The notes beneath the pieces are model-generated. The model was not told where the DNA came from, made no database searches, and was given only the letters and a program-made list of their open reading frames with translations. A stretch of DNA of 61,273 bases, taken from NCBI GenBank assembly GCA_015066625.1, contig SVOC01000018.1:1-61273 (forward strand), in the 5' to 3' direction. This stretch comes from Oscillospiraceae bacterium. GTDB taxonomy: Bacteria > Bacillota > Clostridia > Oscillospirales > Acutalibacteraceae. Numbering within the stretch: the first letter of the stretch is position 1; every line of letters begins with the position of its first letter. Below are positions 1 through 61,273 of the stretch, piece by piece. A program made the position numbers and the translations under genes.

Positions 1-167
1 ATCAGAAATAAAGTCCTATGTGAGTGACTTATTCACTTTTCAATGTTCGTGAAAGGCTTTTGAAAAAATACCCTTCACTTATTTGCACTGGGAGAAGCCA
101 TTTGCACACCCTAAAACAGAAAAAAATCTAAAGTTTACAATTTGTTCATAAATCACGGTAACAAAAT

Positions 168-200
168 ACACCTATTTCAAAGAAAAAAATAGGTGTTTTA
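168..200. terminator. Hairpin, likely bidirectional terminator
   Basis: ACACCTATTT at 168-177 pairs with AAATAGGTGT at 187-196, followed by a T-rich stretch on either strand. No gene longer than a few codons is visible in 1-281, so this probably ends a gene lying left of the window. Confidence 0.55.
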
Positions 201-235
201 GTTGGAGTTACTGCAAATAAAATTGTTATATAAAC

Positions 236-272
236 AAAAAAAGCAGGCAAACCACAAAAGTGATTTGCCTGC
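236..272 (-). terminator. Rho-independent terminator, minus strand
   Basis: GCAGGCAAA (243-251) and TTTGCCTGC (264-272) form a perfect 9-bp stem. On the minus strand the stem is followed by a run of T. It lies directly after the stop codon of the peptide tail at 282-383, and before the Tn7-like insertion it would have ended the recombinase transcript. Confidence 0.75.
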
Positions 273-281
273 CGGAACTAT

Positions 282-383
282 TTAGATGAATACTTCTACC
301 GTTAAATCTTCCCATTGTTTCTGACGAAGATACATACCAGTAGATTTTCTATATTTCAAAGCTTCATCAAAATTGATTTTGAA
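282..383 (-). pseudogene. C-terminal coding remnant (33 residues) next to the transposon left end
   Basis: An open frame without its own start encodes 33 residues beginning FKINFDEALKY and ending WEDLTVEVFI, then a stop and a terminator. The same length and pattern occur in the tail remnant at 41014-41115 (FTLTIEDAQEY ... WRDIEVKLYI), with no gaps and matching F, A, Y, S, R, W, D, V and I positions. Once the transposon is removed in silico, this frame stays open into the 3' end of the recombinase gene at 15022 and beyond. It may be the truncated end of a target gene at an attachment site. The parent family is not recognised. Confidence 0.45.
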
Positions 384-385
384 AC

Positions 386-390
386 TGAAA
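386..390. repeat. 5-bp target-site duplication, left copy (TGAAA)
   Basis: TGAAA immediately precedes the TGT terminus at 391 and recurs at 15017-15021 immediately after the ACA terminus at 15016. Five-base duplications are the norm for Tn7-type transposition. Confidence 0.85.
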
Positions 391-606
391 TGTTATGGGG
401 CAACCCCTTTTATAATTTTAGGGGCAATTCTGATTATAAAACTACTATTTCATAATTCACTTAAAAAATGATTATAAAATTCGTGTTTTATAAGCTTTTT
501 CAAGGGTTTTCAGTGTAAAAAAAGACCTCATAGGATTTCTCCTACAAGGTCTAATTTTTATATTCGGTTTTGCCTTATTTTTTCAAATTGGCTTTGCCCA
601 AAAACA
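391..606. repeat. 216-bp direct repeat, left copy; itself a TGT...ACA mini-transposon
   Basis: Identical base for base to 14801-15016 and in the same orientation. It begins TGTTATGGGGCAA and ends TTTGCCCAAAAACA, so each copy alone has both left-type and right-type Tn7-like termini. GGGGCAA motifs recur at 397 and 421, and TGATTATAAAA at 431 and 469. A terminator hairpin sits in the middle. No coding capacity was found. Confidence 0.9.
521..558. terminator. Terminator hairpin inside the 216-bp repeat
   Basis: AGACCT with TAGGA pairs with TCCTA and AGGTCT (523-552), followed by TAATTTTT and preceded by a run of A. It could insulate the element from host transcription in both directions. The same structure is in the right copy at 14931-14968. 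Confidence 0.65.
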
Positions 607-629
607 TAGAAAACAACCTTGTGGGATAA

Positions 630-1370
630 TTATAGCACAAGATCGGTATCTTTACAACGGTATTTTGTAAACTTTTCTATATCCATTTCAAGCAATAACT
701 TTTGCAAATAATGCTCCTCATATTTAGGGACAAGGCGCGGAAAGAACCTTCCCTTAACCAGATAAAAATCTTGATTGCATATTTTACCGAGGTGTTCTTT
801 CCTTATAGCCCATTTGTTTTTGCCAAGGTATTTTAATAATTTGCACAGCTCTGCATATCCCTCGCAGTAATACAATAAGCGGTGCTCTTCTTTTCTCAGA
901 TATGAAAAACAAATTCGATATCCGCTGCCGTCGTAAGCCGCAATCATAGCAAAAATATCTTTATAGACACGCTCGAAATGCTCTTTTTGGCTATTCGCCT
1001 TTCTTGGAATAAAAGATAAATTATATATTCTGTTATTTCGCTTATCACCTTGCAGGTGATCTATGCACCAGTCATTATCATTGAGCTCTTTCCTGAAATC
1101 AGAAAGAACTTGCAAATAATTCTCTTTGGTTAAATTGCGATAATGACAACAATAAACGATGTGGTGGAAATATACAGTGCCACATTTACAGATGAATTTT
1201 AGATAACCGCCGCTTACAGCAGCGCTTCTAAAAACACCACTTGTCATAATATCATACAATTCGTCGGTATAGGTGGCAACAAAGTTCTTTCCATTACTGA
1301 GAATTTTTATATGTAAATCATCACCGATTCTGGCTATTTGATATCTCCATACAGTTACAACATCGGTCAT
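630..1370 (-). CDS. HNH-type endonuclease-like protein
   Basis: About 246 residues, starting at an ATG six bases after AAAGGAGG. The middle of the protein has HHIVYCCHY followed by DWCIDHLQGDKRNNRIYNLS. This is the layout of HNH nucleases of the phage/homing type, in which the H...DH-x-GDK-x-x-NR-x-x-NL pattern holds the catalytic and metal-binding residues. The N- and C-terminal parts are unrecognised, with Tyr/Lys-rich segments near the end. It lies just inside the left transposon end, pointing outward. A role in DNA invasion or self-spread is inferred only. Confidence 0.6.
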   Translation of the reverse strand: MTDVVTVWRYQIARIGDDLHIKILSNGKNFVATYTDELYDIMTSGVFRSAAVSGGYLKFICKCGTVYFHHIVYCCHYRNLTKENYLQVLSDFRKELNDNDWCIDHLQGDKRNNRIYNLSFIPRKANSQKEHFERVYKDIFAMIAAYDGSGYRICFSYLRKEEHRLLYYCEGYAELCKLLKYLGKNKWAIRKEHLGKICNQDFYLVKGRFFPRLVPKYEEHYLQKLLLEMDIEKFTKYRCKDTDLVL

Positions 1371-1595
1371 ATACATCCTCCTTTGTTTTCAAATTACAGC
1401 TAAACCACCTATAAGAACAAGAAAACAACGACACAACAAAAGCGAGAAATACACGAAAGCATCACACTATTGTTAGTTTTTTCTCATTTCAGTTTTGTCG
1501 TGAGCCAAACCGTATGAAAAAATGATGTTTTCGCCGTTATCATATATTCTTGAGGGATTTCATTTTTGTCTTCATGGGAAAGGTGCGAATTTTCG

Positions 1596-2510
1596 CTATT
1601 GTCGGCAGAATTGCCCCAAAATTTTCACTTCATCCCAATGTGAACCTTTATATAGTATATTGGGATTTACATATATTTTGGCATCGCCGACATTGTTCAA
1701 GCTTGACACAAAAGAGCAGAATAATTCGGTTCGCCCCTCCACCTCAAACTGTATCTGAGCGTATGCTTTTATAAGCCGTGCTCTTTGCTCGACCGTATAT
1801 CCACACTCAACACAAAATTCATCGAGAGTCATAGGGACTATATAATCCAAATTCTGCTCTGTGGGATTATGGCAGAGAATGTTATATTCCATATTCAAAT
1901 ACGGAAGCAACTGAAAAATATAACCTAAATAGCGATGTTTTGTCACCGGAATTACATCATATAGCTCTCGGATTGCATCAATAAATAATTTTTGCCACTC
2001 GATGCCAATTTGAGACTTTGGCATTTTGCCTCGTAAAAAATGAACATTCGATAATTGAATAGTACCGTCATCTTTTTCGATCAGGTACTTACCGTATACA
2101 TCTTTCCAAAATCGCCAGAATGTAACAGGCGATAACCGCAAGACTCTTGGTAAATCTTCTTTGCGAAGCTTTGTTTTCTGTGTTGCAGCCAAAACATCTG
2201 AGTTATAAGCCAAGAAGGTACACAAATACATAAGTCTGCCTACGGAGTTGGGGTCAATATCACGATAATTGTACTGTGCGTTCACGAATGCAAACTTCTT
2301 ATTTTTGTTTCGCCGTAGTGCAGCAACCAGTTCCTTTTCTTTACGCTCTTTATATTCCCGTTGTTGTGCGGGAGTGTAGGCGACGGTACCGACAGGCGCT
2401 TGTATAACTACAGTGTTGAGTACTTCGCCGGTATCCTCGTCTATGGCAACGACCTCACCGGTTTCCTCAAGAGTTACATATTCATAATAATCTTTATATT
2501 TTTTCGGCAT
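1596..2510 (-). CDS. Replication-initiator-like winged-helix protein
   Basis: About 304 residues, starting MPKKYKDYYEY after GAGGTG. An acidic N-terminus (residues 1-60) is followed by a Lys/Arg/Glu-rich stretch. A segment around 115-150 (LRKEDLPRVLRLSPVTFWRF) then looks like a helix-turn-helix or winged helix. The C-terminal IYVNPNILYKG resembles the conserved end of plasmid RepL-like proteins of Firmicutes. It is divergent from a resolvase gene with a res-like site between them, an arrangement common on plasmids. The replication function is inferred; it could instead be a regulator of the element. Confidence 0.4.
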   Translation of the reverse strand: MPKKYKDYYEYVTLEETGEVVAIDEDTGEVLNTVVIQAPVGTVAYTPAQQREYKERKEKELVAALRRNKNKKFAFVNAQYNYRDIDPNSVGRLMYLCTFLAYNSDVLAATQKTKLRKEDLPRVLRLSPVTFWRFWKDVYGKYLIEKDDGTIQLSNVHFLRGKMPKSQIGIEWQKLFIDAIRELYDVIPVTKHRYLGYIFQLLPYLNMEYNILCHNPTEQNLDYIVPMTLDEFCVECGYTVEQRARLIKAYAQIQFEVEGRTELFCSFVSSLNNVGDAKIYVNPNILYKGSHWDEVKILGQFCRQ

Positions 2511-2551
2511 TTCACACCTCATTTATAATAATTGCTTGTATATCCGTAATG

Positions 2552-2657
2552 GTGTACTTTTATGAACACCCCTAAACGACCTGCTTTTTGTGTTCGTAAA
2601 TGTACCTTTTCAAAAAACGGATATGTCCGCTATATCAACCAACTTTACGAACACATT
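2552..2657. promoter_or_regulatory. Putative res site of the adjacent resolvase
   Basis: Three related, partly palindromic blocks lie upstream of the resolvase: GTGTACTTTTATGAACAC (2552-2569), TGTGTTCGTAAATGTACC (2589-2606) and AACTTTACGAACACATT (2641-2657). The shared core is TGTTCGTAAA or its complement. Tn3-type resolvases bind several such subsites upstream of their own gene, so these blocks may also act as promoter operators for both divergent genes. Confidence 0.55.
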
Positions 2658-2672
2658 AAAGGAGAAAAAACA

Positions 2673-3275
2673 ATGAATAACAAAACTTTTTATTATGCTC
2701 GCGTTTCCACCAGAGAACAGAACCTCAACCGTCAGATCGCTGCCTTTTTAGCGCTTGGTGCTACCGAGAGAGATATTATCACCGATAAGGAAAGTGGGGC
2801 GAATTTAGACAGGAAGGGCTACACCGCACTAAAAAACACACTGTTACGACGCGGTGATACTCTGGTTATCAAATCGTTAGATCGCCTTAGCCGCAATAAG
2901 ACCGACATTAAAAACGAATTGCAGTTTTTTAAGGATAACGGTATTCGGCTAAAAGTCTTGGATCTTCCTACGACTCTTATGGAATGCCCGGAGGGGCAAG
3001 AGTGGGTATGGGATATGGTTAATAATATCCTTATTGAAGTAATAGGAACTATTGCTCAACAGGAGCGTGAGACTACAAAGGCGCGTCAATCGGAAGGGAT
3101 AGCCGTAGCAAAATCTAAGGGTGTTCCTTTTGGAAGACCCAAGGCACAACAGCCGGACAACTGGGATTCTGTCATTTGCGAGTGGCGAAACGGAAATATA
3201 ACCGCCAAAAGAGCAATGGAACTCACACAGACTAAGCGGACGACCTTTTACAAGCTTGCAAAATCAAATATATAG
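2673..3275 (+). CDS. Small serine resolvase/invertase
   Basis: 200 residues, from ATG 2673 preceded by AAAGGAG; an upstream in-frame ATG at 2562 lies in the res-like region and lacks a ribosome site. The N-terminus FYYARVSTREQNLNRQ carries the catalytic serine. SLDRLSRN and the GTIAQQERETTKARQ helix follow, as in the resolvase family. The C-terminus (about 160-200) has AKRAMELTQTKRTTFYKLAK, a helix-turn-helix for binding res. The size is typical of Tn3-type resolvases. It probably resolves cointegrates or multimers of the element. Confidence 0.88.
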   Translation: MNNKTFYYARVSTREQNLNRQIAAFLALGATERDIITDKESGANLDRKGYTALKNTLLRRGDTLVIKSLDRLSRNKTDIKNELQFFKDNGIRLKVLDLPTTLMECPEGQEWVWDMVNNILIEVIGTIAQQERETTKARQSEGIAVAKSKGVPFGRPKAQQPDNWDSVICEWRNGNITAKRAMELTQTKRTTFYKLAKSNI

Positions 3276-3331
3276 TGTTCTGGGGTGGGCTACATATATA
3301 GTAGCTTTGTTCGGTGTGGTAAAATGCGCAA

Positions 3332-3360
3332 ATAGACCGCCATTGCTGACGGTCTATCGC
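3332..3360 (+). terminator. Terminator after the resolvase
   Basis: ATAGACCG (3332-3339) pairs with CGGTCTAT (3350-3357), followed by a short T-run. It separates the resolvase from the convergent cohesin-dockerin gene. Confidence 0.6.
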
Positions 3361-3392
3361 TTTTATGTAGTACGATTGTATGCCTTTGATTT

Positions 3393-4097
3393 TTAATAAT
3401 AGATTATACCGTCAATTGCTTCCATACCAACCATATAGCGCGAGAGCTTCACAAGGTCTCTACCGTCGATTTCTCCGTCCTTGTTCACATCCGCACCGTA
3501 TGTGTTGATTTCCGTTTCCAAATAAACCAGATAACGAGCAAGCTTAACAACATCAGCACTGCTAATAGACAAATCGTTATCCACATCGGCGATAAGATAG
3601 CGAAATATCGTAATTTCCCCCGCCTCCACTGTCAGGGGAATGCGAGAGCCGTTTTCATTACAGATATCATTTTCATTGTATTCCAAGGTTACAGAATAAG
3701 TACCTTCTCTTGCACTGGATTTTACTTGAAATACCAAGGTGAAAATTTGGACTCCCCCTGAACCTGAAAAATCGTAGTTTTGAGTATTGTACCAAATAAA
3801 TTTCGGATTGGTGGGGTCTTCGTTATATAAAAAGCTACCCGTTTCAATTTGGTTTTCAACAGCAACTAATTCAAGCGCTGTGTGATCGTATGTAGGTGTA
3901 AAGGTTAAGCAAGCTACACCATCAGAAAGGTCAGCAGAGACCTGAACCTCTAACATTTCGCCCGGCTTCGCTTTGCCACCGCGAACATAAATATGATTTA
4001 ATCCATCATCGGCGGCAGAAACGGAAACAGAGCATACGCTTACAAGCGTAGTCATAAGGCATACTGCCATTAAAAGAGATAGTATTCTTTTCTTCAT
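3393..4097 (-). CDS. Secreted cohesin-like / type I dockerin protein
   Basis: 234 residues. A signal peptide (MKKRILSLLMAVCLMTTLVS...VSA, residues 1-28) is followed by a beta-rich domain (about 35-160). This domain has the cohesin-like pattern LEVQVSADLSDGVACLTFTP, YDHTALELVAVE and FTLVFQVKSSAREGTYSV. The C-terminal 65 residues hold two calcium-loop repeats, DVDNDLSISSADVVKLARYL and DVNKDGEIDGRDLVKLSRYM, a type I dockerin. Such modules build cellulosomes or other surface assemblies in ruminococci. It starts 3 bp after the XRE gene stop, so the two are co-transcribed. It is unusual cargo for a Tn7-like element. Confidence 0.8.
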   Translation of the reverse strand: MKKRILSLLMAVCLMTTLVSVCSVSVSAADDGLNHIYVRGGKAKPGEMLEVQVSADLSDGVACLTFTPTYDHTALELVAVENQIETGSFLYNEDPTNPKFIWYNTQNYDFSGSGGVQIFTLVFQVKSSAREGTYSVTLEYNENDICNENGSRIPLTVEAGEITIFRYLIADVDNDLSISSADVVKLARYLVYLETEINTYGADVNKDGEIDGRDLVKLSRYMVGMEAIDGIIYY

Positions 4098-4099
4098 TA

Positions 4100-4405
4100 T
4101 TATGTACCTCGTTTCGTTTTGTTTTCCATAAACACATTAACCATCTCGCATACTGCTGCGGCTTCGCGTTCTGTTAATCCCGATATATCCAAATACCGCT
4201 TGCTTTCCACACATAGCAGGTAATCGGTTGTAACGCCGTACAAAAGCGCAAGTCGTATCAATATCCCGTTTGATGGTTCTCGTAGTGCGTTTTCATACGC
4301 ACTTATAACAGCGCGGGTAACACCGACCAACTCGGCTACTTGCGCCTGCGTTAAATTACGGTCTCTCCGTAATTCCTTTAATCGTACTGAAAGGCATACA
4401 ATCAT
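4100..4405 (-). CDS. XRE-family transcriptional regulator
   Basis: About 101 residues from the ATG six bases after GAGGTG (MIVCLSVRLKELRR). The helix-turn-helix is LTQAQVAELVGVTRAVISAYENALREPS at about 16-43. The C-terminus is a short helical extension. It is divergent from the lipoprotein gene and upstream of the dockerin gene on the same strand. The palindrome at 4441-4459 is its likely operator. Confidence 0.8.
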   Translation of the reverse strand: MIVCLSVRLKELRRDRNLTQAQVAELVGVTRAVISAYENALREPSNGILIRLALLYGVTTDYLLCVESKRYLDISGLTEREAAAVCEMVNVFMENKTKRGT

Positions 4406-4440
4406 AAACATCACCTCTTTATAAAATTTTACCAAGAGTG

Positions 4441-4459
4441 ATGTTTCTTGTGGAAACAT
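4441..4459. promoter_or_regulatory. Palindromic operator between divergent genes
   Basis: ATGTTTC-TTGTG-GAAACAT is a perfect 7-bp inverted repeat just upstream of the XRE gene. A further AAATGTTTCTG half-site lies at about 4520. It probably autoregulates the XRE gene and the divergent lipoprotein gene. Confidence 0.5.
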
Positions 4460-4533
4460 TAGCGATTTGTTTCGTAGCATCACGAAAAAAATCGAAAAAT
4501 GCTACAATTTTCAAGCATAAATGTTTCTGTCAG

Positions 4534-4562
4534 TTGCTTTATTCACAATTTTATGCTATAAT
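4534..4562 (+). promoter_or_regulatory. Sigma-A type promoter of the lipoprotein operon
   Basis: TTGCTT at 4534-4539 and TATAAT at 4557-4562 with a 17-bp spacer, 38 bp before the ATG at 4600. Confidence 0.6.
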
Positions 4563-4599
4563 TATCATTGGAATTTTATATGCACAGGGGAACTATGCA

Positions 4600-5004
4600 A
4601 TGAAAAGAATGATGATCGCATTATTGGCGGTAGTGATGTTACTTTCAATTACCGCTTGTAGTGATAATAATAGCAACAATGGATCCACCACCGATGGGAC
4701 TACAGTATCTACATCTGAGTATGTAGGCGAATGGAAAGCCAATACGGTATCGGGGCTCATAGATGGTGAAAAAACCTATACCGTTTCGGTAATTGAGCTT
4801 AAAGAAGATGGCACCGGCACATATAAGGGACGCGAGCTGTCTTGGAGTTATTCTGAAGAACAAAATACAATCAATGTAACGCTGTTGAAAGAAAATCAGA
4901 CCACCGCCTTTGAAATACAAGAAATGGATGGTGTTACCGTACTCAAATTTTTTGACGATGTATATTATCGAGCTGAAGAATTTGTCCCAATAAATCAAGA
5001 GTGA
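4600..5004 (+). CDS. Small lipoprotein
   Basis: 134 residues from ATG 4600 after CAGGGG. A signal peptide ends in the lipobox LLSITAC, so the protein is probably anchored at the membrane outer face. A Ser/Asn/Thr linker follows. The C-terminal domain (about 40-134, VGEWKANTVSGLIDGEKTY) has the short beta pattern common in Clostridia lipoproteins of unknown function. It is translationally close to the next gene (11 bp before its likely start). Confidence 0.75.
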   Translation: MKRMMIALLAVVMLLSITACSDNNSNNGSTTDGTTVSTSEYVGEWKANTVSGLIDGEKTYTVSVIELKEDGTGTYKGRELSWSYSEEQNTINVTLLKENQTTAFEIQEMDGVTVLKFFDDVYYRAEEFVPINQE

Positions 5005-5014
5005 GGTGATGCAA

Positions 5015-6361
5015 GTGGGAAAAATTTATTGCTCCAAATGTGGCACACAAATAGAAGATACTGCATCATTTTGCTATAAATGCGGAACCCCTGTAACTGT
5101 AATGGAAGAAAGCAAAATGGACACTGCCACTTCTACTTCAGGTAAAAAGCTTCGTAATCCCTTTACTAAATGGATATTTATTACAATCGCCGTGCAAATT
5201 GGCTTAATCATACTTAGTGCCAGACCGGGTGACTTGGGCGGATTTGCTTTTGGTTCTGCGTTGGCATTGACACTTGTGGTCTTATCTTTAGGTATTATAA
5301 CCATCTTAAAATCTAAGAATTATAATAACACGGGTAAATCCACAGGTATCGTATTTACCATTCTTTCATCCATAATTATTCTCATTGTTGTTTTGGCAAT
5401 TTTGTTTGCTGGCGGGGACAACAATACTAATGATAATGATGATGGAAATTCCGCTACACAAAGCACTTCTGATATATCCACTTCTCAACCAGAAGAGGAC
5501 AAGAAAACACCAACAGTGACTCCTACAAATTGGGATACTTTTGAGTGCAATTATTATGGTGATATTCCTGTTGGCTTGTTGGATACCCCCGACGCAACCA
5601 GCGACATTGTTACAAAATATATCAATGAAAAAATCGGCAGAACGGATACATACGAAGTAAAACAGGTCTATAATGCTTATCACGCTAACCTGATAGAGAT
5701 AGAGAATCTCTTTACAATATATAACTGCAAAGGTACCGCGCGCTTTTACTTTGACTGGGCAGAAACATTGTATAAGATTGAATTTGAGTTTTCTGAAGAC
5801 GGCGGAATTACCCCCGCAATTATGAGTAAAATTCACGATGATATAGATAATATTGTAGGCGGCAAATGCGCGACAAATTATCTTATCGACAAAGGTGCTT
5901 CTAACCCCCATGACGAGTTTACCAATAACGGTATGTGTACTTGCGGTTGGCATCTGCAAGAAGATCTGAATTGTACCGCCAGAATGACCAGCTATTTTAA
6001 TAATAGACCCATCGAATGCACATTCGAGCTTGAAAGAAATAAATATACAAACAAAACAAATTACAATGTTTCTGGTAACATCGGAGCAGGTTCAGACTCT
6101 ATAACCGTAAGCGGCGTGACAATTAAGGGCACTTACCACGATGCATCCAGTCCTTATGTAAGCGGTACGGCTACAAACAATTCATCTAAGACCGTTGAGT
6201 TTATAAAAATTAAAATCGCCTTGAAAGACAGTTCTGGCAAGGTAACAAATACCGTGTGGACATACGCTGTTGGCGCGGAAGGTTTGGCTCCGGGTGAAAC
6301 AACGCAGTGGACGGTTTACTGCACAAAAGCAGAAGATATCGAAATCACGATTTTTAATTAA
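5015..6361 (+). CDS. Zinc-ribbon membrane protein with extracellular domain
   Basis: About 448 residues from GTG 5015, which sits six bases after GAGGTG; upstream in-frame GTG/ATG codons at 5006 and 5009 are too close to that site. An N-terminal zinc ribbon (CSKCG...CYKCG) is followed by three membrane segments (WIFITIAVQIGLIIL, ALALTLVVLSLGIITIL and ILSSIIILIVVLAILF). An acidic Asn/Asp/Ser/Thr linker leads to a large C-terminal part ending in a FxxAM-like beta domain (about 350-450). Its function is unknown. It probably works with the preceding lipoprotein at the cell surface. Confidence 0.7.
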   Translation: MGKIYCSKCGTQIEDTASFCYKCGTPVTVMEESKMDTATSTSGKKLRNPFTKWIFITIAVQIGLIILSARPGDLGGFAFGSALALTLVVLSLGIITILKSKNYNNTGKSTGIVFTILSSIIILIVVLAILFAGGDNNTNDNDDGNSATQSTSDISTSQPEEDKKTPTVTPTNWDTFECNYYGDIPVGLLDTPDATSDIVTKYINEKIGRTDTYEVKQVYNAYHANLIEIENLFTIYNCKGTARFYFDWAETLYKIEFEFSEDGGITPAIMSKIHDDIDNIVGGKCATNYLIDKGASNPHDEFTNNGMCTCGWHLQEDLNCTARMTSYFNNRPIECTFELERNKYTNKTNYNVSGNIGAGSDSITVSGVTIKGTYHDASSPYVSGTATNNSSKTVEFIKIKIALKDSSGKVTNTVWTYAVGAEGLAPGETTQWTVYCTKAEDIEITIFN

Positions 6362-6378
6362 CAGTATAAAAAGCAAAA

Positions 6379-6413
6379 CGGCAGGGGTGTTTACCAATGA
6401 AACGCTCCTGCCG
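6379..6413. terminator. Convergent terminator hairpin
   Basis: CGGCAGG (6379-6385) pairs with CCTGCCG (6407-6413) with an inner GTGTTT/AAACGC extension. It lies between convergent genes and lacks a strong T-run. Confidence 0.5.
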
Positions 6414-6420
6414 CTGAACC

Positions 6421-6678
6421 TTATTCAATTTCTTGCTCTAACTCGTCAAATAACGGGGAATCGAAAAAATCCTTTAGAGACATATTTAACCCATCACAAA
6501 TGATTTTTATGGTAGCAATCTTCGGGTTTTGACTTTTACCATACAATATATTCTTTAGTGATGAACGGGACAACCCCGCAATCGTTGCAAGAGCATTTAT
6601 TGTAATATCGCGCTCTTCGCATAATCTTAAAATTCGTATCTTTATCGCTTTACAAAGCGGTGTTCTATTATCGACCAT
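6421..6678 (-). CDS. XRE-family regulator paired with SLOG protein
   Basis: 85 residues. The helix-turn-helix lies at about 20-60 (ITINALATIAGLSRSSLKNI), and the tail ends FFDSPLFDELEQEIE. It is clearly homologous to the 80-residue regulator at 36177-36419 (ITxNALAxIxG and IKKICDGLxxSxxxFFDSxLF pattern). Both are divergent from a SLOG-type gene. It probably represses the divergent pair through the inverted repeats at 6677-6774. Confidence 0.85.
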   Translation of the reverse strand: MVDNRTPLCKAIKIRILRLCEERDITINALATIAGLSRSSLKNILYGKSQNPKIATIKIICDGLNMSLKDFFDSPLFDELEQEIE

Positions 6679-6774
6679 TCTATATATACCTACTTTCCCA
6701 CCCTACTATATATAGAATAGCCTTTTTTTATAAACTTTATGGGCTACGCGTGCCACTTTGGGCTATGTGTAGCC
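6677..6774. promoter_or_regulatory. Divergent promoter/operator region of the XRE-SLOG pair
   Basis: ATTCTATATATA (6677-6688) and TATATATAGAAT (6707-6718) form a perfect 12-bp inverted repeat. GGGCTACGCGTGCC (6741-6754) and GGGCTATGTGTAGCC (6760-6774) form a second repeated element before the SLOG ribosome site. These are likely operators. Confidence 0.55.
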
Positions 6775-6789
6775 TACAAGGAGAGAGTT

Positions 6790-7218
6790 ATGAGAGAAAA
6801 AACAGCTACTTTTATTGGACACAACGAGTGCTATGGCGTAGATCATAGTGCCATACGCATCGAGGTGATATCCCTTATAGAAAAAGGTGTTACGGATTTT
6901 TTGAATGGAGGAATGGGCGGATTCGATTGGTTGTGCGCAAGAGTTGTCCACGAACTTAAAAATGATTATCCTCAGATCCGCAATTATCTGGTGATACCGT
7001 ATCTCACATTCTCTATCCGGAACAAAGACATATTTGATGATATTATTTACCCTGATGGTTTTGAAAAATATCACTTCAAGGCTGCGATACCCAAAAGAAA
7101 CCGTTATTTGATAGATAATTCTGCATACGCAATATGCTATGTAAAGCACGGTTGGGGTGGTGCCGCTAAAACTTATGAAATGGCAAAAAAGAAGAAGATC
7201 GAGATTATTGATGTCTAA
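6790..7218 (+). CDS. SLOG-superfamily protein (DUF1273/YpsA-like)
   Basis: 142 residues from ATG 6790 after AAGGAGAGA. The N-terminus KTATFIGHNECYG and central FLNGGMGGFDWLCARVV give the Rossmann-like nucleotide-binding pattern of SLOG/LOG proteins. RNRYLIDNSAYAICYVKHGW-GGAAKTYEMAKKK gives the conserved end. SLOG proteins sense or hydrolyse nucleotide-derived signals and often occur in defence loci. A homolog with the same neighbour layout lies at 35579-36043 next to AbiH. Confidence 0.72.
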   Translation: MREKTATFIGHNECYGVDHSAIRIEVISLIEKGVTDFLNGGMGGFDWLCARVVHELKNDYPQIRNYLVIPYLTFSIRNKDIFDDIIYPDGFEKYHFKAAIPKRNRYLIDNSAYAICYVKHGWGGAAKTYEMAKKKKIEIIDV

Positions 7219-7241
7219 ATCATTTATATCTGATTTTTTAC

Positions 7242-7272
7242 GAGCAGCAGTTTTTCTGTTGCTCTTTTTTTG
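7242..7272 (+). terminator. Terminator after the SLOG gene
   Basis: GAGCAGCAG (7242-7250), TTTTT loop and CTGTTGCTC (7256-7264), then seven T. Confidence 0.75.
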
Positions 7273-7422
7273 CACAACTTTCCTTCGTGTGCCACTGCTT
7301 TATCTCACGGTAAGCAGTTTGCATAAATCCATTGCAAAGAGGTGGTCAGCTTGATTGTTTTGGCTTGCGGCGTATAGTGCCGTAGTATGCACAAGTACAC
7401 AAAGGAAGGAGGTAATCATCCT

Positions 7423-7491
7423 ATGGAAGAAACAACGCCAATATTGGCAAAATTGGAGGTAATGCAATATGGCAAAGAAGCTCGACGCTGA
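7423..7491 (+). CDS. 22-residue leader ORF overlapping the recombinase start
   Basis: ATG 7423 follows AAGGAGG and reads MEETTPILAKLEVMQYGKEARR, stopping inside the recombinase gene after a 23-bp overlap. An in-frame ATG at 7388 would add twelve residues. The good ribosome site and the overlap suggest translational coupling to the recombinase. Its own function is unknown. Confidence 0.45.
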   Translation: MEETTPILAKLEVMQYGKEARR

Positions 7492-8689
7492 GCGCATCGA
7501 AAACCAAAGACGGCAGTACGAAAAAAATGACCGTAAAGCTGAAGAAAAACAATACATACGGGAAACGATTGAGAAAAACCGTCGCGGTGAGCGCAAAGGC
7601 AGAGTTATTATGCCAGCTCGTAAAGAGTATGCATATCAAGATGCTCCCAAGATACGCGTTGCTGCCTACTGTCGAGTAAGTACGGCAGAGGAAGCACAGG
7701 TGGGAAGCTTTGAAATGCAGGTGCAACACTTTCAATCGGTGATCGACAGCAATCCTCGATATGAATTGGTGCGAATATATGCGGATGAAGGTATTTCTGG
7801 CACTTCTATTAACAAGCGAAAAGAATTTCAGGAAATGATAGAAGATGCACAAGCCGGAAAAATCGACCTTATTCTAACAAAAAGCATCAGCCGTTTTGGG
7901 CGTAATATCGTGGATATCTTGACAACCTTACGGTTATTAAGCAGCTTAAATCCACCGGTTGCAGTCAACTTTGAATCTGAGGGTATCAACACCAGCGATG
8001 GCAAGAATAATTTGGTAATTTCCATATTATCAGCACTTGCCGAGCTGGAAAGCCAACAGAAAAGCATAGCTATCAAAGAAGGCATACGCTATCGGATGCA
8101 GGAAGGGTTATATAAATTTACCGTAAGAAACACTATTGGATACTATCGCGATTATACGGGACAAATAAAAATTGAGCCTGCTGAGGCTGAAATTGTCCGT
8201 TATATTTACGATAGTTTTCTGGAGGGCGCTTCTCCGCAGGATATTGCAGACGCGCTCACAGAGCAAGGAATAAGCTCTCCAAAGGGTATGGATACTTGGA
8301 AAGCTGCAACCATCAAAGGTATTCTTTCAAATGAAAAATACTGTGGCGATGTGCTGTATCAAAAAACATACTCTAAGGATTATTTGTCTCATAAATCTGT
8401 AAAGAACCGCGATGTTCTTCCACAGTATTTCTGGGAAAACAACCATAAAGCCATTATTAAGCGCGAGATATGGGAAAAGGCACAGGAATTACTTTCTGCT
8501 CGTAAATGGAGCCGCAGTAAGCAAAAGATTGAAAAAATGCAGAAAAAGTTTACCGTGGCGAAGGTTAAGAATGGTGTATTACGCGGCTATTTCCTTTTGG
8601 ATATGGGATGGAATAAAGAGGAGAGAGAGCAATTTCTCAATATTATTAACAGTATTAACGACCTTGATGACGGTCAAGAAAGGATGTAA
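7469..8689 (+). CDS. Serine recombinase (site-specific, large-type)
   Basis: 406 residues. After a charged N-terminal helix, AAYCRVSTAEEAQ at about 68-80 carries the catalytic serine. SISRFGRN and SALAELESQQKSIAIKEG complete the resolvase domain. The recombinase domain (GYYRDYTGQIKIEPAEAEIV ... GILSNEKYCGDVLYQKTY) follows. It lacks the zinc ribbon and long coiled coil of full large serine integrases and stops soon after the recombinase domain. It is therefore either a shortened class or a truncated one. As cargo inside the Tn7-like element, it may mark a nested insertion. Confidence 0.82.
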   Translation: MAKKLDAERIENQRRQYEKNDRKAEEKQYIRETIEKNRRGERKGRVIMPARKEYAYQDAPKIRVAAYCRVSTAEEAQVGSFEMQVQHFQSVIDSNPRYELVRIYADEGISGTSINKRKEFQEMIEDAQAGKIDLILTKSISRFGRNIVDILTTLRLLSSLNPPVAVNFESEGINTSDGKNNLVISILSALAELESQQKSIAIKEGIRYRMQEGLYKFTVRNTIGYYRDYTGQIKIEPAEAEIVRYIYDSFLEGASPQDIADALTEQGISSPKGMDTWKAATIKGILSNEKYCGDVLYQKTYSKDYLSHKSVKNRDVLPQYFWENNHKAIIKREIWEKAQELLSARKWSRSKQKIEKMQKKFTVAKVKNGVLRGYFLLDMGWNKEEREQFLNIINSINDLDDGQERM

Positions 8690-8694
8690 TTATT

Positions 8695-9108
8695 ATGGCA
8701 ATTGATTTTTCTAACATTAAATTTGAGGTAATCGATATTACCACCAATGCAACCCCCGATCTGTTTATCAATCAAAACGGCGTTACCTTTAGTAAGCGTA
8801 TTTTAGAGGATATGGGATACCCTCAGAATGTTCAGTACTCTATTTCCCCTGAACACAAGGTTTTCTCTATCCGTGCTTGCAAGAGCAATGAGGCGAAAGC
8901 AGCGCCGTTCTCGAAGCCAAAAGCAGAGCAAACCTCTACGCTAAGTACGAATAATAAGAATTTGCACGATACTTTGGCTGCGTTAATTCCTAATTACAAC
9001 GCTAAAATGAGGTATAAAACCACAGGGTTTTGGGATGCAGAAAATAAGGTGATGTATTTCGATATGTCTTCTTCAGAAGAGTCGGTATTTAGAGCTACTA
9101 AAGAATAA
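8695..9108 (+). CDS. Unknown protein downstream of the recombinase
   Basis: 137 residues, starting 6 bp after the recombinase stop, so in the same transcript. It has no signal or membrane segment. An N-terminal globular part (IDFSNIKFEVIDIT ... VTFSKRILEDMGYP) resembles the short proteins often coupled to serine recombinases. A Ser/Lys-rich linker and a second small domain (KMRYKTTGFWDAENKVMYFD) follow. Possibly a recombination accessory factor; this is not demonstrated. Confidence 0.55.
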   Translation: MAIDFSNIKFEVIDITTNATPDLFINQNGVTFSKRILEDMGYPQNVQYSISPEHKVFSIRACKSNEAKAAPFSKPKAEQTSTLSTNNKNLHDTLAALIPNYNAKMRYKTTGFWDAENKVMYFDMSSSEESVFRATKE

Positions 9109-9122
9109 CTACACATAAAGAG

Positions 9123-9158
9123 GCGACAGGGGGAGTTAATGCCCTCTGTCGCTGTTTT
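9123..9158 (+). terminator. Terminator after the recombinase operon
   Basis: GCGACAG (9123-9129) with GGGG pairs with CCC and CTGTCGC (9146-9152), followed by TGTTTT. Confidence 0.65.
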
Positions 9159-9658
9159 GCGTTATGCGAAAATGTCTTAAAGTACCGATGTTTCCATACT
9201 ATTCACGCTAATTATAATTTGCATTTTTCTCGGAGAAAAGCAGGAAACATCCATCTTTTCGTTCATTTTAACACTTGCTCTTTTGCAAAATCTAAAGAAA
9301 AACCGATGAATTCCATACTTTTATTCTTTTCGTTAAGTTCATTAAAAGTGCGGAAATATCCATCCTTTTTAATTAACAAAAATGATGTTTTTGTTCGGGG
9401 ATTAAATAAATATTTTTGCTCCTGAAAATACAGAGATTAAGCGGTTTTTTCGCAGCCAGATTTATTCAATACGATAAGCTTGGAAAAATGTGTATTACCA
9501 ATCGGCGAGAAAAAGCCGCATTTTTCCGACCAATTTAGCATCACCGGTTATAAAAACACTCCCGCTGATTTTTAATGCCTATACTCCCTCTAAAACGGAG
9601 CCCCCTGAAATTCTTAAAATAGCCCCCACCCCTTCAAAATAGCCAGAAAGTAAAGGAA
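9159..9658. other. 500-bp non-coding stretch with degenerate repeats
   Basis: No convincing gene is present. Two copies of CCGATG-TTCCATACT lie at 9185-9200 and 9303-9319. Two copies of GGAAAxATCCATCxTTTT lie at 9243-9259 and 9352-9370. Together these give a roughly 110-120-bp degenerate tandem unit. AT-rich sequence and a GCCGCATTTTTCCG motif follow. These could be recombinase or transposase binding sites, or the decayed edge of a nested element. Confidence 0.4.
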
Positions 9659-9883
9659 GTGAAAAAGATCAAAGAATTCTTTAAGAAGTTGGATTTGAAA
9701 AATAATTCCAACACGGTTTTAGCAATCATTATGGAAGTCATCTTGCTGGGCGATATCGTTATCGCAGCGGTCAAGGGCATTTCGTTATTTGGGTATATTA
9801 GCACTGCGGTTATTGCTATGATGTATGTCGGATTGTCCGAGTATAACCTACGGCGCTTTCTCAAGCACAAATACAAAAAATGA
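9659..9883 (+). CDS. Small membrane protein
   Basis: 74 residues from GTG 9659, reading MKKIKEFFKKLDLKNN, then two hydrophobic segments (VLAIIMEVILLGDIVIAAV and FGYISTAVIAMMYVGL) and a basic tail RRFLKHKYKK. The ribosome site (AAAGGA) is very near the start. It is convergent with tniQ, its TGA stop 14 bp from the tniQ stop. Its function is unknown. Confidence 0.45.
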   Translation: MKKIKEFFKKLDLKNNSNTVLAIIMEVILLGDIVIAAVKGISLFGYISTAVIAMMYVGLSEYNLRRFLKHKYKK

Positions 9884-9894
9884 TTATAAAAGTA

Positions 9895-11232
9895 CTATTC
9901 TATTATTCGTATTATATCTCTGGCGACCTTTCGTGTGGTTTGTTTCCTTATATGAGGTATTACCTTTTCAATGTTTGATTTCTTTACTCCGGTAAGTGCT
10001 CTAATATCAGACCAATAAAAAGGCTTGTTTTCACGGGATAGTTTCTTATATGCCCATATAATGCGACGCGCCCAATTCTCCTCATAGCTCTCAGTGTATT
10101 TATCAAACACAGCTCGGCACATAGGGAGTATTTCCAACCTATGCTGTGGAAGCCCCATTTCACGGTATATTATTTTTTCCGACACGCGCTCTGGTCTCCC
10201 ACTATTATTGGCAGTGCCGTCATATATGGAACGCGCCATAGCTTCTAATTTGGGCGCTGTTTCTGCATCATATAACGACCAGTCGATTATCTCTCTGTTC
10301 TTTATATAATGAGAGTCTTGCTCTTCTGACACTTCTTTTTCGGTCAGCGTAGGCGATGTGAGTTCAGAAATACTCATACCCAGATAGTAGGCGATCTGAC
10401 ATACCACAGAAAAATCATAGCGATTCCCCAATAGCACACGCTGTATTTGATATATACTTGCAATATCCGGCAAACCAATATTTCGGTAAAACACCTGCAT
10501 ATCATCTGCGAGCTGCTTTGTGTGGCGGCTTCTTCCTGAGTTTTTCATATATCTGCTTTTCTTCATAGCTTTGTATAGCGCTGCGCTTATCGGTATATCC
10601 TTTTCAAAATCGACCGGCGAATTGAAAACATCACACATATATTTTGTAAAAGCATATCGGTCTTTGTTTTCATCCATAACAGGCTCTTTTGTTTCGATGT
10701 TTGTTTCTGCCGGGCAGAGGGTGAAATCTCCTTCGCTTTTTGCAGGAACAGTGGAATTTTGTAGCATACACCCGTGGTTAGCACATATTTGAATATTACG
10801 AAGTTGGTGTAGTCTATGCCAATAAGTTTCGCCGTATTTTTCACGATCCTCGTTTGCGCATATAGGGCAATACTTCAAAAAAGCGTCGGTTTCGTGTCTT
10901 GGCAATATTGCAAATAAATGGTGCGCATCACAAAAATCATAGCCAATATGATAAACGGCATTTTTCTTTTGATCGAGGGGGATGAATCTGGCATACTGTG
11001 GCACCATTGTGTGCTTTAATATTATATCTTCAATGCTATATTTTCGTTTGATAGCTTCGGTCATATCAAAGCCGAGCCGTCCCAAAAACTCCTTGCTTGG
11101 ATTGTTATGACGCTTATATAAGATATCCTCCAAAGCAGACTTGTGCGTTAAATATCCGGAGTGCGCATAATATCTGCAAAACCAGCTATAAGCCAACTCG
11201 TCCGGGTAGAGTTCAGGTAAATAAGCTATCAT
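9895..11232 (-). CDS. tniQ: TniQ/TnsD-type target-selection protein
   Basis: 445 residues. The N-terminal TniQ domain starts LPELYPDELAYSWFCRYYAHSG. A zinc finger follows at about 125-160 (CPICANED ... HRLHQLRNIQICANHGCML), the pattern that links TniQ proteins to a target site and to TnsC. The C-terminal half is helical with IYQIQRVLLGNRYDFS and YKKLSRENKPFYWSDI helix-turn-helix-like parts, as in long TnsD proteins that read a specific attachment sequence. It overlaps the tnsC stop by 4 bp. Being the only TniQ here, it presumably directed the insertion near the recombinase 3' end. Confidence 0.88.
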   Translation of the reverse strand: MIAYLPELYPDELAYSWFCRYYAHSGYLTHKSALEDILYKRHNNPSKEFLGRLGFDMTEAIKRKYSIEDIILKHTMVPQYARFIPLDQKKNAVYHIGYDFCDAHHLFAILPRHETDAFLKYCPICANEDREKYGETYWHRLHQLRNIQICANHGCMLQNSTVPAKSEGDFTLCPAETNIETKEPVMDENKDRYAFTKYMCDVFNSPVDFEKDIPISAALYKAMKKSRYMKNSGRSRHTKQLADDMQVFYRNIGLPDIASIYQIQRVLLGNRYDFSVVCQIAYYLGMSISELTSPTLTEKEVSEEQDSHYIKNREIIDWSLYDAETAPKLEAMARSIYDGTANNSGRPERVSEKIIYREMGLPQHRLEILPMCRAVFDKYTESYEENWARRIIWAYKKLSRENKPFYWSDIRALTGVKKSNIEKVIPHIRKQTTRKVARDIIRIIE

Positions 11233-12467
11233 ACTCGCACCTCCTCTACAGGGAAGTGTTTTTTCAGAAGTGTAATAATGTTCTTATTTTTCCTTTTTGC
11301 ATCGTTAACAGTTTGAGCCACCGATACTGCTATGTCCTCAACGATGTCATTCCCAAGGATATTAACTTCATATTTAGCATTCCTGTTTGTTGCTGTTTGC
11401 TTTCCTTGGTTGATTGTTGGTTCAATATATTCGTGGAGAAGCGCCAAGCGTTGTTTATATGCCATATTTAAGGTCTCTAAGCATAATTGCTCCTTTCCAC
11501 CTAATATCGCAATTTCTTGAGCATCGTGTATTAAAGAAACCACCACAGCGATAATACCGCCACTATGTTCATATAGCCATTCTGTTATTGCATCGTTTAT
11601 TTCGGTTTTCTCCCGTGTATATTGATATGAAAATAAGGTTTTGCACACTTTTGAAAAGAATTCATTATATGGTAATGCTGAATATTGTAACCCAAGTGAG
11701 CGACGGGCGAGCTGCAATGCCTGTTCAAAGAAGATGCTGCATTCGGGAGTACCTACCATACAAATCGAAATGCCGCTGTTGTTAATTAGCTGAGTCAGCA
11801 TACCAACCAGATTTCTACCGTTTTTACTGCTGACAACATTTTGTATTTCGTCAACAACCAATAATCCAATATGGTTTATTGCCACTTGACTCACGCTGCC
11901 GATCAGCATATCTGTGGTAACACGGGTTTTTAAGGATTTATTATAATAGTCGCTTCCTATGGATTCATCGACTTTTCTTAAAATCTCCAAAAGTAAGCCT
12001 TTAACAGAGGAGTCAAACGGACATTGTACCACAACACACGGAATAATTCTCCGATATGGTTTTTCGGTTTCGATAATACCGTTGGCAGTTAAAAGACTGA
12101 TGGATCTGTCTATAGCGGAGCTTTTACCTATGCCGGATGTGCCTATAATAGTAAAGCTATCTGAACCGCCTATGATACCGCTGTAAGACTCTCGTTGCAA
12201 TCCACGATAATTTTCGTTTTGCTGTAATACTGTAGTTCTTGTTGTTTTCTTTTGCAATGAGCGCAGAAGCGCCAAATATATCTTGCTGTAAATTTCAATG
12301 GTCATAGGTGAAGGTATATAGAATTTGTATAAGTCAGATAATGCGATTAAACGCTCCGCTTGGCTATGGTTGCGAATATTATCGTCATAGTCGGGCAACT
12401 CAGAGAGAGCAGAAAATAAATCATCCCCGGATTTCATATCAGGCAGTAATTTTAATACATCATTCAT
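11229..12467 (-). CDS. tnsC: TnsC AAA+ ATPase
   Basis: About 412 residues; ATG 12467 overlaps the end of tnsB. The Walker A motif IIGTSGIGKSS is at about residue 110, Walker B LLVVDEIQNV at about 205 and the sensor-like SICMVGTPE at about 240. TnsC bridges the target-bound TniQ and the TnsAB transposase and controls target immunity. It sits between tnsB and tniQ in the usual Tn7-like order with short overlaps, so translation is coupled. Confidence 0.9.
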   Translation of the reverse strand: MNDVLKLLPDMKSGDDLFSALSELPDYDDNIRNHSQAERLIALSDLYKFYIPSPMTIEIYSKIYLALLRSLQKKTTRTTVLQQNENYRGLQRESYSGIIGGSDSFTIIGTSGIGKSSAIDRSISLLTANGIIETEKPYRRIIPCVVVQCPFDSSVKGLLLEILRKVDESIGSDYYNKSLKTRVTTDMLIGSVSQVAINHIGLLVVDEIQNVVSSKNGRNLVGMLTQLINNSGISICMVGTPECSIFFEQALQLARRSLGLQYSALPYNEFFSKVCKTLFSYQYTREKTEINDAITEWLYEHSGGIIAVVVSLIHDAQEIAILGGKEQLCLETLNMAYKQRLALLHEYIEPTINQGKQTATNRNAKYEVNILGNDIVEDIAVSVAQTVNDAKRKNKNIITLLKKHFPVEEVRV

Positions 12468-14271
12468 TGTTCGCACCCGCCTTTACATAATCTATATGTG
12501 TCTTGCGCTGCTCGCGCTTACGGTTATCTCGAATCCCCTTTATTTGCGTGTTCCCTTGGCTTACTGCGGTTTCAGTAACAACAGTAATATGTTTTGCTAA
12601 ATCAATTCTTGCTTGCATATTCGCCTCTGTAGCGGCTTTTACGGCGGCTTTATGTGCCTCTTTTATCAGTTCGACATCTTGTGTGCCCTTGCCGTCAAAG
12701 CGTCTCTCAATGAGTGTAAACGGGCTGTAAGACCCATTCTCTACAAGCCATACCTCAGATACATCATCGGGATTATATGCTACAGTTGCATTCCCTCCGG
12801 TTAAGTATTTTTCGGTGTAGTCATTGTTCTTATATCTTAATTTATTTACAGTAAGCCCTTTCCTGCTGAACTTTCCTATTGTTCTGGGAAGTAGCGTTAG
12901 GATCAGTGTCGGATAATCCACCGGAATAACACCTGCACCAGCTTGGGTAAGCCCATAATTCCAAATACAGCTTGAATACGGCTCTATGCCTTCAGCAAGC
13001 ATCGCTTCTGTGTATGGGAAACTATCGTTTACACGCTGGCTATTGTAGTAAACGATGCAGCGGAGAATTATTTTTTCAAAATCCGCCATTGTCAGTCGTG
13101 CATCTTTCCTATAATCGTGTGCGCCGCGCTCTCTGTAGTTAGGTTCAATAAATCCTTTGCCTTTTAGATATGGCTTATAAAGCCCCTGTATTACATCAAA
13201 AAACTTCTCTACAGCGCCTTTTAGTTCGGGTCTATACGGTGGCAGGTTAACAACGGTTACGCCCAAATCTGCAATTTGCTCAAAAGTTGATGATACATAT
13301 TCTTTTCCCATATCCGTAACAAGAGTAGAAGGAAGCATATTACAATTCCATTCCTCTTGCGTTATTATAATACCGTGCCTTTTGCATAACTCTACTTTAT
13401 CGGCAATAACCGTCGCCATAAGGTTTCTGAGGCTATAAACACCGCCTTCCCAAGAGAGCGAATAACCGCAACACAAGCCGCTATAGGCATCTACGCAAGC
13501 CGTTAATATAGGTCTGCCCACAAGCTTTCCAGCTTCGTTTACAAGGTATATATCGCATACAGTGGCATCCAGCATACCCACTCCGATATTAGGCGCAAAC
13601 GCTTGTATGCCGTCCCCCAGAAGAGGTCTGTTGTTGCGCTGATAGTTTTTAAGACCATCTCTGGAAATGTAATAATTCTGCATTTTCTTATGTTTCCGGT
13701 AATAATAACGAAACTGGTAGAACGAGGGATATGGCTGTACCAAAGTACCATTAGTATCGCAATACTTTTCCTTGAGCATTAGTGTATATGCGGTGTTTAA
13801 TGTATTGCCGTTTTGAGTGTAAAAATACTTATTAAGTGCCCAGCGGAAGTTCTTTTCTTCTGGTGATAATTGCTTTTCTGTTAAAAGAGCTTTAGGTGCA
13901 AGGGCTGATACAGTTTGGTGTACAAGGTATAACCACAAATAATTATATATCGTCTGCTTGCTTATACTGTTGTATTCAGCCACTCGCGCTATTGCCGCAC
14001 ATCGTTGTTTCTTATCTGCAATATAGGGGAGAATACCGGCAATTAAGGTGTATCTCTCATAGGCGATTTTTCGGCTTTGAGGATCCAAGTCATTGATATC
14101 AGGTAACACTGAGAACACATCTTCACAGGGGATATATTCAGAAAATGCGACGCGGGATGCCCATTTTGGCATTTTCTTATCAATGCAATCTACAAAAAGA
14201 AATTCATTCTCGTTACTTTCAAGTACTCGTATTATTGCCTGCCCGTGCTGTAATAGCTGATTATTCTTCAT
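12460..14271 (-). CDS. tnsB: TnsB DDE transposase
   Basis: 603 residues. N-terminal helix-turn-helix DNA-binding domains precede an RNase H-like core. The catalytic triad is visible: Asp in GMLDATVCDIY (about 235), Asp in STLVTDMGKEYV (about 318) and Glu in KGAVEKFFDVIQG (about 352). A Mu-type beta-barrel and C-terminal tail follow. TnsB binds the repeated end sites and joins the 3' ends to the target. It overlaps tnsA by 11 bp and tnsC by 8 bp. Confidence 0.93.
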   Translation of the reverse strand: MKNNQLLQHGQAIIRVLESNENEFLFVDCIDKKMPKWASRVAFSEYIPCEDVFSVLPDINDLDPQSRKIAYERYTLIAGILPYIADKKQRCAAIARVAEYNSISKQTIYNYLWLYLVHQTVSALAPKALLTEKQLSPEEKNFRWALNKYFYTQNGNTLNTAYTLMLKEKYCDTNGTLVQPYPSFYQFRYYYRKHKKMQNYYISRDGLKNYQRNNRPLLGDGIQAFAPNIGVGMLDATVCDIYLVNEAGKLVGRPILTACVDAYSGLCCGYSLSWEGGVYSLRNLMATVIADKVELCKRHGIIITQEEWNCNMLPSTLVTDMGKEYVSSTFEQIADLGVTVVNLPPYRPELKGAVEKFFDVIQGLYKPYLKGKGFIEPNYRERGAHDYRKDARLTMADFEKIILRCIVYYNSQRVNDSFPYTEAMLAEGIEPYSSCIWNYGLTQAGAGVIPVDYPTLILTLLPRTIGKFSRKGLTVNKLRYKNNDYTEKYLTGGNATVAYNPDDVSEVWLVENGSYSPFTLIERRFDGKGTQDVELIKEAHKAAVKAATEANMQARIDLAKHITVVTETAVSQGNTQIKGIRDNRKREQRKTHIDYVKAGANNE

Positions 14272-14605
14272 TTATCACCAACCCCCAATCTGTTACACCG
14301 CGACGGAGCCAGTAAAGTCTCGATTCGTCCAGCAGTTTAACGGTTAGTGGTTTAGAGAGATACTTCCTATTAACACACTCTCTAACAAGGAGATCTCCAT
14401 TGGTTCTGGTACACAGAAAATCTGTTGTGTATTCACCAATATCAAGGTTCTCCAAAAGGACATTGCACCTAAAGGATGCAATATCGTCATTTTCTTGTAA
14501 AAAGGTAGCATAGACATATTGAATGCCGTCGTAGGTTCTGCATATTTCTGAACACTTACCGAGACTACGCTTTTCACATCTTCCTTTGTAATTCTTTTTT
14601 CTCAT
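14261..14605 (-). CDS. tnsA: Short TnsA-like endonuclease
   Basis: 114 residues; classical TnsA is more than twice as long. The segment LENLDIGEYTTDFLCTRTNG (about 50-70) followed by LLVRECVNRKYL matches the end of the TnsA nuclease core. In that core an acidic residue and a (Q/E)xK-type motif bind metal; here the second motif reads RECVNRK, not a clean ExK. SRLYWLRRGVTDWGLVIN is a typical TnsA ending. TnsA cuts the 5' ends to allow cut-and-paste. If this short form is weak, cointegrates would be expected, which fits the 216-bp direct repeats. Confidence 0.68.
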   Translation of the reverse strand: MRKKNYKGRCEKRSLGKCSEICRTYDGIQYVYATFLQENDDIASFRCNVLLENLDIGEYTTDFLCTRTNGDLLVRECVNRKYLSKPLTVKLLDESRLYWLRRGVTDWGLVINEE

Positions 14606-14637
14606 GCTATGAAAACCCTTTCTGAATTTATTATCAA

Positions 14638-14781
14638 TTTCCCCAAAAACATTCCCAAAGACGAGATTGCCTTCCCAAAAAGGATTTCTTCTCTTGATTT
14701 TTGGGGATTTGAATGTGAGAAAACATTGATTTTACCGCATTTTTCGGTATTCCCAAAAACAAAGTGTGTTTCCCAAAAACA
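14638..14781. promoter_or_regulatory. Array of TnsB-site-like repeats upstream of tnsA
   Basis: TTCCC-AAAAACA-type motifs occur at 14638-14651, 14652-14661, 14672-14684, 14698-14707 (inverted), 14750-14761 and 14769-14781. The transposon terminus at 15003-15016 (TTTGCCCAAAAACA) has the same core. Repeated TnsB sites near the end next to tnsA are a Tn7 hallmark. Because they overlap the tns promoter region, they would also autoregulate the operon. Confidence 0.7.
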
Positions 14782-14800
14782 TTATATTGGCATTTCACTA

Positions 14801-15016
14801 TGTTATGGGGCAACCCCTTTTATAATTTTAGGGGCAATTCTGATTATAAAACTACTATTTCATAATTCACTTAAAAAATGATTATAAAATTCGTGTTTTA
14901 TAAGCTTTTTCAAGGGTTTTCAGTGTAAAAAAAGACCTCATAGGATTTCTCCTACAAGGTCTAATTTTTATATTCGGTTTTGCCTTATTTTTTCAAATTG
15001 GCTTTGCCCAAAAACA
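14801..15016. repeat. 216-bp direct repeat, right copy
   Basis: Identical to 391-606, including the flanking A and T bases. Its right edge is the outer ACA terminus of the element, followed by the TGAAA duplication. Its inner edge TGTTATGGGGCAA has no duplicated flank, so the copy behaves as one end of a cointegrate. Confidence 0.9.
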
Positions 15017-16780
15017 TGAAATATAAATTACTCCCCAAATCTGATAGCTGCCTGTGTCGCAATTCTGCTTGGTTGGCAGTTTTCCGCCAACCACAGAAAC
15101 AGAACTGTTTTTTCTTCTTTTGCCCTCGGTTTTCATGTGAAGAGGGTCATTGGGGTCGCCGTCAAAGCGAAGATACCAATCAAAGCCGTCTTGCCTTACC
15201 ACAATCTTCACCACAAAGGCTTCAATAACACTTTCGGGGATGTCTTTTTCATCCGCATTTGTGTACTGCTCGAGAGCATATTGAAGCACCGTCAGCTTGT
15301 CTTTGTAATCTGTAATTACAGGCTCTTTGTTAAGCTTCAGCTGAAGCTCCTCGATTTCGGCAGTCAGCTTTGCAATCTCTTCTTTAACCTCGGCAGTTTT
15401 CTTTGTGTAAGATTCTTTATCAATTTCACCCTCTGCCCTCATATCAATGAAATTACTGAGCTTCGTTCTGTGCCTTTCAACCTCTCTGCACTTTTTCTCG
15501 ATTATAGCCGCATAATCCACATCATCCTCTTTGTCGTCAATGTGAGCTTCAAGCATTGAGTTGGCAAGAGCCAGCACCTTGTCCTTTTCAGAAAGATAGT
15601 TGCGGAAAATATAATTCGCCATCATCTGCAGTTTCCACTCGGGAATCATTGGCACACGGCATATTCCGTCAAGAGGCAAGCCTTTTTTCTTTCGGCTCTC
15701 GTATGACCCGGTACGCACCGAGTCATAGCATTGATAACCGATAATGGATTTATCTCCCTCTTTTCTCCAGAGCTTTGTATTGAATCTGTGACCGCATTCG
15801 CAGATGAGGAGCTTTCCCCATACTGTTGTTCTCGGTCTTTTGCCGGTTGTACTTCTTCTGCCTGTGTTAAGATTTTTCATCTGAGCTGTTTTACTTGCCA
15901 TAATTAATTGCACCCTTTCAAATTGTTCTTCAGTAATAATCGGCTCGTGTCTTCCCTTTACCTGTATCAGTTCAACCTCACCGTAATTTTTAATCTTTTT
16001 CTGTGTGAGATAGTCGGGAGTATACTCCTTGTGATAGGTTATGATTCCGCAATAGAAGGTGTTTTTCAGCACATGACCTATTACGGTTTCGTACCACCTT
16101 GTTTTGCCCATAGCAGTTTTTCTGCCTTGGCGTTCAAGCTCTTCCTTTATCTTGGTAAGTCCGTTGCCTGCAAGATACATATCATATATGAGCTTTACCG
16201 TTTCCGCCTGTTCCGGGTCGATAATGAAATCCACCTTTTTCTTGTTGTCGGGCAGAAGCTCCTGATGTCTTCTGTAGCCTAAGATATTGCCGTTGCCGTA
16301 GAATGTGCCGTTGTTCATTGAGGTCTGCTGACCGCTTTTCACTCGCACCGAGGTTTTACGGCTTTCATCCTGAGCAAGAGTCGCCATAATGGTGAGACGA
16401 AGCTCGCCGTCACCGTCAAAGGTTTTGATGTTATCATTGATGAAGAACACCTCAACGCCCTTTGCCTTCAGATCTCTTGTGTACTGCAGAGTGTCAACGG
16501 TATTTCTCGCAAATCGTGACACCTCACGGGTGATAATCATATCAAACTTTTTCTGCTTGGCATCGCGAATCATTTTCATAAACTGCGGTCTTTTCTCGGC
16601 AGAGGTACCCGTGATACCCTCGTCAATATATCTGCCGACGAGCTCCCATTCAGGTCTTGCAGCAAGGATTGGCTCATACCAATCCAGCTGATTTTCAAGA
16701 GCTGAAATCTGCGCCTCGTGCTCCGTAGAAACTCGGGCATAGATTACAACTCTGCGTTTACCGAAATCAGAATTTATCAT
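14993..16780 (-). CDS. Large serine recombinase (integrase of the mobilizable island)
   Basis: About 595 residues from the ATG seven bases after AAAGGAGGA; it overlaps the upstream gene by ATGA. The N-terminal RVVIYARVSTEHEAQ has the catalytic serine at about 17. EVSRFARN and ATLAQDESRKTSVRVKSG follow. The recombinase domain (about 170-290) and a zinc ribbon (CECGHRFN ... CYD) come next. A long coiled coil (about 400-480) ends the conserved part. The last seven residues and stop lie inside the 216-bp transposon repeat. Before insertion the frame would have ended a few codons later in the sequence now at about 362-385. Confidence 0.92.
   Translation of the reverse strand: MINSDFGKRRVVIYARVSTEHEAQISALENQLDWYEPILAARPEWELVGRYIDEGITGTSAEKRPQFMKMIRDAKQKKFDMIITREVSRFARNTVDTLQYTRDLKAKGVEVFFINDNIKTFDGDGELRLTIMATLAQDESRKTSVRVKSGQQTSMNNGTFYGNGNILGYRRHQELLPDNKKKVDFIIDPEQAETVKLIYDMYLAGNGLTKIKEELERQGRKTAMGKTRWYETVIGHVLKNTFYCGIITYHKEYTPDYLTQKKIKNYGEVELIQVKGRHEPIITEEQFERVQLIMASKTAQMKNLNTGRRSTTGKRPRTTVWGKLLICECGHRFNTKLWRKEGDKSIIGYQCYDSVRTGSYESRKKKGLPLDGICRVPMIPEWKLQMMANYIFRNYLSEKDKVLALANSMLEAHIDDKEDDVDYAAIIEKKCREVERHRTKLSNFIDMRAEGEIDKESYTKKTAEVKEEIAKLTAEIEELQLKLNKEPVITDYKDKLTVLQYALEQYTNADEKDIPESVIEAFVVKIVVRQDGFDWYLRFDGDPNDPLHMKTEGKRRKNSSVSVVGGKLPTKQNCDTGSYQIWGVIYISCFWAKPI
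15017..15021. repeat. 5-bp target-site duplication, right copy (TGAAA)
   Basis: Matches 386-390. Here it forms part of the recombinase reading frame. Confidence 0.85.
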
Positions 16781-16977
16781 GCACATTCCTCCTTTATCTG
16801 ATTGTGGTTTCCTTTTACAAATTCGGTTTCATCAACAATATCCGCATATTCGCTTAAGATATTGCGGAACATATACCCGGGAATTTTCCCGTCCCTGAAC
16901 AACTGCTCAATAAGCTTCAGCGCCGCAAAACAGTAATCAGGATTTTTACTTAAATCATTTATATCAATTTTACTCAT
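16777..16977 (-). CDS. Small SHOCT-like protein
   Basis: 66 residues from the ATG six bases after AGGAGG. AALKLIEQLFRDGKIPGYMFRNIL resembles the short helical SHOCT motif often found in small proteins beside serine recombinases on mobilizable elements. It overlaps the recombinase by 4 bp, so coupled expression is likely. It may be a recombination directionality or oligomerisation factor; this is inference. Confidence 0.5.
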   Translation of the reverse strand: MSKIDINDLSKNPDYCFAALKLIEQLFRDGKIPGYMFRNILSEYADIVDETEFVKGNHNQIKEECA

Positions 16978-17004
16978 ACAATTCCTCCTATACAAATGTG
17001 TGGA

Positions 17005-17889
17005 TTACCGTGCGTCACGGTCACGGCTTCGCTGTCGCTGAAGATATTTGTAGTAATGCTCGCAAGCCTTCAGTACAAAATCTTCAAAATCTTTATCCTT
17101 AACCTTAGGTGCGATTTTCTGCAGCTTTTCAATGGGCACCTTGCACATCGGTTTCTGATTCGGTTTTTCTGATGCAAGTGTGTTTTCGATACTTTCGATA
17201 GTGAGTGTACCTTCATTGAAATCCCTGTGCATATGCCACGCCTGTGAATATGAGGGTGTGCAGTCCAGCTCCTCAATTACACGAAGCAGGTCATACTGCA
17301 TCTGCTCATCAAGGAACGAAAGCTCAACACCGACTGATAAAGCAATTTTATCTTCGTCCATCATTTCAAGCAGTTCGGGGATAAGGTTTGTAAGACGGAT
17401 ATATCTCTCAACCGTTTTATAACCATCTCCCATACTTTCACCAATTACAGACAATGTTCTGTTACTATCTGACTTTGGGACAATTTGTCTCAAAGTTAGG
17501 TCTGTTCTTTTGCCCTGAGATTTTAATGCATCATATTTCAGTTTGTAAGCAAACGCCTTTTCACTCGGTAAGATATGCTCTCTGTGAAGATTACTGTCAA
17601 CGAGCATAACTGCCGCTTCATCACGGCTTACGGCATAAATTAAAGCAGGTACTGTTTCCAGCCCTGCTTTTACTGATGCTCTGAGTCGGCGATGACCTGA
17701 GATTATCTCATACTCATCGTCTGTGTTTTCGAGTGGTCTTACAACAATCGGCGAGATAACGCCCTTCTGCTGAATACTTTCTATCAGATAGTTCATCTCT
17801 TCATTGTCTAAGACCTTATAAGGGTGTCCCTCAAAGGGACGGATTTTTTCTACCGGAATATTTACCGGTGATTTCAAATTATTATTCAT
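17005..17889 (-). CDS. ParB/Spo0J-family DNA-binding protein
   Basis: 294 residues. The ParB N-terminal domain (about 10-115) has IPVEKIRPFEGHPYKV, GVISPIVVRP, YEIISGHRRLRASVKAG and DSNLHREHILPSEKAFAYK. These include the CTP-binding GHRR motif. A helix-turn-helix region follows (KTVERYIRLTNLIPELLEMMDEDK). There is no ParA partner nearby. Such lone ParB proteins are common on Clostridia mobilizable elements, where they may stabilise or regulate the element. It is preceded directly by the stop of a 70-residue gene (TAA then ATG). Confidence 0.88.
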   Translation of the reverse strand: MNNNLKSPVNIPVEKIRPFEGHPYKVLDNEEMNYLIESIQQKGVISPIVVRPLENTDDEYEIISGHRRLRASVKAGLETVPALIYAVSRDEAAVMLVDSNLHREHILPSEKAFAYKLKYDALKSQGKRTDLTLRQIVPKSDSNRTLSVIGESMGDGYKTVERYIRLTNLIPELLEMMDEDKIALSVGVELSFLDEQMQYDLLRVIEELDCTPSYSQAWHMHRDFNEGTLTIESIENTLASEKPNQKPMCKVPIEKLQKIAPKVKDKDFEDFVLKACEHYYKYLQRQRSRDRDAR

Positions 17890-18103
17890 TTATTTTCCTC
17901 CATAATAATATAATCTTTTACTTTCGTTTCTCTGCCTGCGTTCTTCTTGCACAAGCCTTAAGAATTTTCTGTTAGAAAAGTATTTAGTACCGAAATACAT
18001 ATCAAGATATTCGTGCGATGTCATTTCACGCTCGTACTCCTTCTCTTCAGAGTTATTAGTTTCATTGCTTTCAATAATTCTGCAAAGCTCCTCAGGATGC
18101 ATA
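17890..18103 (-). CDS. Small acidic/basic protein of the mobilization operon
   Basis: About 70 residues, starting MHPEELCRIIESNE six bases after GGAGGTG. The C-terminal half is basic and aromatic (YFSNRKFLRLVQEERRQRN). There is no recognised domain. Its position between the relaxase and ParB genes suggests an accessory role. Confidence 0.5.
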
Positions 18104-18107
18104 CATA

Positions 18108-19571
18108 TCACCTCCCTTCATAATCTTTTTCTTTGTTCCTTTGCCTTTCGGGGAAGTACCATTCACGGATAAGTTGCTTTTCCGTTTCAAGCTTTTCCTC
18201 AAGTCCGGGACTGTCTTTTATAATTCTTTTGGCAAGCTTCAGCTTTTCACGAAGTTCACCGATTTCAGCCGTAAAAGAATCCCGACGGGCAACAAGGTCT
18301 TCCTTTGCCGTCGGGTCATTACATCTTCTTATCTGATTGTAGATTTTATTACGCTGACTTTTCAGCTCCTCAATACGAAGCTCTGTCTTTGAAATGAACT
18401 TATCAACCTCTGCAAAATCATAAAGCTTTTCATTTATTGCAAGGTCAATCTGGTCCTGCATAAATTCAATCCTCGGAGACGAGTATTTCATTTTAGGTGT
18501 AAACGGATGCGGGTTGCAGTTATTTCTTTCGGCTATTGCCCCTGCAAAAAGTAAGGCAAGAAATAAAAGTGAAATAACAGGTGCACCAATTACGGCACCG
18601 CCCACAATCAGTTTTGTAAAATCAGAAACCATTCGGTTGAAATGCTCAGGATGTCTGTAACATTCTCTTGATTCTTTGAATTCATAACCTCGGTAATTAA
18701 AAACAAAGATTTGTCTCTGTAGAAAATCATTAGCATATAAATAATTTCTGAAATTGTTGTTTGCCGCAAATTTATCCTGAGAGTAAATCCGTTCTCTGAT
18801 TTTTTCATAGGTGTAAATTTCACCGAGGGTTGTGAGCTTCACTGCGTGCTCATCATTGCGGTAAGCTATCTTTCCGTTGTCAAACCAATAACCCTTCTGA
18901 GTCATTATTCTGAAGAACTGTTTTTCATTTGCACTTCTCACAACTGCGTAATCAATATCGTCACGCATATAATCGTATTTTGTTTTGATGCCTTTCTGCA
19001 TCGCTTTGTAAATGTTATAAGGTATGCGTTTGCCTTTCGGTTTTTCGATTACAGATAAACCGTGTTCAAGACAGACGGCATCACTTGTTTTTCTAAAAAG
19101 CTGATACATAGCTTTGTTTTCATTCATCTTTCTTCCGTCAGTCATTGAAACAGAATTAATGACTATATGACAGTGAACACAATTAGCATTAAGGTGAGTT
19201 GCAACAATCATTTCATAATCCTTGCCCCACATTTTATTTGCAACTTTCATTGCAACCTGCTGTGCTTCTTCGGGTGAAACCTCACCGGGCTTGAAAGAAA
19301 TATATGCGTGATAGGCAACAATACCTCCCAACTTTCCATACATTTCTTTTGTATCAATCATCTGTCGCGCAGCAATATCGGGATCACAGTTGATGCCTTC
19401 AACAAGTAGCCTTTGCTCGTTTTCGAGATTTGTTTTATCTTTGTCAGCGGCATAGTGAAGCGAAGAAACCAGTTCAGAATATTTTGATAAGTCAGTTTTA
19501 CTTTTATTTGAAGCGTAATCAACAACCTGAGAAAGATTATTTCTGACTGCCCAAATTCTTGTTACAGCCAT
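18108..19571 (-). CDS. MobA/MobL-family relaxase (MobP type)
   Basis: 487 residues. The N-terminal relaxase domain has the metal-binding HLNANCVHCHIVINSV motif (about 135-150), preceded by a conserved YHAYISFKPGEV strand. The nicking tyrosine is probably in the first 30 residues (QVVDYASN). A central hydrophobic segment (LIVGGAVIGAPVISLLFLALLFAG, about 345) is unusual for a relaxase. A long C-terminal coiled coil follows. It nicks oriT and leads mobilization by a helper conjugation system. It overlaps mobC by 10 bp. Confidence 0.88.
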   Translation of the reverse strand: MAVTRIWAVRNNLSQVVDYASNKSKTDLSKYSELVSSLHYAADKDKTNLENEQRLLVEGINCDPDIAARQMIDTKEMYGKLGGIVAYHAYISFKPGEVSPEEAQQVAMKVANKMWGKDYEMIVATHLNANCVHCHIVINSVSMTDGRKMNENKAMYQLFRKTSDAVCLEHGLSVIEKPKGKRIPYNIYKAMQKGIKTKYDYMRDDIDYAVVRSANEKQFFRIMTQKGYWFDNGKIAYRNDEHAVKLTTLGEIYTYEKIRERIYSQDKFAANNNFRNYLYANDFLQRQIFVFNYRGYEFKESRECYRHPEHFNRMVSDFTKLIVGGAVIGAPVISLLFLALLFAGAIAERNNCNPHPFTPKMKYSSPRIEFMQDQIDLAINEKLYDFAEVDKFISKTELRIEELKSQRNKIYNQIRRCNDPTAKEDLVARRDSFTAEIGELREKLKLAKRIIKDSPGLEEKLETEKQLIREWYFPERQRNKEKDYEGR

Positions 19572-19909
19572 TCTCGGTTCGCTTCCTTACCGGGTTTGAA
19601 ATATTTTGAGATATCTGCTTCAAGATTTCTGACTTCATTCAGAACATTTTTGCATTCATCAGCATCAATATATCCGATTGAATTAGCCTTTGCAGTTAAC
19701 TGATTAAGGTTAGTACCGACTCTGCGAAGCTCAATAATAAACTGTTTATAGTCAACAGGCGGAGCCTCGACCAACCTTTTGCCGAGAATTAAAGCGCGGA
19801 TAAGCACGCTTCTGTTTACTCTTAATCTACTGCAAAGATTTTCTAATATCTGATTTTCTTCTTTGCTGAGATACACATGAAAGTCTATATCTCTTGTTCT
19901 TTTACTCAT
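19562..19909 (-). CDS. mobC: MobC-like relaxosome accessory protein
   Basis: 115 residues. A ribbon-helix-helix-like N-terminus (IDFHVYLSKEENQILENLC) is followed by the MobC pattern ELRRVGTNLNQLTAKANS at about 60-78. MobC helps the relaxase melt and nick oriT. It lies between the relaxase and the oriT-like inverted repeat at 19982-20036. Confidence 0.85.
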   Translation of the reverse strand: MSKRTRDIDFHVYLSKEENQILENLCSRLRVNRSVLIRALILGKRLVEAPPVDYKQFIIELRRVGTNLNQLTAKANSIGYIDADECKNVLNEVRNLEADISKYFKPGKEANREWL

Positions 19910-19951
19910 AGGAATTCTCCTTTCTTATAAATAATATTTTTTCTGTGTTGT

Positions 19952-20036
19952 AAAAACGGATGTTTTTACGGATTTGAGGATACAAATCCAATGCTTGCTA
20001 AACTTCGGACATAGGAAACTCAAGCATTGGTTTGTC
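19952..20036. other. Putative oriT
   Basis: CCAATGCTTG (19988-19997) and CAAGCATTGG (20021-20030) form a perfect 10-bp inverted repeat, extended by ACAAAT/TTTGTC, around CTAAACTTCGGACATAGGAA. A second hairpin GTAAAAAC-GGAT-GTTTTTAC lies at 19952-19971. It sits directly upstream of mobC and the relaxase gene, the usual oriT position. The nick site is not determined. Confidence 0.6.
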
Positions 20037-20076
20037 CTCGTTTTAATACCGACCGGAAATAAGATTAACTTCCGTA

Positions 20077-20364
20077 TCAGTTGCGTTTCTGATTTTTAAG
20101 ATTCTTACTGTTCCGCTTTCCGTTTTCGGAAAAAGCCTTTTTGGTTTTTTCAGACTGCGGTTTTATTGTTCTGAATGTGAGCCTTGTAAGCTTAACCGCC
20201 GCACGAAGAAAACCCGGTTCTTCATCATCGATGATTACTACATCGTCGGGAACTGTCTTCTGCAAATCAAAGATTGCTTCATTAAGGTCCTTCCAATAGC
20301 TCTCAACCTGAATTTCATCATCACCGTTTTCGAACCATAAATGAGTTTCTTTTACTCTCGGCAT
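20077..20364 (-). CDS. Unknown small protein of the mobilization region
   Basis: 95 residues, MPRVKETHLWFENGDDEIQV, with an acidic centre (PDDVVIIDDEEPGF) and a very basic tail (KKAFSENGKRNSKNLKNQKRN). There is no recognised family. It is in the same direction as mobC, separated from it by the oriT-like region. Confidence 0.5.
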   Translation of the reverse strand: MPRVKETHLWFENGDDEIQVESYWKDLNEAIFDLQKTVPDDVVIIDDEEPGFLRAAVKLTRLTFRTIKPQSEKTKKAFSENGKRNSKNLKNQKRN

Positions 20365-20518
20365 CTCTCTTGCCTCCTTTCATAAATTTTCAATACGCCT
20401 GTTTTTGGCATATTTTTATCGGACCAAGCTCCGTGTTTCTTGCACTTTATCGGATAGATTTTCCCTGAACGATGATTTGTTCAAAGAAAAATTTCTATCG
20501 GCTGAACAGAAAATCCGA

Positions 20519-20552
20519 TAAAAAAAAGACCAACTTAAAATCAGTCGGTCTT
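20519..20552 (-). terminator. Terminator after the Cys-rich gene
   Basis: AAGACC-x-ACT (20526-20535) pairs with AGT-x-GGTCTT (20543-20552). On the minus strand it is followed by eight T. The stop codon of the gene is in the stem. Confidence 0.7.
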
Positions 20553-20772
20553 AAAGTTCGGTTATTCTTTTCAGCAATGTTTTATCACCCGGCAGTACAG
20601 ACTCAAGAAAATATCTGCAGACAATGTGACTTGGTGTTATGAGCTGTGGGCAGATGTGTGTATCGCCGTCATCAAGTAGCAGACAGTTATCTTCATGACA
20701 GTTACAGCACTGCGTTTTAATCAGTGTTGATACATTCTCAAACAACTGCGGGTTAAGTTTTAATTTTTGCAT
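20551..20772 (-). CDS. Cysteine-rich VLP-type small protein
   Basis: 73 residues. The pattern CCNCHEDNCLLLDDGDTHIC, then CRYFLESVLPGD, matches the small cysteine-rich 'VLP' proteins common on Clostridia mobilizable elements. It probably binds zinc. Its function is unknown. Confidence 0.65.
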   Translation of the reverse strand: MQKLKLNPQLFENVSTLIKTQCCNCHEDNCLLLDDGDTHICPQLITPSHIVCRYFLESVLPGDKTLLKRITEL

Positions 20773-20873
20773 TAGGCACTTCTCCTTTCTTATATAATTT
20801 GGATATAAAATACACCCGTCATAATCTGACGAGTGCTATGTAAAAATAGTGAAACTGAAAAAATGTGACGCAG

Positions 20874-20913
20874 TATCCATATATCAAAATTTGCATTGGT
20901 GGGGGCAGTTATT
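20874..20913. repeat. Cassette 5' repeat, copy 1
   Basis: TGTGACGCAGTATCCATAT...TTTGCATTGGTGGGGGCAGTTATT. It matches 22035-22084 at most positions and lies just upstream of the gene pair at 20997-21856. Confidence 0.6.
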
Positions 20914-20929
20914 GTATAATCAGGTTATG

Positions 20930-20959
20930 TTGAAAGTTGTGGTTTAGTTATGGTATAAT
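20930..20959 (+). promoter_or_regulatory. Promoter of the pyrophosphatase-like/NUDIX pair
   Basis: TTGAAA (20930-20935) and TATAAT (20954-20959) with an 18-bp spacer. Confidence 0.55.
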
Positions 20960-20996
20960 TAGTTCTGGAAATAGAAATTTGTAGAGGATTGATAAG

Positions 20997-21341
20997 ATGC
21001 AACATAATATTGAATTTTGGAACGCATTAGATGAATTGGTGAATATTTCAGAAATAATAATTGATAGACCAAAAGGGACTTCACACCCCAAGTATCCTGA
21101 TTTCATTTATCGAGTTGATTATGGATATTTGAAAGATACAAACTCTATGGATGGTGCAGGAATAGATGTGTGGGTTGGAAGCGGCGAGAAAAAGGTTGAT
21201 GCAATAATGTGCATTGTTGATTTAATGAAGAAAGATTCAGAAATTAAAATATTGATTGGATGCACGGAAGAAGAAAAGGAAATAGTATACGAAACACATA
21301 ATGAAACACAGTTTATGAAAGGTGTTTTAATACGTCGATAA
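20997..21341 (+). CDS. Inorganic-pyrophosphatase-like small protein
   Basis: 114 residues. IIIDRPKGTSHPKYPDFIYRVDYGYLKDTNSMDGAGIDVWVG is the substrate-loop pattern of soluble family I pyrophosphatases (the Y-x-VDYGYL and DG-x-x-IDVW core). The protein is much shorter than a normal enzyme and lacks part of the barrel. Activity is uncertain. It is followed 23 bp later by a NUDIX gene, so both may act on nucleotide or pyrophosphate products. Confidence 0.7.
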   Translation: MQHNIEFWNALDELVNISEIIIDRPKGTSHPKYPDFIYRVDYGYLKDTNSMDGAGIDVWVGSGEKKVDAIMCIVDLMKKDSEIKILIGCTEEEKEIVYETHNETQFMKGVLIRR

Positions 21342-21364
21342 AATCCAATTTGGAGAGGTGCTTT

Positions 21365-21856
21365 ATGGTCGAGATGTGGGATGCATATGATAGGCAGTTT
21401 AACAAAATAGAGACTGCTACATTGGTAAGGGGAAAAACCGTTCCTGATGGTATGTATCATTTAGTGTGTGAAATAATTGTTAAGCATAATGACGGAACCT
21501 ATCTGCTTATGCAAAGAGATTTTGAAAAACATTTAGGCGGAATGTGGGAATTAACGGCAGGCGGTTCTGCATTGAAGGGTGAAACACCAATGGAGTGTGC
21601 CGTCAGAGAATTGCGAGAAGAAACAGGCATCGTATCTTGCAATTTGCAAGAGCTTAAAAGAATTATACATGATGGACACCATTCTCTTTATGTGGAATAT
21701 TTATGTATTACTGATTGGGATAAAGATGCCGTTACTTTACAAGATGGAGAAACAGTTGACTATAAGTGGGTAGATAAAACTGCACTTTTAGAAATGGGAA
21801 CAGATGCTCTGGCATCATCTAGGGCATTAGAGATTGTTAAAGAATTAAACATATAA
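21365..21856 (+). CDS. NUDIX hydrolase
   Basis: 163 residues from ATG 21365 after GGAGAGGTG. The Nudix box is complete: GSALKGETPMECAVRELREETGI at about 62-84, with the REExG metal-binding core. The N-terminus MVEMWDAYDRQFNKIETATL resembles isopentenyl-diphosphate-isomerase-like Nudix proteins. The substrate is not predictable. It probably shares a promoter with the preceding gene. Confidence 0.85.
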   Translation: MVEMWDAYDRQFNKIETATLVRGKTVPDGMYHLVCEIIVKHNDGTYLLMQRDFEKHLGGMWELTAGGSALKGETPMECAVRELREETGIVSCNLQELKRIIHDGHHSLYVEYLCITDWDKDAVTLQDGETVDYKWVDKTALLEMGTDALASSRALEIVKELNI

Positions 21857-21871
21857 TTTCCAATTTGTAGA

Positions 21872-21933
21872 TCAAATATTTTAGGGAACGAATTGTACTT
21901 ATTTACAGTCAGTTTGTTTCATAAATTTTTATT
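21872..21933. repeat. Cassette 3' repeat, copy 1
   Basis: TCAAATATTTTTAGGGAACG...CAGTCAGTTTG...TTTTTATT. It closely matches 22921-22983, which follows the metallophosphatase gene. Confidence 0.6.
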
Positions 21934-22034
21934 AGGAACTCCAAAACGGATAATATTTCAAGTGACCACATTGGTCTCTTGAAATTTACGAGCATAAAAG
22001 TGGTAAAAGGGTCACAACGACCCTTCACCAAAAA

Positions 22035-22084
22035 TCTGACGCTGTATTCATATTCCGAAATCTGCATTGGTGATGGCAGTTATT
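22035..22084. repeat. Cassette 5' repeat, copy 2
   Basis: TCTGACGCTGTATTCATATTC...TCTGCATTGGTGATGGCAGTTATT. It lies just upstream of the metallophosphatase gene and matches 20874-20913. Confidence 0.6.
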
Positions 22085-22154
22085 AAATATTTCCACACAA
22101 TTGAAAATCGTTATAAATATGTGATACAATTGAAAAATGAAGGGAGATATATTT

Positions 22155-22913
22155 ATGATTTACTGCACGGGCGATACACATGGCGATTGGACTAAATTCT
22201 CTACAAAAATATTTCCTGAACAAAAAGAAATGTCGCGTGATGATTTTGTAATTGTTTGTGGTGATTTCGGTTTGTGGAATGATAACAATGAAGAAAATTA
22301 TTGGTTGAAATGGTTGAATGACAAACCGTTCACAACACTTTTTATTGATGGCAACCACGAAAACTATACACGCCTGAACAGTGAGTTTGAAACTGTTGAT
22401 TTTCACGGCGGTAAAGCCCACAAAATTCGTGATAATATTTATCATCTGATGCGCGGCTATGTTTTTGATATTTGCGATAAAAAGATATTTGCTTTTGGCG
22501 GTGCAAAAAGTCACGATATTAATGACGGCATTCTTGACCCTGCTGACTTTAAAACAAAAAGAGAGTTTAATAAAGAATATAAATGTTGGTCAAAAGCTAA
22601 TAAGATGTTTCGCGTAAACAACATTTCTTGGTGGAAAGAAGAAATGCCAACCGAAGAAGAAATGAACTTCGGATTAAATACGCTTGCCGAACACAATTAT
22701 GAAGTTGACTTTATAATCACTCATTGCGCTCCCCAACAAGTTGTCGCAATGTTTTCAGGTGGTTGTTATAAATCCGATGAGTTAACTGAGTATTTTGATA
22801 TCGTTAATGAAAAGGTTAAATTCAAAAAATGGTTTTTCGGACATTATCATGACAACAAACAAATAATGTGTGACTTCATTATGCTTTACGAACAAATAAT
22901 CAGAATTGCTTAA
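22155..22913 (+). CDS. Calcineurin-like metallophosphoesterase
   Basis: 252 residues from ATG 22155, after AGGGAGA. All metal-binding motifs are visible: YCTGDTHGDW, VCGDFG, FIDGNHENY, IITHCAP and FFGHYHDN. The WW-type inserts resemble small phage- and element-borne phosphatases. The substrate (nucleotide, nucleic acid or phosphoprotein) is unknown. It stands alone between a matching pair of cassette repeats. Confidence 0.88.
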   Translation: MIYCTGDTHGDWTKFSTKIFPEQKEMSRDDFVIVCGDFGLWNDNNEENYWLKWLNDKPFTTLFIDGNHENYTRLNSEFETVDFHGGKAHKIRDNIYHLMRGYVFDICDKKIFAFGGAKSHDINDGILDPADFKTKREFNKEYKCWSKANKMFRVNNISWWKEEMPTEEEMNFGLNTLAEHNYEVDFIITHCAPQQVVAMFSGGCYKSDELTEYFDIVNEKVKFKKWFFGHYHDNKQIMCDFIMLYEQIIRIA

Positions 22914-22920
22914 ATCAAAA

Positions 22921-22983
22921 TCAAACATTTTTAGGGAACAAATTGCACTTATTTGCAGTCAGTTTGTTCCCTGAATTTCTATT
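22921..22983. repeat. Cassette 3' repeat, copy 2
   Basis: TCAAACATTTTTAGGGAACAA...CAGTCAGTTTG...TTTCTATT, starting 7 bp after the metallophosphatase stop. It matches 21872-21933. Confidence 0.6.
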
Positions 22984-23000
22984 GCGAGCCGAAAAATAAA

Positions 23001-23068
23001 AAATCAGACCGATTGAAAAGCCGAAATCTGACTGATTGAAAACTCGAAATCTGACCGATTGGAAAATC
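23001..23068. repeat. Three 23-bp tandem repeats
   Basis: Units at 23001-23023, 23024-23046 and 23047-23068 share AAATCxGACxGATTGxAAA. Iteron-like, just upstream of the hairpin cluster. Confidence 0.7.
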
Positions 23069-23280
23069 AAAGGGTCTTTTTGTCCCTTTGATTTGAGTGT
23101 AACACTCAGTTCTCAAATCAAACATCGTTACAGTTGTAGTAACGGGCCATTTTGACCCATTACTGTAACCGTAACACCATAATCATAATTTTTTGCGTTA
23201 CTGTTATTCCAAATGGCCAAAATGGCCACTTGGGGAAATGTCGTTACAGTTATAGTAAGTGATCTTTTGGGTCACTTACT
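23066..23280. other. Cluster of inverted repeats/hairpins
   Basis: ATCAAAGGG/CCCTTTGAT (23066-23092), TGAGTG/CACTCA (23094-23108), TAACGGG/CCCATTA (about 23139-23161), a CCAAxTGGCC palindrome (23209-23233) and AGTAAGTGA/TCACTTACT (23254-23280). Three of them have 9-nt loops. GTTACAG or GTAAC motifs recur between them. They could be a replication or transfer region, an attenuator or a small RNA. The last hairpin overlaps the end of the zinc-ribbon gene. Confidence 0.55.
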
Positions 23281-23621
23281 ACTTCCGTAACACGCTCACG
23301 ATAGGCCTTTTGTCTGCAAGCATTACTGCAGTACACCGCACCTGACCTCTTCGGTGTAAAAGTATTACCGCAGCTTTTACATACTGTGTTTTCACGCCTT
23401 TCAAGACTCTTTCTCCGTTTTACATACATTGCACCCACATTGCCTTGCTGACAGTGATAACAAAACTTTACACAGTGAACCTGAGTAAAATATACCCGTT
23501 CACAACCCTTGCAGACAATCCTCCTGACGGTTGCATATTCATCTCCTCTGCCGGAAATCTGCAGATACCAAAGGTATTTCAGATCTTCCTGATACTTATA
23601 TTCATATTCAGCGTGTGTCAT
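23250..23621 (-). CDS. Zinc-ribbon protein
   Basis: 123 residues, MTHAEYEYKYQEDLKYLWYL, after AAAGGAGAATG. It has two cysteine clusters: CKGCERVYFTQVHCVKFCYHC (about 40-60) and CKSCGNTFTPKRSGAVYCSN-ACRQKAYRER (about 85-110). The second matches the small zinc-ribbon proteins common in Clostridia mobile elements. It probably binds DNA or RNA; its role is unknown. Confidence 0.65.
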   Translation of the reverse strand: MTHAEYEYKYQEDLKYLWYLQISGRGDEYATVRRIVCKGCERVYFTQVHCVKFCYHCQQGNVGAMYVKRRKSLERRENTVCKSCGNTFTPKRSGAVYCSNACRQKAYRERVTEVVSDPKDHLL

Positions 23622-23903
23622 TTTTACATTCTCCTTTATTGATAGTTTAGTGATTCGGAAAACTACTGTGTTAATCTCTTTAAGCAGCTTGCCGAAAGAC
23701 GAATAACCTTTTGATTTCCCTCCTCTGATTATTTAATGTAGAAAAAATCGAAAATCATACAGAATCACGAAACAGTAAAAAACGATGTGCGAAACAAGGC
23801 TCAAATCCTTATATATCAAGGCTTTTAAGCATACATATAACTTTCATAACAAAAATCGAAACAAAGTTTTTTATAAAATTATCTTCAAATCCCATAAAAC
23901 AAA
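23622..23903. other. Intergenic region without visible gene
   Basis: About 280 bp, AT-rich. On the minus strand there is an isolated AGAGGAGGG without a following start codon. No RNA gene or clear repeat was recognised. Confidence 0.4.
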
Positions 23904-23943
23904 AAACTACCTCGCAGGATGACTATTCCTTGCGAGGTAGTTT
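23904..23943 (-). terminator. Terminator of hipBA
   Basis: CTACCTCGCA (23907-23916) and TGCGAGGTAG (23931-23940) form a perfect stem, with AAA/TTT on either side. It lies 24 bp after the hipA stop. Confidence 0.75.
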
Positions 23944-23966
23944 GCAATTATAATGATATTTATTTG

Positions 23967-25214
23967 TTATTTATAACAAACATCAAATGCTGGGCGCATC
24001 TCTTCAACCTGTTCACGATTGATTCCGTATTTTATTGCGAGTTGCTCCCAATTGTTTCTTACTACACACAGAATTTCTTCAGCGATGCTTTCAGCATCAT
24101 TACTTTTTATATCAAAATACTCTGCTGCTTCAACAGCCAACTCGATTGAAATACTGTTGTCGTAGCTGTCAACATTCAAGGCTAATGTATCTCCGTAAGG
24201 CACAGGATTTACATCATATAACGGAGACAGCTTCCATCCTTTTTCTGCCAGAATAAAGCCGTGGTTTCTCAGATGGTCGTCTGTATTTGATACAGCCATA
24301 TTAAATACTATACGCTTAAAAAGCTCAAGTAAATCCTCTTTGGGATATGCACCGTAGGACTTTATGAATTCAACAATATCAATATAGCTTGAACCGTCAT
24401 CACCTGATGCACCGTCACTCTTACCGAGCATCGTCATAGCAGATGCAAAATGAATTCTCCTTTTTTCGTCTCTGTCAAAGCGTTTAACAAGAAAGGTACT
24501 TCCATCCTTTGAGAATTTTTCTAATTTTGATTCAGGTACATCTAACTTACACATTCTTGCTAAATCATGTACGACCTTTTCCCATGCACCAACATTGAAA
24601 TCGTCATTTTTAGAGGGGAATTTAGCAATCCACAGGTTACCCTTTTCATCTTCAACAGTTGCTTTTGGTCTTGCACCGCCAAGTGACGAGCCGGGCTTCA
24701 ATAATTGCTTGAGCCACTTTTCATTCAGGATGTTTTCATCCTTTTCAAACTGTCGTGATGCTTCTTCTAAAGAACGCAGAGTTGCCCATGGTGGTGCGGC
24801 TGTTTCTTTATCGTCTGATAAAAACGGACCATCTTCTGTTTCTTTGAATCTGATTGCTCCTACTCGGGTTTCGTCATATACCCCAAGCAAAAAATCGCTG
24901 TCATAGAGCTTGTTTGGTTTTCTGTCTTCTTTTCGTGCCTGTATTGCCTCACGGCGTTTCATAAGCACTCTGCCCCAACGGTCAGGCGAAGCATCTGCAA
25001 ACAACCCAAAAATCTGTTTTGTTGTGTACTGCCTACCCGTAAACATTGAAAGATCAGGGTCAAGATGGTAACGGAAGTTTGTGTTTCTCAACCACTCTTC
25101 ATCATATTCAAATGAATAATGCTCTGTACCGCGAAGCGAATCCACATACAGAATGCCTAATTTATGAGGCTCCGCAGAGCTGAAATCCTCATATACAAAA
25201 ATCTTCTTTTCCAT
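23967..25214 (-). CDS. hipA: HipA-family serine/threonine kinase toxin
   Basis: 415 residues. The HipA signatures are LKPGSSLGGARPKATVEDE (about 170-188, the Gly-rich phosphate loop), MAVSNTDDHLRNHGFI (about 310, catalytic Asp and Asn) and LSPLYDVNPVPYG (metal-binding Asp). HipA kinases inactivate a tRNA synthetase by phosphorylation and cause dormancy. It overlaps hipB by one base (TAATG). It probably acts as an island-stabilising or phage-defence toxin. Confidence 0.92.
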   Translation of the reverse strand: MEKKIFVYEDFSSAEPHKLGILYVDSLRGTEHYSFEYDEEWLRNTNFRYHLDPDLSMFTGRQYTTKQIFGLFADASPDRWGRVLMKRREAIQARKEDRKPNKLYDSDFLLGVYDETRVGAIRFKETEDGPFLSDDKETAAPPWATLRSLEEASRQFEKDENILNEKWLKQLLKPGSSLGGARPKATVEDEKGNLWIAKFPSKNDDFNVGAWEKVVHDLARMCKLDVPESKLEKFSKDGSTFLVKRFDRDEKRRIHFASAMTMLGKSDGASGDDGSSYIDIVEFIKSYGAYPKEDLLELFKRIVFNMAVSNTDDHLRNHGFILAEKGWKLSPLYDVNPVPYGDTLALNVDSYDNSISIELAVEAAEYFDIKSNDAESIAEEILCVVRNNWEQLAIKYGINREQVEEMRPAFDVCYK

Positions 25215-25534
25215 TATTTATCTCCCTTCGGAGCTCTCTTTTTTACTTGCATATTCATATCCTGCATCTTTTTGCCAAACTCATCATCCTTGGCAACGAG
25301 CAATAAATCTTTATCCATATTATTAAGAGCATGTAAAACTGCAGCATAAATTCCTATAGCAACAGACGGACTTCCTTTTTCAACATTCCAAAGCGTTGCA
25401 CGGCTTATTCCGGCTCTCTCTGCAACAAGCTCTACAGATAATTGTCTGCGAAGTCGGGCTAATTTAATCTGTTCACCCATTGTTTCCAATATTTTCTCTG
25501 TACTCGGCAATACCGTTACTGCTTTCTTCCCCAT
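25214..25534 (-). CDS. hipB: HipB-type XRE antitoxin
   Basis: 106 residues from the ATG after GAGGTG (MGKKAVTVLPSTEKILETMG). The helix-turn-helix is LSVELVAERAGISRATLWNVEKGSPS at about 33-58. It binds hipA and represses the operon. The operator is probably the perfect palindrome 20 bp upstream. Confidence 0.9.
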   Translation of the reverse strand: MGKKAVTVLPSTEKILETMGEQIKLARLRRQLSVELVAERAGISRATLWNVEKGSPSVAIGIYAAVLHALNNMDKDLLLVAKDDEFGKKMQDMNMQVKKRAPKGDK

Positions 25535-25553
25535 ATTAATCACCTCTTATAAT

Positions 25554-25569
25554 GTTTATAATTATAAAC
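25554..25569. promoter_or_regulatory. HipB operator
   Basis: GTTTATAATTATAAAC is a perfect 16-bp palindrome. A related TATATAAAC half-site lies about 25 bp further upstream. Confidence 0.65.
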
Positions 25570-25765
25570 GAAATGTAGCAATTTGTCAATATATATAAAC
25601 ATTATTATATTATGCTCCATTTTAATAATTATTATTCTCCGGACAATAAAACTACTCAAATCCTATGGAACACGCTTTCACAGAGCAAAGTCCGTTTTAT
25701 TGGACAGTAAAATTTGTATAATGACTATGGACTATGATATAATTTTTGTCAGGAGGTGGTAAAGG

Positions 25766-26872
25766 ATGAATGATAAAGGCTTCTTTTATGCCGATTACAG
25801 TGTCGGTAAAGTAACCGTCGCATCAAAAACTGTTGATGCGGGACAATATGCGGTTGACCTGCTCAATCAGTATTACAAGGACGATACCGCTGCAAGAATA
25901 TCTGTTTTCAGAGCCGAGAATTGGGAGCTTGAAGACACGCTCTCCAAAGGCTATCTGAACCCTCGACTTTTTGTTGAAGCTGTAACCGTAATCAACAATA
26001 TATTTACTGCCCTGCCGAAGCTCAAGCCCTTTAATCTGATTGACATTGGCCAAGAAAAGGAAAGAATTGCAAAGCTTTTCACCTATGAAAATGCAGAAAT
26101 ATTAAGTGAATACTTCCGTCGTAAAGGCAAGGTGCAGAATATCAAAGAGGAATATATTATCCTCGGAATTCTGCCGTCTGAATACGATAAAGACTTTTTC
26201 ACTAAGGCAGAAAAGCTGCTGAACGAGGTAAACACAACTCTCGGCTTTTACGATAACCTCGGTGATGATATTACTCTTGCGTTCAATAAGCTCAGAAGGT
26301 TTGTGTTAAGACTCGATGAATTGGAGAAATTCAGCAAAGAACATCTGTCGCAACTTGCCACCGATATTTTCGGTGAAAAGGTTATTCCAACGAACACGGA
26401 ATACACATCGGAAAGCCTTGTCGCCCGAAGGCTGTATTTTAACAGCTTCTACAGCTTTATTGTTACGGATTTGTTTGAGGGAATACAGTACGGACATTAT
26501 CCGAGGCAATGTGAAATCTGCAAGAAGCATTTTCTTATGCTGACGGCAAGACGGCAAAAATATTGCAATGGCTATGCACCTTTCAAGTACAAGGGTAAAC
26601 GGGTCACCTGCAGAAGATATGCGGCATATATAAACCTGAAAGAAAGATGCGAAAACGACCCGGCACTCAGAATATACAGAAACCGTTGCGGTTCAATTCG
26701 TGTAGATAAAAGCAGAGGCAAAATCACACCTGAGTTTGCAGAGTTAGCAACAAGGCTGGCCGAAGACAGAATGTACCGTGCAGTCGAAGAAACAGAATAT
26801 GAGTTTACCCAATATCCGAAGGATATGGAAAAGAAGAAGCTGTATGAGGATACGGCAAAATCAATGAAGTAA
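25766..26872 (+). CDS. DUF6076-like protein with zinc-finger motif
   Basis: 368 residues, after AGGAGGTGG. Mostly helical. A cysteine motif near 255-290 (CEICKKHFLMLTARRQKYCNG, then RVTCRRYAA) resembles the CGNR-type or DUF6076 zinc finger. It precedes a sigma-like gene with 13 bp between them, an association seen in Clostridia islands. DNA binding is likely, but the role is unknown. Confidence 0.6.
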   Translation: MNDKGFFYADYSVGKVTVASKTVDAGQYAVDLLNQYYKDDTAARISVFRAENWELEDTLSKGYLNPRLFVEAVTVINNIFTALPKLKPFNLIDIGQEKERIAKLFTYENAEILSEYFRRKGKVQNIKEEYIILGILPSEYDKDFFTKAEKLLNEVNTTLGFYDNLGDDITLAFNKLRRFVLRLDELEKFSKEHLSQLATDIFGEKVIPTNTEYTSESLVARRLYFNSFYSFIVTDLFEGIQYGHYPRQCEICKKHFLMLTARRQKYCNGYAPFKYKGKRVTCRRYAAYINLKERCENDPALRIYRNRCGSIRVDKSRGKITPEFAELATRLAEDRMYRAVEETEYEFTQYPKDMEKKKLYEDTAKSMK

Positions 26873-26885
26873 GGAGGTGTCGCCC

Positions 26886-27794
26886 GTGAGAGAATGGCAA
26901 CAGGATCTTGTTATGTACAGAATAACACCTGCTCCGCCGAAAATGGAGTTACAGGAATATATTGAGCTTTTTTGCAAGGATAAGGATGAAAAATACTTTC
27001 TGTGGTTTCTTCATTATTATGAAAATACGCTCAACACAAAGGTTATGGGTTGGGTGCAGAACTATGCGATGCCCGGTCATTTTCAGGATATGAAGCAGGC
27101 TTTCATCATAGGTATGTGGAAAGCCTTGCAGGAATACGACCTTTCACGGGATATACCTTTTGTGAAATTCAAGGAAAACACGGCAAAGCGTGAGGTTCAC
27201 GAGTACATTCGTAAAATGAGACGGGGCTTTACGGTACAGAGCTTTGATGAAGATTTAAGGCTCCGCAAAGCAATGCGCCTGTTTTACGAAAATGAAGAAA
27301 AAACCGATAACGAAACAGTGGAAAAAATAGCAAAGGAAATCGGTACAACAAAGGAAAAAGCAGAAGAAATTATCCGTTCAGGCTTGCAGAATACACAGTT
27401 CATTGAGTTTTACAAGCAGTATGCTGACGAAGACGGAGAAGAAAGCCGTGAAGAGGTTGCTTCTGATGATAGCTCCCGCCCTGATGTTCTGTGTGTTAAA
27501 TTTGAGCATGCAAATCTTGTGATGGATGTATTTGAAGAAGCTCTCAATTATCGTGAGCGAGCTTTGGTTTCGGAGCACCTTGCATTCTGCCGAGAATGTT
27601 ATTCAACCGATGTTCCCGATTATGAAAATCCTGACTACAAAGGCAATCCCACCTACAAGCCACGAAAGCCTAAAACCTTTGACGAATTGGCCTTCGACCA
27701 CAGAGTTTCATCCCCCGCAACAGCAGATTCGAACTACAGAAAAGCACTCAATAAAATGAAAAAAAAGCTGATTGAAACAGGATATGATTTTTAA
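26886..27794 (+). CDS. Sigma-70 region 2-like regulatory protein
   Basis: 302 residues from GTG 26886, six bases after AAGGAGGTG. Residues 40-110 (YYENTLNTKVMGWVQNYAMP ... FKENTAKREVHEYIRKMRRG) resemble sigma region 2. The C-terminal part (YRERALVSEHLAFC ... FDELAFDHRVSSPATADSNYRKAL) looks like a region 4 with a large insertion. It could be a dedicated sigma factor for the island. Regulation or target promoters are not visible. Confidence 0.6.
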   Translation: MREWQQDLVMYRITPAPPKMELQEYIELFCKDKDEKYFLWFLHYYENTLNTKVMGWVQNYAMPGHFQDMKQAFIIGMWKALQEYDLSRDIPFVKFKENTAKREVHEYIRKMRRGFTVQSFDEDLRLRKAMRLFYENEEKTDNETVEKIAKEIGTTKEKAEEIIRSGLQNTQFIEFYKQYADEDGEESREEVASDDSSRPDVLCVKFEHANLVMDVFEEALNYRERALVSEHLAFCRECYSTDVPDYENPDYKGNPTYKPRKPKTFDELAFDHRVSSPATADSNYRKALNKMKKKLIETGYDF

Positions 27795-27811
27795 GAAAAG
27801 GAGCTGAAACA

Positions 27812-27970
27812 ATGTCTGACCTTGGTGACTTTTATGCATTCAAAATGACATCTTCCGGTGGCGGTTCAGGTGGTGGTAAGAATAATAATTCAAGTGGTGG
27901 AACAGGATGTTCTACTGCACTGATTGTGTTGGCAGTTATTGGTTGGGTGTTGTGGTTGATAGGTAAATAG
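27812..27970 (+). CDS. 52-residue Gly/Ser-rich single-pass membrane protein
   Basis: ATG 27812 after AAAAGGAGC reads MSDLGDFYAFKMTSSGGGSG. It has a Gly/Asn/Ser linker and ends in one membrane segment (ALIVLAVIGWVLWLIGK). It is the last gene of the DUF6076/sigma-like operon, followed by a terminator. Its function is unknown; the tail-anchor-like layout could be a small toxin or an envelope sensor. Confidence 0.6.
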   Translation: MSDLGDFYAFKMTSSGGGSGGGKNNNSSGGTGCSTALIVLAVIGWVLWLIGK

Positions 27971-27991
27971 AGTTTTGAATATTACATAGAC

Positions 27992-28026
27992 AAGATCTTC
28001 GGTTATCACCGAAGATCTTATTTTTT
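27992..28026 (+). terminator. Strong terminator
   Basis: AAGATCTTCGG (27992-28002) pairs with CCGAAGATCTT (28009-28019), then ATTTTTTT. Confidence 0.85.
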
Positions 28027-28118
28027 GCTTTCACAATCTTTCAACTACACTTATTGTATGTAGACTCATTGTATGCTGTGCGGTACAATTATTATATATG
28101 TTATTTGAAGGTGATAAA

Positions 28119-28328
28119 GTGGATATATTAAAAGTTTTTGGCAGTAACGTTCGTAAATATCGTACAGAAAAAGGCGTATCGCAAGAGAAGTTTGCCGAGC
28201 TTTGCGGTTTACACAGAACATATATCAGTGATATTGAGTGTTTCAGAAGAAGTATCTCTTTGGATAACATTCAGAAAATTGCAGATGCACTTGAATTAGA
28301 TACGTACAAACTGTTTATTGAACAATAA
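28119..28328 (+). CDS. XRE regulator of the restriction-modification locus (C-protein-like)
   Basis: About 69 residues from GTG 28119 after GAAGGTG; an ATG at 28098 lacks a ribosome site. The helix-turn-helix is KGVSQEKFAELCGLHRTYISDIE at about 18-40. Size and sequence match regulators that open many DNA methyltransferase operons and control their timing. It lies 15 bp upstream of the Vsr-methyltransferase gene. Confidence 0.82.
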   Translation: MDILKVFGSNVRKYRTEKGVSQEKFAELCGLHRTYISDIECFRRSISLDNIQKIADALELDTYKLFIEQ

Positions 28329-28342
28329 ATAACAGGTGAATT

Positions 28343-29758
28343 ATGGACAGACATACCCCTGAACAACGCCGCAAAAATATGCAGGCGGTAAAAAACAAGG
28401 ATTCAAAAATTGAAGTAATTCTCCGCAAGGAATTGTGGAAAAGAGGCTTACGCTATCGCAAAAACTCCTCAAAGGTATTCGGGAAACCCGATATTGTTTT
28501 TATCGGGAAGAAGGTTGCCGTTTTTTGTGATAGTGAGTTTTGGCACGGGTATGACTGGGAACATAAAAAAGATGAGATTAAATCTCGCAGAGAGTTTTGG
28601 ATACCTAAAATCGAACGCAATATGCAACGAGATGTTGAAGTTACCGAAAAACTTACAGCTGACGGTTGGACCGTTCTCAGATTTTGGGGCAAAGACATAA
28701 AAAAGAATCCCGGCAAATGTGCCGATGTGATAGAAAAGGCGGTAAAAGGAACTATGCCAATTTACAAATCAATAGATTTATTTGCCGGTATAGGCGGAAT
28801 ACGTCTGGGCTTTGACAAAGCCTTCGGCAAAAATATAGAAACGGTTTTTGTAAGTGAATGGGATGAATGTGCTCAAAAAACTTATAAGGCGAATTTTACC
28901 GATAATTTCGAAATTGCCGGTGATATAACTCAAATAAAAGAAAAAGATATACCGTCTTTCGACATCTGTCTTGCAGGCTTCCCTTGTCAGGCTTTCAGCC
29001 TCGCAGGTCAGAGAAAAGGCTTTGAAGATAATTATAAAGGCTTATGCAGAGGTACATTGTTTATGGATGTAGCTCGCATTTGTGAACATCATAAACCTAA
29101 AGTTATCTTCTGTGAAAATGTTAAAGGTCTTGTAATTCATGACAAAGGCAGAACATTTAAAGTTATAACAAAAACTTTTCAGGATTTGGGTTATACGGTT
29201 TACAGCCAAGTGTTAAACAGCAAAAATTTTGGCGTTCCTCAGAACCGAGAAAGAATATATCTCGTAGCTTTCAGAAATGATATAGCTCCCGATAATTTCC
29301 GTTTTCCTACAACAACGGATGACACCAAGAGAATCAGAGACATTATTGAAGAAGAAGCTGTTCCTGCAAAGTATTATCTTAGCGAAACATATCTTCAGAC
29401 ACTGAAAAATCATAAAGCTCGCCATGCCGCAAAGGGTAATGGTTTCGGTTATGAAATCAGAGCTTGGGATGACATTGCCGGTGCTATTGTTTGCGGTGGT
29501 ATGGGCAGAGAAAGGAACCTCATTATTGATGAACGTCAAAAGGACCTTACTCCTACCACGCATATAAAAGGTGAAATTAATAAAAAAGGTGTTCGTAAAA
29601 TGACACCGAGAGAGTGGGCTCGTTTACAGGGATTCCCTGATTCATTTAAACTACCCCTTGCCGATGTTCATCTTTATAAACAGTTTGGCAACAGCGTAAC
29701 CGTAAATGTAATTGAAGCTATAGCCGAGAAAATCAAGGAGGTGCTTGATAATGCCTAA
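28343..29758 (+). CDS. Fused Vsr-type nuclease and C5 cytosine methyltransferase
   Basis: 471 residues in one frame. Residues 1-135 match Vsr mismatch endonucleases: SKIEVILRKELWKRGLRYRKN, GKPDIVF, VFCDSEFWHGYDW and GWTVLRFWGKDI. Residues 145-471 form a C5 methyltransferase with motif I IDLFAGIGGIRLGFD, motif IV AGFPCQAFSLAGQ (catalytic Cys), motif VI FCENVKG, motif VIII QNRERIYLV and motif X FGNSVTVNV. Vsr repairs T:G mismatches created by deamination of 5-methylcytosine, so the fusion couples damage and repair. It overlaps the HpaII-like gene by 8 bp. Confidence 0.9.
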   Translation: MDRHTPEQRRKNMQAVKNKDSKIEVILRKELWKRGLRYRKNSSKVFGKPDIVFIGKKVAVFCDSEFWHGYDWEHKKDEIKSRREFWIPKIERNMQRDVEVTEKLTADGWTVLRFWGKDIKKNPGKCADVIEKAVKGTMPIYKSIDLFAGIGGIRLGFDKAFGKNIETVFVSEWDECAQKTYKANFTDNFEIAGDITQIKEKDIPSFDICLAGFPCQAFSLAGQRKGFEDNYKGLCRGTLFMDVARICEHHKPKVIFCENVKGLVIHDKGRTFKVITKTFQDLGYTVYSQVLNSKNFGVPQNRERIYLVAFRNDIAPDNFRFPTTTDDTKRIRDIIEEEAVPAKYYLSETYLQTLKNHKARHAAKGNGFGYEIRAWDDIAGAIVCGGMGRERNLIIDERQKDLTPTTHIKGEINKKGVRKMTPREWARLQGFPDSFKLPLADVHLYKQFGNSVTVNVIEAIAEKIKEVLDNA

Positions 29759-30842
29759 ATTGTCAGGTAACAAAGGTGAATGGAGCGAAATTTATGTCCT
29801 TTTCAGACTGCTTGAAATAGGAAAGTTGTACGCTGCAGACGCTGACCTCAATAAAATCGACGGTGTATTTTATAACATTTTAAATATTATCAGAACAGAG
29901 AATATCGGTGATTTATCTTTCAGGATTGACAACACCGAAAACAAAATCAGTATCATCAAAACAGACTCAGAAGAAATACTTCTGACGGTAGATAAAACCG
30001 AATTTAAAGCTGCTGCCGATAAGTTATATCAGGAAATAGTAAATGCAGAGACTTCTACTTTTGTATTAGAAGATACGGAAGCATTTTTAGATAAGATTTT
30101 CATCAATACATTAAAAGCAAAATCAACAGATAAGGCTGATATCAGAATGAAAATTCATGATATCAACTCAGGAATTGAATCTGTTCAGGGATTCAGCATT
30201 AAATCAAGATTAGGCGGTGCTTCAACCCTAATCAATGCCGGTAAAACAACTAATTTCTTGTATGAAGTTGTCGGAAGCATTGATGACAGCGTAGCTGAAA
30301 ACTTCAACACCTGTTCAAAGAAATTTAAGGACAGATTTAATTATTTACAGACTCAAAACTGCAGTCTGAAATTTATAAAAGCAGACCACGGTGTTTTTGA
30401 AAGTAACCTTTTGCTTCTTGACGGAAGCTTGCCGGAGATCTGTGCATATATGCTGGTTGACTATTATTCAAGCGGTATCAACAAGGTAGCTGTTTCACTT
30501 GCTAATGTTTCGGAAAAGAATCCGCTTAACTTTAATCTTGTAAACGGACAGCCGTTCTATGAATACAAATTCAAGAAACTGCTTACGGAATGTGCACTCG
30601 GCATGCTGCCTTCAACTCCGTGGAACGGAAAAGCAGATGCTACGGGCGGATACATTATCGTAAGAGAAGACGGTGAAGTTTTATGCTATCACCTGTTTAA
30701 TCGCAACGAATTTGAGGATTATCTTGTAAATAACACAAAGTTTGAAACTGCAAGTACAAGCCGTCATCAGTTCGGTGACATTTACAAAGAAAACGGCAAG
30801 TATTACATCAAGCTTAATTTACAAGTCAGATTTATTAAGTAA
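29751..30842 (+). CDS. HpaII-family restriction endonuclease
   Basis: 363 residues from ATG 29751 after AAGGAGGTG. The N-terminus MPKLSGNKGEWSEIYVLFRLL is diagnostic of HpaII-type enzymes. Further family blocks are GKLYAADADLNKI, IESVQGFSIKSRLGGASTLINA (about 145-165) and a C-terminal ATGGYIIVREDGEVLCYHL. HpaII cuts CCGG, so this site is expected but not proven. It lies between two C5 methyltransferases. Confidence 0.9.
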   Translation: MPKLSGNKGEWSEIYVLFRLLEIGKLYAADADLNKIDGVFYNILNIIRTENIGDLSFRIDNTENKISIIKTDSEEILLTVDKTEFKAAADKLYQEIVNAETSTFVLEDTEAFLDKIFINTLKAKSTDKADIRMKIHDINSGIESVQGFSIKSRLGGASTLINAGKTTNFLYEVVGSIDDSVAENFNTCSKKFKDRFNYLQTQNCSLKFIKADHGVFESNLLLLDGSLPEICAYMLVDYYSSGINKVAVSLANVSEKNPLNFNLVNGQPFYEYKFKKLLTECALGMLPSTPWNGKADATGGYIIVREDGEVLCYHLFNRNEFEDYLVNNTKFETASTSRHQFGDIYKENGKYYIKLNLQVRFIK

Positions 30843-30848
30843 TCGGAT

Positions 30849-31799
30849 ATGTTAAAAGTCGGAAGTTTATTTGCAGGTATAGGTGGTATTGATTTAGCTT
30901 TTGAACAGGCAGGTTTTGAAATTGCGTGGGCTAATGAGATCGATGCTGCCGCTTGCAAAACATACAGACACAATTTCCCGAACACTAAACTTATTGAGGG
31001 CGATATAAGAAACCTTGATGCGAAAGCACTTGAAAAAGTCGATGTATTAACTGCAGGTTTCCCGTGTCAGTCGTTTTCGGTGTGCGGTAATCAAAAAGGC
31101 TTCAAAGATTCAAGAGGTAATCTGTTCTTTGAGATAATGCGAATTGCAGATGAACTGCAACCGCAGATTATTTTCTTGGAAAATGTTGCAAATCTCACCG
31201 AACACGATAACGGAAAGACATTCAATGAGATTCACAATGAGCTGGCAAGCAGAGATTATTTTATAAGATATCTCATCGCTGATGCATGTGATTACGGTGT
31301 ACCTCAACACAGAACAAGAACTTATATTATTGCTTTCAAGTCGAAGGAAGCGTGTGATAAGTTCAGGTTCCCTGAAAAATGTGAGCTTACAAAGCATATC
31401 TTTGATGTTATTGATAAGACGGTTAAAGCTGATGATTTATATTATCTTTCACCCGATTCTTATCAATACAAAAAATTGCTCCCCGCCATAACGGACGAAG
31501 AGCAAATATACCGTTTTTCGGATTACGGTATTCAGAAGAGTAAAGACGGAATATGTTTTACACTTAAAGCTAATATGGGAACCTGGCGAGACAGAGTTCC
31601 TTTTATAAAGGATAATTACGGAATCAGAAAGATTACACCGCAGGAGTGTCTTGCTCTTATGGGATTTCCTAAAGAATATTCTTTTCCTAACACAGTGTCG
31701 CAAAAGGAGCAGTATAAACAGTGCGGAAATAGTGTAATTGTGCCTATTTTGATGGCTATGGTTGTAGAAATAAAAACTAAAATAAGAACACAGGAGTGA
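30849..31799 (+). CDS. C5 cytosine DNA methyltransferase (second of the HpaII locus)
   Basis: 316 residues. Motif I VGSLFAGIGGIDLAFEQAG, motif IV AGFPCQSFSVCGNQKG, motif VI ENVANL, motif VIII PQHRTRTYII and motif X QCGNSVIVPI are all present, so it should be active. It starts 6 bp after the HpaII-like gene. With the Vsr fusion it gives two methyltransferases in one operon, perhaps for different cytosines. Confidence 0.92.
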   Translation: MLKVGSLFAGIGGIDLAFEQAGFEIAWANEIDAAACKTYRHNFPNTKLIEGDIRNLDAKALEKVDVLTAGFPCQSFSVCGNQKGFKDSRGNLFFEIMRIADELQPQIIFLENVANLTEHDNGKTFNEIHNELASRDYFIRYLIADACDYGVPQHRTRTYIIAFKSKEACDKFRFPEKCELTKHIFDVIDKTVKADDLYYLSPDSYQYKKLLPAITDEEQIYRFSDYGIQKSKDGICFTLKANMGTWRDRVPFIKDNYGIRKITPQECLALMGFPKEYSFPNTVSQKEQYKQCGNSVIVPILMAMVVEIKTKIRTQE

Positions 31800-31803
31800 G
31801 AGT

Positions 31804-32376
31804 ATGGCAAAAGTAAAGTTCAAGATGCCTACAAAATCAAATTTAAAAGGTAGAAGTTCCACTATAAGTAATGCTTTTGCTATATCAATTACTCCTTATA
31901 TTTATCCAACTGAAACTGAAATTGAACATTTCTATGAGTTGCTTGATATAAAAGAAGGGCAGTGTGCCTATTGTTTGGGTGATGGAAACGGAAGAGATCA
32001 TTTAAAACCTTTGGTAAGGGATGGATTGCCAACAGGATATATTACAGAGATTAATAACCTAGTGCCTTGTTGCCAAGCTTGTAACAGTTCAAAGGGAGCA
32101 AAAGATTTTTCTGTATGGTATAACAGCCCCAAAAACTTAAAACGACTCCAGGCACGCGGCTTAACAGATGAAGATATTCGGCATCGTTTTGAAATCATTT
32201 CATCCTATGAGCAAAGAATATCAAAACCAATCAATTACGAAAAACTCGTCGGGAAAGAAAAATGGGAAGAATATAAAGCAAGAAAAAAGAATCTAATAAA
32301 ACAATTAAACGAAAATCAAAAGTTTTGTGATGATCTTAATAATATTATAATTTCTAAAATGGATAAAAAAGATTAA
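31804..32376 (+). CDS. HNH endonuclease
   Basis: 190 residues. The HNH core has a zinc knuckle: GQCAYCLGDGNGRDHLKPL, then NLVPCCQACNSSKGAKD, at about 57-105. The C-terminal half is a helical, Lys-rich tail. It starts 4 bp after the preceding methyltransferase gene and 41 bp before the next one. It is the likely cutting partner of the methyltransferase/GHKL pair. Confidence 0.88.
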   Translation: MAKVKFKMPTKSNLKGRSSTISNAFAISITPYIYPTETEIEHFYELLDIKEGQCAYCLGDGNGRDHLKPLVRDGLPTGYITEINNLVPCCQACNSSKGAKDFSVWYNSPKNLKRLQARGLTDEDIRHRFEIISSYEQRISKPINYEKLVGKEKWEEYKARKKNLIKQLNENQKFCDDLNNIIISKMDKKD

Positions 32377-32417
32377 GGATATATATTTCACAAAAAGAAC
32401 TATTAGGGAGAGATAAA

Positions 32418-33467
32418 ATGCCAGTTCAAGTTGTTGATTTATTTTGTGGTGTAGGCGGGTTAACTCGAGGTTTGCTTGATGCAGGGTTAAATGTAATTGC
32501 AGGCTTTGACATTGACCCTACATGTCAATTTACATATGAGCACAACAACAATGTCGAATATAATCTTAGAAATATCAGAGAAGTTACCGGCGCAGAAATA
32601 CAAGGATTATATGACGAAAATGCAGTTAGAGTGTTAGTTGGATGTGCACCGTGTCAACCGTTTTCACAAATGAGATTTAAGCTTCGGGATGCTAACGAGC
32701 AAGATGAAAAATATGACTTATTATTAGAATTTGGTCGTCTCATTGAAGAGGTTCATCCTACCATCATATCTATGGAGAATGTTCCTAAAATCAGAGAAAC
32801 AGATGTTTACAATACCTTTCTCGACATACTTGATAGGAATGGTTATCATGTTTCAGCACAGGTTGTGTTTTGTCCTAATTATGGTATACCACAAACAAGA
32901 AGACGTTTTGTGCTCGTTGCTTCTTTGCTTGGTCCGATTGATATTATAGCTCCAACACACAATCCTCAAGATGTACACGTTAGAGATTTTATTGGCAATC
33001 TTCCTGAATTAGCAGCAGGAGCCGTAGATCCTAACGACCCCATGCATCGTTCTTCAGCATTAACAGATATAAATCTACGCAGAATACGAGCATCTGTTCC
33101 TGGCGGAACGTGGCGTGATTGGCCGGAAGATCTTCGATGTGCTTGCCACAGAAGAGATAGTGGTCAAACATATAGTTCAGTTTATGGCAGAATGACATGG
33201 GAACAGATTGGCCCAACCATAACGACTCAATTTTTCAGTTATGGTACAGGAAGATACGGTCATCCTGAGCAAGATAGAGCTCTTTCTTTGAGGGAAGGCG
33301 CATTGCTTCAAACATTTCCAAGAAACTACAATTTTATTAACCCAGAACAACCATTTGTTTTTGGGGATGTGGCAAGACATATCGGCAATGCGGTACCAGT
33401 AAGATTGGGTGAAATTATTGGTGATAGCATCGTTGAACATCTTAGATTACATAATGTAGAGGTATGA
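32418..33467 (+). CDS. C5 cytosine DNA methyltransferase (third)
   Basis: 349 residues, after AGGGAGAGA. Motif I VVDLFCGVGGLTRGLLDAG, motif IV VGCAPCQPFSQM (catalytic Cys), motif VI SMENVPKI, motif VIII PQTRRRFVLV and motif X HIGNAVPVRLGE. It is clearly distinct from the two methyltransferases upstream. It is translationally coupled to the GHKL gene (stop and next ribosome site overlap). Confidence 0.92.
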   Translation: MPVQVVDLFCGVGGLTRGLLDAGLNVIAGFDIDPTCQFTYEHNNNVEYNLRNIREVTGAEIQGLYDENAVRVLVGCAPCQPFSQMRFKLRDANEQDEKYDLLLEFGRLIEEVHPTIISMENVPKIRETDVYNTFLDILDRNGYHVSAQVVFCPNYGIPQTRRRFVLVASLLGPIDIIAPTHNPQDVHVRDFIGNLPELAAGAVDPNDPMHRSSALTDINLRRIRASVPGGTWRDWPEDLRCACHRRDSGQTYSSVYGRMTWEQIGPTITTQFFSYGTGRYGHPEQDRALSLREGALLQTFPRNYNFINPEQPFVFGDVARHIGNAVPVRLGEIIGDSIVEHLRLHNVEV

Positions 33468-33469
33468 AT

Positions 33470-35359
33470 ATGGATAGAGAATTTAAATTAAAAGTTAGTC
33501 CCCGTATGCTTGAGTTGTTAAGTAAAGATCTGTATACAAACATGTATTTCGTTTTAGCAGAACTCATAGCAAATTCATATGATGCAGATGCTGAAAATGT
33601 ATATGTTTTTATAGATGATAACGAAATACGCGTAGAAGATGACGGTTCAGGAATGGATGCCGATAATTTGGATGACAAATATCTTTTGGTTGGTGGAGAA
33701 TCTCGTACTTCTGAAGAAAATGCAAGAACCATTTCTAAACGACGATTAAAAATGGGAAGAAAAGGTGTTGGAAAATTAGCCGCTCTTTCTATTTCAAATG
33801 GTTTCAAGCTTATTACGGTTCAAAATAATAATTGTATAGGTGTTTTTATTCCCAATAGAATTGAGCGTGATGACGAAAAACTTAAAATTCTTGACAAATC
33901 GGAGTTTTCGTTAAAAAAGATAAAAGACCATGGCACTGCAATTATTATGGAAAATCCTAAAGTTTCTATTCCTAAGTTACATGATACTGTTTTGAAAAAT
34001 TTAGCAAAAATATTTCCTAACGATATTGATAATTTCAAAATTCATGTGATTTTTCATGGTGTGGAAAAAACACTTATTCCAGATGAAAAAGATGCGATCA
34101 CTCGTCTTGCATCTTTCATTTCTATAGGTGACGAAAAAAAATATTTAGAAAACTCTTTAGCTACCGATGAACCTAATTTACAAAAAGACCATTTGGATGC
34201 TTTTTCAGAAACTATTGAGATGTTAAATTCAAAAGGCGAATTGGAGAATATTACTGTACGAATTTATGGGTGGATAGGAACCTATAAGACAACTCGTGGT
34301 ATGAAAAAAGAGATCAATGAATTCTCCGATAACTATTTGGCAATATTTGCACATAATAAAATGGGATTAAGAAATGTTTTGTCAATAATTAGCAAGAATA
34401 GGGTTTACGAAAGTTACATTGTCGGAAACCTTTATATAGATGCTTTTGAGGCACCGAATTTTCCCGATATGGCAGGTACTAACAGACAAGGCTATAACGA
34501 GAATGATCCGAGATGGACGGTTGCCTTAAAATACATCAGAGAAATTACCGACAAAATAGTTAAAGCACACGAAACATTCGCTGTTGCGGAAAGAACAAAA
34601 AAGGAGGCTCAAAAGCAAGCACTGAGAGCTGCTGAAGAAGCTAAATTAAGAGAACAATTAGAATCTACCACCAAAAAAATAACAGAAAACATCACCAAGA
34701 AAATTTCGCATCCTGACGGAGAAATTTCAATAGCCCGTGCAGTATCAGATGAAATTGAAGCTATGAAACCATTGTTAGGTTTTAAATCAACAGTAGATGC
34801 GAACAAAAAGAAAATAATGATTAGCCAAACACTAAAAGATAAACTTGTAGCGGATACTATATACAAGATGCTACTGTTTAATGGGGTACCTAAAGAAGAT
34901 ATAATATATTCAAATGGTCCCGATCCTGAAACCAATCTCCCTGAAAAAGATATATACGGTTATCTTCAAAAGTTTTTTATCAATAGTGCATCCACGGAAA
35001 TGATTTACGTGCTTTTTGTAACAAGCAAAAATGTTTTAAATGTAGATCCTCAAAATCCATCTGCAAGTTGGGGCGAATTAATGGAAATCGGTGCAGCTTG
35101 GGTTACTCAAAAAGATCATTGGATTTTTAATATCGATGATTTTAAACCAGAACAGCCTTTAAATATTGAAGACAAGTGGGTAGCTATTTATACCAAATCA
35201 GGTGATGATGGAGAAAAAATATTATCTCTTACTGAAGCAATGGTTAATAGTTTTTGTATTAAGATAATACAAACTTGTACTGCCTGTGGTTACAATGCAA
35301 AATCATTTGAAGCTAATAAAGAATATTTAACTAAGAATTATATAACAATTTATGAGTGA
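33470..35359 (+). CDS. GHKL (MORC/HSP90-like) ATPase with C-terminal TIR-like domain
   Basis: 629 residues from ATG 33470, six bases after GAGGT. The Bergerat ATP-binding motifs are clear: ELIANSYDADAENV (about 32-45), VEDDGSGMD (about 56-64) and KMGRKGVGKLAALSIS (about 96-110). A MORC-like transducer domain follows, then a coiled coil (about 365-415, KKEAQKQALRAAEEAKLREQ). The C-terminus (about 448-570) begins KKIMISQTLKDKLVAD and continues through IYVLFVTSKNVL to SWGELMEIGAAWV. This resembles a TIR-like fold, with the WGEL glutamate where TIR NADases have their catalytic Glu. MORC-like GHKL proteins are known in restriction-modification loci. The TIR assignment is mine and needs a structure comparison. 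Confidence 0.8.
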   Translation: MDREFKLKVSPRMLELLSKDLYTNMYFVLAELIANSYDADAENVYVFIDDNEIRVEDDGSGMDADNLDDKYLLVGGESRTSEENARTISKRRLKMGRKGVGKLAALSISNGFKLITVQNNNCIGVFIPNRIERDDEKLKILDKSEFSLKKIKDHGTAIIMENPKVSIPKLHDTVLKNLAKIFPNDIDNFKIHVIFHGVEKTLIPDEKDAITRLASFISIGDEKKYLENSLATDEPNLQKDHLDAFSETIEMLNSKGELENITVRIYGWIGTYKTTRGMKKEINEFSDNYLAIFAHNKMGLRNVLSIISKNRVYESYIVGNLYIDAFEAPNFPDMAGTNRQGYNENDPRWTVALKYIREITDKIVKAHETFAVAERTKKEAQKQALRAAEEAKLREQLESTTKKITENITKKISHPDGEISIARAVSDEIEAMKPLLGFKSTVDANKKKIMISQTLKDKLVADTIYKMLLFNGVPKEDIIYSNGPDPETNLPEKDIYGYLQKFFINSASTEMIYVLFVTSKNVLNVDPQNPSASWGELMEIGAAWVTQKDHWIFNIDDFKPEQPLNIEDKWVAIYTKSGDDGEKILSLTEAMVNSFCIKIIQTCTACGYNAKSFEANKEYLTKNYITIYE

Positions 35360-35556
35360 TTTTTCTTTATTTCTGCAATTATTGGGATTCTCTTTAGGCT
35401 GATTCCTAAATTATCAAAAACCTTTTCTGTCACATTATCAATATCGTTTGCATCTTTGAATAATGATACGATATTAAATACTTGGTGATCAGATAAAACA
35501 TTTTCACTTAACAACAGGTGTTTCATATCGTTACATTCAATTATAATGCCACACAT
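35350..35556 (-). CDS. Unknown small protein
   Basis: 68 residues, MCGIIIECNDMKHLLLSENV, after GAGGAGA. Its 3' end overlaps the GHKL gene by 10 bp, convergently. There is no recognised domain. It may be read from the SLOG promoter, as it lies 22 bp after that gene's stop. Confidence 0.5.
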   Translation of the reverse strand: MCGIIIECNDMKHLLLSENVLSDHQVFNIVSLFKDANDIDNVTEKVFDNLGISLKRIPIIAEIKKNHS

Positions 35557-35578
35557 ATAAATCTCCTCGTACTAATAA

Positions 35579-36043
35579 TTAAATTGTAGTCTTATTATGA
35601 CTTAAATATTCATTTTTATCTATTTCTATGTTTATGACGATTTTCTTTTTCATATCCGCCATTTCTTTAAACTGTGCCGCACCGCCATAAGTGCGAGTAA
35701 CATACGTCACAACAAGATCCGACTGCTGTATCATCCACTTGTTCCGCCAAGAGATTGCGAAGCGTTTGGGTACGGTTTCAAGGCCTTCGGGGTAGATGGT
35801 GTTTGTTAAGTTGTCATACTTGCTTTTCTCAGTTGGGAGGTAGGCTAAAACTACACTATAGGTTATTGGGTAGGTTCGAGATAAATCTTCAAGCTGATGG
35901 CGTACCATTGTATCAAAGTTGCCGTTGTTGCCTACATAAAACGCAGTTACATTTTTATTTTCAATCAAATCTATAAGAGTCGACCTCAGGGTCGGCTCTA
36001 TTTCTTTTGGTGTGTCCTTGTGACCAAAGAAGGTACAAACCAT
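35579..36043 (-). CDS. SLOG-superfamily protein
   Basis: 154 residues from the ATG after GAGAGGTGG (MVCTFFGHKDTP). The pattern FFGHKD, FYVGNNGNFDTMVRHQLEDL, NTIYPEGLETVPKRFAISWRNKWMI and TYVTRTYGGAAQFKEMADMKK matches the SLOG/DUF1273-like protein at 6790-7218. It is divergent from an XRE regulator that precedes abiH. It probably senses or processes a nucleotide signal in an abortive-infection module. Confidence 0.75.
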   Translation of the reverse strand: MVCTFFGHKDTPKEIEPTLRSTLIDLIENKNVTAFYVGNNGNFDTMVRHQLEDLSRTYPITYSVVLAYLPTEKSKYDNLTNTIYPEGLETVPKRFAISWRNKWMIQQSDLVVTYVTRTYGGAAQFKEMADMKKKIVINIEIDKNEYLSHNKTTI

Positions 36044-36063
36044 AAAATACCACCTCTCAATAT

Positions 36064-36163
36064 GGGATATATCGCAATTATAGCACAAGAATTATAAATA
36101 TGCGATATGTCCCACACGATTTATCGCAGATTTTATTAAACTTATATTAGCGATATATCGTAA
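36064..36163. promoter_or_regulatory. Operators between the SLOG and XRE-abiH genes
   Basis: GGGATATATCGCA (36064-36076) and TGCGATATGTCCC (36101-36113) are inverted copies. A TTATCGCA half lies at 36121-36128, and the palindrome AGCGATATATCGT at 36149-36161. These GCGATATATC units are likely binding sites for the XRE protein. Confidence 0.65.
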
Positions 36164-36176
36164 AGGTGGTATAGAT

Positions 36177-36419
36177 ATGAATATTAAGGAAGCGGTTGAA
36201 AAGAGAATACTTGAACTTTGCAATGAAAGAAACATTGCAATTAACGCACTTGCAAACATCTCAGGAGTTTCCCCCTCGACAATTTACAGTATGCTTAATG
36301 AGAAGAGCAAGAATCCCGGCGTTGTTTCAATCAAAAAGATTTGCGACGGTCTTGAAATCAGCATCAGAGAGTTTTTTGATAGTGATTTGTTCGAGGACTT
36401 GGAACAGGAGATAAAGTGA
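36177..36419 (+). CDS. XRE-family regulator of the SLOG-AbiH module
   Basis: 80 residues, after AAAGGTGG. The helix-turn-helix is IAINALANISGVSPSTIYSM, with the tail FFDSDLFEDLEQEIK. It is homologous to the regulator at 6421-6678. It ends 4 bp before abiH, so the two are co-transcribed. Confidence 0.85.
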   Translation: MNIKEAVEKRILELCNERNIAINALANISGVSPSTIYSMLNEKSKNPGVVSIKKICDGLEISIREFFDSDLFEDLEQEIK

Positions 36420-36423
36420 TATA

Positions 36424-37662
36424 ATGAAAAATGTATTTTTAATTGGAAATGGGTTTGATTTACATCACAAACTTCCAACAAAATATCTTGACTTTATGTG
36501 CGTGGCAGAATATTTAACAAGTAACACTTTAAAAGCGCCACTTAATACAGGAAAGATTTTTGAAAAGTGTATTAAAAGTGCGAATATACAAATGTGTTAT
36601 CAGGCTCATAAAGAAGCGTTTGATTCTATTGAAATACCTTTTGAAAAAGCTGGTGAAATCACCGACCTTTTGCGAGAAAATTTATGGTTTAATTACTTTT
36701 TAAAAACCCTAGATACAGATGCCGGATGGATTGATTTTGAAAAAGAAATATCAATGGTGATTGCTAAACTTGATTACAATATTGACGAAGATAGTAATAC
36801 AGTATATTTTTCGAGAGAGGATACGTTATCACCATTTATTTTTTCTTTCTTTAAATTCTTTATTGATGTAGAGGATGATACAGAAATATGTCCCGGTGAT
36901 GATTTTGATATTAAAGATAACTATTTGAAGGAATATCCTCATAATTCTAATATTTTTATTGTCGATAAAAAGATGATTTTTACAGAACTTTACAACCATC
37001 TTATTAATTTCAGCAAAGCATTAAGTTTATATTTAAGTTGTTTTGTAGAGAGTGCATTTGATTTGATTCACAAAGATCGTTGCACAAGCGAACAAAGAAT
37101 CGACTTATTAAACATGGCTAATAATGCTATTTCTTTTAATTACACTAATACACTGGAACGGTTTTATTTTAATAAATTTGCTTATCATATTCATGGAAGC
37201 ACAAAGAACGCTAACATAGTTTTAGGCGTTAATCCAAACGAGGCTGATGATAGAGGTACAAATGATACATCATTGATTAAATTCAAAAAATATTATCAAC
37301 GGGAGGTCTTCGGAAGTGCAATAGAATACATTAAGTGGTATCGAGAAACAATTGGAACCAACACAGAGTATCGAGTAATTACTATTGGACATTCCCTAGA
37401 TGAAACTGATAAAGATATAATATCCGATATGTTTCTGCATGCAAAAGAAATATATGTTACATATTATGATGCCAATTGCAAAGATGATTATATTGCTAAT
37501 ATAATCAAAATATTTGGTAACGATGGGTTTAACAAATTCCAAAAAGAGCAAGGTTTGGAGTTTGTGCCATTATCTGATATCGAGCAATTAAAAGATAAAA
37601 TCAAACCACCAAACTATGAATTTTATAAAACAGAAGACCATGGGAAAATCGAAGTGGTTTAA
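36424..37662 (+). CDS. AbiH-family abortive-infection protein
   Basis: 412 residues. The N-terminal VFLIGNGFDLHHKLPTKYLD is diagnostic of the AbiH family. A conserved AISFNYTNTLERFYFNKFAYHIHGS at about 240-262 and TIGHSLDETDKDI at about 320 support it. AbiH proteins abort phage infection by an unclear mechanism. Here it is coupled to an XRE regulator and a divergent SLOG gene. Confidence 0.9.
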   Translation: MKNVFLIGNGFDLHHKLPTKYLDFMCVAEYLTSNTLKAPLNTGKIFEKCIKSANIQMCYQAHKEAFDSIEIPFEKAGEITDLLRENLWFNYFLKTLDTDAGWIDFEKEISMVIAKLDYNIDEDSNTVYFSREDTLSPFIFSFFKFFIDVEDDTEICPGDDFDIKDNYLKEYPHNSNIFIVDKKMIFTELYNHLINFSKALSLYLSCFVESAFDLIHKDRCTSEQRIDLLNMANNAISFNYTNTLERFYFNKFAYHIHGSTKNANIVLGVNPNEADDRGTNDTSLIKFKKYYQREVFGSAIEYIKWYRETIGTNTEYRVITIGHSLDETDKDIISDMFLHAKEIYVTYYDANCKDDYIANIIKIFGNDGFNKFQKEQGLEFVPLSDIEQLKDKIKPPNYEFYKTEDHGKIEVV

Positions 37663-37675
37663 ATAATAAATAACA

Positions 37676-37706
37676 GCGGAGAGTGTAACCTCTCCGCCTT
37701 AATTTT
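37676..37706. terminator. Convergent terminator
   Basis: GCGGAGAG (37676-37683) pairs with CTCTCCGC (37690-37697), then TTAATTTTT on the plus strand. Confidence 0.7.
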
Positions 37707-37728
37707 TACCACGAAATCCAAATCCAAC

Positions 37729-38085
37729 TTATGTATATATCAATTCTGCATACACTATTTCACTTGCTCTTTCGTCAATGCTATTCATTCGCTGTACCCA
37801 TTCGAGTTGGTTTTGGGATTTGAGTTGTTCGGTGATGTTTTCAGTTTTTATCATTTGAGATACGAGGGTGTTGAACATCTGCTGTGCTTGGGTGTCAATC
37901 TCTGCACAGTGTTGATAGAGCTTGCCTTGGGTAAGGAGAGTGGTGAAGAGAACGGGGTTGTGTTTTTGTAGATAGTCCTTATGCAGCATACCCCATTTGC
38001 CGAGGCGGACGGCTGATTCTTCGGTTGGAAGTGTGAGGTTGGGTATCATATAATCTGCGACTTGTCTGTATGTAATGTTAGCCAT
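37729..38085 (-). CDS. TnpV-family transposon protein
   Basis: 118 residues from the ATG seven bases after AAGGATG (MANITYRQVADYMIPNLTLP). LGKWGMLHKDYLQKHNPVLFTTLLTQGKLYQHCAEID is the TnpV pattern of Tn4555-type and other Clostridia/Bacteroides elements. Its role in transfer is not established. It marks the right part of the mobilizable island. Confidence 0.82.
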   Translation of the reverse strand: MANITYRQVADYMIPNLTLPTEESAVRLGKWGMLHKDYLQKHNPVLFTTLLTQGKLYQHCAEIDTQAQQMFNTLVSQMIKTENITEQLKSQNQLEWVQRMNSIDERASEIVYAELIYT

Positions 38086-38090
38086 AAATT

Positions 38091-38369
38091 TCATCCTTTC
38101 TTGTTGTCAATAAAAGTGTCGTATGTGAATCTTGCTCCGAGCCTGAAGCCGACGGTGAAGCTGTCTGCGTTGCAGAGGCTTGAAAACTTGATGTAGGTTG
38201 CTACATAGTCGGTGAAAAGCTCCTGCTCCTTATCAGTGAGGATTGATGTCAGCTGCTCCTCTTTGCCGGCAAGCTCGCTGAGGCTCTTTTTAACCTTTGC
38301 CGTCAAATTTGTAGTGCACTCCTGTGGCTCGATGTTTCCGTAATAAAAATCTTCAATGAAGTCAGCCAT
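38091..38369 (-). CDS. DUF6809-like small protein
   Basis: 92 residues. DFIEDFYYGNIEPQE at the start and FTVGFRLGARFTYDTF at the end are the hallmarks of this small family found on Firmicutes elements. It lies 5 bp upstream of tnpV in the same operon. Its function is unknown. Confidence 0.72.
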   Translation of the reverse strand: MADFIEDFYYGNIEPQECTTNLTAKVKKSLSELAGKEEQLTSILTDKEQELFTDYVATYIKFSSLCNADSFTVGFRLGARFTYDTFIDNKKG

Positions 38370-38380
38370 AGTATCACCTC

Positions 38381-38539
38381 CTACCTTTCAGATTTGGTGA
38401 TGATTTTCAGGAGCAGTTCGTCAACATCTTCTGTGGGGATACCATCCGAGAGAAGCATATTTCGGAACTCGTTCATTCCGTTGATTAACAGGTTACACTC
38501 AAAGTCCGTGAGCTTCAGTTTGGTTTTCTTGCTGAACAT
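38381..38539 (-). CDS. Small protein of the TnpV operon
   Basis: 52 residues from the ATG eight bases after AGGAGG (MFSKKTKLKLTDFECNLLIN). Helical, no known domain. It precedes the DUF6809-like gene, as often seen in such element ends. Confidence 0.55.
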   Translation of the reverse strand: MFSKKTKLKLTDFECNLLINGMNEFRNMLLSDGIPTEDVDELLLKIITKSER

Positions 38540-38638
38540 TAAAATTGACCTCCTTGTATTTGGTAATACCATTTTACAAGGAGGTCTGTGTTTTGTCGAA
38601 TGTGTGGATTATTAGATTTTTATTTTTAGAATATCTAT

Positions 38639-39997
38639 TTAAAGAACAACTAAATTTGTTCCAAAGAAGTCGTTATATCCTTCATCAACCATCTTTACTA
38701 ATTCGTCAAACTCATCGTTAATTTTACCCATAACATAAGAATCCCTCAATATAGGCTTCTGAACCAAGCTCCATTTAAGCTGTTTATATGAATACCTAGC
38801 AAAATATATCCATTGCGGATAGTTTATTGCTACAGGATTTTGTGAAAAATACACCTTACCTGCATTTGCTGCTGTTGCAAGTGAATGTGAAATAAATAGC
38901 ATAGTAGCAAGTTTTGGGTGTGTTTCTCTATTTAATGAATACGGTATAGCTTCTTTATTTGAGCACCCCTCTTTTTTTCTTTTAATAGCATATCCTAATC
39001 TGACGATTACTTCATTTAACATAGAGGGGATTGACATAGAGCAGAAGTGAATAAAATCATATCCTTCATAGTACATTCCCTGCACTATTTCAGCTATTGT
39101 TTGTTCTTCTTCTCCTATACTACCGAATTGCAGGAAATTAAACAAACTCATAAAGGGTGCCGGCAATCCCATTGATGTGGTAATATCTGATTTCAAATGA
39201 CAGAATTGTTTGGCTATTGCTGCAAAAATTGTGCTTTCTCTTCTTCCTTCATAGTTTTCCATGAACTGAGAACAAAACTTGCCCATCTTATCAATAGTTG
39301 TCATATTTCCTGTTAATATATCAGCTACTCCAAAAACAAATCCAAGGATAGGATCATGGCCTAATTGCAATAATCTGTGATAATATGCAGACAGTCCTTC
39401 AACATGAATTGGTGTATTCCTGTTGTCCTGAGCATCATACGGAACTTTGCTTTTTTTAGAATTTGCAAGTTTTTGCATTTCTTCTTCCGGAAATTTCTTA
39501 TCAAAATAGTCCCTAATATAATTTGATAAAGGCGCAGCTTTCAAACCTTCTGTTGTTTTTTGTGGTATACCCACCAATAATATATCAACGGCAGCACTAA
39601 TCAAACCAGCAAAAACCGAAATCATTATATCATATTTATCAAGATGGTGAATCATATTATATTCACTATTAAGTTGCTTTATATACAACTTATTTTCTTG
39701 TAATTCTTCTTCTGTAAAAAGATCGTCCAATTCGCAATTCAAACCGAATTCATCAACTGCATTATTTCGTAAAACATCCCAATCCATCTTTTCTGCTGTT
39801 CTTTTGTTCCTTGTATTATGAATTGCCTTTTCCGGCAAATCATAGCCAGCCTCAATAAGAGTTCTTTCTACAATATGTTCCTCAGTTTTATTTTTAATTT
39901 CAGAGATGGTCTTTTGTAACTGAGCTAACTCTTTATCTTGATGATGCAAAACTGCATTCATCTCTTTTTCGAATTTGGAATATTTATTTTTACTCAA
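38639..39997 (-). CDS. Unknown protein, third gene of a putative membrane-active operon
   Basis: 452 residues. The N-terminal 60 residues are a coiled coil (DKELAQLQKTISEIKNKTEE). A hydrophobic segment DIMISVFAGLISAAVDILLVG at about 122-142 could span the membrane. The rest is mixed alpha-helical with hydrophobic patches (DPILGFVFGVADILTG, LATMLFISHSLATAANAG). There is no recognised family. It overlaps the preceding gene by 8 bp. Confidence 0.7.
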   Translation of the reverse strand: MSKNKYSKFEKEMNAVLHHQDKELAQLQKTISEIKNKTEEHIVERTLIEAGYDLPEKAIHNTRNKRTAEKMDWDVLRNNAVDEFGLNCELDDLFTEEELQENKLYIKQLNSEYNMIHHLDKYDIMISVFAGLISAAVDILLVGIPQKTTEGLKAAPLSNYIRDYFDKKFPEEEMQKLANSKKSKVPYDAQDNRNTPIHVEGLSAYYHRLLQLGHDPILGFVFGVADILTGNMTTIDKMGKFCSQFMENYEGRRESTIFAAIAKQFCHLKSDITTSMGLPAPFMSLFNFLQFGSIGEEEQTIAEIVQGMYYEGYDFIHFCSMSIPSMLNEVIVRLGYAIKRKKEGCSNKEAIPYSLNRETHPKLATMLFISHSLATAANAGKVYFSQNPVAINYPQWIYFARYSYKQLKWSLVQKPILRDSYVMGKINDEFDELVKMVDEGYNDFFGTNLVVL

Positions 39998-40331
39998 CAG
40001 ACTTTTCCTCCTCTGAAAAACTTAAAGAATTCGCATTATCAACTTCTTGAGGCAAAATCTCTGAAATTTGATTTTTTAAAGATTGTATTTCAGACTCATG
40101 TTGTATCATTACTTTTTTTGATTTTTCGGATGTTTTAATATATTGCTTTTGGTCTTTTCTTCTTGCATGTCTTTGATAGAGATCATCGGCCCCCAAGAAC
40201 ATTAAAAGAGAAGAAAGTGTAACTTCTACCTTATGTTTTTTACAAAAACCTACAAACTGATTGAATGATTTACCTACTGCACCGATAATTTTATTGAAAT
40301 CAATTTCAGAGATTACTGTTTTTAATTTCAT
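39990..40331 (-). CDS. Unknown protein, second gene of the operon
   Basis: 113 residues. A central hydrophobic patch (VEVTLSSLLMFLGADDLY) is followed by a coiled coil (KKVMIQHESEIQSLKNQISE) and an acidic tail. It starts 12 bp after the glycine-rich gene and overlaps the 452-residue gene. No family is recognised; it could be a linker or an immunity protein. Confidence 0.62.
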   Translation of the reverse strand: MKLKTVISEIDFNKIIGAVGKSFNQFVGFCKKHKVEVTLSSLLMFLGADDLYQRHARRKDQKQYIKTSEKSKKVMIQHESEIQSLKNQISEILPQEVDNANSLSFSEEEKSVE

Positions 40332-40343
40332 ATAAGCACCTCT

Positions 40344-40895
40344 TTACGCAGCATCTATATCAGCCTTTAAATCTTTAATTGCCTGTTGAAGGAGTATATT
40401 AAGACTTTGCAAATAATCAAGTCTTTCTTTTGTTGCATTTACTTCTTCTTTAAGTGCTTTAATAATGGCTTCGTGTTTAAGCAATACTTCCTTATATAAG
40501 CGTTCTTTTTCTTGCTTTAACTGTTTGTTTTTTAAGTGAATCGCAACACCCACACCTGTTGCAGCAAGTCCTGCAATAGGTGCTGCTAAAACAAAAATAC
40601 CGGCAACCATACCGCCACCAACAATTGCACCTGCTGTCGCTAATCCAGATGTAATTCCAGCCGCAGATAAACCGACAACACCTAAACCATACAGTGCCGC
40701 AAAAGAGCCTACTCCACCTATACCTGCTCCTAAAGCTCCTGCTAAAACTTCTGGAATCGCGCTTTCTTTTATTGTGCGTTTAGAGTCATTTAATGCAGAT
40801 GCCGCTTCATTTACTACATTAACAATCTGCTGCAAGGAATCAACAGATTTAAAAATCATTTCTTTCTTTTTGGCTTTCTTTTTCACATACATCAT
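40344..40895 (-). CDS. Glycine-rich membrane-inserting coiled-coil protein
   Basis: 183 residues. After a basic N-terminus (MMYVKKKAKKKEMIFKSV), residues 48-118 are a long Gly/Ala-rich hydrophobic stretch (ALGAGIGGVGSFAALYGLGV and on). A coiled coil follows (about 122-178, LKQEKERLYKEVLLKHEAII). Such a stretch with several hairpin-like hydrophobic halves resembles pore-forming or membrane-insertion proteins. It is the first gene of a three-gene operon of unknown role, possibly defence or a toxin. Confidence 0.68.
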   Translation of the reverse strand: MMYVKKKAKKKEMIFKSVDSLQQIVNVVNEAASALNDSKRTIKESAIPEVLAGALGAGIGGVGSFAALYGLGVVGLSAAGITSGLATAGAIVGGGMVAGIFVLAAPIAGLAATGVGVAIHLKNKQLKQEKERLYKEVLLKHEAIIKALKEEVNATKERLDYLQSLNILLQQAIKDLKADIDAA

Positions 40896-40979
40896 TCTTT
40901 CTGTAAATTAATAGAATTGATATAACCTACTAAAAAGTATAACATATTCAAAAATATAAATAAAGCCTCAAAACACAAA

Positions 40980-41012
40980 AACTCCTCACCGATTGCTCGA
41001 TGAGGAGTTCAT
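40980..41012 (-). terminator. Terminator downstream of ppdK
   Basis: AACTCCTCA (40980-40988) pairs with TGAGGAGTT (41001-41009). On the minus strand a TTTTTGTGTTTT run follows. Confidence 0.8.
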
Positions 41013-41013
41013 T

Positions 41014-41115
41014 TTAAATATAGAGTTTTACTTCAATATCTCGCCAGCCTCTTACACGCTTTGTTGGGGATATGGAATAGACATATTCCTGTGCATCCTC
41101 AATCGTCAGAGTGAA
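41014..41115 (-). pseudogene. C-terminal coding remnant after ppdK
   Basis: A frame open from within the end of ppdK gives 33 residues from FTLTIEDAQEY to WRDIEVKLYI and a stop, then the terminator. It aligns without gaps to the remnant at 282-383. There is no start codon in a sensible place. It may be the right-hand trace of an earlier integration. Confidence 0.4.
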
Positions 41116-41135
41116 TTCGGCGAACTTAGTGAAGA

Positions 41136-43769
41136 TTACTTCCTGCCATCGGCAATAGCTGCCTGAGCTGCTGCGAGGCGAGCGATGGGAACACGGAAGG
41201 GTGAGCATGATACGTAGTTGAGGCCGATCTTGTGGCAGAACTCTACTGATGAGGGATCGCCGCCGTGCTCGCCGCAGATACCGTAGTGAAGGTTCTTGCC
41301 GCTTGCCTTGCCCTTTGCAACTGCCATTTCCATAAGAGCGCCAACGCCGTTCTGGTCAAGCTTTGCAAAGGGATCGAACTCGTAGATCTTTGTATCATAG
41401 TATGCATTGAGGAACTTACCTGCGTCATCACGGCTGAAACCGAATGTCATCTGAGTAAGATCGTTTGTACCGAAGCAGAAGAATTCAGCTTCCTTAGCGA
41501 TTTCGTCTGCTGTGATGCAAGCTCTGGGGATTTCGATCATTGTACCAACTTCATATTTGAGGTCAGCACCTGCTGCTGCGATTTCAGCATCAGCAGTCTT
41601 AACAACGATATCCTTAACGTATTTAAGTTCCTTAACTTCGCCAACAAGGGGAATCATGATTTCGGGAACAAGGTTCCAGTCTGCATGAGCCTTCTTAACG
41701 TTGATAGCTGCACGGATAACAGCCTTGGTCTGCATTGCTGCGATTTCAGGATATGTTACTGTAAGACGGCAGCCTCTGTGACCCATCATGGGGTTGAACT
41801 CGTGGAGACCTGTGATGATAGCCTTGATGTCTTCAACTGACTTGCCCTGTGCTGCTGCAAGAGCTGCGATGTCAGCTTCCTCTGTGGGAACGAACTCGTG
41901 GAGAGGAGGATCAAGGAAACGGATTGTTACGGGGTTGCCTTCGAGAGCTTCATAGAGAGCTTCGAAGTCGCCCTGCTGATAGGGAAGAATCTTATCGAGA
42001 GCTGCTTCTCTCTCTTCAACTGTATCTGCACAGATCATCTCACGGAATGCAGCGATTCTGTCTGCTTCAAAGAACATATGCTCTGTACGGCAAAGGCCGA
42101 TGCCTTCTGCGCCGAGCTCACGAGCCTTCTTAGCGTCAGCGGGTGTATCTGCGTTTGTACGAACTTTAAGAGTTCTGAACTGATCAGCCCAAGCCATGAT
42201 TCTGCCGAATTCGCCTGCGATTTCAGCGTCAACTGTGGGGATGATGCCGTCGTAGATGTTACCTGTTGAACCGTCGATTGAAATGTAGTCACCTTCGTTG
42301 TAGGTCTTGCCAGCAAGAGTGAACTTCTTGTTTTCTTCGTCCATGTTGATTTCGCCGCAACCTGATACGCAGCAAGTACCCATACCACGAGCAACAACGG
42401 CTGCGTGTGAAGTCATACCGCCGCGAACTGTAAGGATACCCTGAGCAGCCTTCATACCGGTGATATCTTCGGGTGATGTTTCAAGACGAACAAGAACAAC
42501 CTTTTCGCCTCTTTCGTTCCATTCAACAGCGTCTTCAGCTGTGAATACAACCTTACCGCAAGCAGCACCGGGTGATGCGCCGAGACCCTTACCTGCGGGA
42601 GTTGAAGCCTTGAGAACCTTAGCATCAAACTGAGGATGAAGGAGAGTGTCAAGGTTTCTGGGGTCGATCATAGCAACAGCCTGCTTCTCGTCAATCATAC
42701 CTTCGTCAACGAGGTCACAAGCGATTTTAAGAGCAGCCTTAGCTGTTCTCTTACCGTTTCTTGTCTGGAGCATATAGAGCTTGCCGTCTTCAACAGTGAA
42801 CTCCATATCCTGCATATCTCTGTAATGGTCTTCAAGGATAGCACAAACCTTGTTGAATTCCTCGAATGCTGCGGGGAACTTCTCAGCCATCTCAGCGATG
42901 GGCATGGGAGTACGAACGCCGGCAACAACGTCTTCGCCCTGTGCGTTTGTGAGGAACTCACCCATAAGACCCTTTTCGCCTGTTGCGGGGTCACGTGTGA
43001 AAGCAACGCCTGTACCGCAGTTGTCGCCCATGTTGCCGAATGCCATCATCTGAACGTTAACTGCTGTACCCCATGAGTAGGGAATATCGTTGTCACGGCG
43101 GTAAACGTTAGCACGGGGGTTGTCCCATGAACGGAAAACAGCCTCAACAGCGCCCATAAGCTGCTCTTTGGGATCTGAGGGGAAATCCTTGCCGATCTTG
43201 CTCTTGTATTCAGCCTTGAACTGACCTGCGAGAACCTTAAGGTCTTCAGCAGTAAGCTCAACGTCCTGAGTAACGCCCTTCTCAGCCTTCATCTCGTCGA
43301 TGAGTTCTTCGAAGTACTTCTTACCAACTTCCATAACAACGTCGGAGTACATCTGAATGAATCTTCTGTAGCAGTCCCAAGCCCAACGGGGGTTGCCGCT
43401 CTTAGCTGAGATAGCTTCTACAACTTCTTCATTAAGACCGAGGTTGAGGATTGTGTCCATCATACCGGGCATTGATGCACGGGCACCTGAACGAACTGAA
43501 ACGAGGAGGGGATTCTCCTTGTCGCCGAACTTTTTGCCGGTGATTTCTTCCATCTTAACGATGTATTCCATGATCTGAGCCTGGATTTCATCGTTGATCT
43601 TCTTGCCGTCTTCATAGTACTTTGTGCAAGCTTCAGTTGAGATTGTGAAGCCCTGAGGAACGGGAAGACCGATCTTTGTCATTTCTGCAAGGTTTGCGCC
43701 TTTGCCGCCGAGGGTGTTACGCATTGAAGCGTCGCCTTCGGAGAACAAATAAACGTACTTGTAAGCCAT
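41136..43769 (-). CDS. ppdK: Pyruvate, phosphate dikinase
   Basis: 877 residues, the usual length, after ACGGAGGTAG. N-terminal ATP-grasp domain (KYVYLFSEGDASMRNTLGGKGANLAEM). The phosphohistidine motif GGMTSHAAVVARGMGTCC is at about 450, and the C-terminal PEP-binding barrel carries LCRTEHMFF and YGICGEHGGDPSS (catalytic Cys). It interconverts pyruvate, ATP and phosphate with PEP, AMP and PPi, and in anaerobes serves PPi-linked glycolysis. It is transcribed alone from the promoter at 43845-43873. Confidence 0.97.
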   Translation of the reverse strand: MAYKYVYLFSEGDASMRNTLGGKGANLAEMTKIGLPVPQGFTISTEACTKYYEDGKKINDEIQAQIMEYIVKMEEITGKKFGDKENPLLVSVRSGARASMPGMMDTILNLGLNEEVVEAISAKSGNPRWAWDCYRRFIQMYSDVVMEVGKKYFEELIDEMKAEKGVTQDVELTAEDLKVLAGQFKAEYKSKIGKDFPSDPKEQLMGAVEAVFRSWDNPRANVYRRDNDIPYSWGTAVNVQMMAFGNMGDNCGTGVAFTRDPATGEKGLMGEFLTNAQGEDVVAGVRTPMPIAEMAEKFPAAFEEFNKVCAILEDHYRDMQDMEFTVEDGKLYMLQTRNGKRTAKAALKIACDLVDEGMIDEKQAVAMIDPRNLDTLLHPQFDAKVLKASTPAGKGLGASPGAACGKVVFTAEDAVEWNERGEKVVLVRLETSPEDITGMKAAQGILTVRGGMTSHAAVVARGMGTCCVSGCGEINMDEENKKFTLAGKTYNEGDYISIDGSTGNIYDGIIPTVDAEIAGEFGRIMAWADQFRTLKVRTNADTPADAKKARELGAEGIGLCRTEHMFFEADRIAAFREMICADTVEEREAALDKILPYQQGDFEALYEALEGNPVTIRFLDPPLHEFVPTEEADIAALAAAQGKSVEDIKAIITGLHEFNPMMGHRGCRLTVTYPEIAAMQTKAVIRAAINVKKAHADWNLVPEIMIPLVGEVKELKYVKDIVVKTADAEIAAAGADLKYEVGTMIEIPRACITADEIAKEAEFFCFGTNDLTQMTFGFSRDDAGKFLNAYYDTKIYEFDPFAKLDQNGVGALMEMAVAKGKASGKNLHYGICGEHGGDPSSVEFCHKIGLNYVSCSPFRVPIARLAAAQAAIADGRK

Positions 43770-43844
43770 TGGTATCTACCTCCGTAAAATATAATAAACA
43801 TAGTTAATACGGCAAATTCCCGTGGTGGGAATGAGCCATTTCAA

Positions 43845-43873
43845 ATTATAACAGATACTTTACCAAATTTCCA
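43845..43873 (-). promoter_or_regulatory. Promoter of ppdK
   Basis: On the minus strand TGGAAA (43873-43868), a 17-bp spacer and TATAAT (43850-43845). The leader contains a small ATTCCC/GGGAAT hairpin at about 43816-43832. Confidence 0.6.
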
Positions 43874-43973
43874 TACATATTTGAGAAAATATATAAAATT
43901 TTTACAGCACCTTTTTAGTAACATTTTACATATTGGGCTGATTTTTGTGTTTTTATTCGGTTTTACGTCACAC

Positions 43974-44002
43974 TTGAAAAAAACTGCGGAATGGTATATA
44001 AT
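43974..44002 (+). promoter_or_regulatory. Promoter of the antiporter-luxS operon
   Basis: TTGAAA (43974-43979), a 17-bp spacer and TATAAT (43997-44002). Confidence 0.65.
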
Positions 44003-44034
44003 CGTTTGCAGTTTTATTTTAATCGGGTGATTGA

Positions 44035-45366
44035 GTGGAATTTCTTTCTCTCGCACTGTTTTGCCTTGCACTTCTGGTTTGCGTGATATTTGACATATCG
44101 GTGCTTTATGCGTTGGGTGTGGGGCTTGTTGTTTTCAGTGCATATGCGAAAATAAAAAAGCATACCTTCAAGTCAATATTCAGAATGATTTTTGACGGAA
44201 TCAAAACCTCGAAAAATATTCTCATAAACTTTCTGCTTATCGGTTTACTGACCGCATCCTGGCGTGAATCGGGCACCATTGCATTCATTATCAGCTCTGC
44301 CTCGGAGCTTATCAATCCTCAGGTTTTTGTGCTGATGACCTTTATTCTCAACGCTTTTGTTTCGTTCCTTATGGGCACGTCCTTCGGTACATCGGCAACA
44401 ATGGGTGTTATCTGTATGACAATGGCAAAATCAATGGGAATGAATCCCGTTATTGTGGGCGGTGCAATGCTTTCGGGTGCTCTCTGGGGCGACAGATGCT
44501 CGCCCGTTTCAACAAGTGCACTCCTTGTTTCGGAGCTTACAAAAACCGATATTTTCACAAACATAAAAAATATGTTCAGAACGGCGGCAATACCAACCGC
44601 TGTAACCTGCGTGATTTATCTTGCCCTGGGCATATCGGCAGGGGATTCGGGTGCGGTGCCCGACCTCAAAGCTCTTTTTTCGCAGGAATTCAACCTGCAT
44701 CCCCTTACGGTAATCCCGGCGGTTGTGATTCTTGCACTTTCACTTTTCAGGGTCAAAACAAAATACGTGCTTCTGGCAAGCCTTGTTTCAGCGTCGGTTA
44801 TCGGCGTTGCCGTTCAGGATATGGAGCTTGTTCAGGCACTGAAAACGCTGATTTTCGGCTATGAAGCAGAAACGGAAGCACTCAGGCATATGATGAACGG
44901 CGGCGGACTTGTTTCAATGCTCAATGCAACGGCGATTGTATGCATTTCATCCGCATATTCGGGTATTTTTGCCGCAACGGGTCTGCTGGATTCCATGAGA
45001 GAAAAAATATCGTCGCTGGGCAGAAAAATCACGCCTTTCGGTGCAACAATGGTGACCTCCGTTCTGACCTCGCTTATTTCCTGCAACCAGACGCTGGCAA
45101 TCATCCTTACCCATCAGCTGAGCGACGGGGCTGAAAAGGATAAAAACACGGCGGCAATCAACCTTGAAAATACGGCGGTTGTTATTTCGCCGCTTGTTCC
45201 CTGGTCAATCGCAGCGGCGGTGCCTCTTACATCATCGGGTGCACCAACCGCATCGGTGCTGGCGGCAGTATTCCTGTATATTTTACCTCTGTGGTCATTC
45301 ATAACAGCGTTACATAAAAGAAGAAAGGAAAATCGGAATGAACAGAATAACAAGCTTCACAGTTGA
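44035..45366 (+). CDS. NhaC-family Na+/H+ antiporter
   Basis: 443 residues from GTG 44035. There are about eleven hydrophobic segments. Family motifs include SFGTSATMGVICMTMA, GALWGDRCSPVSTSALLV (about 147-165) and VISPLVPWSIAAAVPL near the end. NhaC-type antiporters exchange Na+ or organic cations for protons. The 3' end overlaps luxS by 29 bp, so the two are coupled. The coupling could reflect export of an amino-acid or sulfur-metabolism product; the substrate is unknown. Confidence 0.85.
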   Translation: MEFLSLALFCLALLVCVIFDISVLYALGVGLVVFSAYAKIKKHTFKSIFRMIFDGIKTSKNILINFLLIGLLTASWRESGTIAFIISSASELINPQVFVLMTFILNAFVSFLMGTSFGTSATMGVICMTMAKSMGMNPVIVGGAMLSGALWGDRCSPVSTSALLVSELTKTDIFTNIKNMFRTAAIPTAVTCVIYLALGISAGDSGAVPDLKALFSQEFNLHPLTVIPAVVILALSLFRVKTKYVLLASLVSASVIGVAVQDMELVQALKTLIFGYEAETEALRHMMNGGGLVSMLNATAIVCISSAYSGIFAATGLLDSMREKISSLGRKITPFGATMVTSVLTSLISCNQTLAIILTHQLSDGAEKDKNTAAINLENTAVVISPLVPWSIAAAVPLTSSGAPTASVLAAVFLYILPLWSFITALHKRRKENRNEQNNKLHS

Positions 45367-45790
45367 CCATGACCTTCTTGCGGAAGGCATTTACGTTTCA
45401 CGCATTGACGGCGATATCACAACCTATGATATGAGAACAAGAATCCCCAACGGCGGCGATTTTATGGACACAACAACCGCCCACACCGTTGAGCATATGT
45501 TTGCAACCTTTGTGAGAAATTCCGAAATAAAGGATGATGTTATCTACTTCGGACCTATGGGCTGCCGTACGGGATTTTATCTGCTTGTCCGTAATGCGGA
45601 TAATGCAAAAGTTCTTGAAATAACAAAGAAAATCCTTGCGGATATCATAGCTTATGAGGGCGAGGTTTTCGGCAATACAAGAAAAGAATGCGGAAATTAT
45701 CTTGACCTTGACCTTGCAAAAGCAAAGGAAGAATGCCGCAGATATCTCAAAGCCCTTGAAGCAGAGCAGACCTTTGAATACAAATCATAA
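45338..45790 (+). CDS. luxS: S-ribosylhomocysteine lyase
   Basis: 150 residues, full length. Zinc ligands HTVEH (about 49-53) and Cys in TRKECGNYLDL (about 119), plus the active-site Cys in FGPMGCRTGFYLL (about 78), are all present. LuxS splits S-ribosylhomocysteine into homocysteine and the AI-2 precursor. It ends at a strong bidirectional terminator. Confidence 0.97.
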   Translation: MNRITSFTVDHDLLAEGIYVSRIDGDITTYDMRTRIPNGGDFMDTTTAHTVEHMFATFVRNSEIKDDVIYFGPMGCRTGFYLLVRNADNAKVLEITKKILADIIAYEGEVFGNTRKECGNYLDLDLAKAKEECRRYLKALEAEQTFEYKS

Positions 45791-45795
45791 AAAAT

Positions 45796-45825
45796 CCCCC
45801 GAAAGTCCACACGGATTTTCGGGGG
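45796..45825. terminator. Bidirectional terminator
   Basis: CCCCCGAAA (45796-45804) pairs with TTTCGGGGG (45817-45825), with A and T runs on both sides. It serves luxS and the convergent membrane protein gene. Confidence 0.85.
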
Positions 45826-45831
45826 TATATG

Positions 45832-46587
45832 TTATTTTGCAACAGTTTCTTTCTTTATGTCTTTTAGTGTGTTTGCATCTGCATGGCGGTAGGGCTTGAA
45901 TTTGATGATAAGATATGCGATTGCCGCACCAACGGTGTTGAGCACGATATCCGCCATTGTGTCCATAATGGGCCAGCGGGCATCAACAATGGGGTCGAAA
46001 AGGGTCTGCTCCTTAGGTGTGCCCAGAGCAAGCTCCAATGACCAGTGCTGCGCATCGCCGGGATAACCGCCCATCATACCCGCAACCTGGTCGAATGTGA
46101 ACTCAAACACTTCCCAGCAGGTTGCCGCAAAGAATGAAAAGCCAACGGATGTAAGAAGGATAAGTGTCATGGGCGCCGTGGATTTTTTGCAACGGAGAAT
46201 TGCACAGGCGAGTTCGTAGCCGAAGAATACACAAGCCGCACCGCCGAGGAAATGGAGAGCAACATCCCACCACCTTGAATCATAATAAAGATTGAGGAAT
46301 TTTCCGCCGAATGAACCACACCACACTCCGATTGAAAGCACGGTCTGTACCGACGAAGGCACATAACGGAAGGTGCTTTTTTCAGGGAACAGCATAAAAA
46401 TTTCCCATACGAACGTGGCAAGGAAATTTGCGCCTACCTGCAGTGGGTCGGTGATGTCAAATGCCTCACCGGGTGCAGGAAAAAACCCTTTAACAAATGC
46501 AAAAAGAAGGCTTGCACGGATAATCCACCAGAATATGAATCTGCGTGTTGAACAGTTTTCTTTCAAACGGGCAATGTAATTTTTCAT
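45832..46587 (-). CDS. Polytopic membrane protein of unknown function
   Basis: 251 residues from the ATG after AGAAAGAGAG (MKNYIARLKENCS); a longer frame starts at 46656 but lacks a ribosome site and would lie on the promoter. There are six to seven hydrophobic segments. DSRWWDVALHFLGGAACVFFGY, CWEVFEF and DTMADIVLNTVGA recall the DUF2238/YjdF-like inner-membrane family. The aspartates and histidines in the segments may bind metal. Function unknown. Confidence 0.65.
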   Translation of the reverse strand: MKNYIARLKENCSTRRFIFWWIIRASLLFAFVKGFFPAPGEAFDITDPLQVGANFLATFVWEIFMLFPEKSTFRYVPSSVQTVLSIGVWCGSFGGKFLNLYYDSRWWDVALHFLGGAACVFFGYELACAILRCKKSTAPMTLILLTSVGFSFFAATCWEVFEFTFDQVAGMMGGYPGDAQHWSLELALGTPKEQTLFDPIVDARWPIMDTMADIVLNTVGAAIAYLIIKFKPYRHADANTLKDIKKETVAK

Positions 46588-46644
46588 TTCTTCTCTCTTT
46601 CTGTGCGTTACAATATTTGTATCGGTGTAACGCGGATAAAAAAC

Positions 46645-46672
46645 AGTATACCACAAAACAAATCTTTGTCAA
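46645..46672 (-). promoter_or_regulatory. Promoter of the membrane protein gene
   Basis: Minus strand TTGACA (46672-46667), a 16-bp spacer and TATACT (46650-46645). Confidence 0.6.
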
Positions 46673-46679
46673 TAACGGT

Positions 46680-46708
46680 TTGATTTTGATAAAAAATTAT
46701 GATATTAT
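46680..46708 (+). promoter_or_regulatory. Promoter of the alanyl-tRNA editing gene
   Basis: TTGATT (46680-46685), a 17-bp spacer and TATTAT (46703-46708), 30 bp before the ATG. Confidence 0.5.
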
Positions 46709-46737
46709 GTAGTCAGCAGATTTTAAGGGAGATAATT

Positions 46738-47889
46738 ATGACAGAAAAGCTTTATTACAAAGACCAATACATTAAGGAATTCACCGCAGAGGTTCTTTCC
46801 TGCGAAAAGGGCGACAGAGGTTTTGAGGTTATTCTCGATAAAACCGCATTCTTTCCCGAAGGAGGCGGTCAGCCGGGTGACACGGGATTTATCGGCGGCA
46901 TTGAGGTTATCGATACAATCGAGAGAGGCGAGGATGTTGTTCATATCTGTGTGTCGGAGGTGTCGGGTCAGGTTGAGTGCAGCCTTGATTTTGATAAAAG
47001 ATTTGCCAATATGCAGCAGCATACGGGCGAGCATATTATTTCGGGCTTCATACACGCAATGACGGGTTTTGACAACGTGGGATTCCATATGGGCGAACAC
47101 AGTGTAACCGTTGATTTTAACGGCGTTGTGACCCGTGAACAGCTTGAAGAAGCGGAAAGACTTTCCAACGAAGCGGTGTACAGAAATCTGCCTGTAAAAA
47201 TCATTTATCCTTCGGATTCCGAGCTTGCGGATTATGATTACAGAAGCAAAAAAGAAATAAAGGGTCAGGTGCGTCTTACAAGCATTGAGGGTGTTGATTT
47301 GTGCGCCTGCTGCGGCACTCACGTTGCTTATACCGGTGAAATCGGCATAATAAAAGCGGTTTCGATGATGAATTATAAGCAGGGTGTGAGAATCACTCTG
47401 CAAATCGGCAGAAAAGCCTTTGAGGATTACTGCGAAAAGAATAAAAATGTGCTCAGAATCTCCAATCTTCTCAAGGCAAAGCCCGAGGAGGTTGCGGATG
47501 CGGTTGAGCGTGTTCAGGCTCAGATGCAGGAGCAGAAATTCAGATATAATCAGCTCAAAAGAAACTATTATGAGCTTGTGGCAGAGGATTGTGAGGGCGA
47601 TAAATGCTGCTTCTTTGACGACAGCGGAAGTGCCGATGATGCCAGAATGCTTTGCGATATCCTTGCGGATAAAGCCTTTGTTGCCGCGGTATTTTCTGGA
47701 AATGATGAAATCGGCTATAAGTATGCCGTTGCAAGCAGAACCTATGATGTAAGAAAGGTTGCGAGGGAGCTTAATTCCTGCTGTGCAGGCAGAGGCGGCG
47801 GCACACCGCAGATGGTGCAGGGCTCACTTGCAACATACAGGGATATGATTGAATGCTGCTGGAGAGAGATTGAACTCAATGATGACTGA
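46738..47889 (+). CDS. Alanyl-tRNA editing protein (AlaX type with DHHA1)
   Basis: 383 residues from ATG 46738 after AAGGGAG. The editing domain has TAFFPEGGGQPGDTG, the zinc motif MQQHTGEHIISG and CACCGTHVAYTGEIG, the second half of the zinc site. A helical linker follows, then a DHHA1 domain ending GRGGGTPQMVQGSL. It removes serine or glycine wrongly attached to tRNA-Ala. It lacks the synthetase catalytic part. It overlaps the next gene by about 11 bp. Confidence 0.9.
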   Translation: MTEKLYYKDQYIKEFTAEVLSCEKGDRGFEVILDKTAFFPEGGGQPGDTGFIGGIEVIDTIERGEDVVHICVSEVSGQVECSLDFDKRFANMQQHTGEHIISGFIHAMTGFDNVGFHMGEHSVTVDFNGVVTREQLEEAERLSNEAVYRNLPVKIIYPSDSELADYDYRSKKEIKGQVRLTSIEGVDLCACCGTHVAYTGEIGIIKAVSMMNYKQGVRITLQIGRKAFEDYCEKNKNVLRISNLLKAKPEEVADAVERVQAQMQEQKFRYNQLKRNYYELVAEDCEGDKCCFFDDSGSADDARMLCDILADKAFVAAVFSGNDEIGYKYAVASRTYDVRKVARELNSCCAGRGGGTPQMVQGSLATYRDMIECCWREIELNDD

Positions 47890-48676
47890 TGCTGACAGAC
47901 TTCTGCTTGCACGTCTTGACGATAAAGCAAGGCAGTGCAGCGAAAATTCAATGATAACAAACAGCGATTTTCTGGATATGCACTCACGGTCGCTGGCGGC
48001 TCAGATGCGTCTGAATTATCCCGATGTAAAAATGATTTTTTACGGTGTTTTTGAGGGTGCGGAAAGGTGTATTGCAGTGTTTCTGCCCGAATATATCGAG
48101 GCTGAAAATACGGATGAACTTGCTATATATTTTGAAGAAAACCCGTCGGATAATCCCCTTGCCGCAGTCGAGGTTGAGAAGGACAGATTTTCACCCGATT
48201 TAAGCCACCGTGATTACCTGGGAGCCCTTATGGGGCTTGGGATTCGCCGCGAACTGACGGGTGATATAAACGTAGAAAAAAACGGCTGTAAAATGGCTGT
48301 TGTTTCTAAAATCGCACCTTTTATCATCGATAATATGGATAAGGCAGGCAGAGGTACTTTGAATGCAAAAATCATCCCCGCAAATCAGGCTTCCGACGGT
48401 GCAAAGCCCACGGGTATTGAGGACAGCTTCACAGTATCTTCAATGCGGCTCGACAGTGTTGTGAAAAACGCATTCAGAGTGTCCCGTACCGAGGCGGCAA
48501 ATGCGGTTGAGGGCGGCACGGTTTTTGTAAATGATGCGGAATGCCTGAAACCCGATAAAAAGATAGGGGCAGGGGATAAAATTGTTTTCCGCCGTAAGGG
48601 CAGAATAATAATCAACGAATGCTCGTCTGTATCGAAAAAAGGCAGAATCATAGTTGAAATAACACGATTTGTGTGA
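47879..48676 (+). CDS. YlmH-like S4-domain RNA-binding protein
   Basis: 265 residues from ATG 47879 after GGAGAGAG. The N-terminal two thirds follow the YlmH pattern (FLDMHSRSLAAQMRL, DLSHRDYLGALMGLGIRRELTGDI). The C-terminal S4 domain has SMRLDSVVKNAFRVSRTEAANAVEGGTVFVN and GDKIVFRRKGR. In Bacillus YlmH binds the ribosome and helps stalled translation. Here it is outside the usual division cluster. Confidence 0.85.
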   Translation: MMTDADRLLLARLDDKARQCSENSMITNSDFLDMHSRSLAAQMRLNYPDVKMIFYGVFEGAERCIAVFLPEYIEAENTDELAIYFEENPSDNPLAAVEVEKDRFSPDLSHRDYLGALMGLGIRRELTGDINVEKNGCKMAVVSKIAPFIIDNMDKAGRGTLNAKIIPANQASDGAKPTGIEDSFTVSSMRLDSVVKNAFRVSRTEAANAVEGGTVFVNDAECLKPDKKIGAGDKIVFRRKGRIIINECSSVSKKGRIIVEITRFV

Positions 48677-48700
48677 AAGGACACTTCGGTGTCCTTTTTA
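48676..48700 (+). terminator. Terminator with UUCG loop
   Basis: AAAGGACAC-TTCG-GTGTCCTTT followed by TT and AATTTT. Confidence 0.85.
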
Positions 48701-48728
48701 ATTTTATGTAAACTTATCTTGTATCTTA

Positions 48729-48757
48729 TTGACCTTACGTAACAAAACTGTTATAAT
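48729..48757 (+). promoter_or_regulatory. Promoter of rpe
   Basis: TTGACC (48729-48734), a 17-bp spacer and TATAAT (48752-48757), 30 bp before the GTG start. Confidence 0.7.
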
Positions 48758-48787
48758 AAACTGAATTGTTATAAGGGGGAGTGTCAG

Positions 48788-49453
48788 GTGATTAAAATTT
48801 CTCCGTCTGTGCTTGCAAGCGATTTTTCAGCTCTCGGCGCGGAAGCGGCAAGAATGGAAAAGTGCGGCGCGGATTACCTTCATCTTGATGTTATGGACGG
48901 CAGATTTGTGCCGAATATCACTTTCGGTGCACCCGTAATCAAGAGCATAAGGAACAAAACAAACCTGATTTTTGATGTTCATCTTATGATAGATGAGCCT
49001 TTGAAATATATTGAAGATTTTGCAAAGGCAGGAGCAGACCTGATAACCTTTCATATCGAAAGCTCGTCGCCTGCCGATGAAACCGTGAATAAAATCATCG
49101 ACTGCGGATGCAAGGCGGGAATAAGCATAAAGCCAAAAACTCCTGCGGAAGAAGTTTTTGATTACCTTGACAGCCTCGAAATGGTGCTTGTAATGACGGT
49201 TGAACCCGGCTTCGGCGGTCAGTCATTTATGCCCGAAACAATGGAAAAAGTAAAGACCCTGCGTGCGGAGATAAAGCGCAGAGGTCTTTCGGTTGATATT
49301 CAGGTTGACGGCGGAATAAACGAAAAAACAGTTGAAATTGCAGCCGCCGCAGGCGCAAATGTGCTTGTTGCAGGCAGTGCGGTTTTCGGTGCCGCTGACG
49401 GCACAAAGGCTATTGCGGATTTGCGCGCCCTTGCGGAAAAGGCATACAACTGA
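48788..49453 (+). CDS. rpe: Ribulose-phosphate 3-epimerase
   Basis: 221 residues from GTG 48788, after AAGGGGGAGTG. TIM-barrel signatures: LASDFSALGAE, YLHLDVMDGRFVPNITFG, FDVHLMIDEP, TVEPGFGGQSFMP, IQVDGGIN and NVLVAGSAVFG. The metal-binding His and Asp residues are present. It converts ribulose-5-phosphate to xylulose-5-phosphate in the pentose phosphate pathway. Confidence 0.97.
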   Translation: MIKISPSVLASDFSALGAEAARMEKCGADYLHLDVMDGRFVPNITFGAPVIKSIRNKTNLIFDVHLMIDEPLKYIEDFAKAGADLITFHIESSSPADETVNKIIDCGCKAGISIKPKTPAEEVFDYLDSLEMVLVMTVEPGFGGQSFMPETMEKVKTLRAEIKRRGLSVDIQVDGGINEKTVEIAAAAGANVLVAGSAVFGAADGTKAIADLRALAEKAYN

Positions 49454-49460
49454 AAACGCA

Positions 49461-50021
49461 TTATTGGTTGAGCAACAGAGAAACAGCATTTTTGTGTGCA
49501 AGCAGATTCCAGTGCTCTCTTGTGTATTCACAGGTAAGCCCGTCGCATTCCGTAACGATACCGAATTCTGAAAAACGACGGGAGATGTTTCGGATATCGT
49601 CGGTGCTTTTCAGAAAAAGACGGTATTTTCCCTTCGATTCATAAAGGCTGCTTTCACCTGAAAAAACGCAGTTTTCAGCAGCGCGATAAAGAGAATCGAG
49701 ATTATCAAATTCGCATAATATGTATCCGCTTTGTTTTTTGAGAAATTGCTTTTGAGTATTTATGCGTCTTGCGGTGTCAAGCAAAGTGAAGTTGAGCACA
49801 CAGCCTCCCTCGCTTTTGGGCACGGCTTCGATTATCATTCTGCGTGAAGGATCAAGCTCTCTGCCCAGTGCCTTGCCTGCCTCGTCAAGCAGAGTCCATA
49901 TAACGCGCCTTGTTTCTATTGTAGAGTAATCCATTTCCTCGTATGTAATGTTGAGCTCCGCCATATCCTGTTTGGTAAGGTCAACGGTGATTCTGTTGTC
50001 GGCAGATGAGTTGATTTTCAT
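49461..50021 (-). CDS. MecA-like adaptor protein
   Basis: 186 residues. The N-terminus KINSSADNRITVDLTKQDMAELNITYEEMDY resembles the target-binding domain of MecA. The C-terminal half (FDNLDSLYRAAENC ... SSLYESKGKYRLFLKS) matches the ClpC-binding domain. MecA feeds proteins to the ClpCP protease. It is convergent with rpe, 7 bp apart, with no obvious terminator between. Confidence 0.8.
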   Translation of the reverse strand: MKINSSADNRITVDLTKQDMAELNITYEEMDYSTIETRRVIWTLLDEAGKALGRELDPSRRMIIEAVPKSEGGCVLNFTLLDTARRINTQKQFLKKQSGYILCEFDNLDSLYRAAENCVFSGESSLYESKGKYRLFLKSTDDIRNISRRFSEFGIVTECDGLTCEYTREHWNLLAHKNAVSLLLNQ

Positions 50022-50114
50022 AATAAGCCTCCTTGGGTGTGGTGTAATAATATATTATGCCTTTCACGGCAGGTATGCAATGAATAAATAATGGAAGTTC
50101 AGAGGTGAAAAACC

Positions 50115-51065
50115 TTGTCGGATAAACATAAAAAGCAGACGGCAGTGAAGCTGTCGGGTCTTTACGGCGATTATCTTGTTATGCTTGTTGCACCCCTTGT
50201 GCTTGCGGTGTATCAGTACGGAGCGAGAGCCCTTGCGGTTGTTGCCTCGGGCATAGCAGGTGCGGTTGTGACAGATATCATTTTTTGTCTGCTTCTGGGC
50301 AGACCGTTTCTGCTCAGGGATTTAAGTAATGTTTTCACGGGTGCCGCAATGGCACTCATGATGCCTGCGGGTGTACCCCTCTATGTGCCCGTTGCGGCTT
50401 CGTTTTTTGCGGTAGGCATAGTGAGAATTCCTTTCGGCGGTTCCCTCAGGTCTCCGTTTGTACCCGGTGCGGCAGGCTTTGCCTTTGCATCGGTGTGCTT
50501 CAAGGAACAGATTTTTGATTATTCATACAATTCCGCTTCAAAGCTTATGGGCGAGCATTCACTGGGCTATATTCTTTCTCAAGGCAAATCTGTTCATCTT
50601 GATGCAATAAATGTTCTTGATATTCTCAGCGGTAATGTTGCAGGTCCCATGGGCGCAGGCTGTGCACTGCTTATGGTTGCCTGCTGTGCCGTGCTCTTAC
50701 TGAAACGTAAAAACTCACTTCTTACCGTTGCGGGATTTGTTGCCGTTTGTGCAGTATATGCGGTAATCTTCCCCAGAGTGAATGCTTCTGCTTTTACGAG
50801 TGTATTTCTTGAGCTTTCGTCAGGAGCGCTTCTTTTTGCGGCGGTATTTTTCCTGACGGACTACGCTTCCGTGCCCGACGGTGCGGTTGCGAAACTCATA
50901 TGCGGCGGAATATGCGGTTTGTTCTGCATGCTGATGCGTACTATGGGAACCTACGAAGAAACCGTGTGCTTTGCGGTGCTTCTCGCTAACGGTTTTACTC
51001 CCGTTATAAATTCGGGAATCGGTGCAATCAGAAACCGATTCGGTAAGAAGGAGGCTGCGCAATGA
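50115..51065 (+). CDS. RnfD/NqrB-like membrane protein lacking the FMN threonine
   Basis: 316 residues from TTG 50115 after GAGGTG. It has about nine membrane segments. Family blocks include FGGSLRSPFVPGAAGFAF, SGALLFAAVFFLTDYASV and FAVLLANGFTPVIN. In RnfD the motif SQATPL holds a threonine with covalently bound FMN. The aligned part here reads YILSQGKSVHL, so that threonine is replaced. It overlaps the RnfE-like gene by 4 bp. RnfB, RnfC and RnfG are absent from the window. Confidence 0.82.
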   Translation: MSDKHKKQTAVKLSGLYGDYLVMLVAPLVLAVYQYGARALAVVASGIAGAVVTDIIFCLLLGRPFLLRDLSNVFTGAAMALMMPAGVPLYVPVAASFFAVGIVRIPFGGSLRSPFVPGAAGFAFASVCFKEQIFDYSYNSASKLMGEHSLGYILSQGKSVHLDAINVLDILSGNVAGPMGAGCALLMVACCAVLLLKRKNSLLTVAGFVAVCAVYAVIFPRVNASAFTSVFLELSSGALLFAAVFFLTDYASVPDGAVAKLICGGICGLFCMLMRTMGTYEETVCFAVLLANGFTPVINSGIGAIRNRFGKKEAAQ

Positions 51066-51889
51066 ACAAAACTCCTTCATTCAAAGATATATTTTTGAAG
51101 AATGCGGTTATTTTTAATCCTGTGCTCATTCAGCTTGCAGGGCTTTGCCCCGTTGTTGCGGCATCAACAAGCCTTAAAAGTTCGGCAATGCTTTCGGCGG
51201 TTGCTTTTGCCGAGCTTATAGCGGTCAGCGTTATTGCAAGTGCGCTGCTAAAAAAACTGCCTCGTTGGGTAAGAGTGCCCCTTTACTTCGTAATCGGTCT
51301 TGCACTTATTTGCCCTGCATTGTGGTATGTTGAAACACAGACTCTTACCGTACTCTCAATGAGTATGAAAATATTCATTCCCCTTATCGCCATTAATTCC
51401 GTTGTTGCGGTTCACTGCGAGCAGTTTGCGGTGAAAAATGATGTTAAAACCGCCTTTTTCAGTTCGGCGGCGGCAGGCATCGGCGCATCGCTTGTTTTTG
51501 TTACGGCAGGTGCTCTCAGAGAAATTATCGGATCATCCTCAATCGGCGGGATTGAGCTGAATCTTCCCGTTGCGTTCAAGGGCATGACACTGCCTTTCGG
51601 CTGTCTTATATTGCTTGGATTTATGTCTGCGGTACTGAAAACCTTTATCGGCAAAAAATATCCCGAATATTTCGGGGTGCATTCTTCCGTTGCGGCAAAG
51701 CCCGGGGACGAATTGCCCGAAAAAGAGGATATTCCTGCACAGCAGCCCGATGAAGCATCTCTGCCAGCAGAAGAAAAAATTCCCGACTCTGTATCCGAGG
51801 AAGATATAAAAATCAAAACAGAAGAAGAGATAGAAGAATTTTTCAAATCCCTGGGTCTTGATTTTGAAGAAAAGGGGGATGAAGGATGA
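51062..51889 (+). CDS. RnfE/NqrD-like membrane protein with acidic tail
   Basis: 275 residues. It follows RnfE closely in FNPVLIQLAGLCPVVAAST, IFIPLIAINSVVAVHCEQFA and GALREIIGSSS. The first cluster cysteine (GLCP) is kept, but the second (normally TNC) is a serine (INS). The last 70 residues are a Glu/Pro-rich cytosolic tail (LPEKEDIPAQQPDEA ... EEIEEFFKSLGLDF) not present in standard RnfE. It overlaps the RnfA-like gene by 4 bp. Confidence 0.82.
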   Translation: MNKTPSFKDIFLKNAVIFNPVLIQLAGLCPVVAASTSLKSSAMLSAVAFAELIAVSVIASALLKKLPRWVRVPLYFVIGLALICPALWYVETQTLTVLSMSMKIFIPLIAINSVVAVHCEQFAVKNDVKTAFFSSAAAGIGASLVFVTAGALREIIGSSSIGGIELNLPVAFKGMTLPFGCLILLGFMSAVLKTFIGKKYPEYFGVHSSVAAKPGDELPEKEDIPAQQPDEASLPAEEKIPDSVSEEDIKIKTEEEIEEFFKSLGLDFEEKGDEG

Positions 51890-52479
51890 AAGCTCTTACA
51901 GAACTTTTTATCGTTGCATTTTATACCGTATTTGTTCAGAATCTTGTGCTCAGTTCGGGTCTGGGAATAAGCGAAGCAATAAGAGTTTCCGCAAAACCCG
52001 GCACCTTCGGCAGAATTGCCGTTATGATTTCGGGATTTTCCGTTGTGACGGGTACATTGTGCGGCCTTATTGACATGATTCCCGCGGTGTCGGGCATAAG
52101 CTTTGCAATGCGCGGACTTATCTACGGCGGAGTGCTTGCGGCGGTTTTTGCACTTGTTGCGGTAATTGCGAAATTCATATTCGGAGCATCGGATAAATTT
52201 CTGAGCACTCTGGGAATTGCGGCGCTGAATACTCTTGTTTTTGCCGTTCCCCATATCAACAACCACGCCGCATACTCCCTTGCAGGAAGTGTCGGTTCGG
52301 GTATCGGTGCAGGTGCGGCCTTTGTGCTTGCGGCACTTCTGATTAATAAGGGTTCACAGCTTTTGAAAGAAAATGAAGATATCCCCGAGGTGTTCAGAGG
52401 CACTCCTGCAATGCTGTTTTATGTAGCGATGATTTCGCTTGCATTTGCAGGCTTTTCGGATACAAATATTTTCGGTTAA
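51886..52479 (+). CDS. RnfA/NqrE-like membrane protein without cluster cysteines
   Basis: 197 residues, six hydrophobic segments. The ending EDIPEVFRGTPAMLFYVAM, then SLAFAGFSD, is typical of RnfA. Both cysteines that share the 2Fe-2S cluster with RnfE are missing: GLCPFxG is replaced by SGLGISEA and TNCAVLG by ALNTLVF. It ends the three-gene set. Translation is coupled to the RnfE-like gene. Confidence 0.82.
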   Translation: MKALTELFIVAFYTVFVQNLVLSSGLGISEAIRVSAKPGTFGRIAVMISGFSVVTGTLCGLIDMIPAVSGISFAMRGLIYGGVLAAVFALVAVIAKFIFGASDKFLSTLGIAALNTLVFAVPHINNHAAYSLAGSVGSGIGAGAAFVLAALLINKGSQLLKENEDIPEVFRGTPAMLFYVAMISLAFAGFSDTNIFG

Positions 52480-52490
52480 GGTGCGGTTTT

Positions 52491-52721
52491 ATGCCTAAAA
52501 TAGGAAAGATAGAAAAAACGCTCAAGCCCTCTCAACGTAAGAGCATAACGGATTTTTCAGACCGTTTCGGCGAGGGTCCCAGCTACGAGGAGAGAGTAAG
52601 GAGCAAAAAAATTGTGTCGGGCGTGCTTATCACGGCAGGTCTGCTTGCCCTTATGGGTACGGGCTATTTTGTGACCGATGTGCTTATCGGCATCACGGAA
52701 TTGCCTTATATTCCGATGTGA
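52491..52721 (+). CDS. Small single-pass membrane protein after the Rnf-like genes
   Basis: 76 residues, MPKIGKIEKTLKPSQRKSIT, a charged N-terminus and one hydrophobic segment (IVSGVLITAGLLALMGTGYF). It is 11 bp after the RnfA-like gene and overlaps the region upstream of the GH13 start. It may be an extra subunit of the Rnf-like complex; this is inference from position. Confidence 0.6.
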   Translation: MPKIGKIEKTLKPSQRKSITDFSDRFGEGPSYEERVRSKKIVSGVLITAGLLALMGTGYFVTDVLIGITELPYIPM

Positions 52722-52732
52722 GGAAACAAAGA

Positions 52733-54592
52733 ATGGATTTTATACCCTATAATTCAAGACTCGGTTACCACAAAAGCCCCTTCGGTGCGGTCCGTGAGGG
52801 AGAAAAGGTAACTTTCAGAATAGTTCTGCCCAGAAGCATATGCTGTATCGGCGCAAGCCTTGTCATTAATCCCGACGAAGGCAAGCCCGATGTATACCCT
52901 ATGACATGGGAGCGTATGGAGGGCAGGGATGAAGAATGGTGGAGCGTAAGCTTCACTCCCGAAAAGCAGGGGCTTTACTGGTATCATTTCGCCATTGCAC
53001 AAAAAAGCGGCGGAAATTTGATAACAAGGTATGACGGCTCAACGGGCAGGATTTCTCCCGACGGCAAAAGCTTTCAGCTTACGGTTTATTCAAAGGATTT
53101 TACAACTCCCGATTGGATAAAAGGCTCGGTTATATATCAGATTTTCCCCGACCGTTTCCGTAATTCGGGAGAGAAGAAATGCGAAATACCCGCAGACAGA
53201 GTTATGCGCTCCGATTGGGGCGGCGACCCTATGTGGCAGCCTGACGGTGACGGAAAAATCACAAAATACGATTTCTTTGGCGGCGACCTGAAAGGAATAG
53301 AGCAGAAACTTGATTACCTGGAATCTCTGGGCGTGGGCTGTGTGTACCTTAATCCGATTTTTGAGGCACAGTCAAATCACCGTTATGACACTGCAAATTA
53401 TGAGAAAATTGACCCCGTACTGGGCACTGAAAAGGATTTTAAAAATCTTTGCCGTGAAGCGGAAAAGAGAAATATAAAAATCGTTCTCGACGGTGTTTTC
53501 AGCCATACGGGTTCGGACAGTATTTATTTCAACAAAGAAAAAAGATACGGCGAAAGCGGGGCATATAACAGTAAGGAATCCCCATATGCCGATTGGTATA
53601 AATTCGAAGAATTCCCCGATAAATATGCCTGCTGGTGGGGCGTTGACATTCTTCCCGAAATTGACGAAGAAAATGACAGCTACATCGAATATATTGCAGG
53701 CGAAAACGGTATACTCCGCAAATGGCTCAGGGCAGGCGCCTCGGGCTGGCGTCTTGACGTTGCGGATGAACTTCCCGATAAATTCCTTGATGCCCTGCGC
53801 AGTGCGGTGAAGGATGAAAAGCAGGATGCCTACATTCTCGGTGAGGTGTGGGAGGATGCATCCAACAAAATCAGCTACAGTCAGCGCCGCCGTTATCTTC
53901 AGGGCGCACAGCTTGATTCGGTTATGAATTATCCCTTCGCGGATGTGCTCATCGGCTTTGCAATCAGCGGTATTGCGGAAGGCTTCAACAACCGTGTATC
54001 CGAGATATGCGAAAATTATCCCAAGCCCGCGGTGGATTGCCTCATGAATCATATCGGCACTCACGATACCTGCCGCGTACTTAACAGGCTTGCAACTCTG
54101 GGACATTACGAAAGCAGTCATCTTGAAAGATACAAGGGCGGTCTTGACGGTAATCAGAGGGAATGGGGCAAGACCCTGCTGAAACTTATTTCATCAATGC
54201 AGTTTACCCTGCCCGGTGTACCTTGTATTTATTACGGCGACGAAGCAGGTGCGGACGGCGGTGAAGATCCCTTCAACAGAGGGTGCTACCCCTGGGGTGA
54301 AGAAGATGAGGAGCTTATCGAACATTACCGTTTTCTCGGCAGGATCAGAAAAGAGCACAGTGTGTTCAAAGACGGGGAATTTGTTCCCGTTTCCGATGCG
54401 CTGGGCTGTGTTGCCTACGAGAGAAGAAACGGCAGTGAAGCGATAATGACGGTTGCAAACCGCAACAACCATTCAATAGTTTATGTTTTGCCCGAGGAGG
54501 GCTATGTTTCCCTGACGGGTGAAACCGTCAAGGGCAGAGAACTTTATCTTGAGAAAGAAACTGCGGCAATATTGGTGAGAAAATATGGCTAA
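52733..54592 (+). CDS. GH13 alpha-glucan hydrolase (neopullulanase/amylase type)
   Basis: 619 residues from ATG 52733 after GAGGAAA. An N-terminal beta domain (1-115) is followed by the barrel: GSVIYQIFPDRFRN, LDGVFSHTGSDS, GWRLDVADEL (nucleophile Asp), YILGEVWED (acid/base Glu) and NHIGTHDTCR (third Asp). No signal peptide, so it acts in the cytoplasm on maltodextrins or cyclodextrins. A C-terminal beta domain ends it. It overlaps the LCP-like gene by 8 bp. Confidence 0.9.
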   Translation: MDFIPYNSRLGYHKSPFGAVREGEKVTFRIVLPRSICCIGASLVINPDEGKPDVYPMTWERMEGRDEEWWSVSFTPEKQGLYWYHFAIAQKSGGNLITRYDGSTGRISPDGKSFQLTVYSKDFTTPDWIKGSVIYQIFPDRFRNSGEKKCEIPADRVMRSDWGGDPMWQPDGDGKITKYDFFGGDLKGIEQKLDYLESLGVGCVYLNPIFEAQSNHRYDTANYEKIDPVLGTEKDFKNLCREAEKRNIKIVLDGVFSHTGSDSIYFNKEKRYGESGAYNSKESPYADWYKFEEFPDKYACWWGVDILPEIDEENDSYIEYIAGENGILRKWLRAGASGWRLDVADELPDKFLDALRSAVKDEKQDAYILGEVWEDASNKISYSQRRRYLQGAQLDSVMNYPFADVLIGFAISGIAEGFNNRVSEICENYPKPAVDCLMNHIGTHDTCRVLNRLATLGHYESSHLERYKGGLDGNQREWGKTLLKLISSMQFTLPGVPCIYYGDEAGADGGEDPFNRGCYPWGEEDEELIEHYRFLGRIRKEHSVFKDGEFVPVSDALGCVAYERRNGSEAIMTVANRNNHSIVYVLPEEGYVSLTGETVKGRELYLEKETAAILVRKYG

Positions 54593-55457
54593 AAAACCGA
54601 GAAACGTAAAATTCAGAACGGTCCGACAAAGCAACGATGCGGAAACAAAAAGGTTTGCCGCCGTGCTTGTGGGATGCGTTGCGCTTATACTTGCGGTTTC
54701 CGTGCTGTTCATACTCAACAAACACGATTTCGATTTCAAAAGTGCGCTGGGCGGTGACGCGGAAACCGAAACAACAGTTGAGGAAACTCAAAGCGTTCAG
54801 ACGGATATTGAGGCTGACAAAACCTATCTTTTCTGGTGTGAGGACAGTTCAACGGGTGAACTCCGTTTTGCCTGGACGGTTAATTTCAGGCTTCCCAAAA
54901 GAACGGTATCAATATGTACTCTTGACCTTGACACAAGAATTGAAGCCGGCGGTGAAAGCATAAGCATACGCAAAGCAAATCAGACCGCAAGCCTGAAAGA
55001 AATTGTGTGGGGCATAGAAAAGCTCTATGACATAAAGATTGACGGATATATCGGTTCCGATGACGAAAGCTTCAAATCAATGGTCAATTACTTCGGCGGA
55101 TTTGATGTGACCGTGCCCGAACAGATTGAATATAAAAGCGGCGATTTGTCGGTTATTCTCGTAAAGGGCAAGCAGAATCTGAAAGGTGATTCGCTTTTCA
55201 GATATATGCGTTATCTGTGTACTCAGGGTGAATGGGGCAGAAAGCTTATGGCTTCTGCTCTGGGCGAGATACTTGACGGTGTGTTCAAGCCTTCAAACAC
55301 AAACCGCTGCTCAACCATTTTTTCAAGAATTTCAAATACATTGAAAACAGATCTTACGATAGTTGATTTTTCATCGTCGGAAAAAGGAATAAAGGTGATT
55401 ACGGAAAACGGCTTTTCCTCTAAGCGTACACTCGAAACTCCCGACGATGCCGACTGA
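54585..55457 (+). CDS. LytR-CpsA-Psr (LCP)-like membrane protein
   Basis: 290 residues. A basic cytosolic start and one membrane segment (FAAVLVGCVALILAVSVLFIL, about 24-44) precede an extracellular domain. LKEIVWGIEKLYDIKIDGYIG, FKSMVNYFGGFDVTVPEQI and LKGDSLFRYMRYLCTQGEWGRKL match the LCP fold. The first Arg/Asp motif reads DLDTRIEAGG, so the phosphate-binding residues differ from the usual PRDT. It probably links glycopolymers to peptidoglycan, or is a degenerate relative. Confidence 0.72.
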   Translation: MAKKPRNVKFRTVRQSNDAETKRFAAVLVGCVALILAVSVLFILNKHDFDFKSALGGDAETETTVEETQSVQTDIEADKTYLFWCEDSSTGELRFAWTVNFRLPKRTVSICTLDLDTRIEAGGESISIRKANQTASLKEIVWGIEKLYDIKIDGYIGSDDESFKSMVNYFGGFDVTVPEQIEYKSGDLSVILVKGKQNLKGDSLFRYMRYLCTQGEWGRKLMASALGEILDGVFKPSNTNRCSTIFSRISNTLKTDLTIVDFSSSEKGIKVITENGFSSKRTLETPDDAD

Positions 55458-55468
55458 GGATTGTACTT

Positions 55469-56641
55469 ATGAAAAAATTACTTTCCGTTCTGGCAGTTGC
55501 ACTGTGCCTGACCGTAGCATTCACGGTTTTCCGCGACTATATCGAAGATATGGGCAGTGCGCTGATTTTCAGGCTTGAAGAAAGCAAGCCGCCCGTTGAA
55601 CTGACGGATGTGGGCAGTCCGTATAAATTTTATTACAACCGTCTTGACGATGCGGAAAAGCGTGCATATAACGCTATTCTTTCGGAGATATATTCGATGC
55701 CCGAAAGTATTGATGTGCCGAGAATTAACACAATGCAGCTTGACGATGTTTTTTCTGCATTGCTAAGCGACAACCCCGATTTGTTTTTTGTGGGCAGGTG
55801 CTGTACGCTGATAACAAGTGTTTTCGGTACAAACTGTTCAATAGAATACTGTATAGAAAAAGATGAATACGAAAAGCTTAAAGCGGAGCTTGACGGCGTT
55901 TGCGCTAAAGTAATTTCGTCGCTGACAAATCCTCAGGATAAATGGCAGACGGAGCTTGAAATTCACGATTATATAGTTGATAACTGTGAATACCGTATGA
56001 CCAGAGGCGATTACCTTTGCTCGTCTGCATACGGTGCGCTTGTTGATAAAGCGGCGGCGTGCGAAGGATATTCCAGGGCCGCAAAGCTTTTGCTTGACAA
56101 GGCGGGAATCGAAAGCACGGTGCTCAGCGGAATTTCTACTGCGGCAAACGGTACTGAGGGTGCCCATATGTGGAATGCGGTGAAGCTTGACGGTGAATAT
56201 TATTACCTTGACTGCACCTGGGATGACCCTGTGAGCGATGACGGAAAACCTGTTAAAATCTATTCCTACTTCAATATAGACGACGAAACCATTGCCGCCA
56301 CGCACTCCGATTTTTCTTATGATTTCAAGTGTACCGCAACGGCGGAGAATTACTATATAAAAACCGGCAGACATTTTGAAACATACAGCCGCGGCGACGA
56401 AAAAAAGCTTGCTTCGGTAATTGCGTCGGAGCTTGATTCGGGCGGTACCTTTGTCGAAGTGCGCTTCGGTTCGCAGAAAGCGTATAACAATGCAATCAAT
56501 GAACTCATAAAGAAGGGCAGGATATATAATGTGCTGTCCGAAACGGCAAAGCTGACGGATGCGGATATATCGGTGAAATCACTGAGCTACTACAACGACC
56601 CGTCACTGCTTACCTTGTCGGTTATGCCTGAGAAGAACTGA
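55469..56641 (+). CDS. Exported transglutaminase-like protein
   Basis: 390 residues with an N-terminal signal or anchor (MKKLLSVLAVALCLTVAFTV). The transglutaminase-like core lies at about 165-260: KAAACEGYSRAAKLLLDKAG (Cys), GAHMWNAVKLDGEYYYLDCTWDDP (His and Asp). These domains are peptidase- or crosslinker-like at the cell surface. A C-terminal domain follows. It is in line with the LCP-like gene and folE, so possibly one transcript. Confidence 0.82.
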   Translation: MKKLLSVLAVALCLTVAFTVFRDYIEDMGSALIFRLEESKPPVELTDVGSPYKFYYNRLDDAEKRAYNAILSEIYSMPESIDVPRINTMQLDDVFSALLSDNPDLFFVGRCCTLITSVFGTNCSIEYCIEKDEYEKLKAELDGVCAKVISSLTNPQDKWQTELEIHDYIVDNCEYRMTRGDYLCSSAYGALVDKAAACEGYSRAAKLLLDKAGIESTVLSGISTAANGTEGAHMWNAVKLDGEYYYLDCTWDDPVSDDGKPVKIYSYFNIDDETIAATHSDFSYDFKCTATAENYYIKTGRHFETYSRGDEKKLASVIASELDSGGTFVEVRFGSQKAYNNAINELIKKGRIYNVLSETAKLTDADISVKSLSYYNDPSLLTLSVMPEKN

Positions 56642-56656
56642 AAGGAAAATGCAATT

Positions 56657-57220
56657 ATGGATAAACAGAGAATAGAAGCGGCGGTAAGAGAAATTCTTAT
56701 TGCCATCGGCGAAGACCCGGACAGAGAAGGTCTTGTTGAAACTCCGTCAAGAGTTGCCAGAATGTATGAGGAAATTTTTTCGGGACTTGCAGATGACCCC
56801 ACAAGACATCTGAAGCTTTTCAATGAAAGCGGCAACGAGGAAATGGTTGTTGTCCGCGATATTCCTCTTTATTCGATGTGCGAGCATCACCTTATCCCGT
56901 TTATGGGTAAGGCACATATTGCATATATTCCCTCGGAGGGCAAGGTTATCGGCCTTTCAAAGCTTGCCAGAATTGTGGAGTCTTTTGCAAAAAGACCCCA
57001 GCTTCAGGAAAGACTTACGGCACAGATTGCGGATTTTCTTGACGAAAACCTCAATCCCCAGGGTGTCGCGGTTGTGATTGAGGCAGAGCATCTTTGTATG
57101 ACAATGAGAGGCGCAAGAGCTTCGGGTGCAAAAACAAGAACATCCGCACTCAGAGGCACAATGAGAAGCAACGCAAAAACAAGAGCGGAGGCAATTTCAC
57201 TTCTTACGGGAGGTGTATGA
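56657..57220 (+). CDS. folE: GTP cyclohydrolase I
   Basis: 187 residues. [21 protein letters not shown] carries the zinc Cys and His; [23 protein letters not shown] and [13 protein letters not shown] (second zinc Cys) complete the site. First step of folate synthesis from GTP. It starts the folE-P-B-K cluster. Confidence 0.97.
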
Positions 57221-57221
57221 T

Positions 57222-58058
57222 ATGTTCAGAGCCCGTGATTTTGAATTTCCTCTGGGTAAGCGTACCTATGTTATGGGAATTCTCAACTATACACCCGATT
57301 CCTTTTCCGACGGAGGTCTTTATAACACACCCCAAAAGGCGCTTGAACACGCCTTGCTTATGCAGGAGCAGGGTGCGGATATCATAGATGTGGGTGCAAA
57401 TTCAACAAGACCGGGTGCGGTTATTCTTACGGCAGAGGAAGAAAAAGAGAGAATAGCTCCCGTACTTGAAACTTTGTGTAAAAGGCTTGATGTTGCGGTT
57501 TCGGCGGATACATTTTACCCTTTGTGTGCCAAAACAGCACTTGAAGCAGGTGCTTCGATAATCAATGATGTAAGCGGAGTTTTCAATCCCGAAATAGCTT
57601 CTCTCTGCAAGAATTACGGCGCCGCATATTCGGTTATGCATAATCCTTGCGGCTCGGCACAGACATCGGAATATCCCCAAGGAGTTGTTAACGATGTCAG
57701 GCAGTTTTTTCTTGATTCACTGACTCTTGCGGCACAGAGCGGACTTGATAAATCTCACATTTGTCTTGACCCGGGCTTTGGTTTCGGAAAAAAATATGAG
57801 GATAATATTGAACTTCTGCGTGAAATGCAGTGGATCAAATTCAAAGGCGTGGCATTGCTTGCGGCAGGGTCGAGGAAAAGATTCATCGGTACTGCAAGCG
57901 GCGAAGAAAACAGTGCGGAAAGAGATTGGGGCACCGTGGCAGCACATACTGCGGCAATTTCAGGCGGTGCGGATATAATCCGTGTTCACAATGTTTCAGC
58001 CGCCGTGCAGAGCGCAAGAGTTGCGGACGTGATATACAGAGGTAAAATCAATGGATAA
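57222..58058 (+). CDS. folP: Dihydropteroate synthase
   Basis: 278 residues from ATG 57222, six bases after GGGAGGTG; a GTG at 57213 is less likely. Signatures: VMGILNYTPDSFSDGGLY, IIDVGANSTRPGA, SIINDVSGVF, HICLDPGFGFGKKYEDN, LLAAGSRKRFIGTA and DIIRVHNV. It joins p-aminobenzoate to the pterin. It overlaps folB by 8 bp. Confidence 0.96.
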   Translation: MFRARDFEFPLGKRTYVMGILNYTPDSFSDGGLYNTPQKALEHALLMQEQGADIIDVGANSTRPGAVILTAEEEKERIAPVLETLCKRLDVAVSADTFYPLCAKTALEAGASIINDVSGVFNPEIASLCKNYGAAYSVMHNPCGSAQTSEYPQGVVNDVRQFFLDSLTLAAQSGLDKSHICLDPGFGFGKKYEDNIELLREMQWIKFKGVALLAAGSRKRFIGTASGEENSAERDWGTVAAHTAAISGGADIIRVHNVSAAVQSARVADVIYRGKING

Positions 58059-58419
58059 AATTTTAGTCAGGAATTTAAAAATATTCGCGTATCACGGCGT
58101 AAATCCCGAAGAGAAAGAGGACGGGCAGAATTTTGTGCTGGATATTGATGCTTATGTTGATATTTCGGTGCCCTGTCTTACGGATGATGTTGAAGATACG
58201 GTGAGTTATGCAAAAATTATAAAAGAAACGGTGAAGATATTTACCTGCCAAAAGGATGACCTGCTTGAAAGGGCGGCGCAGAGGGTTGCGAACGGGCTTT
58301 TTGAAAGCTTTGATAAAATTCAGAAACTCCGTATTGTGCTCAAAAAGCCCGAGGCTCCAATCAAGGCGGATTTCGGATATGTAGCTGTTGAAATTTTCAG
58401 AGAGAGGGATGACATATGA
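58051..58419 (+). CDS. folB: Dihydroneopterin aldolase
   Basis: 122 residues. LVRNLKIFAYHGVNPEEKEDGQ (catalytic Glu and Tyr), TVSYAKIIKETVK and VLKKPEAPIKADFGYVAVEI (Lys) match FolB. It overlaps folP by 8 bp and folK by 4 bp, so translation is coupled. Confidence 0.95.
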   Translation: MDKILVRNLKIFAYHGVNPEEKEDGQNFVLDIDAYVDISVPCLTDDVEDTVSYAKIIKETVKIFTCQKDDLLERAAQRVANGLFESFDKIQKLRIVLKKPEAPIKADFGYVAVEIFRERDDI

Positions 58420-58916
58420 GCGAGGCGGTTATTGCTCTGGGAACAAATGTGGGCAACAGAATTGAAAACATAAATCAGGCAATCAGAGCCATCGCAAAGC
58501 TTTCGGGTGTGAAAATTATAAAGGCTTCGTCGGTTTATGAAACGGAGCCCGTCGATTGCGAAAGTGATGCAAAATTCCTCAATGCGGAAATACTTATTGA
58601 TACAAGCGTCTCGCCTGCGGTGCTTCTGGGCGAATGTCTGGGTATCGAAGCGGCGATGGGCAGAATCAGAACAAAAAAGAACGAGCCCCGTATAATCGAC
58701 CTTGATCTTATACTTTACGAGGGCTTTAAGTCGGAAAGCTATGAGCTTACTGTGCCTCATCCCCGTGCTCTCGAAAGAGCTTTTGTGCTTACTCCGCTTA
58801 TGGACCTTTATCCTGCGGGCAGAGCACCGGGAATGTTTTTTGGTCCTCGTCTGCGTGAATTGGGCAACGACGGAATAAGAAAAACGGAATATGAAATCAT
58901 TATTCCCATCTATTAA
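58416..58916 (+). CDS. folK: 2-amino-4-hydroxy-6-hydroxymethyldihydropteridine pyrophosphokinase
   Basis: 166 residues. ALGTNVGNRIENINQAI, VYETEPVDCESDAKFLNAE, MGRIRTKKNEPRIIDLDLILY (the PRxIDLDLL signature) and VPHPRALERAFVLTPLMDL are typical. It activates the pterin for FolP. Confidence 0.95.
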   Translation: MSEAVIALGTNVGNRIENINQAIRAIAKLSGVKIIKASSVYETEPVDCESDAKFLNAEILIDTSVSPAVLLGECLGIEAAMGRIRTKKNEPRIIDLDLILYEGFKSESYELTVPHPRALERAFVLTPLMDLYPAGRAPGMFFGPRLRELGNDGIRKTEYEIIIPIY

Positions 58917-58927
58917 GAGGTGAAGTT

Positions 58928-59107
58928 ATGTCGGGCGGAATATGTGAAAACTGTGCTCACTTTGATTACAACGAAGAATATGAGTGCTACGAATGCCTCG
59001 TAAATCTTGACGAAGATGAGCTTTACCGATTTATGCAGGGCGGAGAATTTGAATGTCCGTATTTTAATCCCTACGATGAATATAAGGTTGTAAGAAAACA
59101 GAACTAA
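58928..59107 (+). CDS. Small Cys-rich protein (DUF6472-like)
   Basis: 59 residues from ATG 58928 after AGAGGTGAAG: MSGGICENCAHFDYNEEYEC, then YECLVNLDEDELYRFM and FECPYFNPYDEYKVVRKQN. It has five cysteines, probably a small metal or iron-sulfur site. It is similar to the short DUF6472-type proteins of Oscillospirales. It is too short for a standard ORF cutoff. Its position after folK and before the foldase gene suggests the same transcript. Confidence 0.7.
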   Translation: MSGGICENCAHFDYNEEYECYECLVNLDEDELYRFMQGGEFECPYFNPYDEYKVVRKQN

Positions 59108-59118
59108 GGAGAATTTCA

Positions 59119-60744
59119 ATGAGCAATAAAAAACAAACCAAGAAAACTGCAGCAAAAGAAAAGAAGTCGCCTAAAGGTATAATTATTGCCGCAGTTGCAT
59201 TGCTGCTTGCGGCAGCGATTATCGTTGCGGTTGTTCTTATAAGGAAGGACGGCGGCACACAGAATCCTTCGGGTACAGAGATTGAGACTCTTGCAAACGA
59301 CGGCGGTCAGTATACCTATGCAAAATACAAAGGATCAAGTCTGCCCGTGGAGTTTGTTGAAATTCTCAATAAAGCAGAGGCGGACAGTGCCGCAGCCTGC
59401 AAAAACCGGGGCGTTGTGCTTGAAATCGGCGACAGAGAGATTTCAGTTCCCGAGTTTGTGATGTACTACTATGACGAATATTCATACAAGGTGCAGTCTG
59501 CTCAGTATTCCATACAGCAGACAGGTGCAAACAGAACAGGGTTTGAACTTGATATTTTGCCTTCAGAGCAAGCATCCATTAACAGTGGTGAAACCTGGGA
59601 AGAAACCTTTATTGAGGATGCCATCGCCAAAATGAGAGATGTATATATGATTTTTGACCTTGCACTCAAAGAAGGTACAAAGCTTGATGTTATAGCCATA
59701 GCTGAAATTCTTCAGAATATTGATATGATTGAAAGCGCAGCGGAAGGAGAAAACACGACGGCAGATGAATCTCTTGCAAGTTTCTACGGTGAAGGTATGA
59801 CAGCTGCTATGTATTTTGCAAGGGATATTATGATGTATTATGCCAATGCATACGAAACTGAGAAAATGGTAAAAATGAGCGAAAGCTATACCGAAAAACA
59901 GCTTAATGAAGTAATCGAACACGATAAGCACGATTATACGGTCTTCCTCGGCAGAGTGTATATGATTGAAGGCGAATACAATGAGGCAGAGGCCACTGCG
60001 ATAACTAATGAGCAGGAATTTCTGGCATATGCATCCAAGAATTATCCTATGGAGGGTTACGACGCTGAAAGTATGACGAAATGTGTGTATACCGACAGAG
60101 AAACAATTTCAAGCGCTTATGGTGAAGAAGTGGGTGCTTGGATATTCAATGACGCGCGTAAAGCAGGAGATATAGCCGTTGTTCAGGGTGCCTTGTTTAC
60201 ATATCTTTGCTATATTGAACAGCCTCCTCATCTTGCCACCAGCCGCAATATAATAACCTGCCTGCAGGAATATCCCGAAACAGTAAGCGAGGAAGAAAAA
60301 GAGAATTTGTACAATAATATATTCAAGAAGTACGATGAGTGGAAGAAAAACGACGGCACACAGCAAGGCTTCCTTGATATGAGTATGACCCTTGGCGGCA
60401 CGGGAGAAACTGCCGTCAGAGCAGAGGAATACTATTATGAAGTCAGCGAGTGGATTTTTGACCCTGTAAGAAGACCGGGTGACCATGAGATAATCGATAC
60501 GGAAGCAGGCTGCGTTGCTGTTTACTATGTGGGTAATAACGAGGAAGATTTCGATTGGAAATACTACGCAGGTGTTAAAAGAAGCGAACTTGAACTCAAG
60601 GACTATTACGAAACCATCAAGGCTTCCGACTACAGAGATAAGAGAGATGCTCAGGCAGTGAAAGATGCTTGCGACGGTGCAGATGTTTTCATTCAGAGAA
60701 AAATCGATAAACTGAAAGCGGAAACCACTACTCAGGCATCATAA
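59119..60744 (+). CDS. Membrane-anchored foldase-like protein (SurA/PrsA type)
   Basis: 541 residues. A basic N-terminus and one anchor (GIIIAAVALLLAAAIIVAVVLI, about 19-40), then a helical SurA-N-like domain (VVLEIGDREISVPEFVMYYY). Two parvulin-like blocks follow: EEVGAWIFNDARKAGDIAVV (about 335-355) and VSEWIFDPVRRPGDHEIIDT (about 440-460). Each resembles the WxF...xxGD turn of peptidyl-prolyl isomerases. It probably folds exported proteins at the membrane outer face. Catalytic competence is not assured. Confidence 0.72.
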   Translation: MSNKKQTKKTAAKEKKSPKGIIIAAVALLLAAAIIVAVVLIRKDGGTQNPSGTEIETLANDGGQYTYAKYKGSSLPVEFVEILNKAEADSAAACKNRGVVLEIGDREISVPEFVMYYYDEYSYKVQSAQYSIQQTGANRTGFELDILPSEQASINSGETWEETFIEDAIAKMRDVYMIFDLALKEGTKLDVIAIAEILQNIDMIESAAEGENTTADESLASFYGEGMTAAMYFARDIMMYYANAYETEKMVKMSESYTEKQLNEVIEHDKHDYTVFLGRVYMIEGEYNEAEATAITNEQEFLAYASKNYPMEGYDAESMTKCVYTDRETISSAYGEEVGAWIFNDARKAGDIAVVQGALFTYLCYIEQPPHLATSRNIITCLQEYPETVSEEEKENLYNNIFKKYDEWKKNDGTQQGFLDMSMTLGGTGETAVRAEEYYYEVSEWIFDPVRRPGDHEIIDTEAGCVAVYYVGNNEEDFDWKYYAGVKRSELELKDYYETIKASDYRDKRDAQAVKDACDGADVFIQRKIDKLKAETTTQAS

Positions 60745-60757
60745 AAAATCAAACATA

Positions 60758-60793
60758 TAAAGCGGATTGCAAATTTGTTTTGCAATCCGCTTT
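60758..60793 (+). terminator. Terminator of the foldase gene
   Basis: AAAGCGGATTGCAAA (60758-60772) pairs with TTTGCAATCCGCTTT (60779-60793), followed by ATATATAAT. Confidence 0.85.
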
Positions 60794-60976
60794 ATATATA
60801 ATGTATGGATATGTATATGACTTGGAATAAAAAATATCTTTTTATGTTGTTTTTCGAAGAAAAATCAGTCAATATAAAGCCCCAAAACACATATATATCA
60901 ACATTTTCAGAATCTGAAGCAACACTGAACACACGGCATAGTTGATAAGAGAGATAAAAAAGATTAAAAAAAGGTG
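60794..60976. other. AT-rich intergenic region before the rRNA promoter
   Basis: No gene, hairpin or repeat was recognised in this stretch. It may hold an UP element just before the promoter (AGATTAAAAAAAGG). Confidence 0.4.
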
Positions 60977-61005
60977 TTGACAAACGGAAAGAGATTTGGT
61001 AATAT
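60977..61005 (+). promoter_or_regulatory. rRNA operon promoter
   Basis: TTGACA (60977-60982), a 17-bp spacer and TAATAT (61000-61005), preceded by A-rich sequence. It is about 210 bp upstream of the 16S start, as expected for a leader with processing sites. Confidence 0.8.
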
Positions 61006-61011
61006 AGTCGA

Positions 61012-61212
61012 GCACTCGCAAGTGAGCGGAGTGCAACGCACCTTGAAAATTAAACAACGATTGATTAAAAAAACCCTTGAAGATTAATTTGAGTATGTAC
61101 TTCAAGTACAGCAGTAATTCTCGTGAAGAACGAGGAAAGATGTCAGTGAATGACATTTTGAGCGATTGATGCTCTAAGAATGGTTTGAACACCTACGGGT
61201 GTTTAGATAAAA
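61012..61212 (+). ncRNA. Precursor leader of the 16S rRNA
   Basis: About 200 nt of transcribed spacer with several short inverted repeats (for example AGTACTTGAAG-type at about 61093-61107, and ACACCTACGGGTGT at 61190-61203). It probably holds antitermination and RNase III sites. Exact elements are not resolved. Confidence 0.5.

Positions 61213-61273
<61 letters not shown>

Follow-up and report, generated by a model that had tools for sequence, protein, structure and literature searches.

Our analysis suggests that a Tn7 relative of gut bacteria copies a whole circle beside a housekeeping gene instead of moving by cut-and-paste. The element was found in the window, i.e., the whole stretch of 61,273 nucleotides analyzed here (positions 1 to 61,273 of contig SVOC01000018.1, assembly GCA_015066625.1, from an Oscillospiraceae bacterium of the Acutalibacteraceae), where it lies between two direct copies of a short unit, here called U. 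We put the probability that a circle with a single U integrates replicatively, as a cointegrate, at roughly 55%. The relevant features of the window are as follows.

386..390, no strand: target-site duplication TGAAA, distal copy (sequence)
391..606, minus strand: right unit U2 (right in the tnsB reading direction), identical to U1 (repeat comparison)
607..626, minus strand: body end, ...AAGGTTGTTTTCTA preceding U2, resembling that of relatives (CAAGG...TACTA) (comparison with relatives)
630..1376, minus strand: HNH-endonuclease-like cargo gene (below the Pfam cut-off)
1596..2522, minus strand: cargo gene, "replication-protein-like" according to the earlier note (without family match)
2562..3275, plus strand: small serine resolvase (PF00239)
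7469..8689, plus strand: larger serine recombinase, weakly CcrB-like, cargo (profile match)
9895..11232, minus strand: tniQ, ppdK-type target selector (PF06527)
11229..12476, minus strand: tnsC/TniB-like ATPase (PF13401/PF05621)
12460..14271, minus strand: tnsB, DDE-type transposase (Mu-transpos_C above cut-off, rve weak)
14261..14605, minus strand: TnsA-like protein, 114 aa (sequence comparison)
14640..14779, no strand: five TTTTTGGGNA sites ahead of tnsA (site scan)
14801..15016, minus strand: left unit U1, on the target-gene side (repeat comparison)
15017..15021, no strand: target-site duplication, proximal copy (sequence)
15022..15054, minus strand: old ppdK 3' tail (...QAAIRFGE, stop, 11 bp to U1), severed from ppdK (sequence comparison)
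41136..43769, minus strand: ppdK, the original target gene, with its 3' end now from a later integrative element (TIGR01828)

Identical 216-bp direct repeats had been claimed in an earlier note made from the sequence alone, and the claim is borne out: positions 391-606 and 14801-15016 agree throughout and in orientation. As was also claimed, TGAAA is confined to the outer edges (386-390 and 15017-15021), and the inner flanks (TAGAA and CACTA) differ. The pattern is that of a cointegrate product, with direct copies of the unit around the donor part and a duplication on the outside only. A search of the 2.37-Mb genome returned these two copies as the sole matches at E ≤ 0.001, and the longest other direct repeat listed for positions 1-20000 reaches only about 32 nt at about 70%; an exact repeat of 216 bp is far beyond chance. 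That the assembly duplicated one U to both sides is hardly credible: contigs of several relatives do end within U, but in the window, G692 (182 kb), and G695 (134 kb), the two copies and their matching outer flanks are enclosed within long contigs, and likewise in G223 (638-kb contig), with a 6-bp match.

The 216-bp unit contains no transposase gene, and its look supports the earlier description of the repeat as a complete mini-transposon. It has inverted ends and a central hairpin, and both ends appear to sit in every U. Whole or partial, U adjoins tnsA-tnsB-tnsC-tniQ in 42 of the 44 related loci, and since its inner junctions look similar from one element to the next, it is a constant component of the element. 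The mini-transposon look, the solo units, and the dead-looking TnsA (see below) speak for the cointegrate origin proposed earlier, whereas the family architecture speaks against a one-off mini-Tn7 accident. When the left part of U was turned into a covariance model and run against 398 family genomes, 105 matched at E ≤ 0.01, many of the weak matches probably being other terminators.

U1 and U2 can both be read in six elements, where they are 89 to 100% alike; they are 100% identical in the window and in G692 and, over the readable 139 to 141 nt, in G672 and G673. For five of the six paired right units, the nearest of 33 left units is that of the same element, and the nearest left unit of another element is 47 to 92% alike. 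The right unit of G684 shows 95.2% to the L062 left unit and 94.4% to its own, and the G672 unit comes close to the units of G669 (98%) and G693 (96%) as well; these two pairs say little, because similar units exist in other genomes. The comparisons bear on another explanation, which we consider possible though not probable: a U-body-U block might move via its outermost ends, by cut-and-paste or as a cointegrate that the resolvase or homologous recombination resolves afterward, with the repeats homogenized by gene conversion. Outer target duplications are equally expected from such movement, and five of the eight elements compared carry a small serine resolvase (the window and relatives in four of the seven others). 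Its absence from G684, G677, and G695 counts against the cointegrate model. However, homogenization would have to be frequent, since the units are alike within elements and strongly different between them, and the inner U ends, although unused in such movement, are conserved like the outer ones in subfamily B. Among 24 subfamily-B left units, conservation is 0.91 in the last 13 columns (the inner end, whose last three bases helped define where the units were cut) and 0.87 in the first 13; between the ends, only the 20-column window at the hairpin (0.86) is equally conserved.

In G676, G685:C5, G691, G697, G700, and G704, no second unit was found within 30 to 38 kb or as far as the contig extends, nor was one found within a shorter reach in G674, G690, G668, G680, G687, and G706:C9. 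Related elements of the same length with nonrepeated ends had been named beforehand as evidence against a cointegrate; some relatives indeed showed no second unit, yet their far end is also unseen. Among wider relatives, a direct-repeat search gave none in G577 and G526, only a local tandem near tnsB in G431, and repeats elsewhere in G450. A 139-bp repeat around 28 kb in G501 was not counted, as it takes in the tail of guaA and covers the unit only partially.

The unit also occurs alone, as the earlier note's reading demands, and a search for solo units with 5-bp duplications found them in G084:C2 and G136:C67. Solo units stand at the same target sites and distances as the elements. Among 12 selected sites, four both-ended elements and two solo units have identical outer 5-mers, 14 further units without matching flanks being left out; 1 of 132 noncognate combinations matched, and none of 20,000 shuffles reached six outer matches. 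Matching flanks are absent in three of five solo-like units, and the 5-bp target duplication is present in the window and others, with exceptions. An alternative already raised in the earlier note, which we keep as distinctly unlikely, is that a single-U circle recombines, by homology or site specifically, with a solo U resident at the target. It accords with the location of the solo copies, with the U1/U2 differences that cluster in G695 (mostly at 174-209) and G706 (near both ends), as mixing of two units would give, and with G684, where ATTTC stands on either side of the 26-kb stretch between the two units and the right unit is nearest that of another genome. Against it stand the identity of U1 and U2 in the window and G692, the failure of exact patterns to reveal a single U common to two bodies in 40 genomes, and the fact that U must first have transposed anyway. 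As a crossover site within U, a dyad near TGTCAATAAAA-N6-TTTTATTGACA that A-type units have in common was considered and dropped; it is absent from the six B units tested, and nothing tied it to the resolvase.

The transposition genes named in the earlier note (tnsA-like, tnsB, tnsC/TniB-like, tniQ, and resolvase) were confirmed, the first of them weakly, but its res-like site was not. In TnsB, D235, D240, D320, and E355, which we take to form the DDE site, are invariant among 14 aligned relatives. TTTTTGGGNA sites precede tnsA in all eight elements scanned and are possible TnsB sites. PF08722 matches the TnsA-like proteins weakly (8 of 12 members, best 3.3e-4), and a solved-structure profile search with their alignment gave one match, judged to be chance. 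Compared with a Tn7 TnsA (hhalign 4.7e-5, 68% probability), D is retained while E is replaced by Q and K by V; these are the catalytic residues of the PD-(D/E)xK site. With two of the three lost, the protein looks inactive and does not have the active site required of cut-and-paste Tn7-like members, so that cointegrates are predicted. A TnsA active-site mutant is reported to yield cointegrates in which two mini-Tn copies enclose the donor backbone (PMC8188705). Counting against the cointegrate model, Tn6022 with normal TnsA is reported to give 39.1% cointegrates (PMC10293859).

The target is a protein-directed site at a fixed distance, as in Tn7-like transposons. All 38 ppdK-type units lie 26 to 28 bp past the AQAAI codons, guaA-type insertions lie mostly 6 to 7 bp past the guaA stop, gpmI is a further target gene among relatives, and TniQ proteins group according to their target. 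Within the window, ppdK has been parted from its old 3' tail by a 26-kb integrative element that arrived later. Insertion of the window element in a serine recombinase gene was rejected, as that gene belongs to the later integrative element in ppdK.

The junction of a single-U circle, for which the earlier note advised a search, was met in neither of two sets of genomes (30 and 10) with exact patterns, which cannot match the unit or body ends of several of these 40. It was likewise missing from viral_contigs (0 matches) and from the collected family loci (one chance match), a result that favors movement of a U-body-U block. A TnsB scan of viral_contigs gave six loci, with no circle among the ends inspected. 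The idea of a plasmid-like donor found no support: plasmid replication genes are not shared among the elements compared, and the supposed replication-protein gene (1596-2522) matches nothing in Pfam, NCBIfam, or PADLOC and lacks a counterpart in the seven other elements. A plasmid or phage origin was dismissed, as no close TnsB relative was seen in PLSDB (738 records, all <60% identity, rows listed about 25%) or in phages.

In the cointegrate scheme that we favor, the repeat, its outer duplications, the solo copies, the conserved inner ends, the lost TnsA residues, the site specificity, and the TniQ-target link can be read from the sequences, and the circle, the replicative step, and the release step are what we infer. 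The free form would be circular and would carry tnsA*-tnsB-tnsC-tniQ, cargo, and a single U, whose two ends would be the transposing ends. TniQ would choose the 3' end of ppdK or, in relatives, that of guaA or gpmI; TnsC would recruit TnsB bound at both U ends, and TnsB would join the U 3' ends to target strands staggered by 5 bp. Since the TnsA-like partner would be unable to cut the 5' strands, replication is proposed to copy U and leave the circle flanked by two direct U copies. Recombination between them, either homologous or perhaps driven by the resolvase where a member has one, might then set the circle free, with a solo U staying behind. Chances are about even that this branch gave up cut-and-paste for an integrating circle with an LTR-like cycle, a DDE transposase, and a dead TnsA. 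If so, a transposon family lives with cointegrates, the cointegrate being the finished product, and the kept, apparently inactive TnsA is a natural test of TnsA roles other than cutting. For Clostridia and their relatives, the TniQ-target link within this one group (ppdK, guaA, gpmI) points to protein-guided fixed-distance sites whose selectors could be swapped.

The element shares with Tn7 and Tn7-like transposons the TnsB, TnsC, and TniQ families, 5-bp duplications, and a fixed distance past the 3' end of a conserved gene. However, its TnsA-like protein has only 114 aa and lacks E and K, and whereas Tn7 has one left and one right end, here a whole mini-transposon forms either end, the two being directly oriented. 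For the TnsA-less, replicative Tn5053/Tn402 and type V-K CAST, a cointegrate pathway is expected, as here; in contrast to both, the donor backbone here seems to be the element itself, and unlike Tn5053/Tn402, which has no TnsA and its own resolvase, a degenerate tnsA is kept and only five of eight elements have a resolvase. In IS26/IS6 translocatable units, insertion of a circle bearing a single repeat copy results in two copies in direct orientation and a duplication at the outer edges. The same outcome, from the proposed one-repeat circle, likens our element to IS26/IS6 pseudo-compound transposons, in which the flanking repeat encodes the transposase, but its repeat is noncoding, its transposase lies between the repeats, and its targeting is site specific. 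LTR elements have near-identical direct terminal repeats, solo repeats, and target duplications, all of which are shared here by analogy only; in place of a reverse transcriptase, which was not seen, our element has a Tn7-type DDE transposase.

The window's Tn7-like element is bounded by two identical 216-bp copies of a unit, U, which lie in the same orientation with TGAAA at both outer edges, as the earlier note had described. Its further point that the inner edges are not duplicated held on comparison, the inner flanks of the two copies being mismatched. A search of the whole genome found no third copy at an E value of ≤0.001. The features are as follows.

14801-15016, minus strand of the window (the tnsB direction): left unit, U1
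391-606, minus strand of the window (the tnsB direction): right unit, U2
15044-41165: 26-kb integrative element with a large serine recombinase and, by eye, relaxase-like genes

A TnsB scan of genome contigs yielded 44 related loci (best-segment identity, 56 to 73%). The unit's inner boundary lies about 510 to 680 bp upstream of tnsB in 39 of these, some of whose contigs begin inside the unit and show its inner part only. Units are also present at loci L069, L072, and L082, while L078 has merely a 33-nt match and the L071 contig begins too near tnsB to show a unit. Whole left units (n = 33) are 212 to 317 bp long, and their ends are inverted copies: the mean 14-mer match is 11.8, against 3.6 between internal segments paired at random, and the three poorest end pairs score 3, 6, and 7. 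Among 24 units of subfamily B, which are kin and were cut out with a regular expression that fixed the last three bases, conservation is alike at both ends (0.87 in the first 13 columns and 0.91 in the last 13). At the center of the unit is a hairpin with a T run after it. Across 20 units, standard pairs fill 94.5% of the pair cells and 24 cells are changed on both sides (6.9 in shuffles), and the five pairs with two-sided change are within the shuffle range (98 of 500 shuffles). Most A-type units have a central dyad near TGTCAATAAAA-N6-TTTTATTGACA (e.g., L044:132-159), which could be a recombinase site; it was not found in six B units.

Target-site duplications were sought at 12 sites picked for readable outer flanks on both sides. 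The outer 5-mers agree exactly in the window (TTTCA in the tnsB direction), G692 (ATAAA), G695 (TTAAA), and G706 (CAAAT), as well as in two solo units, which stand alone without an element body, in G084 (TCAAG) and G136:C67 (TGTGT). Solo units with 5-bp duplications, for which the earlier note had suggested a search, thus exist. An exact match occurs in 1 of 132 noncognate flank pairs, and six matches were reached in 0 of 20,000 shuffles. Agreement is limited to four of five positions in G684, the 4-mer TGGT in G677, and the 6-mer AGCCTG in G223; the flanks of solo units in G381, G192, and G136:C107 mismatch. Fourteen of 21 otherwise listed units were excluded because the right end was unclear or a neighboring unit or element body followed, and none of the 14 shows a 5/5 match. 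Within an element, the inner flanks of the units do not match each other. Between elements they are similar (...TACTA, ...TACCA, or ...TTCTA before U2 and TAG or TGGTG after U1), indicating that the unit occupies a fixed place in the element.

A second unit is found on the same contig in the window, G692, G684, G677, G695, and G223, the last a short, decayed element. The G706 right unit is on a separate contig and shares its outer 5-mer with the left unit, an agreement on which the pairing was partly based. In two split cases outside the 12 sites, the outer 5-mers differ (CGTGT versus TCGAT in G685 and TAAAG versus CAACC in G704). In G672 and G673, an element contig runs only through the first 139 to 141 nt of the element's own unit before it stops, and a contig with ppdK leads into that same beginning of the unit. 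In G670, U contains the end of one contig and the start of another. Such layouts are equally compatible with a circle, a tandem, or an element bounded by repeats. Further right or truncated units occur in G667 and G671:C51. Over 30 to 38 kb, or as far as the contig extends, a second unit was not seen in G676, G685:C5, G691, G697, G700, and G704, nor within a shorter reach in G674, G690, G668, G680, G687, and G706:C9, and a whole-genome search of G676 with a related unit hit one place only, so that a pair of units was not seen in every element. Units also occur in rows. G684:C19 (L135 to L137) has four in the same orientation within 41 kb, with ATTTC on both sides of the 26 kb that separate the second from the third, a segment that looks as if it once carried a solo unit. 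In G136 (L215 and L216, on C67 and C107), several solo units stand in rows past guaA and ppdK, with only TGTGT between the first two on C67.

In five of six cases, a paired right unit matches the left unit of its own element better than any other of the 33: window, 100% (next best, 58); G692, 100% (47); G677, 99% (90); G706, 95% (88.5); and G695, 89% (83). The G684 right unit is nearest to the left unit of L062 (95.2% versus 94.4% for its own). The G672 and G673 pairs are 100% identical over 139 to 141 nt, but units of G669 and G693 come close to that of G672 as well (98% and 96%, respectively). Two separately inherited unit lineages should differ far more, which favors renewal at each insertion: a circle of element body and one U would integrate by a replicative step, giving a cointegrate with a renewed unit pair. 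Gene conversion is a rival explanation that would likewise keep paired units alike, and the clustering of U1/U2 differences in G695 and G706 suggests recombination with other units as well. Renewal by cointegration is the simplest cause of the paired likeness. We put the probability of the replicative step and the circle at about 0.55, a value left unchanged by the closest-unit comparison, which supports five pairs and weakens one.

Of 57 units, which come from related genomes and are not independent counts, 38 follow the 3' end of ppdK, all with 26 to 28 bp from the AQAAI codons to U. Fifteen follow what we take, from its C terminus, to be guaA (12 with 6 to 7 bp after the stop, the others with 1, 9, and 109). 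Four were left unsorted by the script: those of the window and G063:C78 (26 bp each by hand count), L060 inside a tandem, and L067 after a presumed gpmI. In a tree built from the 27 TniQ proteins of sufficient length whose target was known (L044, L045, L052, L067, and L068 labeled by hand), 18 ppdK, 8 guaA, and 1 gpmI types fall apart by target, whereas the TnsB tree places L062 (guaA) among ppdK elements. Judging from these trees, TniQ most likely selects the insertion site. In G501:C33 (L236 and L237), the guaA tail and part of a unit recur 28 kb downstream, probably reflecting another integrative element at guaA.

Most loci carry, ahead of tnsB, an open reading frame (ORF) of 114 codons or more that is a homolog of the tnsA-like gene in the window; at L078 the ORF in this position is unrelated, and a few short contigs lack one. 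The Pfam TnsA N-terminal domain is weakly matched (E value, 0.056 in the window; 8 of 12 members, best 3.3e-4). Alignment with a TnsA of Tn7 shows that, of the active-site residues, the aspartate is retained, with glutamine and valine in place of the glutamate and lysine, respectively. More distant relatives in G450 and G431 share this small form, with V or A at the lysine position. An active-site mutant of TnsA in another Tn7-like system gives cointegrates (PMC8188705), groups without TnsA are regarded as replicative (PMC8649781; PMC11406308), and Tn6022 yields 39.1% cointegrates despite its own TnsA (PMC10293859), so that a cointegrate by itself is no proof of a dead TnsA. Several TTTTTGGGNA sites lie upstream of tnsA in all eight elements scanned; in the window they are at 14640-14779 and resemble the unit's own end. 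They perhaps serve self-regulation by TnsB.

In the window, ppdK (TIGR01828) now ends at 41136 (...QAAIADGRK), and an old tail, QAAIRFGE-stop, adjoins U1 at about 15028-15054. The split tail and the core common to both ends, CAGGCAGCTAT, indicate that the 26-kb element entered ppdK after the Tn7-like element, and it supplies the new 3' end of the gene; two unrelated mobile elements thus share one gene end. In close relatives of the large serine recombinase region, similarity to the window begins only at about 15040-15050. At 28343-35359, a cluster of genes recognized by eye perhaps forms a restriction or defense island of the integrative element: three resemble cytosine methyltransferases, one of them including a Vsr-like part, and the other two are HNH-like and ATPase-like. 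In G672:C14 (L125), a unit lies after a second ppdK allele, and a stretch beyond it resembles the ppdK end of the integrative element (...QAAIADGRK).

Only tnsA, with its presumably dead active site, tnsB, tnsC, and tniQ are common to all eight compared elements; a small resolvase occurs in five and a small HTH-like ORF in six (E ≤ 1e-4 throughout). A scan of ten cargo proteins per library detected one ThsA-like protein (a defense gene) in G695 and one helicase-like protein each in G692 and G677. Sequence comparison establishes the element's architecture and its recurrence, together with site specificity and the change in TnsA. The sections consulted of the literature on Tn7-like cointegrates, direct or single terminal repeats, catalytic residues, ppdK, guaA, and replicative transposition contain no description of this build; as far as these sources extend, the nearest analogy for such a repeat-bounded arrangement is the translocatable units of IS26.
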